Assembly (NCBI RefSeq): GCF_024448505.1
Contig: NZ_JAMOHV010000002.1
Location: 62,001-126,000, forward strand
Source of the DNA: Stutzerimonas degradans
GTDB taxonomy: Bacteria; Pseudomonadota; Gammaproteobacteria; Pseudomonadales; Pseudomonadaceae
Length of the DNA: 64,000 bases
Reading direction: 5' to 3'
Shown here: positions 1-64,000 of the stretch, one piece after another
Position numbering within the stretch: position 1 is the first letter of the stretch
Layout: each line of letters starts with the position of its first letter
Position numbers and translations under genes: made by a program
The notes under the pieces: model-generated
Database searches by the model: none
Told to the model about the DNA's origin: nothing
Seen by the model: only the letters and a program-made list of their open reading frames with translations

Positions 1-153
1 CTGCTGATCCAGGAAGCCGGCGGACTGGTCAGCGACTTCGCCGGCGGTCACGAATTCCTGGAAAAGGGCCAGATCGTGGCAGGCAACACCAAGTGCTTCA
101 AGGCGGTGCTGACCGCCATCCAGCCTCACCTGACGCCGTCGCTCAAACGCTGA
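1..153 (+). CDS. suhB: Inositol-1-monophosphatase SuhB, C-terminal fragment
   Basis: Only the last 50 codons are in the window, ending at TGA 151-153. The frame reads EAGGLVSDF followed by GGHEFLEKG and IVAGN, the conserved C-terminal segment of SuhB-type inositol monophosphatases, a metal-dependent phosphatase fold that in E. coli also takes part in rRNA transcription antitermination. The catalytic metal motifs lie upstream, outside the window. The downstream neighbour order (glycine-zipper protein, secF, secD, yajC) is the one I know from Pseudomonas. Identity is strong for a fragment. Confidence 0.85.
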   Translation: MLIQEAGGLVSDFAGGHEFLEKGQIVAGNTKCFKAVLTAIQPHLTPSLKR

Positions 154-160
154 GACGAAT

Positions 161-190
161 AAAAAACGCCCCGATTGGGGCGTTTTTTAT
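161..190. terminator. Bidirectional rho-independent terminator
   Basis: A perfect stem of CGCCCC and GGGGCG with a 4-base loop is flanked by an A run on the left and a T run on the right. It therefore works in both directions: for suhB on plus and for the glycine-zipper gene on minus. Confidence 0.9.
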
Positions 191-208
191 TTCGGGCTAA
201 ACCTGAAA

Positions 209-742
209 TTACTGTTGCGACAATACCAACTGGCCATCGCGTACCGGGATGGTGTCGCCCGGCTCTCGATCCATACGGACCTGCCCCACCTCACCCGCCA
301 GATCGTACTTAACGTCGTAGCCAACGATACGATCTTCAACGTCGGTCACGGTGTCGCAGCGCGTCTCCGTCGTCGTATAGGTGTCGCCAGCCTGCATGTT
401 GCCCTGAATCTTGTTGCCTGCATAACCGCCGGCGGCCGCGCCAGCCACGGTGGCGATCTTCTTGCCATTGCCACCACCAATCTGGTTGCCCAGCAGACCA
501 CCAGCCACCGCACCGATTACCGTACCGGCGATCTTGTGCTGGTCCTGAACAGGGCGCTGCCGTGTCACCGCAACGTCCTTACAGACCTCGCGGGGTGTCT
601 TGATGGACTCCGTTACAGTCTTGACCGCCAGGACCTTAGCAAACTCCGGCTCACGATCAACCAGACTGTAAGTCGCCAACGCACCACCTGCAGTCGCCAC
701 AACCGCACCCAGAATCGCCCCTGTCACCATTGACTTGTTCAC
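209..742 (-). CDS. Glycine-zipper 2TM domain protein (SlyB/17-kDa-antigen-like)
   Basis: 177 residues. A hydrophobic N-terminal segment (residues 5-25) is followed by a glycine-zipper region at about 70-115, where GTVIGAVAGGLLGNQIGGG and AGAAAGGYAGNKIQG repeat the GxxxG pattern. Such proteins sit in the envelope; the role of this one is unknown. The start is GTG at 742, supported by AAGGAG about 8 bases upstream. It lies downstream of secF on the same strand and ends at the shared terminator. A short GC inverted repeat (767-776 with 786-795) precedes its ribosome site. Confidence 0.8.
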   Translation of the reverse strand: MNKSMVTGAILGAVVATAGGALATYSLVDREPEFAKVLAVKTVTESIKTPREVCKDVAVTRQRPVQDQHKIAGTVIGAVAGGLLGNQIGGGNGKKIATVAGAAAGGYAGNKIQGNMQAGDTYTTTETRCDTVTDVEDRIVGYDVKYDLAGEVGQVRMDREPGDTIPVRDGQLVLSQQ

Positions 743-850
743 TTCTTGCTCTCCTTCTGCAGAGCGCAGCCTGCCTGTGCCGATCAGACAGGCTGGAGCG
801 CAAAAAGTTTCCTCAATGCAGACGCGCTGAGCGCAGGATGCGTGGCGCGA

Positions 851-1762
851 TCAGGGTCGCTCATCCACCTCGCTGGCAGCCGGCGGCATGAGGTCGGTGG
901 CAGTCAGCTTCAGCCACACCAGCACCGTTGCCCCAATATAAACAGACGAGTAGGTACCCACCACCACGCCGATCAGCAGGGCCAGCGCGAAGTTGGCGAG
1001 CGTATCCCCACCGAAGACCAGCAACGCGATGAGCGCGAGCGCCGTGGAGAAAGAGGTCGCCATCGTCCGCAACAGCGTCTGGGTAACCGAGATATCGATA
1101 TTCTCGATCAGATCCGCCTTGCGCAGTAAACGGAAATTCTCGCGAATCCGGTCATAAATGATGATCGTATCGTTGAGCGAATAACCGATCATTGCCAGGA
1201 CCGCCGCCAAAACCGTCAGGTCGAACGGAATCTCGAAAAACGCGAGAATACCCAAAGTCAGAATGGTGTCGTGCGCCAGCGAGGCGATCGCCCCGACCCC
1301 GAACTTCCATTGGAAGCGGAATGCGAGATAAACCATGATCCCGCCCAGCGCCAGGAGCATCGCCAGGCCACCCTGATCGCGCAGCTCCTCACCGACCTGG
1401 GGGCCGACGAATTCGACACGCTTTACCTCGAAACGGGCCGAAGGATCGATGGTCTTCAACGCCGCACTGATCTTGCTGCCCAGCTGCGGATCATCGCCGG
1501 CCAGGCGGATCAGTACATCTGTGGTCGCACCGAAACTCTGAACCACCGCATCGGCATATCCCGCCTGGCCCAGCTCACGCTTGATCACTTCCAAATCGGC
1601 CGGCTGCTCGTACTGCAGCTCGATCAACGTGCCGCCGGTAAAATCCAGGCCGAAGTTGAGGCCCTTGCCGATAAGCGCCACCAGGCCGACGACAGTCAGC
1701 AGTAGCGTGATGGCGAACGCGATATTGCGGATCGCCATGAAACGAATGGTGTTCTTGATCAT
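851..1762 (-). CDS. secF: Protein translocase subunit SecF
   Basis: 303 residues, normal family length. SecF pairs with SecD in the inner membrane and uses the proton gradient to help SecYEG-translocated proteins leave on the periplasmic side. The sequence shows the N-terminal membrane segment, the SecD/SecF signature GLDFTGGTLIEL near residue 38, a periplasmic domain, and a C-terminal bundle of membrane helices including SLNDTIIIYDRIREN. It begins 10 bases after the secD stop, with GAGGG as ribosome site, so it is clearly in one operon with yajC and secD. Confidence 0.97.
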   Translation of the reverse strand: MIKNTIRFMAIRNIAFAITLLLTVVGLVALIGKGLNFGLDFTGGTLIELQYEQPADLEVIKRELGQAGYADAVVQSFGATTDVLIRLAGDDPQLGSKISAALKTIDPSARFEVKRVEFVGPQVGEELRDQGGLAMLLALGGIMVYLAFRFQWKFGVGAIASLAHDTILTLGILAFFEIPFDLTVLAAVLAMIGYSLNDTIIIYDRIRENFRLLRKADLIENIDISVTQTLLRTMATSFSTALALIALLVFGGDTLANFALALLIGVVVGTYSSVYIGATVLVWLKLTATDLMPPAASEVDERP

Positions 1763-1772
1763 GGTCGTGCCC

Positions 1773-3635
1773 TCAGATCCACAACTTCTTGACGTTACGA
1801 CCGCCGAAAATCAGGTTGACCATACCCCGGGTAAACATGATGGCGGTGAACAGGGAGGTCAGAATCCCCAGCGACATCGTCACCGCAAAACCCTTGATCG
1901 GCCCCGAGCCCAGCGCAAACAGAATCCCGCCGACCAGCAGAGTGGTCAGGTTACTGTCGAGAATCGCCGAGTAGGCGCGGTCGAAGCCTTCATGAATGGC
2001 GCGCTGAACCGAGAGGCCATTTTTCAGCTCCTCGCGAATACGCGAGAAGATGAGCACGTTCGCATCCACCGCCATGCCAAGCGTCAGCACGATACCGGCG
2101 ATACCAGGCAGCGTGAGCGTGGCGCCGATGATCGACATCAGACCGACCAGCAGCACCAGGTTGAACGCCAGTGCGACAGTCGCCAGCACGCCGAAGAACT
2201 TGTAGATGAGGATGACGAAAATCGATACGAAGATCAGCGCCCACCACGTCGATTCGATACCCTTGTCGATGTTCTCGGCGCCCAGGCTCGGGCCGATGGT
2301 CCGCTCTTCGGCGAAATACATCGGCGCCGCGAGCCCACCGGCGCGCAGCAATAGCGCCAGTTCGGAGGATTCGCCCTGTCCATCCAGTCCGGTAATCCGG
2401 AACTGGCTGCCCAGCGGCGACTGGATAGTCGCCAGACTGATGATCTGCTTCTCTTCCTGGAAGCTCTGCAGCATGACTTCCTGCTCCACGCCGTCGACGC
2501 TCTGTCGTACATAGCGGGTAACCGGCTTCTGCTCGATAAAAATGACCGCCATGCTGCGCCCGACGTTATTGCGGGTGGCGCGGTTCATCAGATCACCGCC
2601 GTGACCATCAAGACGAATATTGACCTGAGGTCGGCCGTTTTCGTCATAGCTGGCCTGAGCGTCAGTCACCTGATCACCGGTAATGATCAGGCTGCGCTCA
2701 AGCGCTACCGCCGGGCGGCCTGGCTCACGAAACTCGAAGGACTCGGTGGTCGCGCGCGGAGCGTCGGGCTCGGCGGCGAGACGAAATTCGAGGCTGGCCG
2801 TCTTGCCGAGGATGCGCTTGGCTTCGGCGGTATCCTGAACACCGGGCAGCTCGACCACGATTCGATTGGCACCTTGACGCTGGACCAGCGGCTCGGACAC
2901 GCCCAGTTCGTTGACCCTGTTGCGCACGGTCGTCAGGTTCTGCTTGATCGAATACTCGCGAATTTCCGCCAGCTTGGCTTCGGTCAACGCAACGTTCAGG
3001 ACTTGCTGCTCGCTACGCTCGGTGCTGGTCAGCTCGAAATCCGTGAAGTTCTTGCGTACCAGCGCCTGAACGCGTCCCAAGGTTTCGCTATCGGCAAAGC
3101 CCAACTGGAAGGCGTCGCCACGCGACGGCAGACTGCGATAACGAATCCGCTCCTTGCGCAGCAGTGCCTTGACCTCGCCCTCGTAGACCTGCATGCGAGC
3201 GGCAACGGCCTTCTCCATGTCAACTTCGAGGAGGAAATGCACGCCGCCGGACAGATCAAGCCCGAGCTTCATCGGACTGGCGCCCAGATTACGCAGCCAT
3301 TGCGGAGTCGTCGGGGCCAGGTTCAGAGCGACCACGTAGTCGTCTCCCATGACCCGGCGCACGGCTTCCTTGGCCGGCAGCTGATCCGACAGTCGTTCAA
3401 GACGCAGCAAGCCGCCGTTCTCGGCGACTTCGGCAGCTTTCACCGCAATGCCAGCCTGCTTCAACGCACCAACCGCACGGTCGAGCGCGGGCTGGTCAAC
3501 CTTCAGCGTCGTGCTGGCGCCGGTAAGCTGAATTGCCGGGTCGTCGGGATAGAGATTAGGTGCGGAATAGACCAGGCCAATAGCCAGCACTGCCAGGATC
3601 AGCAGATATTTCCACAGGGGATACTTGTTCAGCAT
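1773..3635 (-). CDS. secD: Protein translocase subunit SecD
   Basis: 620 residues from the MLNKYPLWK start, chosen because it matches pseudomonad SecD; an in-frame ATG lies four codons further upstream. The sequence contains an N-terminal helix, the GLDLSGGVHFLLEVD signature near residue 125, a large periplasmic part, and a C-terminal RND-like bundle with GMAVDANVLIFSRIREEL. It works with SecF and YajC as accessory complex of the Sec translocon. It lies between yajC (65 bases upstream) and secF (10 bases downstream). Confidence 0.97.
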   Translation of the reverse strand: MLNKYPLWKYLLILAVLAIGLVYSAPNLYPDDPAIQLTGASTTLKVDQPALDRAVGALKQAGIAVKAAEVAENGGLLRLERLSDQLPAKEAVRRVMGDDYVVALNLAPTTPQWLRNLGASPMKLGLDLSGGVHFLLEVDMEKAVAARMQVYEGEVKALLRKERIRYRSLPSRGDAFQLGFADSETLGRVQALVRKNFTDFELTSTERSEQQVLNVALTEAKLAEIREYSIKQNLTTVRNRVNELGVSEPLVQRQGANRIVVELPGVQDTAEAKRILGKTASLEFRLAAEPDAPRATTESFEFREPGRPAVALERSLIITGDQVTDAQASYDENGRPQVNIRLDGHGGDLMNRATRNNVGRSMAVIFIEQKPVTRYVRQSVDGVEQEVMLQSFQEEKQIISLATIQSPLGSQFRITGLDGQGESSELALLLRAGGLAAPMYFAEERTIGPSLGAENIDKGIESTWWALIFVSIFVILIYKFFGVLATVALAFNLVLLVGLMSIIGATLTLPGIAGIVLTLGMAVDANVLIFSRIREELKNGLSVQRAIHEGFDRAYSAILDSNLTTLLVGGILFALGSGPIKGFAVTMSLGILTSLFTAIMFTRGMVNLIFGGRNVKKLWI

Positions 3636-3656
3636 GATGCCGCCCACTTAAAGACG

Positions 3657-3677
3657 CGGGGCGCCTTGCGCGCCCCG
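3657..3677. other. GC hairpin in the yajC-secD gap
   Basis: CGGGGCGC (3657-3664) pairs with GCGCCCCG (3670-3677) around a five-base loop. It has no T run, so it may be an mRNA processing or partial attenuation element between yajC and secD. This is inference from sequence only. Confidence 0.4.
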
Positions 3678-3700
3678 TCGTGGTATTGAATGAAGTCAGC

Positions 3701-4030
3701 TCAGATGGCCTTCAGCGTGCCTTTTGGCAACGTCGCGGCGATTGCCACTTTCTGGAACTTCAGTTCGACATTATCAGACACCTCGACCACCACGAAGTCA
3801 TCGGCAACCTTGGTGACCTTGCCAGCGATGCCACCGGAAGTGACAACTTCGTCACCCTTCTGCAGACCGCCAATCAGGTTCTTGTGCTCTTTGGCGCGCT
3901 TGGCCTGGGGACGCCAGATCATCAGATAGAAGATGACCAGAAAACCGACCAGGAAAACCCATTCGAAACCAGTACCGGCAGGACCAGCAGCAGCCTCCTG
4001 GGCATGGGCGACGGGGATCAGAAAGCTCAT
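3701..4030 (-). CDS. yajC: Preprotein translocase subunit YajC
   Basis: 109 residues from MSFLIPVAHAQEA. This start is chosen because AGGAG stands six bases before it; a longer in-frame extension has no support. The single membrane helix (WVFLVGFLVIFYLMIW, about residues 22-38) is followed by RPQAKRAKEH and a small basic/acidic cytoplasmic domain with GDEVVTSGGIAGKV, the family signature. It is the first gene of the yajC-secD-secF set, downstream of tgt, the usual gammaproteobacterial order. Confidence 0.96.
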   Translation of the reverse strand: MSFLIPVAHAQEAAAGPAGTGFEWVFLVGFLVIFYLMIWRPQAKRAKEHKNLIGGLQKGDEVVTSGGIAGKVTKVADDFVVVEVSDNVELKFQKVAIAATLPKGTLKAI

Positions 4031-4070
4031 GTAGCACTCCTGTTGCTTAAGATGGATTCGAGGAAATTTG

Positions 4071-6250
<2,180 letters not shown>

Positions 6251-6359
6251 GGTTTTGGCGGGATATTGGCGGGGCGCAAAGCTTAGCGGAAAGACCACCC
6301 AATCGCCACGTCGGCGATTGACCGCTCAATCGCTCATCCCTATACTGCGCCGCCACTGT

Positions 6360-6446
6360 GCCTCGATGGCGGAATCGGTAGACGCAGCGGATTCAAAATC
6401 CGCCGCTGGCGACAGCGTGAGAGTTCGAGTCTCTCTCGGGGCACCA
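6360..6446 (+). tRNA. tRNA-Leu (anticodon CAA)
   Basis: 87 bases including an encoded CCA. Acceptor GCCTCGA pairs with TCGGGGC (one T-G pair). The anticodon stem GCGGA/TCCGC encloses TTCAAAA, with anticodon CAA at 6394-6396. A long variable arm (CTGGCGACAGCG region) marks the class II leucine fold, and the T-arm contains GTTCGAGTC. It is divergent from queA, a placement familiar in pseudomonads. Confidence 0.96.
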
Positions 6447-6933
6447 TTCATTGCCAACGACCGCGGGTCCTCGGCAGCATCATGTCATTCTGATCAACGG
6501 CAAGGCTTCTCGGTAAGCGAACCAGCTGAATCGGAGGCAGAATGACAGCAAAACGATCGTTACGATCTGCATAGCTTCATCCGAACAGTAATACTGATCC
6601 GAAGCGTCACAAGTCGGCATTCACTCATGCTATTCACACGCCAAATCCAGGCAAGAGTGAAGGCAACAGCGCCGACTTGGCATCACTCTACAACGCATGA
6701 ATATGCATCGCCGAAGAGGCACTTTCACATGACTTCGAGGGGTTGGCATTCCCCGACGAGTTATCGTAGAGTGTGCCCACTGTGTTTGCATGGGTCGCTG
6801 TTGAATCGTGACCTGGTGCAGTAGATCTTCAGATCCGCTCTCCGCTCGACTCTCTTACTCTTTGCAACCAGTTCCAGCTTTCCTGCGCCATGCAGGGGGC
6901 AATTCTACTTTTGAGTTTCAAGGATACAAAGAC
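6447..6933 (+). other. Non-coding stretch with the cold-shock gene leader
   Basis: 487 bases without a supported gene, lower in GC than the surroundings. The first 290 bases show no clear feature to me. The last part looks like the promoter and long 5' leader of the downstream cold-shock gene. A pyrimidine-rich tract (CTCTCCGCTCGACTCTCTTACTC) lies at about 6837-6860. Confidence 0.5.
6743..6772 (+). promoter_or_regulatory. Candidate sigma-70 promoter for the cold-shock gene
   Basis: TTGGCA (6743-6748) and TAGAGT (6767-6772) are separated by 18 bases. A start near 6779 would give a leader of about 155 bases, as known for CspA-type mRNAs. The prediction is from sequence alone. Confidence 0.4.
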
Positions 6934-7146
6934 ATGTCGAATCGTCAGAACGGTACCGTCAAGTGGTTTAACGACGAGAAAGGTTTTGGTTTCATCACTC
7001 CCGAGAGCGGTCCGGATCTGTTCGTGCACTTCCGCGCGATCGAAGGCAACGGCTTCAAGAGCCTGAAAGAAGGCCAGAAAGTCAGCTTCATCGCCGTGCA
7101 AGGTCAAAAGGGCATGCAGGCTGATCAGGTCCAGATCCTGGGCTGA
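6934..7146 (+). CDS. Cold-shock domain protein (CspA family)
   Basis: 70 residues, full family length. A five-strand OB fold binds single-stranded nucleic acid. RNP1 (KGFGFI, residues 16-21) and RNP2 (DLFVHF) are intact, as is the opening [16 protein letters not shown]. The ATG at 6934 follows AAGGA by nine bases. The unusually long non-coding leader suggests post-transcriptional control. A strong terminator follows, so it is probably monocistronic. The exact paralogue (CspA, CapB or CspD type) cannot be settled from sequence alone. Confidence 0.95.
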
Positions 7147-7160
7147 ATCACCGCTCCGAA

Positions 7161-7192
7161 AAGCCCCTGATGGCAACATCAGGGGCTTTTTT
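7161..7192 (+). terminator. Rho-independent terminator of the cold-shock gene
   Basis: AAGCCCCTGATG pairs perfectly with CATCAGGGGCTT around the loop GCAA, followed by a T run. Confidence 0.95.
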
Positions 7193-7244
7193 ATGCACGC
7201 AATTCCGTAGAATGCGCGCCTTGTACCAACCATCAGGATTCGAG

Positions 7245-7742
7245 ATGAGCCGACACCTGCTCAGCCCGCAGGGCCAGTTCCCCGCCGCCAGTCTGATACG
7301 CCGCCTCGCCGCCATGTTCTACGACAGCCTGCTGTGCATCGCACTGATGATGGTGGTAACCCTGTTCTACCAACAGGTGCTGCTGCGAATGTTCTATGGC
7401 AGCCAACAGCTGAAGGCCGTGGCCGACGCTGGCGGCCTGGATATCGACCCGCTGCTTTCGACGCTGCTGATGTTCAGCCTGTTCGCCTTCTTCGCCAAGT
7501 TCTGGACTCACAACGGCCAGACACTCGGCATGCAGGTCTGGGGTATTCGCATTCAGAACAAGGACGGCACGGCCATCGACCTGTGGCAGGCGCTGCTGCG
7601 CTTCCTGATCGCGATCATGTCCTGGCTGAGCCTGGGACTGGGGCACCTATGGATGCTGTGGGATAAGGACAAACGTACCTGGCAGGACATTTACTCGGAG
7701 AGCCAGGCCGTACAATTGCCGAAAAATACCCACAAGAAGTAA
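7245..7742 (+). CDS. RDD family membrane protein
   Basis: 165 residues from MSRHLLSPQG. The RDD signature is visible: ASLIRRLAAMFYDSLL at residues 12-27 (the conserved Arg followed by Asp), three hydrophobic segments, and a C-terminal GLGHLWMLWDKDKRTWQDIYSES, the conserved DKxxRTWHD-like end. The function of most members is unknown; some act in Na+/H+ exchange or as membrane partners. The start follows CAGGATT. TAGAAT at 7208-7213 could be its -10 element. It converges on lptG. Confidence 0.88.
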   Translation: MSRHLLSPQGQFPAASLIRRLAAMFYDSLLCIALMMVVTLFYQQVLLRMFYGSQQLKAVADAGGLDIDPLLSTLLMFSLFAFFAKFWTHNGQTLGMQVWGIRIQNKDGTAIDLWQALLRFLIAIMSWLSLGLGHLWMLWDKDKRTWQDIYSESQAVQLPKNTHKK

Positions 7743-7759
7743 GCAGAAGGCGGAAGAGG

Positions 7760-7785
7760 CTTCGACAGGTGTCACCCTGCCGAAG
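7760..7785. terminator. Candidate hairpin between RDD gene and lptG
   Basis: CTTCGACAGG and CCTGCCGAAG form a ten-base stem with one mismatch and a six-base loop, in the gap between two convergent genes. It has no T tract, so it is weak as an intrinsic terminator. Confidence 0.4.
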
Positions 7786-7860
7786 CGAGCGGTTCCAAGC
7801 GGCGGAATCGCTCTGGACATCACCCCCCATGCGCCGCAGCTTGAAACCGTTATCACCCCG

Positions 7861-8922
7861 TCATCCAGCTCTACGCAACAGCCAGACACCGATCAGCGCA
7901 CAGATTCCCGCCGGCAGCGCGACCGCCAGCAATGGCGAGAAGCCGAAAACCTGACTCGCCGGCCCGAGCAGATCCTGAATGATGCGGAAGACGAATCCGA
8001 CCACCACGCCGGTGAAGATGCGCTGACCCAGCGTCACCGAGCGCAACGGGCCGAAGATGAACGAAATTGCGAGCAGCACCAGCGAGACAGTCACGGCGGG
8101 CTGCAGCACCTTCGTCCAGAACGCCAGCCAGTAACGCCCGTTGTTGAGCCCCTGATCCGCCAGGTAATGGATGTAACGCCACAAACCGGTGATCGACAGC
8201 GACTCCGGCGCCACCACCACAATCCCCAGCAACTGCGGCGTAAGCTGGACATCCCAGCGTTCTTCGCTCGCCTGCGCTACTTCGGTGTGATCGCCGCGAA
8301 AATGCGTGGTCGCGATGTTGCTCAGCAACCAGTGATCATTCTGGTAGCTGGCGCGCTTGGCGAAACTGGCCGACAGCAACCGCCGCTCATCGTCGAAGCG
8401 GTAGCGCGTCACCCCAACCAGCACGCCTCCCGGCTGCACGGCGTTGACGTGCACAAATTCGTTTTCCTGCCGATGCCAAAGGCCGCGCTTGCTGCTCTGC
8501 GCCTCGCCCGCACCCTGCGCCAGCGAACGGCGTGCCTGGGCAATATCCTCGGCCCAAGGCGCCGCGTATTCACCGATCAGCACGCCGACCAGCAGTAGCA
8601 CGAGAGTCGGCTTCATCACCGCCACGACGATGCGGCCGAGCGAAATACCGGCAGCCCGCATCACGGTCAACTCGCTGCTGCTGGCCAGCGTACCCAGACC
8701 GATCAGGCAGCCGATCAGCACCGCCATCGGCAGCATCTCGTAGAGCCGCCGCGGTGATGTCAGCAGCACATATTCCAGCGCATCCGCCAGCCCGTACCCG
8801 CCCTCGACATCGCCCAACTCGTCGATGAAGGCGAACAGCAGGGCCAGGCCGACGATGATGCCCAGAACGGTCAGGATCGCCAGAAAGACATGGATCGCGA
8901 TGTATCGATCAAGCTTAACCAT
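7861..8922 (-). CDS. lptG: LPS export ABC transporter permease LptG
   Basis: 353 residues. With LptF it forms the inner-membrane channel of the LptB2FG exporter that extracts LPS toward LptC-A-D. It opens MVKLDRYIAIHVF, has membrane helices in the first 110 residues including SSSELTVMRAAGIS (the coupling helix facing LptB), a periplasmic beta-jellyroll in the middle and three C-terminal helices. It starts eight bases inside the end of lptF, the usual coupled arrangement. Confidence 0.96.
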   Translation of the reverse strand: MVKLDRYIAIHVFLAILTVLGIIVGLALLFAFIDELGDVEGGYGLADALEYVLLTSPRRLYEMLPMAVLIGCLIGLGTLASSSELTVMRAAGISLGRIVVAVMKPTLVLLLVGVLIGEYAAPWAEDIAQARRSLAQGAGEAQSSKRGLWHRQENEFVHVNAVQPGGVLVGVTRYRFDDERRLLSASFAKRASYQNDHWLLSNIATTHFRGDHTEVAQASEERWDVQLTPQLLGIVVVAPESLSITGLWRYIHYLADQGLNNGRYWLAFWTKVLQPAVTVSLVLLAISFIFGPLRSVTLGQRIFTGVVVGFVFRIIQDLLGPASQVFGFSPLLAVALPAGICALIGVWLLRRAG

Positions 8923-10036
8923 GCGCCACCCCCGGCGCCGCGCGACGCTTCTTCAATCTCAGCATCAACGGCTCCCAGTACAACATCAGCAGGCCTATCG
9001 CGAAAAACAGCCCGTGCACCCACCACAAACCGAGCGCCATCGGAATCCGTCCCTTGTCGAGCGCGCCGCGCACAGCGATGAGCAACGCCAGATATGTCAT
9101 GTAAAGCAGGATCGCTGGCAGCAGCTTGAGGAAACGCCCCTGACGCGGATTGACGCGAGCCAGCGGCACAGCGAGCAGGGTCACGACAAACACCAGCACC
9201 GGCATGGACAGGCGCCACTGCAGTTCGGAGCGATGACGCAGGTTGTCGCTGCCAAGCAGCTCCCGCGTCGGCATTGCCTCGCGCTCGCTCAGCTCGACGG
9301 CCACCTGCGGCTTGGGCAGCAGCACGCCGTAGGTGTCGTACTGGATGGCGCGGTAGTCGGCCTGGCCGGGATTGCCGTCGTAACGGAAGCCATTCTCCAG
9401 GATCAGGTAGCGACTGCCGTCAGGCTGGATCTCCTGTCGTCCACTTTCGGCCACCAGCACGGAAACCCCACGCGCCTTGCCGGAACGGGCCGATGTGTTG
9501 GTCTCGGAAATGAATACCCCTGCCAGCTCGCTGCGATCGGCCGAAAGCTCACGTGTATAGGTCACCCGTGAACCATCGCGCAGGTTCTGAAAGCGCCCCG
9601 GCACCAGCGTGTCGAACTCGGTCAGCGAATCCTGCTGATTGAGGATGCGGTCCACTTCGGCAATGCCCTGCGGCGCAAGTCCGAGGCTCAGCCAGCCGAC
9701 CAGCGCAGCCACCAGAGCCGCTGGCGCGAGGCTGTAGAGCAGTAGACGACGCTGACTCATCCCGGTGGCCGAGAGCACCGTCATTTCGCTATCGAGATAC
9801 AGCCTTCCATACGCCAGCAGTATGCCGAGAAACAGGCCGAGCGGCAGAATCAGCTGCAGGAAGCCTGGCAGACGGTATCCCATGATCAACAGCAGCACGC
9901 CCGGGTCGAGCAACCCCTGCGCAGCCTGGGCCAGGTACTTGATGAAGCGCCCACTCATGATGATCACCAGCAGCACGGCGCTGACTGCGCTCACGGTGAC
10001 CAAAAGCTCGCGGGACAGATAACGAAAGACGATCAA
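8915..10036 (-). CDS. lptF: LPS export ABC transporter permease LptF
   Basis: 373 residues from the TTG at 10036, reading MIVFRYLSREL. I prefer this TTG over the GTG three codons earlier because GGAG lies eight bases before the TTG but only one base before the GTG, and because the family starts MIVFRYL. The sequence has N-terminal helices with GRLYLDSEMTVLSATGMS (coupling helix), a periplasmic jellyroll and a C-terminal helix bundle. It is the partner of LptG in the LPS exporter. The gene is divergent from pepA with about 185 bases between. Confidence 0.95.
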   Translation of the reverse strand: MIVFRYLSRELLVTVSAVSAVLLVIIMSGRFIKYLAQAAQGLLDPGVLLLIMGYRLPGFLQLILPLGLFLGILLAYGRLYLDSEMTVLSATGMSQRRLLLYSLAPAALVAALVGWLSLGLAPQGIAEVDRILNQQDSLTEFDTLVPGRFQNLRDGSRVTYTRELSADRSELAGVFISETNTSARSGKARGVSVLVAESGRQEIQPDGSRYLILENGFRYDGNPGQADYRAIQYDTYGVLLPKPQVAVELSEREAMPTRELLGSDNLRHRSELQWRLSMPVLVFVVTLLAVPLARVNPRQGRFLKLLPAILLYMTYLALLIAVRGALDKGRIPMALGLWWVHGLFFAIGLLMLYWEPLMLRLKKRRAAPGVAHG

Positions 10037-10119
10037 ACCGGACACTCCAGGGTTGTCAGGCTCCGACGGCTACGCTCAAACTAGCCGCCAGTTGCCGGTT
10101 CGCCGAGCTAGACCGTTGA

Positions 10120-11709
<1,590 letters not shown>

Positions 11710-11781
11710 AATGCCCTGCCGCCCGCGTGCGTCCACCTGCCGGAGCGGCTCGCCGCGCGCCGGCAGTGACGGAACGCGCCG

Positions 11782-12201
11782 ATGACCCGCATCGAGTTCT
11801 ACGTGCTGCCCGACGACAATCCGCTCGGGCGCCTGCGCGCGGCCTGCCAGCTGGCCGCCAAGGGCTGGCAGCACGGCCTGCCGGTGTTCATCCGCTGTCA
11901 CGACGCCGCACAATGCCAGCAGCTCGACGAGCTGCTATGGAGTTTTCGCACGGAGCGCTTCATCCCCCACGAGCACTACGCGGACGACCCCCAGGCACCG
12001 GTGGTCCTCGGTCTTGAGCAGGCGCCGGCGCAGCCGCAAAGCCTGTTGATCAACCTGGCGACGACGCTGTCGCCGCACGTCGATCAGTTCAGCCGAATCA
12101 TTGAGATCGTCAATCAGGAACCGGACCTGCTGATGGCCTGCCGGGACAACTTCCGCCTCTACCGACGGCACGGTTACGACCCCAGGCGGGTCGAACTGTA
12201 G
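11782..12201 (+). CDS. holC: DNA polymerase III chi subunit HolC
   Basis: 139 residues. Chi links the clamp loader to single-strand binding protein. The protein opens MTRIEFYVLPDDNPLGR, continues with ACQLAAKGWQHGLPVFIRC and LWSFRTERFIPHE, and ends with FRLYRRHGYDPRRVEL, all typical of pseudomonad HolC. It sits 72 bases after pepA and before the small conserved gene and valS, the same order as in P. aeruginosa. Confidence 0.95.
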   Translation: MTRIEFYVLPDDNPLGRLRAACQLAAKGWQHGLPVFIRCHDAAQCQQLDELLWSFRTERFIPHEHYADDPQAPVVLGLEQAPAQPQSLLINLATTLSPHVDQFSRIIEIVNQEPDLLMACRDNFRLYRRHGYDPRRVEL

Positions 12202-12231
12202 ACCGCTGGAAGCTCAAGCCCGGAATTCGCC

Positions 12232-12606
12232 ATGACGCCCAAATCCCCCGACAAACCCGCTCAGTTGCTCGACGACCTGGAGTCCATCCGCGCCCTGCTC
12301 GGCGACCAGGATCCGCCCCTGCTGACCGAACAGCTGGACCCAGCCAGCATTCCCCTGCTCTCGGATGTCGTAGCCCCCCCACCTGCACCTCAGCCTGTCG
12401 CCACGCCGCAGCCCGAACGGCGCGAACCGGCGGCACGGGCCGCGTTCCGCTCGCTGGCCGAACGACACCTGGATCACGAGTTGCGCATGGCGGCTAATCT
12501 CATTCTGCAGGAGGTGATAGACGATTTCGTCCCGCAGATCGAGGCCGAACTGAAGCGCCGCCTCGAACGTCGCGTGGACGAACTGGTGCACACCCCCAAG
12601 AACTAG
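12232..12606 (+). CDS. Conserved hypothetical protein of the holC-valS interval
   Basis: 124 residues. The N-terminal half is acidic and proline-rich (about residues 45-65 contain APPPAPQP), and the C-terminal half is predicted helical (LDHELRMAANLILQEVIDDF, then EAELKRRLERRVDEL). A protein of this type occupies the same place between holC and valS in other pseudomonads. Its function is unknown. The charged helical C-terminus suggests a coiled-coil or subunit contact, perhaps with HolC, but that is guesswork. Confidence 0.75.
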   Translation: MTPKSPDKPAQLLDDLESIRALLGDQDPPLLTEQLDPASIPLLSDVVAPPPAPQPVATPQPERREPAARAAFRSLAERHLDHELRMAANLILQEVIDDFVPQIEAELKRRLERRVDELVHTPKN

Positions 12607-12662
12607 AGCGCCGCGCTGCAACGATTCCTGCGCTGACGCCTAGCCCGGACGCGATTTGGCTT

Positions 12663-12668
12663 TATACT
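12663..12668 (+). promoter_or_regulatory. Candidate -10 element upstream of valS
   Basis: TATACT stands 40 bases before the valS ATG. No good -35 box lies at the normal distance, so the promoter is only suggested. Confidence 0.35.
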
Positions 12669-12708
12669 CGCCCGTTTTTCCGATCAGCCGTTCTAAGGGT
12701 CCCGCCGC

Positions 12709-15543
12709 ATGGACAAGACCTACCAGCCGCACGCCATCGAGACTTCCTGGTACCAGACCTGGGAATCGAACAACTATTTCGCGCCGCAGGGTTCCGGCGA
12801 GCCCTACACCATCATGATCCCTCCGCCGAACGTCACCGGCAGCCTGCACATGGGGCATGGTTTCAACAACGCGATCATGGATGCGCTGATCCGCTGGCGC
12901 CGCATGCAGGGCCGCAACACCCTGTGGCAGCCGGGCACCGACCACGCGGGCATCGCCACGCAGATGGTGGTCGAGCGCCAGCTGGGCGCGCAGGGCGTCA
13001 GCCGCCACGATCTGGGCCGCGCGAAATTCCTGGAAAAGGTCTGGCAGTGGAAGGAAGAGTCCGGCGGCAACATTACCCGGCAGATCCGTCGTCTGGGTTC
13101 TTCGGTGGACTGGTCGCGCGAGCGCTTCACCATGGACGAGGGCCTGTCCGAGGCGGTCAAGGAAGCCTTCGTGCGTCTGCACGAAGATGGCCTGATCTAC
13201 CGCGGCAAGCGCCTGGTCAACTGGGACACCAAGTTGCACACCGCCATTTCCGATCTGGAAGTGGAGAACCACGACGAGAAGGGCCACCTCTGGCACCTGC
13301 GCTATCCGCTGGCTGACGGTGCGCGCACCGCCGACGGCAAGGATTACCTGGTAGTCGCCACCACCCGCCCGGAAACCATGCTCGGCGATGCCGCCATCGC
13401 CGTGCACCCCGAGGACGAGCGCTACAAGAGCCTGATCGGCCGTCACGTCATGCTGCCGCTGGTCAACCGGCTGATTCCGATTATCGCCGACGACTACGTC
13501 GACCTCGAATTCGGCACCGGCTGCGTGAAGATCACTCCGGCCCATGACTTCAATGACTACGAGGTCGGCAAGCGCCATCACCTGCCGCTGATCAATATCT
13601 TCGACCAGAACGCCTGCGTACTGGCCCGCGCCCAGGTGTTCGATATCGACGGCACGGTCAACGACAAGGTCGATGGCAGTCTGCCCGACGGCTATGCGCA
13701 CATGGACCGCTTCGATGCGCGCAAGGCGATCGTCGCCGAGTTCGACGCGATGGGCCTGTTGGAGAAGATCGACGACCACGCATTGAAAGTGCCGCGCGGC
13801 GACCGCTCCGGCACCATCATCGAGCCGTGGCTGACCGACCAGTGGTACGTCTCCACCAAGCCGCTGGCCGAAAAGGCCATCGCTGCGGTGGAGAACGGCC
13901 AGATCCAGTTCGTACCCAAGCAGTACGAGAACATGTACTTCAGCTGGATGCGCGATATCCAGGACTGGTGCATCAGCCGCCAGCTGTGGTGGGGCCACCG
14001 CATCCCGGCCTGGTACGACGAGGCGGGCAACGTCTATGTCGGCCGTGACGAAACCGAAGTGCGCAAGCGCTACGAAATCCGCAACGACGAACCGCTGCGC
14101 CAGGACGAAGACGTACTGGACACCTGGTTCAGCTCCGGGCTGTGGACCTTCTCCACGCTCGGCTGGCCGCAGCAGACCGAATTCCTCAAGACCTTCCACC
14201 CCACCGACGTGCTGGTCACCGGCTTCGACATCATCTTCTTCTGGGTTGCCCGGATGATCATGCTCTCGACCCACCTGACCGGACAGATTCCGTTCAAGAC
14301 CGTCTACGTCCACGGTCTGGTGCGCGACGGTCAGGGCCAGAAGATGTCCAAGTCCAAGGGCAACGTGCTCGACCCGCTGGATATCGTTGACGGCATCACC
14401 CTCGACGAACTGCTGCAAAAACGCACCAGCGGCATGATGCAGCCCAAGCTGGCCGAGAAGATCGCCAAGCAGACCCGCGCCGAATTCCCCGAAGGTATCG
14501 CCAGCTACGGCACCGACGCGCTGCGCTTCACCTTCTGCTCGCTGGCCTCCACCGGCCGCGACATCAAGTTCGACATGGGCCGCGTCGAGGGCTACCGCAA
14601 CTTCTGCAACAAGCTGTGGAACGCCGCCAACTTCGTCTTCGAGAACACCGAGGGCAAGGACACCGGCGTAAATGGCGAGCCCGTCGAGCTGTCGGCGGTG
14701 GACCGCTGGATCATCTCCACCCTGCAGCGCACCGAGGCCGAAGTCACCCGCCAGCTGGAAGCGTTCCGCTTCGACCTGGCCGCCCAGGCGCTGTATGAAT
14801 TCATCTGGGACGAGTACTGCGCCTGGTACCTGGAGCTGGTCAAACCGCTGCTGTGGGATGAGACCGCCAGTATCGAACGCCAGCGTGGCACCCGCCGCAC
14901 TCTGGTGCGCGTGCTGGAAACCGCGCTGCGTCTGGCGCATCCGTTCATGCCGTTCATCACCGAGGAAATCTGGCAGCGCGTCGCACCGCTGGCCGGCAAA
15001 TCGGGCCCGACATTGATGCTGCAGCCGTGGCCGGAGTTCGACCCGTCGCGCTTGGACGAAGATGCCGAAGGCGACATCGAGTGGATCAAGGCCTTCATGC
15101 TCGGCATCCGCCAGATTCGCGGCGAAATGAACATCTCAATGGCCAAGCGCATCGACGTGGTGCTGAGCAACGCCTTGCCGCTCGACCTGCGCCGACTGGC
15201 CGACAACGAGCCGCTGCTGAAGAAGCTGGCCAAGCTGGAAACCGTGCGCACCCTTGCAGCGGGCGAAGAAGCGCCACTGTCGGCCATCGCCCTGGTTGGC
15301 GATCTGCAGGTGCTGGTGCCGATGGCCGGGCTGATCGACAAGGACGCCGAACTGGCGCGGCTGGACAAGGAGATCGCGCGGCTGGACGGCGAGGTCAAGC
15401 GCGTCGGCGGCAAGCTGTCCAACGCCGGCTTCGTCGACAAGGCGCCGCCAGAAGTGATCGACAAGGAGCGCGCCAAGCTGGCCGAGGCCGAACAGGCCAA
15501 GGCCCGTCTGGTCGAGCAGCGCGAGCGCATCGCCACGCTGTAA
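12709..15543 (+). CDS. valS: Valyl-tRNA synthetase
   Basis: 944 residues, normal length. The class I HIGH motif appears as [13 protein letters not shown] (about residues 42-54) and the KMSKS loop as [14 protein letters not shown] (about 546-559). The CP1 editing domain between them includes [10 protein letters not shown]. The anticodon-binding part follows, and a C-terminal coiled coil ([20 protein letters not shown]) grips the tRNA. A strong terminator lies just after the stop. Confidence 0.98.
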
Positions 15544-15548
15544 AACAC

Positions 15549-15575
15549 AAAGGCCGGCATCGATGCCGGCCTTTT
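15549..15575 (+). terminator. Rho-independent terminator of valS
   Basis: AAAGGCCGGCATCGATGCCGGCCTTTT is fully palindromic and ends in a T run, starting six bases after the valS stop. Confidence 0.93.
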
Positions 15576-15837
15576 GTTATCGATCATCTTGATTGATCGC
15601 AACGCATCGCCGGCGGCGAGCAGCCATCATGTCGCCGCCATATTCGAACAAAAACTGACAGAGCGCATAACGCTTCGCGTCAGCGAATCTCGCCTGTAAC
15701 GCCAGCTTCGATTCCGATCGGTACATGTCGTCTGCGTGCGTTGTTCAGCTGTAGAAGCCGCAGCCAAGCGTCTGTCGATGCTGTGCCGGTTTGCTCATTC
15801 GGCAACCGGTACCTTTACCAGAGGGGAGCTTTTTGCG

Positions 15838-17220
15838 ATGTACGCACTCATGGCTGTGGTATTCGTCATTGGTTATCTCTGCATAGCCTTCGAACATCCA
15901 CTGAAGATCGACAAGGCCGCCGCCGCCTTGCTCACCGCGGTGCTGACCTGGACGGTGCTGGTACTGGGGGCCGACGAGATTCTGCCGCTGCTGCAGTCCG
16001 GTACCCATGATCCGGCGGATTCGTCAGCCATCGTGGTCGAAGCCCTGCGCCATCATCTCGGCGAAATCTCGGAGATCCTGTTCTTTCTGCTCGGCGCAAT
16101 GACCATCGTCGAGCTGATCGACTCCCATGAAGGCTTCAAGGTCATCACTGACCGCATCCAGACACGCAAACGCGTGCACCTGCTGTGGATCGTCGGGCTG
16201 ATTACCTTCTTTCTCTCCTCGGTGCTGGACAACCTCACCACCACCATCGTCATGGTCTCGCTGCTGCGCAAATTGATCCGCGGGCGCCCCGAGCGCTGGC
16301 TCTACGTCGGTATCGTGGTGATCGCCGCCAACGCCGGAGGCGCCTGGTCGCCGATCGGCGACGTGACCACCACGATGCTGTGGATCGGCACGCAGATCTC
16401 CGCAGGCGGCATCATCACCGGCCTGTTCGTACCCAGTCTGGTCTGCCTGCTGGTGCCGTTGCTGATTCTCAGCTTCCGCCTGCGCGGCGAAGCTCCACGC
16501 CCTCGGCCCCGGGCACACCTAGCGGAGCATCAGCCTCCGGCCACCACGGTGTTCGAACGCAATCTGGTATTGGGCCTGGGCCTTGGCTCGCTGCTATTCG
16601 TTCCGGTCTTCAAGACCATTACCCATCTGCCGCCGTACATGGGCATTCTCTTCGGCCTCGGCCTGCTGTGGATCACCACCGAGTACATCCATCGCGGCAA
16701 GAACGATGAACACAAACACCCGCTTTCGGTGGTCGGCGTACTGCGCAAGGTCGACACACCCAGCGTGCTGTTCTTCCTCGGCATCCTGCTGGCGGTTTCC
16801 AGCCTCGCCACGGCTGGCCATTTGACCCAGGTGGCCGAAGGACTGCGCCAATCGCTGGGCAACATCTATGCGATCAACTATGCCATCGGCCTGCTGTCGG
16901 CAATCGTCGATAACGTGCCGCTGGTGGCCGGTGCCATGAAAATGTACCCGCTGGTCAGCCCCGAGACGCTTGCCGCAGCCGCGCCGGATGAGTCCGGCTG
17001 GCTGTCGCAGTTCCTCACCGACGGCACCTTCTGGGAGTTGCTCGCCTACTGCGCAGGCACTGGCGGCAGCAGCCTGATCATTGGCTCTGCGGCGGGTGTC
17101 GCGGCGATGGGCATGGAGAAGATCAGCTTTACCTGGTATCTCAAGCGGGTCAGCCTGCTGGCGTTCCTCGGCTACACCGCCGGCGCGGTGACCTACATCG
17201 GCATGCTCGCGCTGACCTGA
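15838..17220 (+). CDS. nhaD: Sodium:proton antiporter NhaD
   Basis: 460 residues from MYALMAVVFVIGYL; GAGGGGAG precedes this ATG by about 11 bases, and an upstream in-frame extension lacks support. It is a multi-pass inner-membrane protein of the ion-transporter superfamily that exchanges Na+ or Li+ for H+. Typical motifs are SSVLDNLTTTIVMVSLLRKL, NAGGAWSPIGDVTTTMLWIG and SAIVDNVPLVAGAMKMY, the paired D-N segments of NhaD. The upstream 262 bases (15,576-15,837) contain no other gene I can support. Confidence 0.93.
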   Translation: MYALMAVVFVIGYLCIAFEHPLKIDKAAAALLTAVLTWTVLVLGADEILPLLQSGTHDPADSSAIVVEALRHHLGEISEILFFLLGAMTIVELIDSHEGFKVITDRIQTRKRVHLLWIVGLITFFLSSVLDNLTTTIVMVSLLRKLIRGRPERWLYVGIVVIAANAGGAWSPIGDVTTTMLWIGTQISAGGIITGLFVPSLVCLLVPLLILSFRLRGEAPRPRPRAHLAEHQPPATTVFERNLVLGLGLGSLLFVPVFKTITHLPPYMGILFGLGLLWITTEYIHRGKNDEHKHPLSVVGVLRKVDTPSVLFFLGILLAVSSLATAGHLTQVAEGLRQSLGNIYAINYAIGLLSAIVDNVPLVAGAMKMYPLVSPETLAAAAPDESGWLSQFLTDGTFWELLAYCAGTGGSSLIIGSAAGVAAMGMEKISFTWYLKRVSLLAFLGYTAGAVTYIGMLALT

Positions 17221-17241
17221 CGATCACTCGCGACCAACTCA

Positions 17242-17272
17242 TCCGGGGCATTGCAACCCGCAATGCCCCGGA
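17242..17272 (+). other. Perfect 13-bp hairpin after nhaD, before the HTH gene
   Basis: TCCGGGGCATTGC and GCAATGCCCCGGA form a perfect stem around the loop AACCC. No T run follows. It ends 12 bases before the next start codon and next to its AGGGG ribosome site, so it could be a nhaD terminator, an mRNA stabiliser or a translation-control element. Confidence 0.6.
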
Positions 17273-17284
17273 CAGGGGTTCTCC

Positions 17285-17581
17285 ATGACCACCAGCAAGA
17301 CCAGAACCAGCTTCTACCGCCGACTCTACGTCGCTTGGCTGATCGACAGTGGCGCCGCCACCAGCGTCCCGGCGCTGATGGCGGTCACCGGCATGCCGCG
17401 ACGCACCGCGCAGGACACCCTCGCCGCGCTTGCCGAGCTGGATATCGACTGCCACTTCGCGCAGGACGACGGCGAACGACACAACGCCGGCCATTACAGC
17501 ATCCGCGACTGGGGAGCCATCGACCAACGCTGGATCGAGCGCAACCTGCCGCGCATCAAATCCGTTCTCGGCTATCCCTGA
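17285..17581 (+). CDS. Small helix-turn-helix protein
   Basis: 98 residues. The central segment SVPALMAVTGMPRRTAQDTLAALAELDIDC (about residues 28-57) reads as a winged helix-turn-helix of the kind that recognises DNA. The N-terminus is basic (KTRTSFYRRLYVAWLID). Its target is unknown. It begins 64 bases after nhaD and ends six bases before the SLC13 permease gene, so it probably shares a transcript with the permease and may regulate one of these transporters. Confidence 0.75.
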   Translation: MTTSKTRTSFYRRLYVAWLIDSGAATSVPALMAVTGMPRRTAQDTLAALAELDIDCHFAQDDGERHNAGHYSIRDWGAIDQRWIERNLPRIKSVLGYP

Positions 17582-17587
17582 CCACCC

Positions 17588-19420
17588 ATGAACGGCGATC
17601 TGCTGCTGGTTCTGGGCCTGCTGGGCATCTGCGTCGGGCTGTTCATCGTCAACCGTCCGCGCATGGACGTGGTCGCGCTGCTGGCGATGGTCGCCCTGCC
17701 GCTGTCCGGCGTGCTGACCATCGACGAGGCGCTGGCCGGCTTCAGCGACCCCAGCGTGCTGCTGATCGCCGCGCTGTTCGTCATCGGCGACGGTCTGGTG
17801 CGTACCGGCATCGCCTATCGCCTGGGCGATTGGCTGATGCGCCGCGCCGGTAGCAGCGAGAGCCGGCTGCTGATCCTGCTGATGCTGGCGGTCGCGGGAC
17901 TCGGCTCGGTGATGAGCTCCACCGGCGTGGTAGCGATCTTCATCCCCGTGACGCTTGGCATCGCCGCGCGCATGCAGCTGTCGCCGCGACGGCTGATGAT
18001 GCCGCTGGCATTCGCCGGCTTGATCAGCGGCATGCTGACGCTGGTCGCCACGCCGCCGAACATGGTGGTGCACAGCGAACTGCGTCGCGCCGGCCTGGAC
18101 GGCTTCGCCTTCTTCGACTTCGCGCCCATCGGCCTCGCCATCCTGCTGCTCGGCATCGGCTACATGCTGGTGGCGCGCCGCTGGCTGGGCGGCAATGACC
18201 GGCATGAACAACCGCGACCGCGCCTGACGCTGGCCGACCTGGCCCAAGCCTACTGCCTCGGCGAGCGCGAGCGGCGGCTACGCGTCAAACCCGGTTCGAT
18301 CCTCGGCGACCGCGTGCTGGACGAGCTGGAACTGCGCAAGCAGTACGGCATCAACGTGATCGCCATCGAACGCCAGCATCGTTTTCGCAAGCTGTTGCTG
18401 GTGGCTACCGGCAATACCGAGCTGCTTGTCGGCGACGTGCTGCTGGTCGATCTGGCCAGCCCGGCGATCGGCCTGCTCGGTGCCTTCGACGAACTCGGCC
18501 TGGAGCCTCTACAGCTGTCGCGTTCCTATTACGCCGATCATTCGCATGAGCTGGGCCTGGCCGAAGTCGCGCTACCGCCCGACTCCAGCCTGCCGGGCAA
18601 GACGATCCAGCAGCTGGGCTTTCGCAGTCATCACAAGCTCAACGTGGTCGGCCTGCGGCGCAATCACGAGGCGCTGCGCGGTCTGCTGGTGGACGAGAAA
18701 CTCAAGCCGGCCGATACCCTGCTGGTCGCCGGCAGCTGGAAGCACATCCACCGTCTGCAGGGGCTGAGTCGCGATTTCCTGGTGCTCAGCCTGCCGGCGG
18801 AAGTGGATGACGTGGCGCCCGCCGCCCGCCGCGCGCCACTCGCCCTGTTAAGCCTGGCGGCGATGGTGGCGCTGATGGTCAGCGGCCTGGTGCCGAACGT
18901 GCTGGCGGCGTTGATCGGCTGCCTCTTGATGGGACTGTTCCGCTGCATCGACATGGACAGCGCCTACAAGGCCATTCACTGGCAGAGCCTGATTCTGATC
19001 GTCGGCATGCTGCCCTTCGCCCAGGCGCTGCAGAAAACCGGTGGCATTGCTCTGGTCACCAGCGGTCTGATCGGCCTGCTGGGCGACGCCGGGCCGTATG
19101 CGCTGCTGGCCTGCCTGTTCGTGCTCACCGCCGTGATCGGGCTGTTCATCTCCAACACCGCGACCGCCGTGCTGATGGCGCCGATCGCGCTGTCGGTGGC
19201 CGAACAGCTGGGGGCGTCGCCCTATCCCTTCGCCATGACCGTCGCGCTGGCCGCCTCGGCCGCCTTCATGACACCCGTCTCTTCACCGGTGAACACCCTG
19301 GTGCTGAATCCCGGGCATTACCGCTTCACCGATTTCGTGCGCATCGGCGTGCCCTTCACGCTGCTGGTGATGCTGGTCTCGCTGCTGCTGGTGCCGTTGC
19401 TGTTCCCATTCCAGGGCTGA
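17588..19420 (+). CDS. SLC13/DASS-type permease with two RCK-C domains
   Basis: 610 residues. Membrane helices at about 1-200 and 400-610 enclose a cytosolic part with two TrkA-C (RCK-C) domains, about residues 215-295 (RVKPGSILGDRVLDEL) and 315-390 (EVALPPDSSLPGKTIQQL). The helices carry FSDPSVLLIAALFVIGDGL, ATPPNMVVHSEL and SNTATAVLMAPIAL, typical of the divalent-anion:Na+ symporter family (dicarboxylate, sulfate and similar). The substrate cannot be told. RCK-C domains suggest gating by a small ligand. Confidence 0.88.
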   Translation: MNGDLLLVLGLLGICVGLFIVNRPRMDVVALLAMVALPLSGVLTIDEALAGFSDPSVLLIAALFVIGDGLVRTGIAYRLGDWLMRRAGSSESRLLILLMLAVAGLGSVMSSTGVVAIFIPVTLGIAARMQLSPRRLMMPLAFAGLISGMLTLVATPPNMVVHSELRRAGLDGFAFFDFAPIGLAILLLGIGYMLVARRWLGGNDRHEQPRPRLTLADLAQAYCLGERERRLRVKPGSILGDRVLDELELRKQYGINVIAIERQHRFRKLLLVATGNTELLVGDVLLVDLASPAIGLLGAFDELGLEPLQLSRSYYADHSHELGLAEVALPPDSSLPGKTIQQLGFRSHHKLNVVGLRRNHEALRGLLVDEKLKPADTLLVAGSWKHIHRLQGLSRDFLVLSLPAEVDDVAPAARRAPLALLSLAAMVALMVSGLVPNVLAALIGCLLMGLFRCIDMDSAYKAIHWQSLILIVGMLPFAQALQKTGGIALVTSGLIGLLGDAGPYALLACLFVLTAVIGLFISNTATAVLMAPIALSVAEQLGASPYPFAMTVALAASAAFMTPVSSPVNTLVLNPGHYRFTDFVRIGVPFTLLVMLVSLLLVPLLFPFQG

Positions 19421-19498
19421 TGGCCGGCAATAAGTGGCATGGTCGCCGGCGCCGTGGGCGGTTACTCTCGGCCTCCCATACCAACAAGAAATCCCCCC

Positions 19499-20668
19499 AT
19501 GTCGCACCGCCCTGCCCTGTTCCCGGTTCTGCTCGCCGGCGCCACGCTGCTGCTGGTCGTCCACGGCCTCGGTCGCTTCGTCTACACCCCCCTGCTGCCC
19601 TGGTTGGTGGAAGATGGCCTGCTCAGCGTGCAGCAGGGCGCCAGCATCGCCAGCTGGAACTACCTTGGTTATCTGATCGGCGCGCTGCTCGCGTTGCGCT
19701 GGCACCGCGTTGCGCAGATTCGCCGCAGCCTGCCCTGGGCACTGGCGCTGCATCTGCTCAGCGCACTGCTGCAAACCCAGGCGCAATCGCCCGATGCGCT
19801 CGCCGCGCTGCGTCTGGCCAACGGCATCGCCAACGGCCTGGTGTTCGTGCAGGCGCCATCGTTGATTCTCGAGTGGCTGGCTCGCCATCAGCGCGCGTCG
19901 TCCAGCGGCCTCGTCTATCTGGGCGTCTGCGTCGGGCTGATCGTCTCCAGTCTGCTGGTCAGCCTGAGCGATGGACTGCTGCAGGGTGCCGAGCGCTGGT
20001 GGCCGGCGGCGCTGCTGTCGCTGCCGCTGGCCTGGTGGGGCTGGCGCCAGCTGGCGAAGCTGGATCTGCCGAACGAAACGCCGGCCGGCGATCCGGCCAC
20101 GGCACCCAGCGGCCGACTGTTCGACCGGGCCAGCACGCCGCTGTTCCTCTCCTATGCCGGCGCCGGCATGGGCTACATCCTGCCGATGACCTTCCTGCCG
20201 ATGATCGCGAGATTGCAGGTCGAGCCCGGCGATTTCCTCATCGATGGCAGCTGGTTGGTGGTCGCCCTGTCGACCCTGCCTTCGCCTTGGCTGTGGAACC
20301 GCCTGGGCGTGCGCCTTGGCGACGATATCGCACTGCGTCTGAGCTACTTGATGCAACTGCTCGGCGTGCTGGCGGTGCTGCTGTTACCCGGCGCGAGCGG
20401 CATCCTGCTCTGCGCGGTGCTGGTCGGTGGCACCTTCCTCGGCACCGTGCTGCTGACCCAGCGCCTGGCGCGTACGCTGCATCCGCATCAGGGGCCGCGC
20501 CTGTCCGCGGCGCTGATTGCCCTGTACGGCCTGACCCAGCTCGCCGCGCCCTGGCTGACCAGCCTCTGGATGGGTGTCGGCGGCAGCCTGCACAGCGCCT
20601 TCTGGCTCGGCGCCGGCGCGCTGCTCTGGGGCTTGCTATGGATGCTGGCGGTGCCGCGCCGGCGGTGA
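19499..20668 (+). CDS. MFS transporter, YbfB/YjiJ family
   Basis: 389 residues from [14 protein letters not shown]. About twelve hydrophobic segments are present. The start [24 protein letters not shown] with [17 protein letters not shown] is typical of the YbfB/YjiJ group of major facilitator carriers, whose substrates are mostly unknown. Two copies of the family are not close to each other here: the carrier at 22,183 is of another group. It is 78 bases after the SLC13 gene and 46 before rlmF. A longer upstream start is possible but weak. Confidence 0.85.
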
Positions 20669-20714
20669 AACCTGTGGGACAATGCGCGCCCCGTTCGCAG
20701 CGATCCGTACGCCC

Positions 20715-21707
20715 ATGTCCGTCCGCAAATCCAAGGCCCCGACCAGCGCCAAGCCCGACCGCCCGCTCCTGCATCCGCGCAACCGCCACAGTGGGCGCTA
20801 CGACTTCCCTGCGCTGATCGCCGGCTGCCCGGCGCTGGCCGACTTCGTCATCGTCAATCCGTACGGCAAGCAGAGCATCGATTTCGCCGACCCGGCGGCG
20901 GTGAAGGTATTCAACCGCGCGCTGCTCAAGCAGTTCTACGGGATCGAGCACTGGGACATCCCAGCCGGCTACCTGTGCCCGCCAGTACCCGGACGCGCCG
21001 ACTACCTACACGGTCTGGCCGACCTGCTGGCCGCCGACAACGCCGGCAGCATTCCGCGCGGCAGGCAGATCCGTGCGCTGGATATCGGCACCGGGGCCAA
21101 CTGCATCTATCCGCTGATCGGCCACTGTGAGTACGGCTGGCGCTTCACCGGCTCGGATATCGACAGCGTCGCGCTGAACTCCGCGCAGGCGATCGTCACG
21201 GCGAACGGGCTGAGCGACGCCATCGAGCTGCGCCAGCAATCCGATCGCCGGCACATCTTCCACGGCCTGCTACAGGCGGACGAGCGCTTCGATCTCAGCC
21301 TGTGCAACCCGCCGTTTCACGCTTCGGCCAGCGAAGCGACGGCCGGCAGCCAGCGCAAATGGCGCAACCTCGGCAAGCTCGACCCCAAGCGCAAGCTGCC
21401 CGTGCTGAACTTCGGCGGACAAGCGGCGGAGCTGTGGTGCGAGGGCGGCGAGGCGGCGTTCATCGCCCGCTTGGCCGAGGAAAGCGTGGCAGTCAGCCAA
21501 CAGATCTGCTGGTTCAGCACGCTGGTCTCCAAAGGCGGCAACGTCGCGCCACTGCAGGCCAGGCTGCGCAGGCTCGGGGCGCGGGAGGTACAGACGCTGG
21601 ACATGGCCCAGGGCCAGAAGCGCAGCCGCTTCGTGGCATGGACCTTTCTCGACGTGGATCAGCGTGCGCAATGGCGCGCACGGCGCGGGTTACAACAACA
21701 GGTCTGA
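20715..21707 (+). CDS. rlmF: 23S rRNA (adenine1618-N6)-methyltransferase RlmF
   Basis: 330 residues from MSVRKSKAP. It methylates N6 of A1618 in 23S rRNA using SAM. The family-specific opening [16 protein letters not shown] is followed by the SAM site [16 protein letters not shown] (about residues 120-135), the acidic loop [12 protein letters not shown] and the catalytic CNPPFHAS motif (N-P-P-F). The stop codon is inside a hairpin shared with the convergent small gene. Confidence 0.95.
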
Positions 21708-21725
21708 TCGGGCGGCGATCAGACC
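21701..21725. terminator. Hairpin containing both stop codons of rlmF and its convergent neighbour
   Basis: GGTCTGATCG and CGATCAGACC form a perfect ten-base stem with loop GGCGG. The left arm contains the rlmF TGA (21705-21707) and the right arm the minus-strand TGA (21719-21721). It has no T tract. Confidence 0.6.
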
Positions 21726-21910
21726 GCTAGATCCCAAAGCTGCTTGTTCTTCAGCGCCAGGGTCTGGATATAGCGCGGTTCACCGTTGATTTCTTCCAGC
21801 TCGGTCATGCCGGCCAGTTCGCCCACCACGCGATAGCGCTTGCCGGCTCGCTTGTCCTGCAAGGGATAGAGCTTGGCGATGTGCTGGGCGAGTTCGGTGA
21901 GGGTGGTCAT
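21719..21910 (-). CDS. Small conserved hypothetical protein, 63 residues
   Basis: 63 residues: a helix-like N-terminus (LTELAQHIAKLYPLQD), a basic stretch (KRAGKRYRVVGEL) and a C-terminal half with YIQTLALKNKQLWDL. I do not recognise a named family. Size and composition are those of a soluble regulator or adaptor. It stands alone, convergent with rlmF, with 150 bases upstream before the microprotein gene end. A coding call is supported by good codon use and a hairpin at its stop. Confidence 0.6.
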   Translation of the reverse strand: MTTLTELAQHIAKLYPLQDKRAGKRYRVVGELAGMTELEEINGEPRYIQTLALKNKQLWDLAV

Positions 21911-22060
21911 GTGTGGGCTCCATAAAACTGCGTGCAGCAGCTTTTTACAGTGCTTTGATTACGGTTCTGCGACAAAGATTGCCGCCTCGCTCGTTGGAGC
22001 CCAGCAACGGCGATTTGATTCCGTACACGCAGCGATTTTTTCCGAACGGCGGCGAATCGC

Positions 22061-22183
22061 TCAGCAAATCCCCATTCCCAGCTGTAGCAGCGCCAGACCG
22101 CCGCGCTGCCAGCCGAGCCACGCCAGCAGGAGCAGACCGCCGAGCAGCGCGGCCAGCACGACGGCGAACCCCAGCCGACGCAT
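22061..22183 (-). CDS. 40-residue single-helix membrane microprotein coupled to MFS gene
   Basis: The ORF reads MRRLGFAVVLAALLGG and continues hydrophobic to residue 27, then ends GLALLQLGMGIC. It begins inside the TGATG formed with the stop of the upstream MFS gene, so translation re-initiation is likely. One transmembrane helix with a positive N-terminus (RR) is predicted by eye. Its role is unknown; a small subunit or stabiliser of the carrier is a reasonable guess. It is easily missed by gene finders. Confidence 0.5.
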   Translation of the reverse strand: MRRLGFAVVLAALLGGLLLLAWLGWQRGGLALLQLGMGIC

Positions 22184-23397
22184 CACCCACCCGCCTGCGC
22201 GGCGCGCAGCCGCGCCACCGGCTGCTCGCGGATCGGCCAGTTCAACGCCGCCGCCATCAGGCTGAGGGCGATCGCGATCTGCCAGACCAGGTCGTAACTG
22301 CCGGTACGGTCGTACAGCCAGCCGCCCAGCCAGCCACCGAAGAACGAACCGATCTGATGGAACAGGAAGGCAATCCCGCCGAGCATCGACAGATTGCGCA
22401 CGCCGAACATCGTCGCCACCGTGCCGTTGGTCAGCGGCACCGTGGACAGCCACAGCAGCCCCATCGCGACACCGAACGCATAGGCGCTCCACACGCTCAG
22501 CGGTGCCAGCAGAAACGCGCTGATCACCACCCCACGAATCAGATACAAGGCCGCCAGCAAGCGCGGTTTCGAATAGCAGCTGCCCAGCCAACCGGCGGTG
22601 TAGGTGCCGACGATATTGAACAGCCCGACCAGCGCCAGCACCGTGGTGCCGACCTGCGCCGGCAGGTGCTGATCGACCAGATAGGCCGGCAAATGCACGC
22701 CAATGAATACCACCTGGAAGCCGCAGACGAAGAATCCCAGCGCCAGCAGGCGAAACCCGGAATGCCCGACCGCCTCACGCAGCGCCTCGCCAAGCGACTG
22801 CTGCGCGCCCGCCGGCACCGGCGCCTGGCGGTCGCCGCGCATCATCGCCGCCAGCGGCACGATCAGCGCGATCAGCAGCCCCAGCGCCAGCAGCGCCGAG
22901 GACCAGCCCAGCCACTCGATCAGCCCGAGGCTGCCCGGCAGCATGATGAACTGGCCGAACGAACCGGCCGCGGCGGCGATGCCCATCGCCATGCTGCGCT
23001 TCTCCATCGGCACGGCACGCCCCACCGCCCCGAGAATCACCGAGAAGGAGGTTCCCGAAAGCCCCAGGCCGATCAGCACACCGGCACTCAGGCTCAGCGC
23101 CAGCGGTGTGTCCGCACTGGCCATCAGCACCAGGCCGATCGCATAGAGAATGCCGCCGACCAGCACCGCGCGCGCGACGCCGAAGCGATCGGCCAGCGCG
23201 CCGGTGACCGGCTGCGCCAGCCCCCAGATCAGGTTCTGCAACGCGATGGCAAAGGCGAACACCTCACGCCCCCAACCGAACTCCGCGCTCATCGGCGGCA
23301 GGAACAGGCCAAAGCCATGCCGCACACCGAGCGACAGCGCGAGGATCAACGAGCTGCCGAGCAGCATCCAGCCGCAGGTACGCCATGCCGAAGTCAT
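22183..23397 (-). CDS. MFS transporter (OFA/monocarboxylate-like)
   Basis: 404 residues with twelve hydrophobic segments. The opening LALSLGVRHGFGLFLPPMSAEFGWGREVFAFAIALQNLIWG, read here in parts, and the later ADRFGVARAV loop resemble the oxalate/formate-antiporter and monocarboxylate type of MFS carriers common in pseudomonads. The substrate is unknown. Downstream, the stop overlaps the start of a 40-residue microprotein (TGATG). The promoter must lie in the 126 bases between this gene and divergent yejK. Confidence 0.85.
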   Translation of the reverse strand: MTSAWRTCGWMLLGSSLILALSLGVRHGFGLFLPPMSAEFGWGREVFAFAIALQNLIWGLAQPVTGALADRFGVARAVLVGGILYAIGLVLMASADTPLALSLSAGVLIGLGLSGTSFSVILGAVGRAVPMEKRSMAMGIAAAAGSFGQFIMLPGSLGLIEWLGWSSALLALGLLIALIVPLAAMMRGDRQAPVPAGAQQSLGEALREAVGHSGFRLLALGFFVCGFQVVFIGVHLPAYLVDQHLPAQVGTTVLALVGLFNIVGTYTAGWLGSCYSKPRLLAALYLIRGVVISAFLLAPLSVWSAYAFGVAMGLLWLSTVPLTNGTVATMFGVRNLSMLGGIAFLFHQIGSFFGGWLGGWLYDRTGSYDLVWQIAIALSLMAAALNWPIREQPVARLRAAQAGG

Positions 23398-23523
23398 CAG
23401 TGTTCATTCCTTGGGAAAAGACGGCCAGTTTACTCAGTGCTCCCCCCTGCGCCGCAACTGCTCATCGGACTGTCCCGCTCGGTTAAACTGCAGCTGTTCT
23501 GCCCCTCCCTGAATGAGTAGCCC

Positions 23524-24531
23524 ATGCCGATTCGCCACTGCATTGTTCATCTAATCGAGAAAAAGCCCGACGGCAGCCCTGCCGTGCTCCATGCGCGCGA
23601 CTCCGAGCTAGGCGCCTCGCAGGCGATGGAAAACCTGCTGGCCGACCTCAACGAGAGCTACAACGCCAAGCAGGGCAAGGCCTGGGGCTATTTCCACGAG
23701 GAGTCCGGTGCCTACCCGTTCAGCGGCTGGCTGGGCCAGTACCTGGACCAGGCGAGCGACTTCACCGCGTTCAGCCGCCAGGCGGTCGAGCACCTGCAGA
23801 AGCTGATGGAAGAATCCAACCTTTCCACCGGCGGCCACGTGCTGTTCGCCCACTACCAGCAAGGCATGACCGACTACCTGGCCATCGCCCTGCTGCATCA
23901 CAGCGAAGGCGTGACCGTCACCGACGCGCTGGACGTGGCGCCGGCCCGACACCTCGACCTCGGCCAGCTGCACCTCGCCGCGCGCATCAACATTTCCGAG
24001 TGGCAGAACAACAAGCAGTCCCGGCAGTACATCTCCTTCATCAAGGGCAAGAACGGCAAGAAGGTTTCAGAATACTTCCGCGACTTCATCGGCTGCCAGG
24101 AAGGCGTCGATGCGCCGGGCGAGACCCGCACGCTGCTCAAGGCGTTCAGCGATTTCGTCGAAAGTGAGGACCTGCCCGAAGAGCAGGCCCGCGAGAAAAC
24201 CAGCGCACTGGTCGACTATGCCAGCACCCAGGCCAAGCTCGGTCAGCCGATGACCCTCGAAGAGCTGTCCGGGGTGATCGACGAGGACCGCCCGAAGGCG
24301 TTCTACGACCACATCCGCAACAAGGACTACGGGCTGTCGCCGGAGATTCCGCCGGACAAGCGCACCCTGAACCAGTTTCGCCGCTTCACCGGGCGCGCCG
24401 AGGGTCTGTCGATCAGCTTCGAGTCGCACTTGCTGGGCTCGAAGATCGAGTACGACGAGGCGCGCGACATGCTGATCATCCGCCAGTTGCCGACGCAGCT
24501 GAAAGACCAGCTCAAACGCCGCAAGGACTGA
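23524..24531 (+). CDS. yejK: Nucleoid-associated protein YejK (NdpA)
   Basis: 335 residues, normal family length. The family opening [17 protein letters not shown] is followed by [36 protein letters not shown] in two adjacent conserved pieces, and [17 protein letters not shown] near the C-terminus. NdpA proteins bind the nucleoid; in P. aeruginosa they are known as bacteriophage-defence and phage-related factors in some contexts, which I do not infer here. It is divergent from the MFS gene and 16 bases before ppk2. Confidence 0.93.
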
Positions 24532-24547
24532 TCACCCGAGGCCCCTC

Positions 24548-25384
24548 ATGTCGCGCTTGCCCGATGCCGTTCTCGATGATTGCCTGTGCAACCCAGCGGC
24601 ACCGCTGGCCGGCGACCCCGCCCGTCAGTACGGTCTGGACAAGGCGCAGGCACAGGCGCAACTGCTCACGCTCAAGGGCTGGCTGCGCGAACGGCTGACC
24701 ATGCTCTGGGCCAATCGCCACGCTGCCTTGCTGCTGGTGCTGCAAGGCCCCGACTGCGCCGGCAAGAATGGTGTCATTCGTCGCGTACTGAGCGGGCTCG
24801 ACCCGCTGGCGCTGGCCGCCAGCAGCTTCCAGGCGCCGAATGCCGAGGAGCGCGCGCACGACTTCCTCTGGCGCTATCGGCGGCGTCTGCCCGCGCCCGG
24901 CACGCTCGCCATCTTCGACCGCAGCTATTACGAGGCACTGGTCAGCGACCTGCGCGACGGCCTGTGCGAGACCGCCGATTTGGCGCCGCGGCAGGCCGCG
25001 ATCCGCGCGCTGGAAGAGGAACTGCCGAGCCTGCACATCCGCCCGCTGAAGTGCTACCTGCAGATTTCCTGCGCCGAGCAGAAGCGCCGCCTGCATCAGC
25101 GTCTGGAGCAGCCGAACAAGCGCTGGAAGCTGAGCGCCAGCGATCTCGACGATCACCGCGACTTCGCCCACCGCGAGGCGCGCTGGGCCGAGGTGCTCGC
25201 CGCCAGCCATCTGCCGAACGCACCCTGGTACGTGATCCCCGCCGATCATCGCTGGCTGCGCGACCTGCTCGTCGCCAGCCTGCTCGCCCGGGAGCTTGAA
25301 CAGCTGGCACAGGATTGGCCGCAGCGGCCGGCGCCCTTCAGCGCCGACGATCTGCAAGGCATTGCGTGCGAACCCCGGCGCTGA
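24548..25384 (+). CDS. Polyphosphate kinase 2 family protein
   Basis: 278 residues, the one-domain PPK2 size. PPK2 enzymes move phosphate between polyphosphate and nucleotides. Walker A is LQGPDCAGKNGVIRR (about residues 61-75; the common form is GMDTAGKDG, so the third position differs), the second motif is FDRSYYEALV (about 122-131) and the lid contains PNKRWKLSASDLDD. Whether it prefers AMP, ADP or GDP cannot be told. Its last 19 bases overlap the next gene. Confidence 0.88.
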   Translation: MSRLPDAVLDDCLCNPAAPLAGDPARQYGLDKAQAQAQLLTLKGWLRERLTMLWANRHAALLLVLQGPDCAGKNGVIRRVLSGLDPLALAASSFQAPNAEERAHDFLWRYRRRLPAPGTLAIFDRSYYEALVSDLRDGLCETADLAPRQAAIRALEEELPSLHIRPLKCYLQISCAEQKRRLHQRLEQPNKRWKLSASDLDDHRDFAHREARWAEVLAASHLPNAPWYVIPADHRWLRDLLVASLLARELEQLAQDWPQRPAPFSADDLQGIACEPRR

Positions 25385-26211
25385 CCGCGCTGGGCTGGCT
25401 GCTGGCCAGCCTCGTCGCCCCGGCTGCCGCGCAGGAACAGGCGTCCGGCCTGTCCGCGCAGGCGCTGCGCTTCACCGTAGCCAATGCCGAATTCACCCTG
25501 ATGCACGAAATGGGGCATCTGCTGATCAGCGAACTCGGCCTGCCCGTGCTCGGCCGCGAGGAAGATGCCGCCGACCAGCTCGGTTTCATGGGGCTGTTTC
25601 TGCTGCACGACCGCCAGCATGACGCCACGTTCTACGCCAAGCTGATGGACGTCGCCGACTACTGGCGGCTGGAATGGCGCAACGCCGAGCGCAACGGCGA
25701 CGGCATCGCGCTCTGGGACAGCCATGCGCTGGATGCGCAGCGCTTCTACAACATCGCCTGCCTGGCCTACGGCAGCGACCCGGACCGGCTCGACTGGGTG
25801 CTCGACGTCAGCGGGCTGCCGGCCGAGCGCGCGCTCTACTGCCCCGAGGAATACCAGCAGGTGGCACATGCCGTGCGCTGGCTGCGCGAGCGCCTGCACC
25901 CCCCGGCGCCCGGCACGCCGCGGCATAGGATCGCCGTGGTCTACGACGATCCACCAAGCCATCTGGCGGACGCGGCAGCGCTGCAACAAAAAATCCGCGC
26001 CAGCGGCGAACTGGAAGCGGTGGCGCGCAAGGCGAGCGAGGCGTTCGACCTGCCGCGCGACCTCACGCTGCGCATGACCACCTGCGGCGCGCCCGACGCC
26101 TGGTTCAACCGCATCAGCGGCGAGCTGACGCTGTGCTACGAACGCGTCGCCTATTTCCGCGATCTAGCCGCCCAGCTGCCCGCCGAACGCGCGCCGCAAC
26201 CCACTCGCTGA
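25366..26211 (+). CDS. Secreted DUF4344 metallopeptidase
   Basis: 281 residues from GTG 25366, chosen because AAGG lies six bases before it and the reading then begins with a clean signal peptide (RTPALTALGWLLASLVAPAAAQ, cut after AAA). The zinc site is MHEMGHLLISE (HExGH, about residues 46-55), followed by EEDAADQLGFMGL, where E/D may supply the third ligand. It is probably periplasmic. The start lies within the end of ppk2, so translation is coupled. The biological substrate is unknown. Confidence 0.85.
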   Translation: MRTPALTALGWLLASLVAPAAAQEQASGLSAQALRFTVANAEFTLMHEMGHLLISELGLPVLGREEDAADQLGFMGLFLLHDRQHDATFYAKLMDVADYWRLEWRNAERNGDGIALWDSHALDAQRFYNIACLAYGSDPDRLDWVLDVSGLPAERALYCPEEYQQVAHAVRWLRERLHPPAPGTPRHRIAVVYDDPPSHLADAAALQQKIRASGELEAVARKASEAFDLPRDLTLRMTTCGAPDAWFNRISGELTLCYERVAYFRDLAAQLPAERAPQPTR

Positions 26212-26222
26212 CGCCCGTCAGC
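26207..26222. terminator. Short hairpin containing both stop codons of a convergent pair
   Basis: GCTGAC and GTCAGC pair around GCCC. The arms contain the TGA of the metallopeptidase gene (26209-26211) and the TGA of the GST gene on minus (26218-26220). There is no T run. Confidence 0.4.
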
Positions 26223-27156
26223 AGGCTTCGATGCGGTAGCCCAGCCGCGGGAAATGTACGTGGACCACGCCCGCGCGCGCATCTTCGCGGCGCAGAATCA
26301 GCTCTTCGCTGCCGGCGAACAGCAGCTCGCCCTCCACCGGATCGCTGCCGTAATCCACCGCACGAATCACCACGCGCTGCCCCTGGGCGAAGCCGTTCGG
26401 CTCGGCGAACGGCTCATCCGGCAAGGCTGCCGGCGTCGCCTCGCGGGCGATCTGCAACGCCTGCTCGGCCGGCAGTTCGCTGAACGAGCCATGCCCGACG
26501 CCCAACACCTTGCCCAGCCAGGCGCGGATATCCGGGTAATCGTCCACCAGCGGCGCGGTCACCGGCGTCGCCCGCAGGAACCACAGGCAGTGCGCCACGG
26601 CGAAATCGGCCAGCGACGGCGCGGCACCGAACAGGAACTCGCCCTCGCTGCGCGCCAGCTGCTGCTGCAGGCGCGCCATGTAGGTCGGCCAGTCGTTCTT
26701 CGCCTGCGCCAGCGAAACGCGGCTGACACTGCCGTTGCTGAACAGCTGCGCACGATCCTTGCCGAAGGTCTCGACCAACTCCTTGGGCACATTGGCAAAG
26801 CGCAACGCCATCGACTCCGGCTGGAACACCAGGCTCACCGCCGTGAGGAACAGCACCGAATCGGCCCATGCGGCGAGCACCGCGACGTTGAATTCCTGGC
26901 CCTCGGGAAACAGCTCGGGCGTGGCCTTCTCGGCTTCCAGGCGACGGGCGATCAGCGCCGTATCGCAGTACACGTCGGCCCCGACCTGCAGCACCGGCGT
27001 ACGCCGGTAGCCACCGGTCAGCGCGGTCAGATCGGGCTTGGGCATCACCGGCGGAATCAGCACCGAGCGCCACGACAGCTGCTTGAAGCCCAGCAGCAGA
27101 CGCGCCTTCTCGGCAAAGGGCGAGGTGGGATAGTGGTGCAGGATCAGCTCGTGCAT
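26218..27156 (-). CDS. Glutathione S-transferase family protein with C-terminal extension
   Basis: 312 residues, longer than the usual 200-220. The N-terminal thioredoxin-like domain (LILHHYPTSPFAEKARLLLG; RRTPVLQVGADVYCDTALIARRLE) is followed by an all-helical GST domain to about residue 215. A C-terminal beta-rich extension (RVVIRAVDYGSDPVEGELLFAGSEELILRR, in parts) then extends to residue 312. The role of this extension is unknown. It converges on the metallopeptidase gene. Confidence 0.87.
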   Translation of the reverse strand: MHELILHHYPTSPFAEKARLLLGFKQLSWRSVLIPPVMPKPDLTALTGGYRRTPVLQVGADVYCDTALIARRLEAEKATPELFPEGQEFNVAVLAAWADSVLFLTAVSLVFQPESMALRFANVPKELVETFGKDRAQLFSNGSVSRVSLAQAKNDWPTYMARLQQQLARSEGEFLFGAAPSLADFAVAHCLWFLRATPVTAPLVDDYPDIRAWLGKVLGVGHGSFSELPAEQALQIAREATPAALPDEPFAEPNGFAQGQRVVIRAVDYGSDPVEGELLFAGSEELILRREDARAGVVHVHFPRLGYRIEAC

Positions 27157-27238
27157 GGACAGGCTCCGCCGGAGGAAGGAAAGAGCCTCAGCTTAGACGC
27201 TCGGCCGACGCCAGCCTACCGGCCGATTAATGCGTCAT

Positions 27239-29234
<1,996 letters not shown>

Positions 29235-29249
29235 TCCGCCGAGCCGCGC

Positions 29250-29720
29250 TCAGCCGCGACCGATCGGCGCAAAGACCGCGCGGGTCTGTTCGGCCAGCAG
29301 CGCGGGCGCCAGCTCGACTTCCAGCCCGCGCCGACCGGCACTGACATGGATGCTCGGCTGCGCCTGCGCCGAACTGTCGATGAAGGTACGCAGGCGCTTC
29401 TTCTGCCCCAGCGGGCTGATGCCGCCGAGCAGATAGCCGGTGGTGCGTTGCGCCACCTGCGGATCGGCCATCTCCACCTTCTTCACGCCGGCGGCTTGTG
29501 CCAGTGCCTTGAGGTCGAGCGTGCCGGCCACCGGCACCACCGCCACCAGCAACTCGTTCTTCTCGCTGCAGGCGAGCAGCGTCTTGAATACCCGCGCCGG
29601 GTCGAGGCCGAGCTTTTCCGCAGCTTCCAGCCCGTAGGAGGCCGTCTTCGGGTCGTGTTCGTAGCTATGCACGCGATGTTCGACGCGCGCTTTTTTCAGC
29701 AGATCGATGGCAGGGGTCAT
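29250..29720 (-). CDS. ybaK: Cys-tRNA(Pro)/Cys-tRNA(Cys) deacylase YbaK
   Basis: 156 residues. YbaK removes cysteine wrongly attached to tRNA-Pro. Signatures are TPAIDLLKKARVEHRVHSYEHD at the start (in two parts), the VFKTLLACSE segment with the catalytic-region Lys, and GYLLGGISPLGQKKRLRTFID. It converges on mltF (15-base gap) and is divergent from glpD. Confidence 0.94.
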   Translation of the reverse strand: MTPAIDLLKKARVEHRVHSYEHDPKTASYGLEAAEKLGLDPARVFKTLLACSEKNELLVAVVPVAGTLDLKALAQAAGVKKVEMADPQVAQRTTGYLLGGISPLGQKKRLRTFIDSSAQAQPSIHVSAGRRGLEVELAPALLAEQTRAVFAPIGRG

Positions 29721-29788
29721 GTTCTGTAATGATGTGGCTGGCTGAATGCCTGTACCTTAGCAGGCAACGCATCCGCGGTGAGCACTCC

Positions 29789-31348
29789 ATGCAGCATCCT
29801 CCCCTCGCGCCTGTCGCCGAAATCTACGATCTGGCCGTGGTCGGCGGCGGCATCAACGGTGTCGGCATCGCTGCGGATGCCGCCGGGCGCGGCCTGTCGG
29901 TGTACCTCTGCGAGCAGGGCGACCTGGCGCAGCACACCTCCTCGGCCAGCAGCAAACTGGTGCATGGCGGCCTGCGCTATCTGGAACATTACGAACTGCG
30001 CCTGGTGCGCGAGGCCCTGGCCGAACGCGAGGTGCTGCTGAACATGGCGCCGCACATCGTCGCGCCGCTGCGCTTCGTCCTGCCGTACCGTCCGCACCTG
30101 CGCCCGGCCTGGATGATCCGCACCGGCCTGTTCCTCTATGACCACCTGGGTCGACGCGAACGCCTGGCACCCTCGCGTCGCCTGCGGTTCGGCGCGGACA
30201 GCCCGCTCAAGACCGAGATCACCCAGGGCTTCGAGTATTCGGACTGCTGGGTCGACGATGCGCGCCTGGTGGTGCTCAACGCCATGAGCGCCCGCGAGCA
30301 CGGCGCGCACATCCACACCCGCACCCGCTGCGTCAGCGCGCGGCACAGCAAGGGGCTCTGGCATCTGCATCTGGAACGGGCCGACGGCAGCCGCTACTCG
30401 CTGCGCGCCCGCGCACTGGTGAATGCCGCCGGGCCGTGGGTAACCGACTTCCTACGCGAATCGCTGCGCCAGCGCCCGGCGCACGCCATCCGCCTGGTCC
30501 AGGGCAGCCACCTGATCGTGCCCAGGCTCTACGACGGCGAACACGCCTACATCCTGCAGAACGACGACCGGCGCATCGTCTTCGTGATTCCCTATCTGGA
30601 GCAGTTCAGCCTGATCGGCACCACCGACCGCGAATACCGCGGCGATCCGGCCCAGGTGACGGTCACCGAGGAGGAAATCCAGTACCTGCTGGCGGTGGTC
30701 AATCGCCACTTCAAGCAGCAGCTGCAGGCCGAGGACATTCGCCACCGCTACGCCGGCGTGCGCCCGCTGTGCGACGACGAATCCTCCGATCCGTCGGCGA
30801 TCACCCGCGACTACACCCTGGTGCTGAATGCCGAGGGCCACGAGCCGCCCCTGCTGTCGGTGTTCGGCGGCAAGCTGACCACCTATCGCAAACTCGCCGA
30901 AGCAGCCCTGGCCGAACTCGCCCCCTGGTTCGCGCGGATGAAACCGGCCTGGACCCACGACGCGCGCCTGCCCGGCGGCGAAGACATGAGTACCCCGCGC
31001 GATCTCGCCGAGGCGCTGTGCACCGGCGCGCCCTGGTTGCCCGAGGCTCTGGCGCGGCGCTGGGCACATAGCTACGGCAGCCGCAGCTGGACGCTGCTGC
31101 ACGGTTTGCACGGCCTGACCGATCTCGGCGAACACTTCGGCAGCGGGCTGTATGCCCGCGAGGTGGATTATCTGATCGCCGTGGAATGGGCGCTGAGTAC
31201 CGAGGACATTCTCTGGCGGCGCAGCAAGCTCGGCCTGTTCCTCGATACCCAAGGTCAGGCACGTCTGAACGACTACCTGCAACGGCAGACACCCGAGCGC
31301 CTGCCGCTGTTCGCCGCCCCCGACGCCGCTACGCTGCGTCAGGCCTGA
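29789..31348 (+). CDS. glpD: Aerobic glycerol-3-phosphate dehydrogenase GlpD
   Basis: 519 residues from [15 protein letters not shown]. It is an FAD enzyme at the inner membrane that oxidises glycerol-3-phosphate and feeds quinone. The FAD-binding motif is [19 protein letters not shown] (about residues 16-34), followed by [17 protein letters not shown] and the C-terminal [12 protein letters not shown]. No glpF, glpK or glpR is adjacent in this window, so the gene is separated from a normal glp regulon block. Its stop overlaps the convergent metE stop. Confidence 0.95.
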
Positions 31349-33663
31349 GTCGCGGCGATGGCGCGCGGCTGGTAAGCATGGCTGCGGCGCAGCTGCCGTG
31401 CGGCGGCCACCATGTTCACCAGCGCCGCTTCGGTCTCCGCCCAGCCGCGGGTCTTCAGCCCGCAGTCGGGGTTGACCCACAAGCGCTCGGCGGGGATGCG
31501 CTCGGCGGCCTTCGTCAGCAGCTCGACCATTTCCGCGGTGTTCGGCACCCGCGGCGAGTGAATGTCGTAGACGCCCGGGCCGATCTCGTTGGGATAGTCA
31601 AAGGCACGGAACGCCTCCAGCAGCTCCATCTGTGAGCGCGAGGTCTCGATGGTGATGACGTCGGCATCCATCGCCGCGATGGCCTCGATCACGTCGTTGA
31701 ACTCGCTGTAGCACATGTGCGTATGGATCTGCGTCTCATCGCGCACGCCGCTGGCGCACAGGCGGAAAGCCTCCACCGCCCAGTCGAGGTAGCCCTGCCA
31801 CTGCGCGCGGCGCAGCGGCAGCCCCTCGCGGAACGCCGCCTCGTCGATCTGCACGATGCGGATGCCGGCGGCCTCCAGGTCGCAAACTTCATCGCGGATC
31901 GCCAGCGCCAGCTGCCGCGCCTGCACCTCGCGGCTCACATCCTCGCGCGGGAAGGACCACATCAGCATGGTCACCGGGCCGGTGAGCATGCCCTTCATGA
32001 CCTTGCCGGTCTGCTGCTGGGCGTAGCGGATCCACTCCACCGTCATCGGTCGCGGACGGCTCAGGTCGCCGTAGATGATCGCCGGCTTCACGCAGCGCGA
32101 ACCGTAGCTCTGCACCCAGCCGAAACGGGTGAAGGCATAGCCATCGAGCTGCTCGGCGAAGTACTCGACCATGTCGTTGCGCTCGGCCTCGCCGTGCACC
32201 AGTACGTCCAGGCCGAGTTGTTCCTGCACCGCCACCGCGTGCCGAATCTCCGCCTGCATGGCGGCGATGTAGTCGGCCTCGCCGAGCGTGCCAAGTCGAT
32301 GGGCCTGACGCGCCTGGCGAATCGCCGCCGTCTGCGGGAAGGAGCCAATGGTGGTGGTCGGAAACGCCGGCAGCTGCAGATGCGCGCGCTGCTTCGCGAT
32401 GCGCTCGGCAAACGGCGATGCGCGGCGGCTGTCTGCGGGCGTGATGGCGGCCAGTCGCGCGCGCACCGTCGGGTTGTGGATGCGCGGCGATGTGGCCCGC
32501 GCCTGCTGCACCGCACGGCTTTCGGCCAGCGCGGCTTGCACCTCGGCAGCGTTCGGCTGATTGACCGCGCGGGCCAGCAGCGCTACTTCGGCGCATTTCT
32601 GCACGGCGAAGGCCAGCCAGCTTTTCAGCTCGTCATCCAGCCGGTCCTCGCGTGCCAGATCTACCGGACTGTGCAGCAGCGAGCAGGATGGCGCCACCCA
32701 CAGCCGCTCGCCCAGACGTTCGGCGGCGTGGCGCAGCACCGCCAACGCCTTGTCCAGATCGCAGCGCCAGACGTTGCGTCCGTCGACCAGACCGAGCGAG
32801 AGCACCTTGTATGCCGGCAGCCGGTCGAGAATCACCGGGTACTGGTCCGGCGCACGCACCAGATCGATGTGCAGACCATCCACCGGCAGCACGGCCGCCA
32901 GCCCGAGGTTGTCTTCCAGGCCGCCGAAATAGGTCGCCACCAGCTTCTTCAGCGGCGCACGCTGCAGCACGTTGTAGGCGCGCTCGAAGGCGTTCTTCCA
33001 GTCCTGCGGCAGGTCCAGGGCGAGGATCGGCTCGTCTATCTGCACCCATTCCACACCCTGCGCCCCCAGCCGCTCGAGCACCTGACCGTAGACCGGCAGC
33101 AGGCGTTCGAGCAGGTCCAGCTTGTCGAACTCCGCGCCCTTGGCCTTGCCCAGCCACAGGTAGCTCAGCGGACCGATCACCACCGGCTTGACCGCATGGC
33201 CCAGCGCCAGCGCCTCGTCGACCTCCTCGAACAGCTGCGTCCAGCTCAGCTCAAACTGCTGCTGCGCATCGAACTCCGGCACCAGATAGTGGTAGTTGGT
33301 ATCGAACCACTTGGTCATCTCCTGCGCCTGGGCATCGCCGCCGCAGCAGCGCTGGCCCACACCGCGCGCCATCGCGAATAACGTGTCCAGTCCGATCGCG
33401 CCGCTGGCCGGGCGGAAACGCGGCGGGATCACGCCGAACATCAGCGAATGGCTCAGCACCTGGTCGTACCAGGCGAAATCGCCCACCGGCAGCAGCTGAA
33501 TGCCGGCATCGGCCTGCAGCTGCCAGTGCCGCGCGCGCAACTGGCGACCGACTTGGCGCAGACCGGCTTCGTCCAGTTCGTGCTTCCAGTACGCCTCCAG
33601 AGCTTTTTTCAGTTCGCGGTCGCCGCCGATGCGGGGGAACCCCAGGGAGTGCGCTACGGCCAT
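31339..33663 (-). CDS. metE: Cobalamin-independent methionine synthase MetE
   Basis: 774 residues from [26 protein letters not shown] stands six bases before this ATG. It transfers methyl from 5-methyltetrahydropteroyl-triglutamate to homocysteine. Zinc ligand motifs are visible as [10 protein letters not shown] (His, Cys) and [12 protein letters not shown] (Cys); the N- and C-terminal barrels are both complete. It is divergent from its likely activator gene metR. The last ten bases overlap the glpD end inside the palindrome TCAGGCCTGA. Confidence 0.97.
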
Positions 33664-33718
33664 GACAATCTCCATTCAATTTCAAAATTCAGGTGCAATT
33701 GTCGGCCAACGCCTTCAG

Positions 33719-33731
33719 TGAAACAAACTCA
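33719..33731. promoter_or_regulatory. Candidate MetR-binding site in the metE-metR gap
   Basis: TGAAACAAACTCA fits the MetR consensus TGAANNNNNTTCA except for one base. It lies 56 bases before the metE start in the 242-base divergent gap (33,664-33,905). I saw no B12 riboswitch in this gap. Confidence 0.45.
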
Positions 33732-33905
33732 CGCTCTTAACATTCATCATAAAGAACACTCATGTAGCCGAGCGGAACCAGCGGTTGGCGCAATCGCCCG
33801 CTCGACAGCCCCCTCCCCCTGCGCGAAACTGCGGCTCGATGAGCGCCGCTCATAGCGCTGCCGGCATCAGGGCAGCGGTCTCCTGTCAAACCAAGGACTG
33901 TCGAC

Positions 33906-34832
33906 ATGTTGGAAATTCGCCACCTGAAGACCCTTCATGCGCTGCGGGAAACCGACAGCCTGGTCGAAGCAGCCGAGCGGCTGCACCTGACCCAGTCGGC
34001 GCTCTCCCACCAGTTCAAGGAGCTTGAGGAGCGCCTCGGCGTACAGCTGTTCGTACGCAAGACGCGTCCGGTGCGCTTCACCAGCGCCGGGCTGCGGCTA
34101 CTGCAACTGGCCGATAGCCTGTTGCCGCAACTGCGCAGCGCCGAGCGCGATCTGGCGCGGCTGGCCGGCGGCACGGCGGGCCGGCTGCACATGGCGATCG
34201 AATGCCACAGCTGCTTTCAGTGGCTGATGCCGACCATCGACCAGTTCCGCGACGCCTGGCCGGAGGTCGAACTGGACCTGGCCTCGGGCTTCTCCTTCGC
34301 GCCGCTGCCGGCCCTGGCGCGCGGCGATCTGGATCTGGTCGTCACCTCCGACCCGATCGACCTGCCGGGCATCACCTACGTACCGCTGTTCACCTACGAG
34401 GCGCTGCTCGCCGTGGCCAACCAGCACCCGCTGGCCGCCCGCCCCTATGTGCGCCCGGAGGATCTGGCCAGCGAAACGCTGATCACCTACCCGGTGGAGC
34501 GCGACCGCCTGGACATCTTCACGCGCTTCCTCGAACCGGCCGACGTCGAGCCGGCGCAGGTGCGCACCTCGGAACTGACGGTGATGATGATGCAGCTGGT
34601 GGCCTCCGGCCGTGGCGTGTGCTGCGTGCCGAACTGGGCGCTGCATGAATACAGCGCGCGCGGCTATGTCACCGCCAAGCGGCTGGGCGAAAAGGGGCTG
34701 TTCGCCACGCTGTTCGCCGGCATTCGCTCGGACATGCTCGACTCGCCGTTCATGCGCGACTTCCTGCTGACCGCCAAGGACACCTCATTCGCCACGCTGG
34801 AAGGCGTCAGCGCGGCGGCACGCGGCCGTTAA
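33906..34832 (+). CDS. metR: LysR-type regulator MetR
   Basis: 308 residues. The N-terminal winged helix (MLEIRHLKTLHALRETDSLVEAAERLHLTQSALSHQFKELE, in consecutive parts) and the homocysteine-binding LysR substrate domain (GRLHMAIECHSCFQWLMP) match MetR. It is expected to activate metE with homocysteine as co-inducer. AAGGA lies eight bases before ATG. It is divergent from metE, the classical arrangement. Confidence 0.95.
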   Translation: MLEIRHLKTLHALRETDSLVEAAERLHLTQSALSHQFKELEERLGVQLFVRKTRPVRFTSAGLRLLQLADSLLPQLRSAERDLARLAGGTAGRLHMAIECHSCFQWLMPTIDQFRDAWPEVELDLASGFSFAPLPALARGDLDLVVTSDPIDLPGITYVPLFTYEALLAVANQHPLAARPYVRPEDLASETLITYPVERDRLDIFTRFLEPADVEPAQVRTSELTVMMMQLVASGRGVCCVPNWALHEYSARGYVTAKRLGEKGLFATLFAGIRSDMLDSPFMRDFLLTAKDTSFATLEGVSAAARGR

Positions 34833-34845
34833 GCGAACGGGCCGC
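34822..34845. terminator. Hairpin at the convergent metR and aldo/keto reductase ends
   Basis: GCGGCCGTT and AACGGGCCGC pair with one bulged base around the loop AAGCG. The metR TAA (34830-34832) is inside it and the other gene's stop begins at its edge. Confidence 0.5.
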
Positions 34846-35672
34846 TAAACCATCTGCAGCGGCTGCGCGCGCCGCGGCGGCGCAAAGGCAGCGTCGATCA
34901 GCGCCAGGTCTTCGGCGGTCAGACGCAAATCGTGCGCCGCGGCATTGATGTGCACATGCGCCGGCTCGACGGCCTTCGGAATCACCAGCACACCGGGCTG
35001 ACGCAGCGCCCAGGCGAGCGCCACCTGGGCGGGCTGCACGCCATGCCGTCGCGCGACTTCGAGCAACGCCGAATGGCGCAGCAACGGGCCGCCCTGACCG
35101 AGCGGACAGTAGGCCATCAGCGGCATGGTGTGCGCCTGGCACCAGGGCAGCAGATCGAATTCGATGCCACGCGCCTGCGGGTTGTAGAGCACCTGATTAA
35201 CTGCGCAGGCCGCGCCGTCCGGCAACTCCTGCAGGTCGGCCACGTCGAGATTGGACACGCCCCAGGCGCGAATCCGCCCGGCGGCCTTCAACTGCTCGAA
35301 GGCCTCGACGGTCTCGGCCAGCGGATATTCGCCGCGCCAGTGCAGCAGGTAGAGGTCCAGATAATCGCACCTCAGACGCCGCAGACTGCGTTCGCAGGCC
35401 AGCGGGATGCCACGCCGGCTGGCGTTGTGCGGATAGACCTTGCTGACCAGGAAAACCTGCTCGCGCCGGTTGGCGATGGCCTCGCCGACCACCTCCTCGG
35501 CCCCGCCCTCGCCGTACATCTCAGCGGTATCGATGAGCGTCATGCCCAGCTCGATGCCCAGGCGCAGCGCCGCCACTTCGCGCGCTCGCTCGGCAGGGCG
35601 CTCGCCCATGTGCCAGGTGCCCTGGCCGATCACCGGCACCGTGCGGCCATCGTGCAGACGCAGCGTGCGCAT
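34845..35672 (-). CDS. Aldo/keto reductase
   Basis: 275 residues from MRTLRLHDGRTVPVIGQGTWHMGE. It is an NADPH-dependent TIM-barrel oxidoreductase. The catalytic tetrad is visible: Asp and Tyr in LIDTAEMYGEG, Lys in VFLVSKVYPHN and His in YLLHWRG. AKR signature VIPKAVEPAHV is near the C-terminus. The substrate is unknown. Its ATG overlaps the stop of the upstream VOC gene as TGATG, so the two are co-translated and may act on related aldehydes or ketones. Confidence 0.9.
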   Translation of the reverse strand: MRTLRLHDGRTVPVIGQGTWHMGERPAERAREVAALRLGIELGMTLIDTAEMYGEGGAEEVVGEAIANRREQVFLVSKVYPHNASRRGIPLACERSLRRLRCDYLDLYLLHWRGEYPLAETVEAFEQLKAAGRIRAWGVSNLDVADLQELPDGAACAVNQVLYNPQARGIEFDLLPWCQAHTMPLMAYCPLGQGGPLLRHSALLEVARRHGVQPAQVALAWALRQPGVLVIPKAVEPAHVHINAAAHDLRLTAEDLALIDAAFAPPRRAQPLQMV

Positions 35673-36136
35673 CAGCTGTCCTCCGCGTTCGCCAGCTCGG
35701 CAGCAGCCGGATCGGCCCAGGGGTCGTAGGTGCCGAAGCTCCACAGATGGCCCTCCGGATCACGGCAGGTGAAGCCGCGGCCGCCGTAGTCCTCGTCCTT
35801 CAGCTCGATGACGATCTGCGCGCCCGCCGCCTTGGCCTGGGTGTAGAGCGCGTCGGCGCTGTTGACCACGACATAGATGCCCTGGGTGGAGACGCCACCG
35901 AGCTGGTCGGGCTGGCGCAGCTGCTGACCGTAGGGCGAATCGACCACTGGCCCGAGCATCAGCATGCCGTTGCCGAAGCTCAGCTGCGCATGGATGACGC
36001 CAGCCAGCGGGTCCTCGACGACCCGCTGGCGCTCGAAGTCGAACGCCTGGCACAGCCAGTCGAGCGCGCGCGGTACATCGCGATAGCGCAGGCAGGGGAT
36101 CAGCGTGGCCGTGGTGTTCTTGCTCAGGCGTGACAT
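35672..36136 (-). CDS. VOC family (glyoxalase-like) protein
   Basis: 154 residues, one vicinal-oxygen-chelate domain: LIPCLRYRDVPRALDWLCQAFDFE at the start (beta-alpha unit), HAQLSFGNGMLMLG, and DPEGHLWSFGTYDPW at the end (metal-ligand region with Glu/His). Similar proteins include bleomycin-resistance-like and PhnB-like members; the ligand is unknown. It is followed by the coupled aldo/keto reductase gene. Confidence 0.87.
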   Translation of the reverse strand: MSRLSKNTTATLIPCLRYRDVPRALDWLCQAFDFERQRVVEDPLAGVIHAQLSFGNGMLMLGPVVDSPYGQQLRQPDQLGGVSTQGIYVVVNSADALYTQAKAAGAQIVIELKDEDYGGRGFTCRDPEGHLWSFGTYDPWADPAAAELANAEDS

Positions 36137-36205
36137 TCGCGTACCTCCGACGGCGGCAACAGGGATAAGTCTCTGACCCGCAGCGGCCGCGGATGATTCC
36201 TGCCG

Positions 36206-36832
36206 CTAAAGCCGCTCGCTGAGCCCGAGGCGTACACCCAGGCCGACCAGCAGCGAACCCATCACGCGATCGAGCCAGCGGCCGACGGCCTGATGGCTGC
36301 GCAGCGCCTGACTCGCGCGCGTCGCCAGCAATACCAGCGTGCATTCGACGATGATCGCCACCAGCACCACCAGCACGCCGAGGATGAACAGCTGCAGCGC
36401 CACCGCACCGTGGTCGGGGCGGACGAACTGCGGCAGGAAGGCCATGAAGAAGATCGCCGCCTTGGGGTTGAGCACATCCACCAGCACGCCCTGGCGGAAG
36501 GCGCGCCAGGCCGATACCGGCGCACGCGCCTCGATCCGCACGCCGCCGGTCGAGCGCAGCGCCTGGAACCCGATGTAGATCAGATAGGCCGCGCCGACAT
36601 ACTTGACCACCGCGAATGCCGCCGCTGAGGTGGCCAGGATCGCCGACAGTCCCAGCGCTGCCGCAGCCACATGCACCAGCGCGCCGGTGCAGACGCCGAG
36701 GGTCGAGACCAGGCCCAGCCGGCGACCGCCGGACAGGGTGCGCGACAGCACGTAGAGCAAATCCGGCCCCGGCGACAGGTTGAGCGCCAGCGCGGCGGAA
36801 AAGAACAACAGCCAGAACGACAGATCTACCAT
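36206..36832 (-). CDS. LysE family exporter (RhtB-like)
   Basis: 208 residues from MVDLSFWLLFFSAALALNLSPGPDLLYVLSRTLSGGRR, read in parts. The NLSPGPDLLYVLSRTLSGG segment and GAAYLIYIGFQALR are hallmarks of the LysE/RhtB amino-acid exporter family; about six membrane helices are present. The exported substrate is unknown. A longer upstream start (to 36,922) lacks membrane-family similarity. The gene is divergent from csgD with 316 bases between. Confidence 0.88.
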   Translation of the reverse strand: MVDLSFWLLFFSAALALNLSPGPDLLYVLSRTLSGGRRLGLVSTLGVCTGALVHVAAAALGLSAILATSAAAFAVVKYVGAAYLIYIGFQALRSTGGVRIEARAPVSAWRAFRQGVLVDVLNPKAAIFFMAFLPQFVRPDHGAVALQLFILGVLVVLVAIIVECTLVLLATRASQALRSHQAVGRWLDRVMGSLLVGLGVRLGLSERL

Positions 36833-37148
36833 CGGCAACCTCGGCGACGCTTGGGCAGGAAACGGGGCGGGATCAAGAGCATCCGGTACGCCGCGAGTCA
36901 TGGCAAGACGCAACCGGGCCATCCGGCGGCCCTTCTGTAATCCGCGTCAGCGAGGCGCAGACGCCTTTCAGATCTCCTTGCATCCGGGCGCAAATGCATT
37001 TCGTCGGAAATCTGTCGATCTAGCATGCGAGCGACTTTTTATTGTCGCAACTCTGAACTAACCTGCCTTCCGTACTGTCACTACGCCACCCCGCGAATGT
37101 GCAGGGACATCGGAGACCATTCGGTCACATTCAGCAAAGGATCTGCGA
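36833..37148. other. Divergent lysE-csgD intergenic region
   Basis: 316 bases without a gene. The csgD-proximal half is less GC-rich and likely contains the csgD promoter: an AT-rich TTTTTATTGTCGCAA stretch (37,036-37,050) and a small inverted TGCAT/ATGCA pair near 36,977-36,998. AAAGGAT precedes csgD by seven bases. I cannot name a specific regulator site. Confidence 0.45.
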
Positions 37149-37799
37149 ATGAATGACAACGCCTCATCGGCCATCGCGCCGTTATCGCCACGTCTGATAC
37201 TGCTCTCCCACAGCGAACTGCTCGACGGTGCGCTCCGCCAGCATCTGCTCGAACATCCACGCTGCAGCCTGCAGCGCACCTCGACGTTGCGTGCCGAGCA
37301 CACCCAGTGCGAGCTGCTGCTGCTCGATCTCGGCAGCTTGAGCCACGAAGACAGCCTGCAACTGCTGCGCAAGGCCGGCGACACGCCCATCGCCCTGATC
37401 AACGCCCTGCCCGAACAGGCGCATCGACTGGTCGAACTGCACCCCTGGATTCGCGGCGTGTTCTACCGCTCGACCCTGCGCAGCAACTTCATCAGTGGCA
37501 TTAGCACCTTGCTCGCCGGCGGCGACTGGCTGCCACGCGCACTGATGGAAAAACTGCTGCTGCGCTACCGCCAGCTGACTCATGCCGACCACTGCATCGA
37601 TGCGCTGACGCTGCGGGAAAAACAGATTCTCGCGCTTGCCGGCAAAGGCCTGTCGAACGCCGCGATCGGCGAGAAGCTGTACCTGAGCACCCACACCATC
37701 AAGAGCCACATCCATAACGCACTGCGCAAACTCGGCGCGAACAACCGCGCGCAGGGCGCGTCGATCGTCCTGGCTCACGTCTGCGAGCCGGAGCTATGA
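37149..37799 (+). CDS. csgD: CsgD-like LuxR-family curli regulator
   Basis: 216 residues. The N-terminal receiver-like domain (LILLSHSELLDGALRQHLLE) lacks an evident phospho-acceptor Asp set, as in CsgD. The C-terminal LuxR/FixJ helix-turn-helix is LTLREKQILALAGKGLSNAAIGEKLYLSTHTIKSHIHNALRKL (about residues 152-194, seen in parts). It is expected to activate the curli genes. It is the first gene of the set and overlaps csgE by four bases (ATGA), so regulator and secretion genes are transcribed together. Confidence 0.88.
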   Translation: MNDNASSAIAPLSPRLILLSHSELLDGALRQHLLEHPRCSLQRTSTLRAEHTQCELLLLDLGSLSHEDSLQLLRKAGDTPIALINALPEQAHRLVELHPWIRGVFYRSTLRSNFISGISTLLAGGDWLPRALMEKLLLRYRQLTHADHCIDALTLREKQILALAGKGLSNAAIGEKLYLSTHTIKSHIHNALRKLGANNRAQGASIVLAHVCEPEL

Positions 37800-38182
37800 G
37801 ACGCCTGGCCCTGCTCTGCCTGCTGGCGCTGGGGATCTGCGGCGCCGCAGCCGATGAAGCCGAACTCATGGGCTTCATCACCAACGGCACCATCTCGCGC
37901 TCCGGGCAGGAGTTCTACCTCAAGTTCTGCGAACGCCTGAACGACACCAGCCGCCTCGATTTCAACCTGGCCGTCAAGGAACGCCCCTCGGCACGCTGGG
38001 GCATCCTCGTCTGGGTCGAATACGAGGACAAGACGCTCTACCGCCGCTTTCTTCAGCCCAACGTCGCGGATATGGAAGACACCGCCTACGAGGCTGCCGA
38101 TTTCGTACTGCAGGAAATCAACAGACGAAAGATCGAAGCGTTTTTCGAAGACCACACTGATCTAGCCAAGGACGAGTTATGA
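37796..38182 (+). CDS. csgE: Curli assembly protein CsgE
   Basis: 128 residues with a signal peptide (RRLALLCLLALGICGAAA). CsgE is the periplasmic cap of the CsgG secretion pore that directs subunits to export. The mature part contains GFITNGTISRSGQEFYLKFCERL and ARWGILVWVEYEDKTLYRRFLQP, characteristic of CsgE. Its start overlaps csgD, and its end overlaps csgF (ATGA). Confidence 0.93.
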   Translation: MRRLALLCLLALGICGAAADEAELMGFITNGTISRSGQEFYLKFCERLNDTSRLDFNLAVKERPSARWGILVWVEYEDKTLYRRFLQPNVADMEDTAYEAADFVLQEINRRKIEAFFEDHTDLAKDEL

Positions 38183-38589
38183 ACAGGCACATTCCCAAGA
38201 ACCTCGGCGCGCTGGCCGGCGCCCTGCTGCTCAGCGCTGGCGCCAGCGCCACCGAACTGGTGTACACCCCGATCAACCCCTCGTTCGGCGGCAGCCCGCT
38301 CAACGGCTCCTGGCTGCTGGGCAACGCCCAGGCGCAGAACGACCACAAGGATCCCGACGCACCGAGCCGTTCGGCGAGCAGCCTGTCGGCGCTGGATCGC
38401 TTCACCAGCCAGCTGGAGTCCCGGCTGTTGAGCGACCTGCTGGTGAACGTCGGCAACGGCGAGACGGGTTCGCTGACCACCGATGACTTCATCGTCGACG
38501 TTACCGAAAACGACTTGGGCGATCTGGTCATCGTCATCACCGATCGCGCCACTGGCGAAACGTCCGAAGTTGTCGTCGGACAAAACTGA
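38179..38589 (+). CDS. csgF: Curli assembly protein CsgF
   Basis: 136 residues. The signal peptide ends near SAGASA. The mature N-terminus TELVYTPINPSFGGSPLNGSWLL (in two parts) is the invariant CsgF segment that inserts in the CsgG channel; the C-terminal part includes ITDRATGETSEVVVG. It is surface-exposed and anchors the nucleator CsgB. AAGGA lies six bases upstream of the ATG. Confidence 0.95.
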   Translation: MNRHIPKNLGALAGALLLSAGASATELVYTPINPSFGGSPLNGSWLLGNAQAQNDHKDPDAPSRSASSLSALDRFTSQLESRLLSDLLVNVGNGETGSLTTDDFIVDVTENDLGDLVIVITDRATGETSEVVVGQN

Positions 38590-38610
38590 ACAGCAAGGAG
38601 AGCCAAGGCC

Positions 38611-39447
38611 ATGAGAAGCCTGTTCATCGCCATCGGGATGATGGCTGTACTGCAAGGTTGCGCGGTGCGTGACCCGATGCCCGCGGATCAGAAGGCACCG
38701 ACCCTGACCCCGCGCACCTCGACCTACCAGGACCTGCTGGCGCTGCCGCGGCCCAAGGGCCAGCTGGTCGCCGCGGTGTACGGTTTCCGCGACCAGACCG
38801 GGCAATACAAACCCACCCCCGCCAGCTCCTTCTCCACCGCAGTGACCCAGGGCGCAGCCAGCATGCTGGTGGACGCCATGCAGGCCAGCGGCTGGTTCGT
38901 CGTGCTCGAGCGCGAAGGTCTGCAGAACGTGCTGACCGAACGCAAGATCATCCGTGCCTCGCAGGGCAAGCCGGATGTGGCGCCGAACATCCAGTCCGAA
39001 CTGCCTTCGCTGCTGGCGGCCAACATCCTCATGGAGGGCGCCATCGTTGCCTACGAGACCAACGTGCGCAGCGGCGGCCTCGGCGCGCGCTACCTGGGCG
39101 TGGGACTGTCGCAGGAATACCGGGTAGATCAGGTCACGGTGAACCTCAGAGCCATCGACGTGCGCAGCGGCCGGGTACTGTCCAACGTGATGACCACCAA
39201 GACGATCTTCTCGATCGGACGCAGCGCCAACGTCTACAAGTTCATCGAGTTCAAGGAACTGCTGGAGGCCGAGGCCGGCTACACCACCAATGAACCAGCG
39301 CAACTGTGCGTGCTGTCGGCCATCGAAGCCGCCGTCGCCCATCTGGTCGCGCAGGGCGTGGATCGGCGCCTGTGGCAGACTGCCGAAGGCCATACCGGCG
39401 ACCATCCGGCGCTGGCGAAATACCTGGGCAAGCCCGAACCGATCTGA
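38611..39447 (+). CDS. csgG: Curli secretion channel lipoprotein CsgG
   Basis: 278 residues. The lipobox is AVLQGC with Cys17. Family segments: LVAAVYGFRDQTGQYKPTP, the GWFVVLEREGLQNVLTERKIIRA region, and ILMEGAIVAYETNVRSGGLGARYLG. Nine copies form the outer-membrane pore through which CsgA and CsgB leave. AAGGAGAG precedes the ATG. A good terminator follows, so csgDEFG probably forms one unit. Confidence 0.97.
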   Translation: MRSLFIAIGMMAVLQGCAVRDPMPADQKAPTLTPRTSTYQDLLALPRPKGQLVAAVYGFRDQTGQYKPTPASSFSTAVTQGAASMLVDAMQASGWFVVLEREGLQNVLTERKIIRASQGKPDVAPNIQSELPSLLAANILMEGAIVAYETNVRSGGLGARYLGVGLSQEYRVDQVTVNLRAIDVRSGRVLSNVMTTKTIFSIGRSANVYKFIEFKELLEAEAGYTTNEPAQLCVLSAIEAAVAHLVAQGVDRRLWQTAEGHTGDHPALAKYLGKPEPI

Positions 39448-39461
39448 GCCTCGCCCGCCCC

Positions 39462-39487
39462 AAAAAGCCCTCTTCGGAGGGCTTTTT
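39462..39487 (+). terminator. Rho-independent terminator after csgG
   Basis: A run, GCCCTC, loop TTCG, GAGGGC, T run: a classical intrinsic terminator starting 14 bases after the csgG stop. Confidence 0.93.
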
Positions 39488-39662
39488 CTTGGATCGGTCG
39501 CAGCTCTTGCCGCCAGACCGCACCCATTCGCCGCCACACGGCCTCGGCACAGCCGCAACACCGCATGCACCGGAACGATGCATTTTCAATCATTGGATGG
39601 ATTTCGCCTGCGCCGATCCGCAACCAAGATGATTCCAGTGCCAATTGACCAGGGACGAAGCG

Positions 39663-40142
39663 ATGCAAACCACGCAAAGGATTGCCCAACAGCTCCTGCT
39701 GTCCGTACTGCTGACACTGGCCGCCGCTGCCAGCCATGCCGATCAAGACCTGGCTCCAAACGAACTGGCCTGGCAATCGGACAGCCTCACCTCGACCGCC
39801 GCCGCCAACCAGGCCGCGCTGGCTTCAATCCAGCAATCAGGCTCGGCACTGGTCGGCAACATCGCCCAGAGCGGCTCGGAGCTGGAGGCCTACATCCTCC
39901 AGGCCGGCTACGCCAATACCGCCGACATCAACCAGATCGGAACCGACAACGCAGCGTTGATCATGCAGTCGGGCGACTTCAACCAGGCCCGTATCGATCA
40001 GGACGGTTCCGGCAACGTCGCCGCCATCGCACAGCAGGGCGCCAGCAACAGCGCGCTCATCGAACAGACTGGCTCAGGGTTGAGCAGCAGCGTCAACCAG
40101 ATGGGTCAGGGTCTGACGGTAGTGGTTCGCCAGTACCGGTGA
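39663..40142 (+). CDS. csgB: Curli nucleator CsgB
   Basis: 159 residues from MQTTQRIAQQLL; AGGGA lies seven bases before the ATG. The signal peptide ends at SHA. About five imperfect curlin repeats follow the Q-x-G pattern (IAQSGSELEAYILQAGYANTADINQIG and similar, here shown in shortened form) and the last repeat is basic at its end (VVVRQYR), as in CsgB, which attaches to CsgF and nucleates CsgA. It sits 42 bases before csgA, after the csgG terminator. Confidence 0.87.
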   Translation: MQTTQRIAQQLLLSVLLTLAAAASHADQDLAPNELAWQSDSLTSTAAANQAALASIQQSGSALVGNIAQSGSELEAYILQAGYANTADINQIGTDNAALIMQSGDFNQARIDQDGSGNVAAIAQQGASNSALIEQTGSGLSSSVNQMGQGLTVVVRQYR

Positions 40143-40184
40143 AGGAAGTACCGCAGTACTTAAAACATCCATGGAGAGACAAAT

Positions 40185-41399
40185 ATGTTTAAGTTCACCC
40201 CCCTCGTAGCCGCCATGCTGGTTGCCTCTGCCCCGGTCCTGGCCGCCAACAACACCTCCGAGCAGAACCAGATCGGCATCGACAACGTCGCTGAAGTCCT
40301 GCAGAGCGGCGGTTCCGGTAACTTCGCCGAGCAGAATCAGGGCGGCTTCGCCAACGACGCGGCAATCGAACAGCTCAGCTCGTTCGGCAGCACCGCCGAG
40401 CAGAACCAGTTCGGCAACTTCAACGATGCCGACGCCCAGCAGAGCTTCGCCGTCGACAGCACTTCCACGCAGAATCAGCGTGGCTGGGACAATACCGCCA
40501 CCGTCACGCAGAACGGCACGCTGCATACCACCATCACGCAGACTCAGAACGGCTCCTACAACAGCGCGGACACCAGCCAGTCCGCAGCCTTTCACAGCGA
40601 CGCGAGCACCAACCAGCTCGGCGATCTGAACGAAGCCAGCATCACCCAGGTGGCCAGCTCCTTCGACAAGGCAACCATCGACCAGGACGGCGACAACAAC
40701 GACGCACGCATTACCCAGCTGGTCAGCTCCGGGTCGATCGCGGAAGTCGAACAGGTCGGCGTCGGCAATGACGCGCAGGTCGCCCAGACCGGTCTCAACC
40801 AAGAGGCGTACGTCTACTCCAACGGGATCGGCAACAACGTCGACGTGGATCAGGACGGCAACGCGCAGAACGCCTTCGTCCTGCAGTACGGCGTGGCCAA
40901 CGACTCGCGCATCGAGCAGACCAACGGCTGGATGGGCGGCAACAACACCGCAACCACCGAGCAGTTCGGCACCGGCAACAGCGCCGACGTGTTCCAGGAC
41001 GGCCGCAACCAGACCGCCAAGACCACCCAGGTCGGCGCGTTCAACAGTGCCGATGTCGATCAGCAGGGCCGCGGCAACGAGCTGTACTTCGGCCAGAACG
41101 GCACGGGCAACGAGCTGACCGCGGTTCAGGACGGCACCGACAACCAGATCGTCGGCCTGAGCGTTGGCATCGGCAACAGCGTCGACGTTGCGCAGGATGG
41201 TCGTGACAACCTCGCCGGCATCCAGCAGAACGGCGTCGCCAACGAAGCCAGCCTGACCCAGACCGGTGCGGCGCACCTGGCCAGCGTCAACCAGACCGGC
41301 TGGGACAACAGCGCGGTGGCCACGCAGAGCGGCTACGGCAACGCGGCCTACATCAATCAGAACGGCTGGAACAACAGCGCCACGGTCACCCAGAACTGA
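40185..41399 (+). CDS. csgA: Major curlin CsgA, long form
   Basis: 404 residues, against about 151 in E. coli CsgA. A Sec signal (MFKFTPLVAAMLVASAPVLAA) is followed by about 17 tandem curlin repeats. The repeats carry the amyloid core pattern Q-x-G-x-x-N-x-A-x-x-x-Q, with frequent GN/D turns. It would be secreted unfolded via CsgG and polymerise on CsgB. GGAGA lies six bases before the ATG. It is the last gene of the set, ended by a strong hairpin. No csgC follows. Confidence 0.92.
   Translation: MFKFTPLVAAMLVASAPVLAANNTSEQNQIGIDNVAEVLQSGGSGNFAEQNQGGFANDAAIEQLSSFGSTAEQNQFGNFNDADAQQSFAVDSTSTQNQRGWDNTATVTQNGTLHTTITQTQNGSYNSADTSQSAAFHSDASTNQLGDLNEASITQVASSFDKATIDQDGDNNDARITQLVSSGSIAEVEQVGVGNDAQVAQTGLNQEAYVYSNGIGNNVDVDQDGNAQNAFVLQYGVANDSRIEQTNGWMGGNNTATTEQFGTGNSADVFQDGRNQTAKTTQVGAFNSADVDQQGRGNELYFGQNGTGNELTAVQDGTDNQIVGLSVGIGNSVDVAQDGRDNLAGIQQNGVANEASLTQTGAAHLASVNQTGWDNSAVATQSGYGNAAYINQNGWNNSATVTQN
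40248..41396 (+). repeat. Seventeen tandem curlin repeats within csgA
   Basis: Aligned by eye, the mature protein divides into about 17 units. Roughly the first seven are 23-24 residues, later ones mostly 22, with one longer (GWMGG insertion). DNA identity between units is low, so expansion is old or under selection at protein level. Confidence 0.8.
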
Positions 41400-41415
41400 G
41401 TGCACCGGCGTTATC

Positions 41416-41443
41416 CAACTGCCGGCCTTCGGGCCGGCAGTTG
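41416..41443 (+). terminator. Terminator after csgA
   Basis: CAACTGCCGGCC and GGCCGGCAGTTG form a perfect 12-base stem with loop TTCG; a short T-rich tail (CGTTTGT) follows. Confidence 0.85.
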
Positions 41444-41791
41444 CGTTTGTACGGGCCGCCGGCGTGCCCGGCACCACGCGCGCCGATGTTCGCGTCGTCC
41501 CACGTTGCACGGCCGGATCGCCCCGCCATCGAGCCAGATGGTCGCGGCCGATTCGCTTCGGCTCCTCGACTCCGGCCCTCAGGTAGAGCCGGTAGGGCCA
41601 CCCGACCCGCCTCCACTGTCTTCGCGCTGACTCGTCACGGCTCGTCGTTGCAGGCTTGCGCATGGCGCCACAGGAATGGCCGCGGCTCGCAACAAGCGCA
41701 ACGGCTGCGCCGAACGGCCAACTCGGGCAGAATCCATGCCGTCGGCGTCAAGCCAAGTCCGCCGGATGCGCCACCTACGCGAGCCAGAACC
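41444..41791. other. Non-coding stretch before the TetR gene
   Basis: 348 bases of GC-rich sequence. I see no gene, repeat or clear promoter in it. The regulator's start has only a weak ribosome site (GAGCC). Confidence 0.4.
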
Positions 41792-42451
41792 ATGAACGAG
41801 CAAGACACCCCCGTACCCGGCAAACCCGCCGGTCGCATCCGCCAGAAGAACGAGGAAACCATCCTCGCCGCCGCCGCGGCCGAGTTCGCCCGCTACGGCT
41901 TCAAGGGCACCAGCATGAACGCCATCGCCACCCGCGCCGGGCTGCCCAAGGCCAATCTGCACTATTACTTCAGCAGCAAGCTCGGGCTGTACGTCGAGGT
42001 GATGCGCCACATTCTCGAACTGTGGGACACCGCGTTCGACGACATGCGCGCCGAGGATGATCCGGCGACCGCCCTGGCCAACTACATCCGCATGAAGATG
42101 GAATTCTCCCGGCGCCATCCGCAGGCCTCGAAGATCTTCGCGATGGAGGTCATCAGCGGCTCGGAGTGTCTCGCCGAGCATTTCGGCCAGGACTATCGCG
42201 ACTGGTTCCGCGGTCGCACGGCCGTGTTCGAGGCGTGGATCGCCGCCGGCAAGATGGACCCGGTGGACCCCATGCACCTGATCTTCCTGATCTGGAGCAG
42301 CACGCAACACTACGCCGATTTCTCCGACCAGATTCGCCGCATCGGCGGCAAGCGCATGACGCGCCAGGACTTCGCCGTGGCTACCGACAACCTCATCCGG
42401 ATCATTCTCAAGGGCTGCGGCCTCACCCCGCCGGCTGCGACGACCGACTGA
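41792..42451 (+). CDS. TetR-family transcriptional regulator (RutR-like)
   Basis: 219 residues from MNEQDTPVPG. The N-terminal helix-turn-helix (ETILAAAAAEFARYGFKGTSMNAIATRAGLPKANLHYYFSSK, in parts) and a C-terminal ligand domain with YIRMKMEFSRRHPQASKIFAMEVISG match the RutR/YcdC group, whose best-known members sense pyrimidines. No pyrimidine-degradation gene is next to it, so the ligand here is open. An upstream in-frame extension to 41,441 is not family-like. Confidence 0.88.
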   Translation: MNEQDTPVPGKPAGRIRQKNEETILAAAAAEFARYGFKGTSMNAIATRAGLPKANLHYYFSSKLGLYVEVMRHILELWDTAFDDMRAEDDPATALANYIRMKMEFSRRHPQASKIFAMEVISGSECLAEHFGQDYRDWFRGRTAVFEAWIAAGKMDPVDPMHLIFLIWSSTQHYADFSDQIRRIGGKRMTRQDFAVATDNLIRIILKGCGLTPPAATTD

Positions 42452-42509
42452 ACAATCACGACCTCGACGACTCTACTTTTCCACGTCCGTCGTTCGTCGA
42501 GGAAACCGT

Positions 42510-43046
42510 ATGCCCTTGCATCAACCCCCTTCGCGCCGCCTGCTCTGCGGGCTCGCCTCGCTCCTCGTCTGGTTCAGCGCCACCGCGCTCGCCGATTCAC
42601 GCCCGGTGCTGGGCTGGGTCGAGAAAGGCCTGATCCTGCCCGAAGGCGTCGCGGTGAAATTCAAGCTCGATACCGGCGCGCTGACCTCCTCGATGCACGC
42701 CGAAAACATCGATCGCTTCGAGAAGGACGGCGAAAAGTGGGTGCGCTTCGATCTCGATCTGGAGGACATCAACACCGATAAGCGGGTCGATAGCCGCGTC
42801 GAACGCAAGATCGAGCGCGAGCTGACCGTGCGCGGTGCGGCCGGCAAGGAGGATCGCCCGGTGGTCAAGATGAAGGTGTGCCTGGGCAAGCAGGTCTACG
42901 AGGAGGAATTCTCGCTCAACGACCGCGACGACATGCTCTATCCGGTACTGCTCGGCCGCCGCACGCTGGAGAAGCTGGGTCCGGTAGATGCCTCACGCAC
43001 CTTCACCGCCGAGCCGGACTGTTCCGTTTCGAAGACCGACGGCTGA
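42510..43046 (+). CDS. Retropepsin-like periplasmic protein (PF05618 type)
   Basis: 178 residues. The signal peptide ends near TALA (residue 28). The FKLDTGALTSSMHA segment (about residues 51-64) has the D-T-G-A motif of aspartic retropepsins; the family is often labelled ATP-dependent zinc protease, a name I think is misleading. It includes LGWVEKGLILPEGVAVKFKLDTG, read in parts, and YPVLLGRRTLEKLG at the end. The substrate is unknown. GAGGAAA lies seven bases before the ATG. Confidence 0.85.
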   Translation: MPLHQPPSRRLLCGLASLLVWFSATALADSRPVLGWVEKGLILPEGVAVKFKLDTGALTSSMHAENIDRFEKDGEKWVRFDLDLEDINTDKRVDSRVERKIERELTVRGAAGKEDRPVVKMKVCLGKQVYEEEFSLNDRDDMLYPVLLGRRTLEKLGPVDASRTFTAEPDCSVSKTDG

Positions 43047-43078
43047 TCCTGTCGAAACCGCCATCCGGGAGCCTACCG

Positions 43079-43531
43079 ATGCAGAACTATGCGAAGTTCG
43101 GCGCGATGATCGCAACCTCCACACTGGTCATGTTCGGCCTGATGTACCTCAACACCTACCAGCTCGACCACGTGTTCTTCAGCGAAACACGCGCTTATAT
43201 GGCGCTGGTGATGGGCGCGAGCATGGCGATCGTCATGCTCGCTTTCATGCCCAAGATGTATCCGCGACGAGGGGTGAACCTGGCTATCTACGCGAGCAGC
43301 CTGCTGATCTTTGCCGTGTCGCTATGGCTGGTGCGCAGCCAGGCCACGGTGGATCAGGTGTCTTGGATGAAGGCCATGATTCCCCACCACTCCATCGCCA
43401 TCCTTACCAGCGAACGTGCCGATATCCGTGACCCGCGCGTACGCAAACTGGCGGACAGCATCATCGAGGCGCAGCGCCGCGAGATCGATGAGATGAAGGG
43501 GCTGATAGAAGAACTGGAAGCACGACGTTAG
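43079..43531 (+). CDS. DUF305 membrane protein
   Basis: 150 residues. Three hydrophobic segments in the first 90 residues are followed by a helical DUF305-type tail with MKAMIPHHSIAILTSERADIRDPRVRKLADSIIEAQRREIDEM, read in parts: the H-H pair and the A-x-x-I-I-x-x-Q pattern are typical. Proposed metal (copper) binding for the family is general knowledge; not shown here. The stop overlaps the convergent methyltransferase stop. Confidence 0.85.
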   Translation: MQNYAKFGAMIATSTLVMFGLMYLNTYQLDHVFFSETRAYMALVMGASMAIVMLAFMPKMYPRRGVNLAIYASSLLIFAVSLWLVRSQATVDQVSWMKAMIPHHSIAILTSERADIRDPRVRKLADSIIEAQRREIDEMKGLIEELEARR

Positions 43532-44481
43532 CGTTCTGTCTGTTCCTGCCGGGCAAAGAGCAGTGTCTTCAGCCCGGCGTCCGGATCGACGTCGGCGAAC
43601 TCCGGCGGGTTCTCCAGCCGCCGCACGAAGCGCAGTTGCGGCGCCTCGGCAGCCATCTCCTCAATGAGAAAGTCCGGGCCAATGTCCGGATCGTTGATGC
43701 AGGCGAGCACCTCACCGTGCGCGTCGAGCAGTTCCGGCAGGCGCCGCAGTATCTTCCGGTAATCGGTACTCAGGACGAAGCTGCCCTTCTGAAACGACGG
43801 CGGGTCGATGATGATCAGGTCATACGGCCCGAGCTTCCTCACCTTGCCCCAGGACTTGAACAGTTCGTGACCCAGGAAGCTCACCCGGGACAGGTCGTGT
43901 CCGTTCAGGCGGTGATTTTCGCGGCCGCGGGTCAGCGCCGCGCTGGCCATGTCCAGGTTGACCACGTGCTGCGCACCACCGGCGATTGCCGCGACGGAAA
44001 AGCCGCAGGTGTAGGCGAACAGGTTCAGCACGCGCCGCGCGCGCGCGTTCTCCTGCACCCAGCGGCGACCGTAACGCATGTCGAGAAACAGCCCATTGTT
44101 CTGCTTGCGGCCCAGATCCAGCTTGTAACGCAGACCGTTTTCGCGGATCAGCCACTCGGCCGGCAGCTCGCCCAGCAACGCCTCGGTGGGGCTGTCCGGC
44201 AGGTAGCGGTGCTGCAGCAACAGCGATTGCGCCTGGCTGCGTTGCCATGCCGGCGTTTGCCCCAACGCACGCAGTAGCTGCTTCAGCGCGTCCAGCTGCG
44301 CAACCTCCGGCGCGCGGAACAACGCCACCAGCAGCATGCCCTGCAGCCAGTCGACCGTGATGTGTTCGAGGCCCGGCCAGCAACGCCCGCGGCCATGAAA
44401 CAGCCGGCGCGTTTCCTCCGGCGCCGGGTCGAGACCGTCTAACAGCAGCTTTTGCAGGGTGGCGAGCGCGTCGGCGTGCAT
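43528..44481 (-). CDS. Class I SAM-dependent methyltransferase (RlmI/RlmK-like)
   Basis: 317 residues. The C-terminal catalytic half contains RRVLNLFAYTCGFSVAAIAGGA (SAM motif I), DMASAALTRGRENHRLNG, and IIIDPPSFQKGSF (DPPxF-type catalytic loop), close to the RlmI/RlmK-type 23S rRNA methyltransferases. It lacks the N-terminal PUA domain of RlmI, so the target is uncertain. GGAGA lies next to the start. The divergent siderophore exporter promoter lies upstream. Confidence 0.85.
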   Translation of the reverse strand: MHADALATLQKLLLDGLDPAPEETRRLFHGRGRCWPGLEHITVDWLQGMLLVALFRAPEVAQLDALKQLLRALGQTPAWQRSQAQSLLLQHRYLPDSPTEALLGELPAEWLIRENGLRYKLDLGRKQNNGLFLDMRYGRRWVQENARARRVLNLFAYTCGFSVAAIAGGAQHVVNLDMASAALTRGRENHRLNGHDLSRVSFLGHELFKSWGKVRKLGPYDLIIIDPPSFQKGSFVLSTDYRKILRRLPELLDAHGEVLACINDPDIGPDFLIEEMAAEAPQLRFVRRLENPPEFADVDPDAGLKTLLFARQEQTER

Positions 44482-44627
44482 GGATTCTCCGCGGTGAAGG
44501 CATTGTCGCGCGGCATTCTACCGCCCTCACAACAGCCGGCACGTGCGGTCGCCACACCGCGTTCACCGAGCGCCAGCAGGAATGCGCACATCGGACGGCA
44601 CATCGGGCGATGGCAATTTGCCGCAAA

Positions 44628-44646
44628 GATGAGAACGATTAGTATT
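44628..44646 (+). promoter_or_regulatory. Fur-box-like operator over the siderophore exporter promoter
   Basis: GATGAGAACGATTAGTATT agrees with the 19-base Fur consensus at 11 positions by my count. It overlaps a candidate promoter with -35 TTGCCG (44,618-44,623), 16-base spacer and -10 TAGTAT (44,640-44,645). Iron-replete repression of the downstream operon is inferred. Confidence 0.65.
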
Positions 44647-44700
44647 TGAAATAGCGTTTGAGATTGCCTACCATGCTGCCGCCCTAGCCACCCGAGTGCG

Positions 44701-45936
44701 ATGCAGATGGACGCTGATCGACAATCGAAAGCCGCCGTTCACCTGGCCATGCTGATCAACATGCTGTCGATCGGCAGCCTGATGATGGTCATGCCGCTCG
44801 GTCCGGATTTCGTGCGGGCGCTGGGCATGCAGGCCAGCCACGTCGGCTACCTCGCCGGTGGCGCCACGCTTGCCGCGGCGCTGAGCGCGGCGCTGAGCGC
44901 CGCCTGGCTCGATCGCCTGGAGCGCAAGCGCGCGCTGATCGGCCTGCTGGCACTGCGTTTCGCCCTGCTGCTGGCTTGCGCGCTGGCCAGCGGGCCGCAG
45001 CAGCTGATCGTGCTGTTCGTGCTGTCCGGCCTGGTTGCCGGCCCCATGGGCGCGGTGTTGATGGCCGCGATGCTCGACCTGATTCCGCCCGCCGAACGTG
45101 GCCGCAAGCTCGCCTACGTCGCCATGGGCTATTCACTGGCGGCCATCGTGGTCACGCCGCTGGCGCTGGAGCTCGCCGCGCGCGGCGGCTGGCAGACGCC
45201 TTTTGTGCTGTTCGGCGGTGCCGGCGTGCTGCTCGCATTGCTCTGCCTGCGACTGTTCCCCACACCGCCGACCCACGCCCGCAGCGCGACGCGTCTGTGG
45301 CCGCTGCTGCGCGCCCCGCTGTGCCAGGGCGCGCTGTTGATCGTGGCGCTGCAGATGTTCGGCCACTTCCTGCTGGTGCCGCACTTCTCCAACTACTTCC
45401 AGTTCAACCTGGATTTTCCGCGCCAGCACATCGGCCTGCTCTATCTGTGCGGCGGCCTCGCCAGCCTGGCGGCGATGCACCTGGGCGGCGTGCTGATCGA
45501 CCGTGGCGGTGCCGTAACGGTGGTGCTGCTCAGCAGTGGCTGCCTGGCCGCCATCACCCTGCTCGGTTTCGCGCTGCCACTCGGGCTATCGCTGTACCTG
45601 GTGTTCACGCTGTTCATGGCGCTCGGCGCGGTGCGCAGCAGCAGCACGCTGACCATCGCCGCGGCCATTCCGCAGCCCGAGCAGCGCGCCGCCTTCATGG
45701 CGCTGCAGAGCACCGTATCGAATATCGCTGCCGGCCTCGGCAGCCTGTTCTCCGCGGCCTACCTCACCGAGGACGCCGTCCGCCGTCTGGTCGGCTTCGA
45801 CGACCTGGCCTGGCTCTATGCCGGCGCCGGAACCGCCGCCGGCATCGGCGTGCTGGTGCTGCTGCGTGCGATTCACGCACGCTCAGACGCCAGCACCACA
45901 CAAGAAGGCAGGACCCAACCTGCCGGGGAATCGTGA
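44701..45936 (+). CDS. MFS transporter, candidate siderophore exporter
   Basis: 411 residues with about twelve hydrophobic segments (residues 12-395) and the loop DRLERKRALIG between helices 2 and 3. It is the first gene after the Fur-box-like site and is followed by the receptor and uptake genes, so export of the catechol product, as EntS does for enterobactin, is the best guess. It does not share a close signature with EntS that I can see. The gap to the receptor is 44 bases, so co-transcription is likely. Confidence 0.82.
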   Translation: MQMDADRQSKAAVHLAMLINMLSIGSLMMVMPLGPDFVRALGMQASHVGYLAGGATLAAALSAALSAAWLDRLERKRALIGLLALRFALLLACALASGPQQLIVLFVLSGLVAGPMGAVLMAAMLDLIPPAERGRKLAYVAMGYSLAAIVVTPLALELAARGGWQTPFVLFGGAGVLLALLCLRLFPTPPTHARSATRLWPLLRAPLCQGALLIVALQMFGHFLLVPHFSNYFQFNLDFPRQHIGLLYLCGGLASLAAMHLGGVLIDRGGAVTVVLLSSGCLAAITLLGFALPLGLSLYLVFTLFMALGAVRSSSTLTIAAAIPQPEQRAAFMALQSTVSNIAAGLGSLFSAAYLTEDAVRRLVGFDDLAWLYAGAGTAAGIGVLVLLRAIHARSDASTTQEGRTQPAGES

Positions 45937-45980
45937 TCAGTCCGCGCTGTACAACAACTACTTGGCAACGGAGCCTGCAC

Positions 45981-47948
45981 ATGCAGCTTGTACGAAGAAT
46001 CAGCCGCCCCCGTCATCTTTCTCTGACCCTGCTCGGCAGCCTGCTGCCGCTGGCAGCGCTGGCTGATACCCCGGTCACCCTGAAGAACGAAGTCATCACC
46101 GCCACCCAGACCGCCCACAGCGAACTCAGCGCACCGGCCAGCGTCTCGGTGGTCACCCGCGAGGAGCTGGACAAGCTGCCGGTCTACAACCTGGCCGATG
46201 CGGTCAAGTACCTGCCGGGCGTGCACATCAACCCGTCCTCCACCTACGGCCGCAAGGAAATCAAGCTGCGTGGCATGGATTCGGACTACACCCTGCTGCT
46301 GGTCAACGGCCGGCGCATCAACTCGCGTGACGTGCTGACCTCCGAGTACGCCAATGACTTCGATCTGTCGTCGATCCCGATGGCCGCCATCGAGCGCATC
46401 GAGGTGATCCGTGGGCCGATGTCCTCCCTGTACGGCGCTGATGCTATCGGCGGGGTAGTCAACGTGATTCTTCGCCAGGCAGGCAACCAGACGCGGGGCG
46501 GGGTGGCGTACTCCTACGAGACCCCAACCGAAGGCGACGGTGGAGACAGCCACAAAACGAGTGGATACATCAGCGGTGCACTGATCGAAGACAAACTGCT
46601 GGGCAATCTGATCGTGGAAGGCACCGATAAAGCTGCCTGGCGATCCGATCAAACTGTCGCACGCGGCGCAGACGCTGCTGAGCACCGGCAGGACGCCAGC
46701 GCGTATGGCTCGCTGAGTTGGTTACTTGACGAGCGCCAAACGATCGACCTCGACATAACCCACCGCCAGGATGATCGCGTGGCGAACTGGTATCCAAGCG
46801 CGAGATATGGCGTTATCCAGAACGATCAGGAAATGGAGCGCACCAGTTTCGGCCTGAGCCACACCGGTCGCTGGGACAGCTTCAATAGCCGAGTACGCTA
46901 TTACTACGAAGATGTCGAACTTGCTGATGCCTCGGCGCTTATGACTCGCTTCAACAATGGCATCGTCGGCCAAGCCGAACAGCAGAATCACACCGTCGAC
47001 GGCCAGCTCAGCGGTGTCGTAGCCAATCAATTAGTAACGGTAGGAGCAGAGCGTCGGCGTACCGAATTCAGCCATAACCAGAACCTGGGAACCGAGACCA
47101 ACGTCGATCAATACGCGCTCTATCTACAGGATGAATTCTCCCTTGGGCAACTGGATGTGACGCTAGGCGGACGCTGGGACCACCACGAAGTTTTCGGCAG
47201 TGAGTTCAGTCCCCGTGCGTACGGCGTCTACAACCTGACCGACAACTGGGTGATCAAGGGGGGCGTCGGTAAATCGTTCAAAGCCCCGGCGATTTACCAA
47301 TCTGACGAGACCTATAGCATTGCAGCATGCCAAGGCGGTTGCCGAGTCAAGGGCAATGCAGAACTGAAGCCCGAAACAGCTGTTAGCTACGAGATAGGTA
47401 CGCTTTATCAAAACGAACGGCTGGAGGCAGGCATCACGCTCTTCCAGACTGAAATCGATGACATGATCATCAGTGACCGTTGGCGCGCGGGCTATCGACC
47501 GCCGGTGATGACCTACACGAACATCAGTAAGGCTCGTATACGAGGTTACGAGCTGCAGGGTCGCTATGCCTTAAACGATGTACTCGGTCTACGCGGTAAC
47601 TACACCTACTCCGATGCCGAGGATCGCGAAGCAGAAACTCCGCTCAACAATACCCCGCAGCACTTGGCCAGCCTCGGCCTTGACTGGCAAGCACTGCCGG
47701 CGCTCGCGTTGAACCTCGATTATCAGTACGTCGGTAGCCAATGGCTAAGCACTCCTGCCAGCGGCAGTCAGGAAAGTGGCGCCTTCCACACATTGAACTT
47801 CGGCGCCCGCTATCAAGCGACAAACCACCTGACACTCAACGGCGGGCTTAACAACCTGACCAACGAAAAACGCGACAACGTCGCCCAGTCGGTCGACAAC
47901 ATCCTCATGGGCCGCACCTTGTTCGTCGGGTTCAACTACGACATCTGA
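45981..47948 (+). CDS. TonB-dependent catecholate siderophore receptor
   Basis: 655 residues. The signal peptide ends at AALA. A TonB-box-like EVITATQT follows, then the plug (VSVVTREELDKLPVYNLADAVKYLPGV; MDSDYTLLLVNGRR; IERIEVIRGPMSSLYGADAIGGVVNVI, all in parts) and a 22-strand-type barrel ending LFVGFNYDI (terminal aromatic-rich strand). It resembles the CirA/FepA/IrgA group for catechol siderophores. GGAG stands eight bases before the ATG. Codon use and GC change markedly after about 46,480 (see findings). Confidence 0.93.
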   Translation: MQLVRRISRPRHLSLTLLGSLLPLAALADTPVTLKNEVITATQTAHSELSAPASVSVVTREELDKLPVYNLADAVKYLPGVHINPSSTYGRKEIKLRGMDSDYTLLLVNGRRINSRDVLTSEYANDFDLSSIPMAAIERIEVIRGPMSSLYGADAIGGVVNVILRQAGNQTRGGVAYSYETPTEGDGGDSHKTSGYISGALIEDKLLGNLIVEGTDKAAWRSDQTVARGADAAEHRQDASAYGSLSWLLDERQTIDLDITHRQDDRVANWYPSARYGVIQNDQEMERTSFGLSHTGRWDSFNSRVRYYYEDVELADASALMTRFNNGIVGQAEQQNHTVDGQLSGVVANQLVTVGAERRRTEFSHNQNLGTETNVDQYALYLQDEFSLGQLDVTLGGRWDHHEVFGSEFSPRAYGVYNLTDNWVIKGGVGKSFKAPAIYQSDETYSIAACQGGCRVKGNAELKPETAVSYEIGTLYQNERLEAGITLFQTEIDDMIISDRWRAGYRPPVMTYTNISKARIRGYELQGRYALNDVLGLRGNYTYSDAEDREAETPLNNTPQHLASLGLDWQALPALALNLDYQYVGSQWLSTPASGSQESGAFHTLNFGARYQATNHLTLNGGLNNLTNEKRDNVAQSVDNILMGRTLFVGFNYDI

Positions 47949-48002
47949 CCCATCCCCGGCCCGGCGGCGACGCCGGGCTACCGGAGCCAATAGCGATGCA
48001 CC

Positions 48003-49037
48003 ATGCGAACTGATTCGACGATGCCGGTATTCCAGAAGGCCACCCTCGTTGCCGGGGCTGGCCTTCTGCTGGTGTTGCTGGCCCTGTCGCTGGCCACCGG
48101 TGCCGGCGTGTATGGCGCCGACGCGGTACTCGGCTACCTGCTCGGTGCGCCCGAGTATCTGGCAGACGACAAGCTGGCGATGGTGGTCGATACCCTGCGT
48201 CTGCCGCGCACCTTCGCCGCGCTGGTAGTGGGCGCCAGCCTGGCGATCGCCGCCTCGCTGCTGCAGAGCGCGACGCGCAACCCGCTGGCCGAACCCGGCC
48301 TGCTCGGCGTGAATGCCGGTGCGGTACTCGGGCTGGTGATCGGCCTGATCTATTTCGGCGTCGAGTCGACCCAGGGCTATCTGCTCTGGTCCGGACTCGG
48401 CGCGCTGCTGGGCAATCTCGTCGTGCTCGGCGTCGGCCTGATGCTCGGCCAGGCCAGCCCGCTCAAGCTGATTCTCGCCGGCGTGGCGCTGGGCGCCATC
48501 TTCGGCGGGATGGCGAACTACCTGCTGCTGTCCACCCGCGTGGCGCTCGAACAGTTCCGCTTCTGGAACCTCGGTTCGCTGTCCGCCTCGCACCTCGACG
48601 CGCTCGCCACCGTCGCCCCGCTCGCCGTGCTCGGGCTGATCCTCGCGGCGCTGCTGTGCCGGCAGCTGACGCTGATGCAAATGGGCGACAGCCAGGCGCG
48701 TGCGCTGGGCATCCACACCAGCTGGGTGCGTCTCGGCGTGCTGGCGGCGTCCACCCTGCTCACCGCCTGTGCCATCTCCCTGGCCGGTCCGGTGGGTTTC
48801 GTCGGTTTTCTCGCCGCCTATTGCGCGCGACTGCTCGAACCGGTGGCGCTGTTGCGCCAGCTGCTGTTCTCCACGCTGTTCGGCATGCTCTTCCTGCTCG
48901 CCGCCGATGTGCTGGCGCGCTGGCTGCTGCAGCCTTACGAACTGCCGGTCGGCACGTTGCTGGCGGCCCTCGGCGCGCCGGCGCTGATCGCCATCGTGCT
49001 GCGCGGCGGCTTCCGTTCCCTGCTGACGGTGAGGTAG
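48003..49037 (+). CDS. FecCD-type siderophore ABC permease (FepD-like)
   Basis: 344 residues. Many membrane helices; FecCD signatures are DTLRLPRTFAALVVGASLAIAASLLQSATRNPLAEPGLLGVNAGA (in parts) and MGDSQARALGIHTSWVRL with GPVGFVGFLAAYCAR. With the second permease it forms the inner-membrane channel for ferric siderophore. It lies 54 bases after the receptor and three bases before the next gene. Confidence 0.94.
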   Translation: MRTDSTMPVFQKATLVAGAGLLLVLLALSLATGAGVYGADAVLGYLLGAPEYLADDKLAMVVDTLRLPRTFAALVVGASLAIAASLLQSATRNPLAEPGLLGVNAGAVLGLVIGLIYFGVESTQGYLLWSGLGALLGNLVVLGVGLMLGQASPLKLILAGVALGAIFGGMANYLLLSTRVALEQFRFWNLGSLSASHLDALATVAPLAVLGLILAALLCRQLTLMQMGDSQARALGIHTSWVRLGVLAASTLLTACAISLAGPVGFVGFLAAYCARLLEPVALLRQLLFSTLFGMLFLLAADVLARWLLQPYELPVGTLLAALGAPALIAIVLRGGFRSLLTVR

Positions 49038-49040
49038 CCG

Positions 49041-50087
49041 ATGCCGCCCATTGCCAATCCTTCCGGCGTCTGGACGCTGCGCATCGGCGGCCTGAGCCTG
49101 CTGCTGCACCGGCGCAACTGGCTGATGTTCGGCCTGCTGTCGCTGCTGCTGGCCGCCCTCGCTGTGCTGGCGATCAGCCTGGGCAGCGGCAATCTCGGTG
49201 TGCGCGACGTGCTGGCCACGCTGACCGGCAACGGCAGCAAATTGCAGGAGATCATGGTGTTCAAGCTGCGCCTGCCGCGGGTCGCAGCGGCGATCGTCGC
49301 CGGGCTGGCGATGGGCATGGCCGGCTGCCTGATCCAGACCCTGGTGCGCAACCGCCTGGCCACGCCGGACATGATCGGCGTGAACGAGGGCGCCTCCCTC
49401 GCCGTGGTCGCCTTCGCCCTCTACCTGACGCTCGGCAACTGGCCCTGGTGGGCTTCGCCGCTCGGTGCCCTGCTCGCCGCCGCCGCGCTGTTCGCCCTGT
49501 GCCGGCGTCCAGGCGAACAAGGCTATCTGTTCATCGTCATCGGCATTGCGCTGTCCGAGCTACTCGGCGCCATCGGCGACTTCGCCATGTCGACCCAGCC
49601 GCTGGTACACCTGGGCAGCATCTACCTGTGGACGATGGGCCACTTCGCCGGCATCAGCTACCAGACGGTCAATCCCATCGCAGTGCTGCTGGCGCTGCTC
49701 TGCCCGCTACTGGCGCTGGTCAACCGGCCGCTGGCGCTGCTGCGCTTCGGTGATGCCACCGCGCAGAACCTCGGCATCCGTGTGCCGGCGATCCAGCTCG
49801 GCGTGCTCGCCCTGGCGATTCTGGTGGCGGCCCTGGGCACCGCCATCGGCGGACCGGTGGTGTTCATCGCCATGGCCGCGCCGATCCTCGCCTCGTGGCT
49901 GGCGCGCGACAACCTCGCACCGATCTGGCTGTCGGCACTGTGCGGCGCGGTGCTGCTGCTCGGCAGCGATACGCTGGTGCGCGTGCTCGCCCAACCCGAA
50001 GAAATCCCCACCGGAATCATGACGCGCCTGCTCGGCGGCATCCTGCTGCTCGGCCTCTTGATCAAGGACAGACGAGGAGCTGACTGA
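49041..50087 (+). CDS. FecCD-type siderophore ABC permease (FepG-like)
   Basis: 348 residues. It has the paired FecCD pattern: FKLRLPRVAAAIVAGLAMGMAGCLIQTLVRNRLATPDMIGVNEGAS (in parts), FGDATAQNLGIRVPAIQLG, and the C-terminal EEIPTGIMTRLLGGILLLGLLI that contacts the ATPase. The stop overlaps the ATPase start as TGATG, so the transporter subunits are translated as a set. Confidence 0.94.
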   Translation: MPPIANPSGVWTLRIGGLSLLLHRRNWLMFGLLSLLLAALAVLAISLGSGNLGVRDVLATLTGNGSKLQEIMVFKLRLPRVAAAIVAGLAMGMAGCLIQTLVRNRLATPDMIGVNEGASLAVVAFALYLTLGNWPWWASPLGALLAAAALFALCRRPGEQGYLFIVIGIALSELLGAIGDFAMSTQPLVHLGSIYLWTMGHFAGISYQTVNPIAVLLALLCPLLALVNRPLALLRFGDATAQNLGIRVPAIQLGVLALAILVAALGTAIGGPVVFIAMAAPILASWLARDNLAPIWLSALCGAVLLLGSDTLVRVLAQPEEIPTGIMTRLLGGILLLGLLIKDRRGAD

Positions 50088-50923
50088 TGACTGCCCTGCG
50101 TGCAGAAAACCTGCATTTCGCCTATCAGGACAAGGTGGTGCTCGACGACGTGTCCTTCAGCCTGCCGCGCGGCAAGCTGATCGGCATCGTCGGCCCCAAC
50201 GGCAGCGGCAAATCAACGCTGCTCAAACTGCTCGCGCGCCAATTGCCGCTGCAGCGCGGCACCGTGGAAATCCATGGCAAGCCGCTGACGCGCTATTCGC
50301 TCAAGGCATTGGCGCGCGAGCTGGCCTTCCTGCCGCAACGGCCGGTGCTGGCCGAGGGCATCCGCGTCGAGCAGCTGGTGCAGTACGGTCGCCATCCGCA
50401 TCAGGGCTGGTTCAACCAGTGGAGCGAGGAAGACGCCCAGCAGGTCGCCCGCGCCCGCGAGGCGATGCAGCTCGACGCCATCTGGCAGCGCAGCGCCACC
50501 TCGCTCTCCGGCGGCCAGGCGCAACGGGCCTGGCTGGGCATGATCCTGGCGCAGAACACCGACCTGATCCTGCTCGACGAACCCACCAGCGCGCTGGACA
50601 TTGGCCACCAGGCCGAGGTGATGGAAGCGGTCTACCGCATCGCCGCCGCCGGGCGCACGGTGCTCATCGTCATCCACGACCTCGGCATTGCCGCGCGCTA
50701 TTGCGACGAGCTGATTGCCCTCGCCGACGGCCGTGTGCAGGCCATCGGCCCGGCACGGCAGGTAATGACCAAGGCACTGGTCGACCGCCTCTACGACACC
50801 GATGTCGACATCCTCCACGCTCCCGGCGACGGCGCCCCGGTGATCGTGCCGCGCCGCCGCCAGGCCGCGGCCGCATCCCAGTCGCTGCGCCACGAACACC
50901 CCGAAAAGGAAGGCATGCAATGA
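50087..50923 (+). CDS. Siderophore ABC transporter ATPase (FepC-like)
   Basis: 278 residues. Walker A is GPNGSGKSTLLK (about residues 37-48), signature LSGGQAQRAWLGM, Walker B LILLDEPTSALDIGHQ, and switch His in VIHDLG. The Q-loop is LPQRPVLAEGI. It powers uptake through the two FecCD permeases. It overlaps both neighbours (TGATG upstream, ATGA downstream). Confidence 0.95.
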   Translation: MTALRAENLHFAYQDKVVLDDVSFSLPRGKLIGIVGPNGSGKSTLLKLLARQLPLQRGTVEIHGKPLTRYSLKALARELAFLPQRPVLAEGIRVEQLVQYGRHPHQGWFNQWSEEDAQQVARAREAMQLDAIWQRSATSLSGGQAQRAWLGMILAQNTDLILLDEPTSALDIGHQAEVMEAVYRIAAAGRTVLIVIHDLGIAARYCDELIALADGRVQAIGPARQVMTKALVDRLYDTDVDILHAPGDGAPVIVPRRRQAAAASQSLRHEHPEKEGMQ

Positions 50924-51864
50924 CCCTCAAGACATCCTGGAGCCTCGCCGCCGCGCTGCTCGCCGGTCTGCTCGCCCTGCCGGCCCAGGCCGACGCCCGG
51001 CAGATGACCGATGCGCTCGGCAATACCGTTACGGTGCCGGACGCGCCCAAGCGGGTGATCACCCTCAGCGAGATCGACCTGGACACCGCACTGACCCTCG
51101 GCGTCACCCCGGTCGGCACCATCAACGGCCGAGGCCAGGCGGCGCCGCCACGCTATCTGGACGGCAAGCTGCCAGCCGGCATCGAGGTGGTCGGCGATAT
51201 CGACAATCCGAATCTGGAGACGCTGCTGGAGCTGCAACCCGACCTGATCCTCACCGGCCCGGTGAAGCCGGAACAGCTGGCGATCCTCAACGAGATCGCC
51301 CCCACAGTGATCACCTTCAACTGGGCACGCCCCTGGCAGGAAAGCATGCAGCGCACCGCGCAGGCGCTGAACCGCGAAGCCGAGGCCAAGGCCGTGCTGG
51401 AGCGCTATCGGGCACGAGTCGAAGAAGCGCGCCAGCGCCTGGCGGCCCATCAGGGCGAGACACTGAGCATCGTGCGCTGGAATCCCAAGGGGCCGTCGTA
51501 CATGTTCAAGGATGCCTTCGCCAGCACCGTCGCCGAAGATGTCGGGCTGCGCCGCCCCGCCCACCAGCAGGACCCCGGCCACACCCATTCGATGGCGCTG
51601 AGCCTGGAATCGCTGGAACTGCTGGATGCCGACTGGCTGGTGATTGGCACGCTGGCGACCAGCGGTGAGGCGGTCGAGGCGATGCATCAGGCTGAGCAGA
51701 CGCCGGCGTTCCGCCAGCTGTCGGCGATTCAGGCGAAGCGCTTCGGCGCGGTGGACGGGTCGTTGTGGACTTCGCTTGGCGGGCCGATGGCGGCACTGCA
51801 GGTGATCGAGGATATCGAGGGGTTGTTGGGGAAGGCGGATGCTGAACTGGTGGTGAAGGATTAA
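50920..51864 (+). CDS. Periplasmic siderophore-binding protein (FepB/FecB type)
   Basis: 314 residues. The signal peptide ends at AQA near residue 22. The fold is a class III binding protein: RQMTDALGNTVTVPDAPKRVITL, DIDNPNLETLLELQPDLIL and later KRFGAVDGSLWTSLGGPMAALQVIEDIEGLL (in parts). It carries iron-siderophore from the receptor to the FecCD permease. It is the last gene of the plus-strand operon; no strong intrinsic terminator follows at once. Confidence 0.94.
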   Translation: MTLKTSWSLAAALLAGLLALPAQADARQMTDALGNTVTVPDAPKRVITLSEIDLDTALTLGVTPVGTINGRGQAAPPRYLDGKLPAGIEVVGDIDNPNLETLLELQPDLILTGPVKPEQLAILNEIAPTVITFNWARPWQESMQRTAQALNREAEAKAVLERYRARVEEARQRLAAHQGETLSIVRWNPKGPSYMFKDAFASTVAEDVGLRRPAHQQDPGHTHSMALSLESLELLDADWLVIGTLATSGEAVEAMHQAEQTPAFRQLSAIQAKRFGAVDGSLWTSLGGPMAALQVIEDIEGLLGKADAELVVKD

Positions 51865-52058
51865 GGATCGAGGTGAGGCTGGGCGGTGGCCAGCTCGTTT
51901 CGGTTTGCGTTGAAGGTTGGGGCGACTACCGCACGTGCTGATGCCCCTGGTTTCGGCCCCTAGGCCGAGTCACATGACTCGCTTCGCTCGCCCTTCGGGC
52001 CAGCTTGCGGCTGTTACTCCGCTACGCTCCGTATCTCGTTACTCGCCGAGAACTGTAG

Positions 52059-52086
52059 GGTGGAAAACCGCGCAGCGTTTTCCACC
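52059..52086. repeat. REP-like hairpin
   Basis: GGTGGAAAAC and GTTTTCCACC form a perfect ten-base stem with loop CGCGCAGC, preceded by TGTAG. The TAGGGTGGAAAAC...GTTTTCCACC type is, to my knowledge, a dispersed extragenic repeat in P. stutzeri-like genomes. It may end transcription between the convergent arms. Confidence 0.65.
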
Positions 52087-52176
52087 TTGTTTGAGGTGGG
52101 TTTCGGCGCGTGTCTCGGTGTATGACGCTGCGCTTTCCTCGGCCCGGCCTACAGGTTGCGCCTTGCACGGCGCCTC

Positions 52177-52204
52177 ACTTTTCTTTGCGCGCGCAAAGAA
52201 AAGT
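52177..52204. repeat. Perfect 28-base palindrome
   Basis: ACTTTTCTTTGCGC followed directly by GCGCAAAGAAAAGT, without a loop. It is the outer end of the larger inverted repeat described for 52,177-52,700. Confidence 0.85.
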
Positions 52205-52700
52205 AAGCAAAAGAAAGCGCGCCCCTGCATCCGGCCCTGCGCTGCGCGCAGGGTTCGTTCGCTCCATCGCTGCTCCAGGGGTCGGCTTACAAGGGCCATC
52301 CCTGGCCCTTTAAGCCTTTCGCCGCATCCATGCGGCTCAACCCCTTACGCAGCGATTCCACTCACCCTCCTGAAGGGGAATCAGGTGCGGCCTGACAGGC
52401 CGTGCAAGGAAAAGGCAAAGCCAAGCCCGCTTCTCGATCTTCCAGACGATTCGAACCCCGATCCCGTTAGGAGGGTCGTGTAGGGGGACGCGAGGCATGG
52501 ACGCCGAGCGAGTCACGAAGGACGGGGCCGCCTAGGCAGGGATGTCCCTTCATAAGGGGGCGCCGAGCCCGGCCCCCGGAGCGGCGCCGGAGAGAGGGAA
52601 GTTTTGCATAGCAAACCCGGATGTCGGGCGCGCTTTCTCTTTGGTTACTTTCTCTTTCGCGCCGGCCGGCGATCCGGAGCAAAGAGAAAGTGACCGGCCG
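52177..52700. mobile_element. About 0.5-kb non-coding element with imperfect inverted ends
   Basis: Left end (about 52,187-52,234) and right end (about 52,617-52,660) are inverted copies over some 44 bases with a few mismatches: both read GCG-AAAG-AAAGTAA-C-AAAG-AAAGCGCGCC-CATCCGG in their own direction. The right part also has its own inverted pair (52,643-52,657 with 52,681-52,695, one mismatch in 15). No transposase is encoded. Whether it is mobile is unknown; a non-autonomous or REP-derived repeat is possible. Confidence 0.5.
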
Positions 52701-52776
52701 GGTGGCCGAAACCCGGAGTGCAAGCACACGCGGTAATCGCCCAGGCTTTCCGCCCGACAAGTTACAAAACACGCCC

Positions 52777-54222
52777 TCAAACCACCTCCAGCAACCGCTT
52801 GCGATCAATCTTCCCGCTGGCCGTCTTCGGCAAACACTCCAGCAACACAATCCGCCCCGGCACCATGTAGTGCGGCAGACTGCGCTGCAGCTCGCGACGG
52901 ATCGCCACCCGGCTCAGCGCCCCGGCCTCGCACAGCTCCACATAGCCGACCAGGCAGACCTCATCGCCCTCGCCATGCAGCCGCACCGCGGCGTCCTGCA
53001 CACCTGCCAGCCGGCGCAGGCTGGCCTCGATCTCGCCCAGTTCGATGCGAAAACCACGCAGCTTGATCTGGTCGTCACGTCGACCACAGTACTGGTAGAC
53101 GTCCTCGCCGACGCGTCGCGCCCGGTCGCCGGTGCGATACAGCCGCCGGCCGTGCCAGTCGATAAAAGCTTGCGCGGTGAGGTCGTCGCGCTGCCAGTAG
53201 CCGTCGGCCAGCGACGGCCCCTCGATGCACAGCTCGCCCTCACCACCCAGCGCGACGGCTTCGCCGTGCTCGTCCAGCAGCCAGTGACGGTAGCCGTCCA
53301 GCGACTGGCGCAGCAGCACGCCGGCCTCCTCGAGCGGCAGTTCGATACGCGCCATCAGCGACCACACCGTCGCCTCGGTCGGTCCGTAGCAGTTCCACAA
53401 TTCGCCCACGCAGCCGCCCAGACGGGTCGCCAGCGTGGCATCCAGCGCCTCGCCGCCGCACAGCGCCCGCAGCCCGGGCCGTCCTTGCCAGCCGGCCTTG
53501 AGCAGCATGCGCCAGAACGCCGGGGTGGCCTGCAGCGTGTTGAGATCGCTGCGCCGCTCGAGCACTTGCAGCAGCTCGACCGGGTCCTTGTGGGTCGGCG
53601 CGCAGATCACCTCGACATAGCCGCCGCTCCACAGCGGGCCGAGCATCTCCAGCAGCGAGATATCGAACGCCGGGGTGGTGGTGAACAGCCAGCGCGTCGC
53701 CGGGCCGATGCCGAGGCGCGCGGTCGCCGCGGCGAGGAAGTTGGCCAGCGCGACGCGGTTGATCACCACCCCCTTGGGCCGGCCGGTGGAGCCGGAGGTG
53801 AACATCATGTACGCCGGCAGGCGCTCGTCCTGCTCGGGCCATTCCAGCTCGCCGGCCAGCCCGGGACGCAGCTGCCAGGTCGGCTGCGCGAATGCCACCG
53901 GCTGGTCCTGCAGCACCAGGCTCAGCTGCGCATCGCTGGCGATGCCCTGCAGCCGTTCGAGCGGGAATTCCGGCTCCAGCGGCACGAAGCACAACCCTTC
54001 GCGCAGGCAGGCGAGCACGCTGGCAACCAGATCCGGCGAGCGTTGCAGGTGGATGCCAACCCGCTCACCCGCCCGCAGGCCGCACTGGCGCAACTGCATG
54101 GCGATGGCCGCGACCCGCGCCTGCAGCTCGGCGTAGCTGAAGCTGTCGCCCAGACAGCCCAGCGCCGGACGCACCGCGTGGCGCTGGAACTGTTCGGTGA
54201 AATGCCGCTCAAGCGCATGCAT
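52777..54222 (-). CDS. Stand-alone NRPS adenylation protein, Gly-like code (AmoH-like)
   Basis: 481 residues, an A domain only: FTSGSTGRPKG (about 140-150), FDISLLEM (186), [18 protein letters not shown], and KTASGKIDRK at the end. No carrier protein domain follows. My hand-aligned ten-residue code is D-I-L-Q-L-G-C-V-W-K, close to the glycine code DILQLGLIWK. It would load Gly on a carrier in another protein. It overlaps the preceding NRPS gene by 14 bases; GGAGG lies six bases before its ATG. AmoH of the amonabactin cluster is the expected counterpart. Confidence 0.85.
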   Translation of the reverse strand: MHALERHFTEQFQRHAVRPALGCLGDSFSYAELQARVAAIAMQLRQCGLRAGERVGIHLQRSPDLVASVLACLREGLCFVPLEPEFPLERLQGIASDAQLSLVLQDQPVAFAQPTWQLRPGLAGELEWPEQDERLPAYMMFTSGSTGRPKGVVINRVALANFLAAATARLGIGPATRWLFTTTPAFDISLLEMLGPLWSGGYVEVICAPTHKDPVELLQVLERRSDLNTLQATPAFWRMLLKAGWQGRPGLRALCGGEALDATLATRLGGCVGELWNCYGPTEATVWSLMARIELPLEEAGVLLRQSLDGYRHWLLDEHGEAVALGGEGELCIEGPSLADGYWQRDDLTAQAFIDWHGRRLYRTGDRARRVGEDVYQYCGRRDDQIKLRGFRIELGEIEASLRRLAGVQDAAVRLHGEGDEVCLVGYVELCEAGALSRVAIRRELQRSLPHYMVPGRIVLLECLPKTASGKIDRKRLLEVV

Positions 54223-57200
54223 GGCTGTCCTCCGTTTGCTCGGCCAGCGCCAGCAGGTTGTCCTGCAGCAGAGCCAGCAGCTGATCGTTCAGCTCGGCGC
54301 GCAGGTTGCCGATCTGCCGCAGGGTCAGCCGGCCGTCGAACACACCGCCGTGCAAGCTGATCAGCTCCGCCGAAGGGTTGTCCGCCGCGCTCGGCCGGCC
54401 TGGAGCAATGGGCAGCGCCTGCCAGGCGTCCGTGCCGCTCTGGTAGATGCCGAGGTAGTTGAGCGCCACCGCCGGCAGCGGCAGCTGCGGCCGAAAATCA
54501 GGATTGGCGCGCAGCGGCAGGTAGCCGACGCCCTTGTCCGGCACCTGTCGCAGCTGTTCGGCGGCGTGGCGCAGCAACTGCGGCCAGTCCTCCTGATCGC
54601 GCAGCGCCAGCGGGAACATGCTGGTGAACCAGCCGACCGTGCGGCTGACATCCAGCGCCGGGTCGATGGCCTCACGGCCGTGGCCTTCGAGCATGATCCA
54701 CTGTCGCTCGCCCAGCCCGAGCCCGTGCAGCGCGCGGGTCAGTGCGGCCAGCAGCAGCTCGCGCATGTCTACCGCGAAGTGCCGGGTGGCCTCCTGCAAT
54801 CGCCGCGTCAGTGCCTCGCTCAACTCCAGCTTCTGCTCACATGGTACGCCGCTGCCCGCCCAGCCCGCCGGCGGCGCCTCGGGCATGCCGGCCAGTTCGC
54901 CATGCCAGTACGGCAGCTGCGCCTCGGCGCGACGGGCATAAGCGGCCAGTCCCTCGCCCCACTGGCGGTAGCTGCTGGTCTTGGCCGGCAGCACCTCGCC
55001 GCGCGCGAGCCGGCGCAGGTCATCGACCAGGATGCGCCAGGACACCGCGTCGATGGCCAGATGATGCACGGCGATGAACAGCCCGCGCGTACCGCCGGCG
55101 AGGTTGTCGATCAACGCCCAGGCCAGGTGGCGCCCCTGCGCCGGCTGCAGGTGCGCCTGCAGCTCGGTCAGCGCCTGCTGCAAGCATTCCTCGCCGAGCG
55201 TTGCCGCATCGAGCCGCGCCGGCTCGCTCAATTTCACATGTGTCAGATAGCGCTGGCCGCGCGCAGCGACCGCCAGGCGCAGCGCGTCGTGATGACCCAG
55301 CAGCTGGCGCATGCAATCCATCAGCTGCGCCACCTCGATGGCGGCCGGCAGACGCAGCACCACGCCCTGATTCCAGTGTTGCGGGCTGGCGAACGGTTGC
55401 TCGAAGAACCACTGCTGGATCGGTTGCAGGGCGAAGGCTTCGCCCTCCAGCACGCCCTGCTCGGCACGGATCGCCACCCGTTCGCGCGGCTGGCCGAGCA
55501 CCCGGCACAGGCGGCGCACGGTGCGCGCCTCGAACACTTCCCTGACCGTGCAGGCATGCCCGGCATCGCGCAGGCGGGTGGTCAGCTGGATGCTCAGGAT
55601 CGAATCGCCGCCGAGGGCGAAGAAGTCGCTCTCCACCCCCAGCGGCTGCTCGAGCACACCCTGCCAGATCGCCAGCACCGCCGCTTCCAGCTCGTCCGCC
55701 GGCGCCACCAGCACGGCGCTGTCGGCCAGTTCGACCGGCGGCAGCCGCCGCGGGTCGAGCTTGCCGTTGGCGGTCAGCGGCATACGCTCGAGCAGGATCA
55801 GCCGCACCGGCAGCATGTATTCCGGCAGGCGCCGCGCCACGTCCTGCAGGATGGCGTCGGCGTCTGGCATGGCTTCACCCGCTTTGACCGAGGCGTAGGC
55901 CACCAGCGCCTGGCGCTGACCCTGGCGGGCGACGATGACCTTGACCTGTTGCAGCGCCGGGCAGCTGATGGAGAGCTGCGCCTCGATCTCGCCGGGTTCG
56001 ATGCGATAGCCGCGCAACTTGATCTGCTCGTCGATGCGGCCGAGGTACTGGTAGTCGCCGTTGGCCAGCAGCCGCGCGCGGTCGCCGGTGTGATACAGCC
56101 GCACCGTCACGCCGGCGATCTCATGCTCGCGGAACACCGCGGCGGTGCGCTGCGGCTGGTTCAGGTAGCCGCGCGCCAGGCCCAGTCCGGCCAGGCACAG
56201 TTCGCCCGGTACGCCGACCGGGCAGAGCCGGCCGTGCGCGTCGAGCACCAGTGCCTGCATGCCGTCGATGGGCCGGCCGATGCTCGGCGTCGTGCCGGGT
56301 TCGATGCGCTTGGTCAGCGCGGTGACGGTGGCCTCGGTCGGGCCATACATGTCGATCAGGCGGAACTGCCGGCCCCAGCGCTCGGCCAGCGCCGGCGGGC
56401 AGGCCTCGCCGCCGAAGCCGACCGCCTTCATCGCCGGCAGCGGCCGCGCCGGCAGGGTCGCCAGCAGCGCGGTGGCGAAGATCATGTGGGTGGTGCGCAT
56501 GCGCTCGATCTCATCCAGCAGGCCCTCGCCGGGGTCGGCCCAGAGCAGGCAGGCGCCATGGGTCAGCGGCAGCAGCGCGCACATGTTGCCGGCGTCGAAG
56601 GACAGCGACATGCAGTCGAGCATGCGATCGCCGGGGCCGATGGCCAGACGGCGGCCGTGATCCAGCAGCAGGTTGGCCAGCGCGCCGTGCTCGACCATCA
56701 CGCCCTTGGGCAGGCCGGTGGAACCCGAGGTGTAGATCACCTGCGCCAGCTGCTGCGGCTCGTCGCTGCGCGGCGGCGCCGCAGGCGACTGGGCATCCAG
56801 CTGCGCGCACAGCTCGGGGTCGCTCAGATCGACCCAGCGCAGCTCGCCCAGCGCGAACGGCGCGGCGCCGGCACCGAGCAGCAGGTCAAGCCCGGCGTCG
56901 CTGACGATATGGGCGATGCGCTCGGCCGGGTAATCCGGGTCCAGCGGCACGTAGGCGCAGCCGGCCTTCCACACCGCGAGCGCGGCGACGGCGAAGGCGT
57001 TCTCGCGTCGCGCCAGCACGCCGACCAGCGCCCCCGGCTGGCAGCCCTCGGCCTGCAGCCAGTGCGCCAGGCGGTTGGCCCGCGCATCCAGCTCGGCGTA
57101 GCTGATGTGGCCTGCACCTTCATGCAGCGCCACGGCCTGCGGCTGGCGGCGCGTCCAGTCCTCGAACAGCGGCAACGGCGTCAGCCCGTGCGGATAGCCC

Positions 57201-58777
57201 GCCGGCAGCGCCGCCAACCGCTCGCCGGTGGCGCGCAGCAGTTCGTCATCGAGCAGTGGCAGTTGCCAGATGTCCTGCTCGGGGTCGGCGACCACCGCCT
57301 GCAGCAGCCGCAGCAGGCGGCTGGCATAACCTTCGACGGTGCTGCGCTCGAACAGCGCGGTGGCGTACAGCCAATCGACCCGCACCGCATCCATCAGCTC
57401 GGTGACCTTCACCGAGATATCGGTCTTGGCCGGCAGCGCCGGCGAGGTTTCCTCCACCGCGGCGCAACCGGGGATCAGGTCGTTGAAATCGACCCGCGCC
57501 TGGTACACCAGCATGATCTGGAAGATCGGGTTGATCGCCGTATGCCGCTCCATGCCCAGCGCCTCGCCGAGCGCCTCGAAGCGGTACAGCTGATGGTCGA
57601 AGGCCTGCAGATCGTCCTGCCGGCACTGGCGCAGGTAGTCGCTGAACGACTGCTGCTCGGGCAGCTGCGTGCGCAGCACCAGGGTGTTGACGAAGAAGCC
57701 CACCAGCGCCTCGATGTCCGGGCGTTCGCGGTAGGCCAACGGGGTGCCGACGACGATGTCGCGCTCGCCGCTGTGGCGTGCCAGCAGCAGGGCGAACAGC
57801 GCGTGCAGGCCGATGAACGGCGAAGCGCTGTGGCGCTGGCAGAGCTGCTTGAAGCGCGCCCACAGGCCGTTGTCGATCGTCGAGAACACCAGCGCGCCGC
57901 CACTGGTCTGCTGCGCCGGGCGCGGCCGGTCCAGCGGCAGGCTGTGCACCTCGGGGATGCCGGCCAGGCGCTCGATCCAGAACGGCTTGTACTCGGCGTG
58001 ATAGTCGCGAAACAGCGGCGAGTTGAACCAGTGCGCGTAGTCGATGAAGGTCAGCGGCGGCTCGCCCCAGTCCAGCGGCTGGCGATTCTGATAGGCGAGG
58101 AAGGCGGTCTTGAGGTCGGCGAACATGTTCTTCACCGACCAGCCATCGGAAATGATGTGGTGCTGGTTGATCAGCAGCACGTGCTCGCGCGCGCCCAGGC
58201 GCAGCAGGTGCACGCGGGTCAGCTCGCCGTTGGCGAGATCGAACGGCCGCTCGATTTCCTCGCGCACCCGTTCGGCCACCCGTGCCTCGCGGGCCGATTC
58301 CTCCAGCCCGGTGAAGTCTTCGTGGACCAGGGCGAAGCCGCGATGGGCGACGATCTGCTGCTCGCCCTTGCCCTCGGCGTTGCGCACAAAGTGCGTGCGC
58401 AGGCTGGCGTGGCGCTGCACCAGGGCGTCGAAGGCGAACTCCAGCGCGGCCACGTCCAGCTCGCCGCTGAGGCGGAAGAACACCGGCATGTTGTACAGGT
58501 GCGAATGCTCCTGGTACTGCTCGATGAACCACAGCCCGCTCTGCGACGAGGACAGCGGGCCGACCTCGGCGTGACGCGGCTCGATGGGCGCGTCGAATGC
58601 CTGGCGCGCGCGCAGGCAGCGGACGATGGCGTCGCGATGGGTGCGGATCAGCTGACCCAGCTCGGGCGTCAGCGCCTCCCTGCTCGACTGCGAGACCAGC
58701 TGGCCCTGGGTATTGAGTGCCAGGTGTACGCCCTGCCCGGCGAGCTGCCGGAGCAGGCCGATGATGTTGTCGTGCAT
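54209..58777 (-). CDS. NRPS, docking-C-A-PCP-E (AmoG-like)
   Basis: 1522 residues. Order: TubC-like docking domain (1-58), condensation (about 70-480, HHIISDGW at 205), adenylation (about 530-1010; [11 protein letters not shown] at 681, FDAGNMC at 726, K in NGKLD near 1005), carrier with [11 protein letters not shown] (Ser about 1058), and epimerization (about 1100-1522; [32 protein letters not shown]). It therefore gives a D residue. Code by hand D-A-M-F-G-G-M-V-T-K, not one I can assign. No thioesterase is attached. GAGAGG precedes the ATG; entA lies 10 bases upstream. Confidence 0.9.
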
Positions 58778-58787
58778 CTGCTACCTC

Positions 58788-59546
58788 TCAGGCTGCCAGG
58801 GTGGCGCCGCCGTCGACGACGATGTCCTGCAGGGTGATATGGCTGGCCAGGTCCGAGGCGAGGAACAGCACGGTGTTGGCCACCTCCTCGGGTGTGGCGA
58901 TCTTCTGCAGCGGGATGCCGAGCTTGAACTGCTCGGGCAGGCCGGCGATGGTCCGCGCGCGGCCGCTGTCGTCGGCCCACATGCCGCGCTGCATGGCGGT
59001 ATCGGTGGAACCCGGCGACACCAGGTTGCAGCGCACGCCGTAGCTCGCCAGCTCCAGCCCGGCGGTGCGGATCAGGCTGGTCAGCGCCGCCTTGGACGCC
59101 GCATAGGCCGCCATCTGCATGCGCGGCACCCGCGTCGCGTTGCTGCTCACCGCCACCACCGCGCCATGGCCTTGCGCGCGAAAGCGCGGCAACAGCTCAC
59201 GCAGCAGGTAGAACGGCCCGGAGACGTTGACCCGCAGCGAGTCGTCCCAGTCGGCCAGGCTCAGCTCTTCGATCGCGCCGAGGCGCAGGATGCCGGCGAC
59301 GCTGGCGAACACGTCGATGCCCTGCCCCGGCGCCAGCAACTCGGCGCAGGCCTGACGCACCGCGGCGGCATCACCCACATCGAGCACATGGGTGCGATAG
59401 CCGTAGTCGCATTCCGGGAACGCCCGATCCAGCCCCACCACCTCACCGCCGAGCCGGGCGAAGCCCTCGGCCACCGCGCGGCCGATGCCCTGGCCGGCGC
59501 CGGTGACCCAGATGCGCCGCCCGTGAAAATCCATCTGCTGTGTCAT
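58788..59546 (-). CDS. entA: 2,3-dihydro-2,3-dihydroxybenzoate dehydrogenase (EntA/AmoA-like)
   Basis: 252 residues from [12 protein letters not shown] prefer this ATG over the one two codons earlier because AGG lies eight bases before it. It is a short-chain dehydrogenase: [21 protein letters not shown] is the NAD site, [11 protein letters not shown] follows, [13 protein letters not shown] carries catalytic Tyr and Lys, and the Ser is in [11 protein letters not shown]. It makes 2,3-dihydroxybenzoate in the cytosol. It lies between the two NRPS genes. Confidence 0.92.
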
Positions 59547-59556
59547 CTGCATGTCC

Positions 59557-62500
59557 TCACCAGACCCGTTCCACCTGCGCTTGCCCCTGCCGCAGACGGC
59601 TGTCGAGGAAGCGGCAGAAATCCGCCAGACAGGGGTTGTCGAACACATCCGAGACCTTCACCGCGGTGCCGAACTCGGCGGCCAGGCGGTTGACGATCTG
59701 GATGGTCTGCAACGACTGGCCACCAAGTTCGAAGAAGTTGTCCTGCGCCTGGATGCCGCCGACGCCGAGGATCTGCTGCCAGATGGCGCTGACCCGCTGC
59801 TGGGTGGCATCGTCCAGTGCCTGGATGGTCGCGTCCTGTAGGTACTCGGCCTGCAGGCGCTTGCGGTCGAGCTTGTTGCTGCCGGTGCGCGGCAGCGCGC
59901 GATAGTGGCGGTAATCGGTGGGCACCATCGCTGCGGGCAATACCTGACCCAGCGCGCGGCGAATCGCCCGCAGGTCGTCACAGGGGCCAGCGACGAAGGC
60001 CACCAGCCGGCGCAGTCCGCCGCCCAGCTCCAGGCCGAGCACGCAGGCCTCGTCGACGCCGTTCAGCGCCAGCAGGCGCGCCTCCACCTCGCCGGGCTGG
60101 ATGCGGTAGCCGCTGATCTTGAATTCGTTGTCCAGCCGGCCTAGGTAGACCAGCTGGCCGTCGACGCGACGCACGCGGTCGCCGGTGCGGTAGACGGTTT
60201 CCTCGTGCGCACCGATGCGCAGGCGGGCGAAGGCCGCGGACGCGCTGTTGAGATAGCCGTTGGCCAGCTGAGGGCCGCACAGCACCAGCTCGCCCTCGGC
60301 GGCCGGGCGCTCGCCGCGTTCGAGCACCAGCGCCTGCACGGTCGCCAGCGGCAGCCCGATGGGCAGGCGTTCGGCGCTGGCATCGACCGTCTGCAGGTCG
60401 CAGCTGCTGGCGACCACCGTGGCCTCGGTCGGCCCGTAGGTGTTGATCAGCCGCAGCTTCGGTCCGGCCACCCGCTGCCAGGCGGCGAGCTGTTCGGGAA
60501 ATACCGCCTCGCCGCCGATGATCACCGTCTTCAACCCGGCTGGAATCCGCGTCTGGCCGCTGCGCAGCGCCACCACCCACTCGTTCCAGAACGCGGTCGG
60601 CAGGTCGACGATGCTGATCGCCTGCGCCTCGATTCCATCGACGAAGGTGTCGATCGACTGCAGCAGCGCATCGGTGCGCAGCACCAGGGTCGCGCCGGCA
60701 CTCAGGCTGACGAAGACTTCCTCGATGCTCGCATCGAAGTTGAACGGCGCGAACTGCAGCATGCGGTCGTCCGCCGTCACGCCGTAGCGCAGCCGCGCCG
60801 CCGCGCTGAAATGATCCAGCGCGCGATGGCTGATCTCCACGCCCTTCGGCGTGCCGGTGGAGCCGGAGGTGAACATCAGATAGGCCGCCGCCTCGCCGCT
60901 GCGCGGCGCATGCCGGCGTTCACAGGTGGCGAGCTGGCCGAGCAGCTGGATCGGTCCGGCGTAGCTGGCGCCCAGGCGATGGCGGTAGGCCGCTTCGGTG
61001 ATCACCAGCGCCAGTTCTGCGCTGGCGCAGATCAGTGTCTGCCGTTCGGCCGGCTGCTCGGCATCCAGCGGCACGTAGACGGCGCCTGCCAACAGCACGC
61101 CGAGCTGCGCAAGGATCGCCTCGGGCGAGCGGGCGAGCATCACGCCGATCCGCTCCCCGGGCTGCACGCCCTGCTCCGCCAGCGCCGCGGCGATCTCCTC
61201 GGCGCGTGCCAGCAACGCGGCGTAGTTCAGCCGGCGCTCGCCCTGACACAAGGCGATGCGCTCCGGCTCGCGCTCGGCGTGCGCGCGGATCGCCGCCAGC
61301 ACGCTGGTCACCTCGCCCAGCTGAACCTGTTCCGCGGCCGGCGCGCTGAGGCGCTGGTGAAATCGGTAGTCGGCCATCCATGCATCGAGGACCAGGTCGC
61401 GCGGCAGTTCGGGTGCCGCCAGCCAGCGGCGCAGCAACTCGAACAGTTCCTCCTGCAGTGCCCGCAGATGCTCGGCGCTGTAGCACGCCGGGTTGGCGTC
61501 GTAGTCCAGCTGCGGAATGCCGTCGGCACCGACCTGCACCTCCAGAGTCAGGTCCTCCACCGGCCCGGCGCTGAGGTTGAGCGTGCGCGCCGCCAGCTCG
61601 CCGTAGGCCAGCGGGCGGTCAAACGGCATGATGTTGATCAGCGGGCCGAACAGCCGCTGTTCGCCACCGACGCGGCCAAGGTCGCGGCGCAACGCTTCGT
61701 AGCGGTAATGCTGATGCTTGCGGCTGGCGCGGCGCAGCTTGCCGATCGCCTTCGCAGTGGCGATCAGGCTGGCCTCGCCATCGGCCTGCAGGCACAGCGG
61801 CGCGATGTTCATCTGCATGCACGGCACGTTGAACGAAGCCGAGCCGATGCGATTCATCACCATCAGCCCGAACACCTGGGCATCGCTGCCGCTGACCTGG
61901 CGCAGCTGCGCGCTGAGCGCGGCCAGCAGCAGATCGGCCCAGCCGATGCCGTGGGCGTCGGCGGTGGCGCTCAGCAGCTGCCACAGCGGTGCCGGGAAGC
62001 GCGCGCCGTGCCGCACGAAGGTCGCCGAGATCGGCGCGCTGCGCTCGCTGAAGCTGACCGGCGCCGGCAGCCGCGAGAAGGTCTCCAGCCAGTAGCCGCG
62101 CGCGGCGGCAGTCTTGTTTTGCGCATCGCGCTCGGCGTCCTCGGCGAGTACATCGGCATAACGGCCGAAGCCGCAGGCTGGTGCCGGTTCGCCGCGCACA
62201 GCGGCGCCGTAGAGCTCGGCGATGCGCTGGTACAGCAGGTTGGTGCCGTAGCCGTCGAGGGCGATGTGGTGCACGCAGCTGTAGAGAAAATCCTGCCCCG
62301 CCGCCCGCAGCAGGACGAAACGGCAGGCCAGCTCGCGCTCCAGGTCGAACGGCTGGCGGATGTCGGCCATCGCCCAGTCGCGCACCCAGGTTTCGGCGTC
62401 GGCGAACGCCGGCACCTCCAGCTGCGCTACCGTCAGCGGCAGCTCGCAGGGGTCGAAGCACACCGTTTCGCCGTCGATCACATATAGCCCGCTGAGTGCC

Positions 62501-62658
62501 TCGCACTCGCCCACCGCCTGCTGCACGGCGGCGATCAGCAGCGGCGCCTGCACCTTGCCGGCGAAGGCGATGCACTCGGCGGTGTTGAACATGGCGCGGT
62601 CTTCGTTGAGCAGGTAGCCGTACCACAGGCCCTGCTGCGCATTGCCCAGCGGCCTCAT
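59557..62658 (-). CDS. NRPS, C-A-PCP with Lys-like code (AmoF-like)
   Basis: 1033 residues from MRPLGNAQQGLW, whose ATG overlaps the entB stop (ATGA). Condensation domain about 1-420 with VHHIALDGYG at 129 and an EntF-like course (FGPLINIMPFD), as expected for accepting DHB from the aryl carrier. Adenylation about 450-930: FTSGSTGTPKG (596), FDASIEE (641), [10 protein letters not shown]. Carrier at about 960-1030 with FFELGGQSLQT. The hand code is D-A-E-D-I-G-T-V-V-K; acidic Glu/Asp suggest a cationic substrate, best Lys. No thioesterase. A10 reads SNKLD instead of NGKxD. Confidence 0.9.
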   Translation of the reverse strand: MRPLGNAQQGLWYGYLLNEDRAMFNTAECIAFAGKVQAPLLIAAVQQAVGECEALSGLYVIDGETVCFDPCELPLTVAQLEVPAFADAETWVRDWAMADIRQPFDLERELACRFVLLRAAGQDFLYSCVHHIALDGYGTNLLYQRIAELYGAAVRGEPAPACGFGRYADVLAEDAERDAQNKTAAARGYWLETFSRLPAPVSFSERSAPISATFVRHGARFPAPLWQLLSATADAHGIGWADLLLAALSAQLRQVSGSDAQVFGLMVMNRIGSASFNVPCMQMNIAPLCLQADGEASLIATAKAIGKLRRASRKHQHYRYEALRRDLGRVGGEQRLFGPLINIMPFDRPLAYGELAARTLNLSAGPVEDLTLEVQVGADGIPQLDYDANPACYSAEHLRALQEELFELLRRWLAAPELPRDLVLDAWMADYRFHQRLSAPAAEQVQLGEVTSVLAAIRAHAEREPERIALCQGERRLNYAALLARAEEIAAALAEQGVQPGERIGVMLARSPEAILAQLGVLLAGAVYVPLDAEQPAERQTLICASAELALVITEAAYRHRLGASYAGPIQLLGQLATCERRHAPRSGEAAAYLMFTSGSTGTPKGVEISHRALDHFSAAARLRYGVTADDRMLQFAPFNFDASIEEVFVSLSAGATLVLRTDALLQSIDTFVDGIEAQAISIVDLPTAFWNEWVVALRSGQTRIPAGLKTVIIGGEAVFPEQLAAWQRVAGPKLRLINTYGPTEATVVASSCDLQTVDASAERLPIGLPLATVQALVLERGERPAAEGELVLCGPQLANGYLNSASAAFARLRIGAHEETVYRTGDRVRRVDGQLVYLGRLDNEFKISGYRIQPGEVEARLLALNGVDEACVLGLELGGGLRRLVAFVAGPCDDLRAIRRALGQVLPAAMVPTDYRHYRALPRTGSNKLDRKRLQAEYLQDATIQALDDATQQRVSAIWQQILGVGGIQAQDNFFELGGQSLQTIQIVNRLAAEFGTAVKVSDVFDNPCLADFCRFLDSRLRQGQAQVERVW

Positions 62659-63527
62659 GCGGCACCTCCGTGCTGCTGGATCTGCGCCCACCAGCCGTTG
62701 AGCGTCGGCGTCTTCGCCAGATCGGTGAAGCTCAGCTCCAACCCCTGCTCGCGCCACTCGCTGAGCAGCGACATCACCTGGATCGAATCCAGGCCGTAGT
62801 CGAGCAGGTTCTCGTCCGGGTCGAACGGCTCGTCGATCTCATCGAGCATCGCCAGCAGGCGTGCCTGCAGCGCCTCGCGGGTCAGCCTCAGGCCTGCTGC
62901 ATGCCCCAGCCCGAGCATCTCGCGGCATTCGATCACCCGCCCGCAGCGCGTGGCGATGTAATTCAGCGCCATCTGGTGGTCGGCCTGGCTGAAGTCGGCG
63001 ATGCCGTCGGCCAGCAGGAACGGCTGGATGTCGCGCATGAAGGCGTCGCAGGCGGTCATCAGGCAGCCGATGTGGCCGTAGATGCCCCCGATGATCAGCT
63101 GGTCGCGGCCCAGCTCGCGCAGCAGGTGTTCCAGCGGCGAGCGCTGGAAGGCGCTGTAACGCCATTTGACCAGCACGGTGTCGTCCGCCGCCGGCGCCAG
63201 GCCGGCGACGATGCCCTGACGCGCCGGATACTGGGTAATGCCGGGGCCCCACATATCGTTGAGCAGCGCCCGCTCGGCGTTGGCCTGCTGCCCCGGTTGC
63301 GCGGTGTAGACCACCGGGATGCCGAGCGCCTTGCAGCGCTCGCGCACGGCGGCCAGGCGCTCGACCAGCGCGGCGACGAAGGGACTGTCCTCGCCCCAGA
63401 AGTCGCAGAAGTAGTCCTGCATGTCATGGATCAGCAGCACCGCGCGCGCGGGGTCGACCGGCCACTGGACCTTGTTCACCGCCCATTCGCTGGGCAGGCT
63501 GTAGGGCGTGAGCGTGGGAATCGTCAT
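62655..63527 (-). CDS. entB: Isochorismatase with aryl carrier domain (EntB/AmoB-like)
   Basis: 290 residues. The N-terminal hydrolase splits isochorismate to 2,3-dihydro-DHB: AVLLIHDMQDYFCDFW holds the catalytic Asp, VLVKWRYSAFQRSPL the Lys, and GGIYGHIGCLMTACDAFMRD is close to E. coli EntB. The C-terminal aryl carrier (about 215-290) carries YGLDSIQVM with phosphopantetheine Ser248. AAGGA stands before the ATG. It lies 12 bases after entE and overlaps the NRPS gene by four. Confidence 0.95.
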   Translation of the reverse strand: MTIPTLTPYSLPSEWAVNKVQWPVDPARAVLLIHDMQDYFCDFWGEDSPFVAALVERLAAVRERCKALGIPVVYTAQPGQQANAERALLNDMWGPGITQYPARQGIVAGLAPAADDTVLVKWRYSAFQRSPLEHLLRELGRDQLIIGGIYGHIGCLMTACDAFMRDIQPFLLADGIADFSQADHQMALNYIATRCGRVIECREMLGLGHAAGLRLTREALQARLLAMLDEIDEPFDPDENLLDYGLDSIQVMSLLSEWREQGLELSFTDLAKTPTLNGWWAQIQQHGGAA

Positions 63528-63539
63528 GGAGCGAAGTCC

Positions 63540-64000
63540 TTATTCAGTAACGGTCAGTTGTTCGGCGAGACGGCGGCGCAGGCGGGTCTTGTCGACCTTG
63601 CCCACCGCCGTCATGGGCAGCGCCGCGACCTGCTCGATGCGGTCCGGCAGCTTGTAGTCGGCCAGCCCGAGGCCACGCAGGTACTTGCGCAGGGCGACGG
63701 CCTTGAGCGTCGGGTCGCGGCTGACGATGAACGCGCAGCTCTTCTCGCCCATGCCCGGGTCCGGCATGGAAACCAGCGCGGCGTGGGTGACGGCCGGATG
63801 CGCCATCAGCAGGTTTTCCACTTCCTCGGCGGCGATCTTTTCGCCGCCGCGGTTGATCTGGTCCTTGATGCGTCCGACCACCACCAGGTAGCCGTCCGCG
63901 CGCAGCTGCACGAGATCGCCGGAGCGGTAGAAACCCTCGGCATCGAAGGCCTGGGCGTTGTGTTCCGGGCTCTGGAAATAGCCGCGGATGGTGTAAGGCC
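63540..64000 (-). CDS. entE: 2,3-dihydroxybenzoate-AMP ligase (EntE/AmoE-like), C-terminal part
   Basis: Reading enters from beyond the window and stops at TAA 63,540-63,542; about 152 codons are seen. The part contains [10 protein letters not shown], the A8 motif [23 protein letters not shown] and the A10 motif [11 protein letters not shown], matching EntE closely. It activates DHB and loads it onto the EntB carrier. Isochorismate synthase is not within the window and would be expected upstream (beyond 64,000). Confidence 0.94.

Follow-up and report, generated by a model that had tools for sequence, protein, structure and literature searches.

An amonabactin-type siderophore cluster in Stutzerimonas degradans whose AmoG ends at its epimerization domain

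Layout of the cluster

The window analyzed here is a 64,000-nucleotide stretch of a Stutzerimonas degradans contig, and its last part holds two convergent operons with ~0.9 kb between their ends. Open reading frames and Pfam domains agree with the gene content, order and strands given in the initial annotation: entE, entB, amoF (C-A-T), entA, amoG (docking-C-A-T-E) and amoH (A only) are located on the minus strand, and an exporter-receptor-ABC operon faces them on the plus strand. The transport operon starts with an MFS exporter (44701..45936; Pfam MFS_1, E 3.4e-44; 58% identity to the Aeromonas caviae counterpart), whose nearest named family is the myxochelin exporter MxcK, at a sub-cut-off score (NF038077, 168.5 bits vs. 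525). It continues with a TonB-dependent receptor (about 45981..47948, the start codon being picked by eye among candidates; Pfam Plug and TonB_dep_Rec_b-barrel; 50% identity to A. caviae), two FecCD iron-siderophore permeases (48003..49037, Pfam FecCD, E 1.6e-79, 72% identity; 49041..50087, E 2e-73, 64% identity), an ABC transporter ATPase (50087..50923; Pfam ABC_tran; 71% identity) and a periplasmic siderophore-binding protein (about 50920..51864, start also picked by eye; Pfam Peripla_BP_2, E 1e-19; 66% identity).

On the minus strand, amoH (52777..54222) encodes a stand-alone adenylation domain with Pfam matches to AMP-binding and AMP-binding_C only and the Gly-like code DILQLGCVWK. Next to it, amoG (54209..58777; code DAMIGGMVTK) has an A and a T domain, two Condensation stretches, the second of which we take to be E from its HHxxxD...SWRIL motif, and a weak docking domain (TubC_N, 22.9 bits, under the 26-bit Pfam cut-off). 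The 2,3-dihydro-2,3-dihydroxybenzoate dehydrogenase gene amoA/entA (58788..59648 as listed; NF006074, 371 bits vs. a cut-off of 312) and amoF (59557..62757 as listed; Pfam C, A and T; Lys-like code DAEDIGTVVK; 59% identity to A. caviae) probably both start ~100 bases inside their listed frames, which would place the genes at 58788 to about 59,550 and 59557 to about 62,658, respectively. They are followed by amoB/entB, an isochorismatase with an aryl carrier domain (62655..63527; Pfam Isochorismatase and PP-binding), and by the DHB-AMP ligase gene amoE/entE (63540..64000; Pfam AMP-binding), which is interrupted by the window end and runs on to the window-equivalent position 65,327 (L001:541-2328). 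The isochorismate synthase that the initial annotation proposed to look for just past 64,000 is indeed there, as entC at window-equivalent 65,162-66,352 (L001:2163-3353; Pfam Chorismate_bind). GC content is 0.677 in 44,600-64,000, 0.642 in the remaining window and 0.662 in L001 past base 5,000, and a search of 40,000-64,000 against Rfam gave zero matches.

Assignment to the amonabactin type

The AmoF and AmoH codes presumably resemble known Lys and Gly codes, respectively. All 13 genes compared (13/13) have matches in A. caviae in identical order and orientation (47-72% identity), and the 10-letter codes of AmoF, AmoG and AmoH (Lys-like, aromatic-type, Gly-like) equal those of A. caviae at every position, which supports the amonabactin-type assignment proposed initially. 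The AmoF code was identical in 15 of the 15 sequences read, and that of AmoH in 14 of 16, with I replacing V in the other 2; the reading covered neither AmoG of L007, L009, L010, L011 and L013 nor AmoF of L010, because the motif search missed them, and the 'AmoF' of L008 was dropped as being its AmoG. The seven genes are present in the order amoC-E-B-F-A-G-H, the one given for Aeromonas in the available text of PMC8949500 and PMC11861348, the former of which assigns Phe/Trp to AmoG.

Taken together, similarity in gene order and codes makes it very probable that the cluster is of the amonabactin type and, as we propose, iron-regulated. That the product is instead a bis-catechol of the vanchrobactin, chrysobactin, myxochelin or enterobactin type seems highly improbable: myxochelin MxcG and enterobactin EntF do figure among the NCBIfam matches of AmoG and AmoH, but all well under their cut-offs, and synteny and codes fit the amonabactin cluster of A. 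caviae, the one compared directly. The A domains of the three NRPS proteins are Lys-like, aromatic-type and Gly-like, and Pfam gave no match to a TE or a reductase in these proteins.

The AmoG domain set departs from the Aeromonas pattern of three condensation-family domains (C, E, C) plus a terminal T, as two are present and the protein ends after E. We did not take the three-condensation form as defining: the short form predominates, in our sample, in the very genus that is described in print as carrying amonabactin. The final epimerase, put forward earlier as matching the product, fits only in part: E is present, but AmoG of A. caviae continues E-C-T while the window protein ends at E. In view of the absent C-T, the initial suggestion of a variant product may still hold. 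Zawadzka 2006 is reportedly the work cited for amonabactin of P. stutzeri. The statement in the initial annotation that no confirmed description existed in this genus did not hold, since the available text of three papers reports the cluster in Stutzerimonas (PMC10165715), the product for P. stutzeri VS-10 (PMC5345036), and amonabactin masses, including Gly-containing ones, assigned by formula alone, from Pseudomonas sp. SST3, in a study that also used P. zhaodongensis SST2 (PMC10609385). The cluster described here is therefore not a first occurrence for Stutzerimonas, and amonabactin has, according to the same part of PMC10165715, never been reported from Pseudomonas in the narrow sense. The difference between short and long AmoG seems undescribed in the searchable literature.

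Short and long forms of AmoG

Both translation and tblastn place the end of the window AmoG right after E, and the C-T that closes AmoG in A. caviae is absent. The E-C-T ending was seen in A. caviae, in Salinivibrio and in a single further pseudomonad; in all three the C-T ends immediately before amoH and its T retains the serine. Three condensation-family domains are present in AmoG of A. caviae and Salinivibrio, and are described for A. hydrophila in the accessible part of PMC11861348. No TE domain was found by Pfam in four AmoG proteins (window, Salinivibrio, G449 and A. caviae). Among 398 Pseudomonadaceae genomes searched, 21 (window included) matched AmoH, with a short AmoG in 19, a long one in 1, and a lone degenerate AmoH-like gene in the last; at the genus level, AmoH occurred in 15 of 56 genomes. 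The short form of S. zhaodongensis NEAU-ST5-21 measures 1520 aa, and the sequenced strains Stutzerimonas sp. S1 and 24a75 also have a short AmoG.

Loss of the C-T is favoured over its gain, though not proven (p-AU of 0.093 with the long forms constrained to one clade, in trees built without L008, whose AmoG is partial, and with L016 giving no usable outgroup row). With regard to a possible genomic island, methyltransferase and hda genes flank the cluster in the window, G535 and G580; in G598, a single contig, they lie 0.7-0.9 Mb away from it, and a rearrangement is possible.

No substitute C-T was found anywhere in the strain's own genome. Its 3 condensation-family matches all fall within AmoF and AmoG, and 3 of its 5 carrier domains belong to the amonabactin cluster, the others being in a small 81-aa frame and in a C10 protein that combines A, T and TE domains (L078:4801-7545). 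No link between this A-T-TE protein and the cluster was apparent. The genome has 6 thioesterase-family matches in total, none of which was tied to release. Searched against the 15 AmoH-carrying genomes of the genus, the long-form C-T matched only the C domain of AmoG/AmoF (22-31% identity; assigned by place and frame length). A class-wide search for the C-T gave matches in 9 of 369 genomes, the best at 35% identity, which we take to be other NRPSs.

Proposed pathway and the route of glycine

In the pathway we propose, EntC, EntB and EntA would produce 2,3-dihydroxybenzoate (DHB), which EntE would load onto the EntB carrier. AmoF would then couple DHB to lysine, two times, and AmoG would add Phe or Trp and epimerize that residue, with AmoH activating glycine for the optional Gly. 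The computed neutral masses of the amonabactins are 693.301 and 732.312 Da for the Gly-free pair and 750.322 and 789.333 Da for those with Gly. The MFS protein is the predicted exporter, while the TonB receptor and ABC transporter would import the iron complex. The promoter of the transport operon has a weak Fur-like site (11/19), and the Fur scan also returned an entC site plus 3 window sites scoring at least 13/19 away from the cluster promoters.

Three readings are considered: glycine is passed to a different carrier, glycine is left out of the product, or the C-T of Aeromonas is not the glycine module. That AmoH inserts glycine despite the missing C-T has, in our estimate, slightly less than an even chance. 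The gene is under purifying selection, with a dN/dS of 0.055-0.135 (7 pairs with dS < 0.6), similar to neighbour genes, and the Gly-like code and active-site lysine are kept in the 14 short-form sequences read. As AmoH is kept without the C-T, it would in our view charge a carrier within the remaining assembly line, the AmoF T being a first guess. It is possible, though less likely than not, that the Stutzerimonas lineage lost the C-T yet inserts Gly, in which case the free-standing A enzyme would charge a carrier already serving another residue, so that one carrier would alternately hold Lys (in cis) and Gly (in trans). Mutants were reportedly tested by Esmaeel et al. 2016.

The same cluster might instead make only the Gly-free pair (P693 and T732) for want of the C-T, with AmoH idle or being lost. 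In long forms the obvious candidate for the glycine module is the C-T, which is lacking here and for which the searches gave no substitute, and the draft assembly of S. stutzeri TS44 has a ~1 kb deletion inside amoH that removes most of the gene, so AmoH may be dispensable; we nevertheless regard this as unlikely, given the purifying selection, the conserved code and lysine, and the Gly-containing masses reported, by formula alone, for SST3 (available text of PMC10609385). It is also possible, if rather doubtful, that in Aeromonas too the C-T serves release or some other step and AmoH always charged the AmoF T. By eye, and with only 3 long sequences, the T domains of AmoF, AmoG and EntB indicated no new AmoH partner between short and long forms, the AmoF T being nearly the same in both, and amoH showed no burst on the short-clade stem (stem/within-short ratio of 0.126 vs. 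0.116-0.201 in seven other genes). The missing retargeting signature and burst count against an AmoH redirected to another carrier, and fit equally well an AmoH that never depended on the C-T. The AmoH code, too, is unaltered in forms lacking the C-T, and since Pfam shows no TE in the four AmoG proteins, the tail might act in release. An argument against this reading is the position of the C-T directly before amoH in all three long forms seen, with the serine of its T intact.

According to a review, amonabactin synthesis, being iterative, alternative and optional, is probably more complex than any other nonribosomal mechanism yet described (PMC8949500, available text). The short-AmoG cluster is a natural version of this system without the presumed glycine module in which the feeding enzyme AmoH is retained, and a comparison of short-AmoG and long-AmoG strains makes the entry of the optional glycine directly testable.

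Comparison with known systems

Myxochelin shares its DHB and lysine chemistry with amonabactin, and the myxochelin cluster (MxcG, MxcK) shows a distant exporter and synthetase similarity to the window, far under curated cut-offs. Within the same genus group (Stutzerimonas/P. stutzeri), an amonabactin cluster or product is known, with no difference shown from the window and no domain-level account of AmoG in the available text of PMC10165715 and PMC5345036, and the A. hydrophila amonabactin cluster is treated in the accessible parts of PMC11861348 and PMC8949500. The amonabactin-like cluster of Salinivibrio kushneri (L076) has the same biosynthetic order and identical AmoF and AmoH codes, whereas its AmoG is long with a code differing at one position, and its MFS, receptor and PPTase genes lie upstream of entC. 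With amoCEBFAGH of A. caviae (L075) the window has in common the 7 biosynthetic genes, their order, the convergent transport operon and the AmoF, AmoG and AmoH codes; the A. caviae cluster differs in carrying a PPTase gene, lacking in the window, that separates the genes for the binding protein and the ATPase, and in an AmoG that is 565 aa longer and ends in E-C-T.

Organization of the cluster

The region (window G000:C2:62001-126000, in a 4.0 Mb genome) comprises two convergent operons, a biosynthetic one on the minus strand and a transport one on the plus strand. The biosynthetic operon is transcribed in the order entC and entE (entC wholly and entE mostly beyond the window end, in the adjoining DNA, L001), entB (62655-63527), amoF (C-A-T; 59557-62757), entA (58788-59648), amoG (docking-C-A-T-E; 54209-58777) and amoH (A only; 52777-54222). 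The transport operon (44701-51864) encodes an MFS exporter, a TonB receptor, two FecCD permeases, an ATPase and a binding protein. Between the two, ~0.9 kb (51865-52776) harbours a dispersed repeat, parts of which recur at 8 further sites in the genome (73-81% identity), whereas the corresponding gap in L003, another pseudomonad locus, is only ~140 bases. A Curlin-repeat protein with seven PF07012 stretches is encoded upstream of the transport operon (40185-41399). Divergently from entC lies a gene for a 553-aa protein (L001:3451-5112), whose SASA esterase match is weak, at 25.3 bits against a cut-off of 24.8; this gene adjoins entC only in L002, L005 and L012 among the 16 loci compared.

A Fur-box-like site matching 14 of 19 positions is located directly upstream of entC (L001:3355), and the best site upstream of this gene reached at least 12/19 in 14 of the 17 loci examined, while the best one upstream of the window's MFS gene reached only 11/19. 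Sites of at least 13/19 occurred three times in the real window vs. a mean of 0.55 per 64 kb in 20 mononucleotide shuffles; none of these three falls at the cluster's promoters.

Flanking genes separated by 23.6 kb in the window's genome and G535 and by 24.3 kb in G580 (a methyltransferase gene and hda) enclose the cluster. In G447 (strain 24a75) hda is located beyond the methyltransferase gene, and in G598, a single contig, both flank genes lie 0.7-0.9 Mb from amoH. These positions fit either a locus that has moved or a rearrangement of the chromosome.

A shortened AmoG

The translation of the window's AmoG terminates directly after the E domain. By comparison, AmoG is 2087 aa long in Aeromonas caviae (L075) and 2180 aa in Salinivibrio kushneri (L076), each with three condensation-family stretches (Pfam), and three condensation domains in 2089 residues are given for A. 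hydrophila (PMC11861348; this and the other papers are cited from the parts of their text that were available). In the long form, E is followed by an extra C, with HHxxxDG retained by eye in A. caviae and Salinivibrio, and by a tail T whose serine is retained in all three long forms. Pfam recognized two T stretches in AmoG of A. caviae and G449 and one in Salinivibrio, the tail T of which is divergent.

AmoH was matched (E 1e-100) in 21 of 398 Pseudomonadaceae genomes, and in 19 of these 21, the window's included, an E domain without any C-T match stands immediately upstream of amoH. The distribution is patchy, with 15/56 genomes in the window's genus. In another genus (2/37 genomes), G449 has a long AmoG of 2069 aa (L113), the tail of which shares 53% identity with that of A. 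caviae, and the sole trace of the cluster in G486 is a degenerate AmoH-like gene (L114:4800-6134, 45-47% identity, core motifs degenerate-looking by eye), the 20 kb read there showing none of the other cluster genes.

In an NRPS-rooted tree, Salinivibrio was the earliest branch and A. caviae plus G449 the next, with all 16 short forms in a single clade (SH-aLRT 100); this tree came from a quick method on 24 rows, which gave a warning about long branches in the outgroup. A more careful tree of 15 rows recovered the short clade (100/100), but its branch separating Salinivibrio had 90/96, and constraining the long forms together was not rejected (p-AU 0.093). These trees favour loss of C-T over gain, as the more likely direction but short of proof.

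Retention of AmoH and the route of glycine

Nei-Gojobori dN/dS of amoH was 0.055-0.135 in seven pairs with dS < 0.6 and 0.087-0.252 in the remaining six (dS 0.92-1.39), with broadly similar values in its neighbour genes. As the one exception to this retention, S. stutzeri TS44 has a ~1-kb deletion inside amoH (L012:14569-15590), possibly a natural loss or an error of the draft assembly, and a fused permease frame of 429 aa that matches both permeases. The contig coordinates of TS44 agree with those of G604, one of the 56 genus genomes, in which AmoH had no match.

Following the Aeromonas scheme (PMC8949500), the cluster would make DHB, join it to two lysines and add an aromatic residue, Phe or Trp, for which the E domain implies the D form; glycine would be optional. 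Our simplest reading of the long form is that AmoH would feed glycine to the tail T of AmoG, to be used by the third C. With this tail absent here, either AmoH has to act on a different carrier or no glycine is inserted. No substitute C-T was found in the window's genome, where all three condensation-family matches lie in AmoF or AmoG and three of the five carrier domains above cut-off belong to the cluster, although a divergent stand-alone T could escape the search. One of the two carrier proteins outside the cluster, encoded far from it (L078:4801-7545), combines A, T and thioesterase domains in 914 aa. With the L113 C-T as query, 21/56 genus genomes gave matches; those in the 15 AmoH carriers and G604 were only to AmoG/AmoF C domains (22-31% identity, assigned by place and frame length), and those in G568, G410, G491, G577 and G431, genomes without an AmoH match, were NRPS genes.

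Computed neutral masses of amonabactins P693, P750 and T789 agree within 0.001 Da with the 693.3010, 750.3217 and 789.3335 that PMC10609385 prints as [M+H]+ of amonabactins in work on Pseudomonas sp. SST3; the printed values equal neutral masses. The ion at m/z 694.3082, left without a database match there, equals the computed P693 [M+H]+ of 694.3083 within 0.0001. The agreement for P750 and T789 suggests that Gly-containing forms were seemingly made in that work, and the nearest link from these masses to the short form is the S. zhaodongensis genome (L015), with its short AmoG. Neither the T domains of short vs. long forms nor the amoH stem branch gave any sign of AmoH being retargeted to another carrier, a result that also suits a different explanation, namely that the tail of the long form never was a glycine module. 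Insertion of glycine by AmoH despite the missing C-T is a real possibility, at slightly less than even odds.

Comparison with known systems

PMC10165715, in its available text, ascribes to Stutzerimonas strains a cluster for amonabactin, ferrioxamine or vibrioferrin "as previously reported", referring to Zawadzka 2006 and Essen 2007, and says that amonabactin was never reported for Pseudomonas strains. For P. stutzeri VS-10, PMC5345036 states that amonabactin production has been demonstrated, and the SST3 work reported amonabactin masses and annotated amonabactin in the SST3 genome (PMC10609385). At NCBI, SST3 is filed under Pseudomonas, and the partner of its co-culture belongs to a species filed under Stutzerimonas. 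No description of a shortened AmoG was found in the available text of PMC5345036, PMC10165715, PMC10609385, PMC8949500, PMC11861348, PMC12421891 and PMC9309559; with most subscription papers out of reach, this is a weak indication that the short form is undescribed so far. Together with the retained AmoH, this form is the part of the cluster that deserves a second look.

The comparison of 15 reference proteins (the 13 cluster genes and two neighbours) spanned A. caviae, Salinivibrio and the 14 loci L002-L015 from named pseudomonads. By AmoG identity, Stutzerimonas sp. S1 and S. stutzeri TS44 (95% each) and 24a75 (92%) come closest among the named relatives in the 73 loci listed, so the host presumably belongs to Stutzerimonas. 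The adenylation codes were DAEDIGTVVK for AmoF (15/15 read), DAMIGGMVTK for AmoG (11/12, Salinivibrio having DAMIAGMVTK) and DILQLGCVWK for AmoH (14/16, the other two DILQLGCIWK), of which the AmoF code presumably resembles known Lys codes and the AmoH code known Gly codes. Unlike the window's cluster, which has no PPTase gene, that of A. caviae carries one flanked by the genes for the binding protein and the ATPase (L075:23051-23863) and that of Salinivibrio one upstream of the MFS gene; the only PF01648 match in the window's genome is a 240-aa PPTase outside the cluster (L077). Gene order and orientation are shared with A. caviae for all 13 cluster genes, at 47% (entC) to 72% (permease 1) identity, including AmoF at 59% and AmoG and AmoH at 61% each. 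The cluster is a real one of a well-described kind, and amonabactin clusters were known from this group before.
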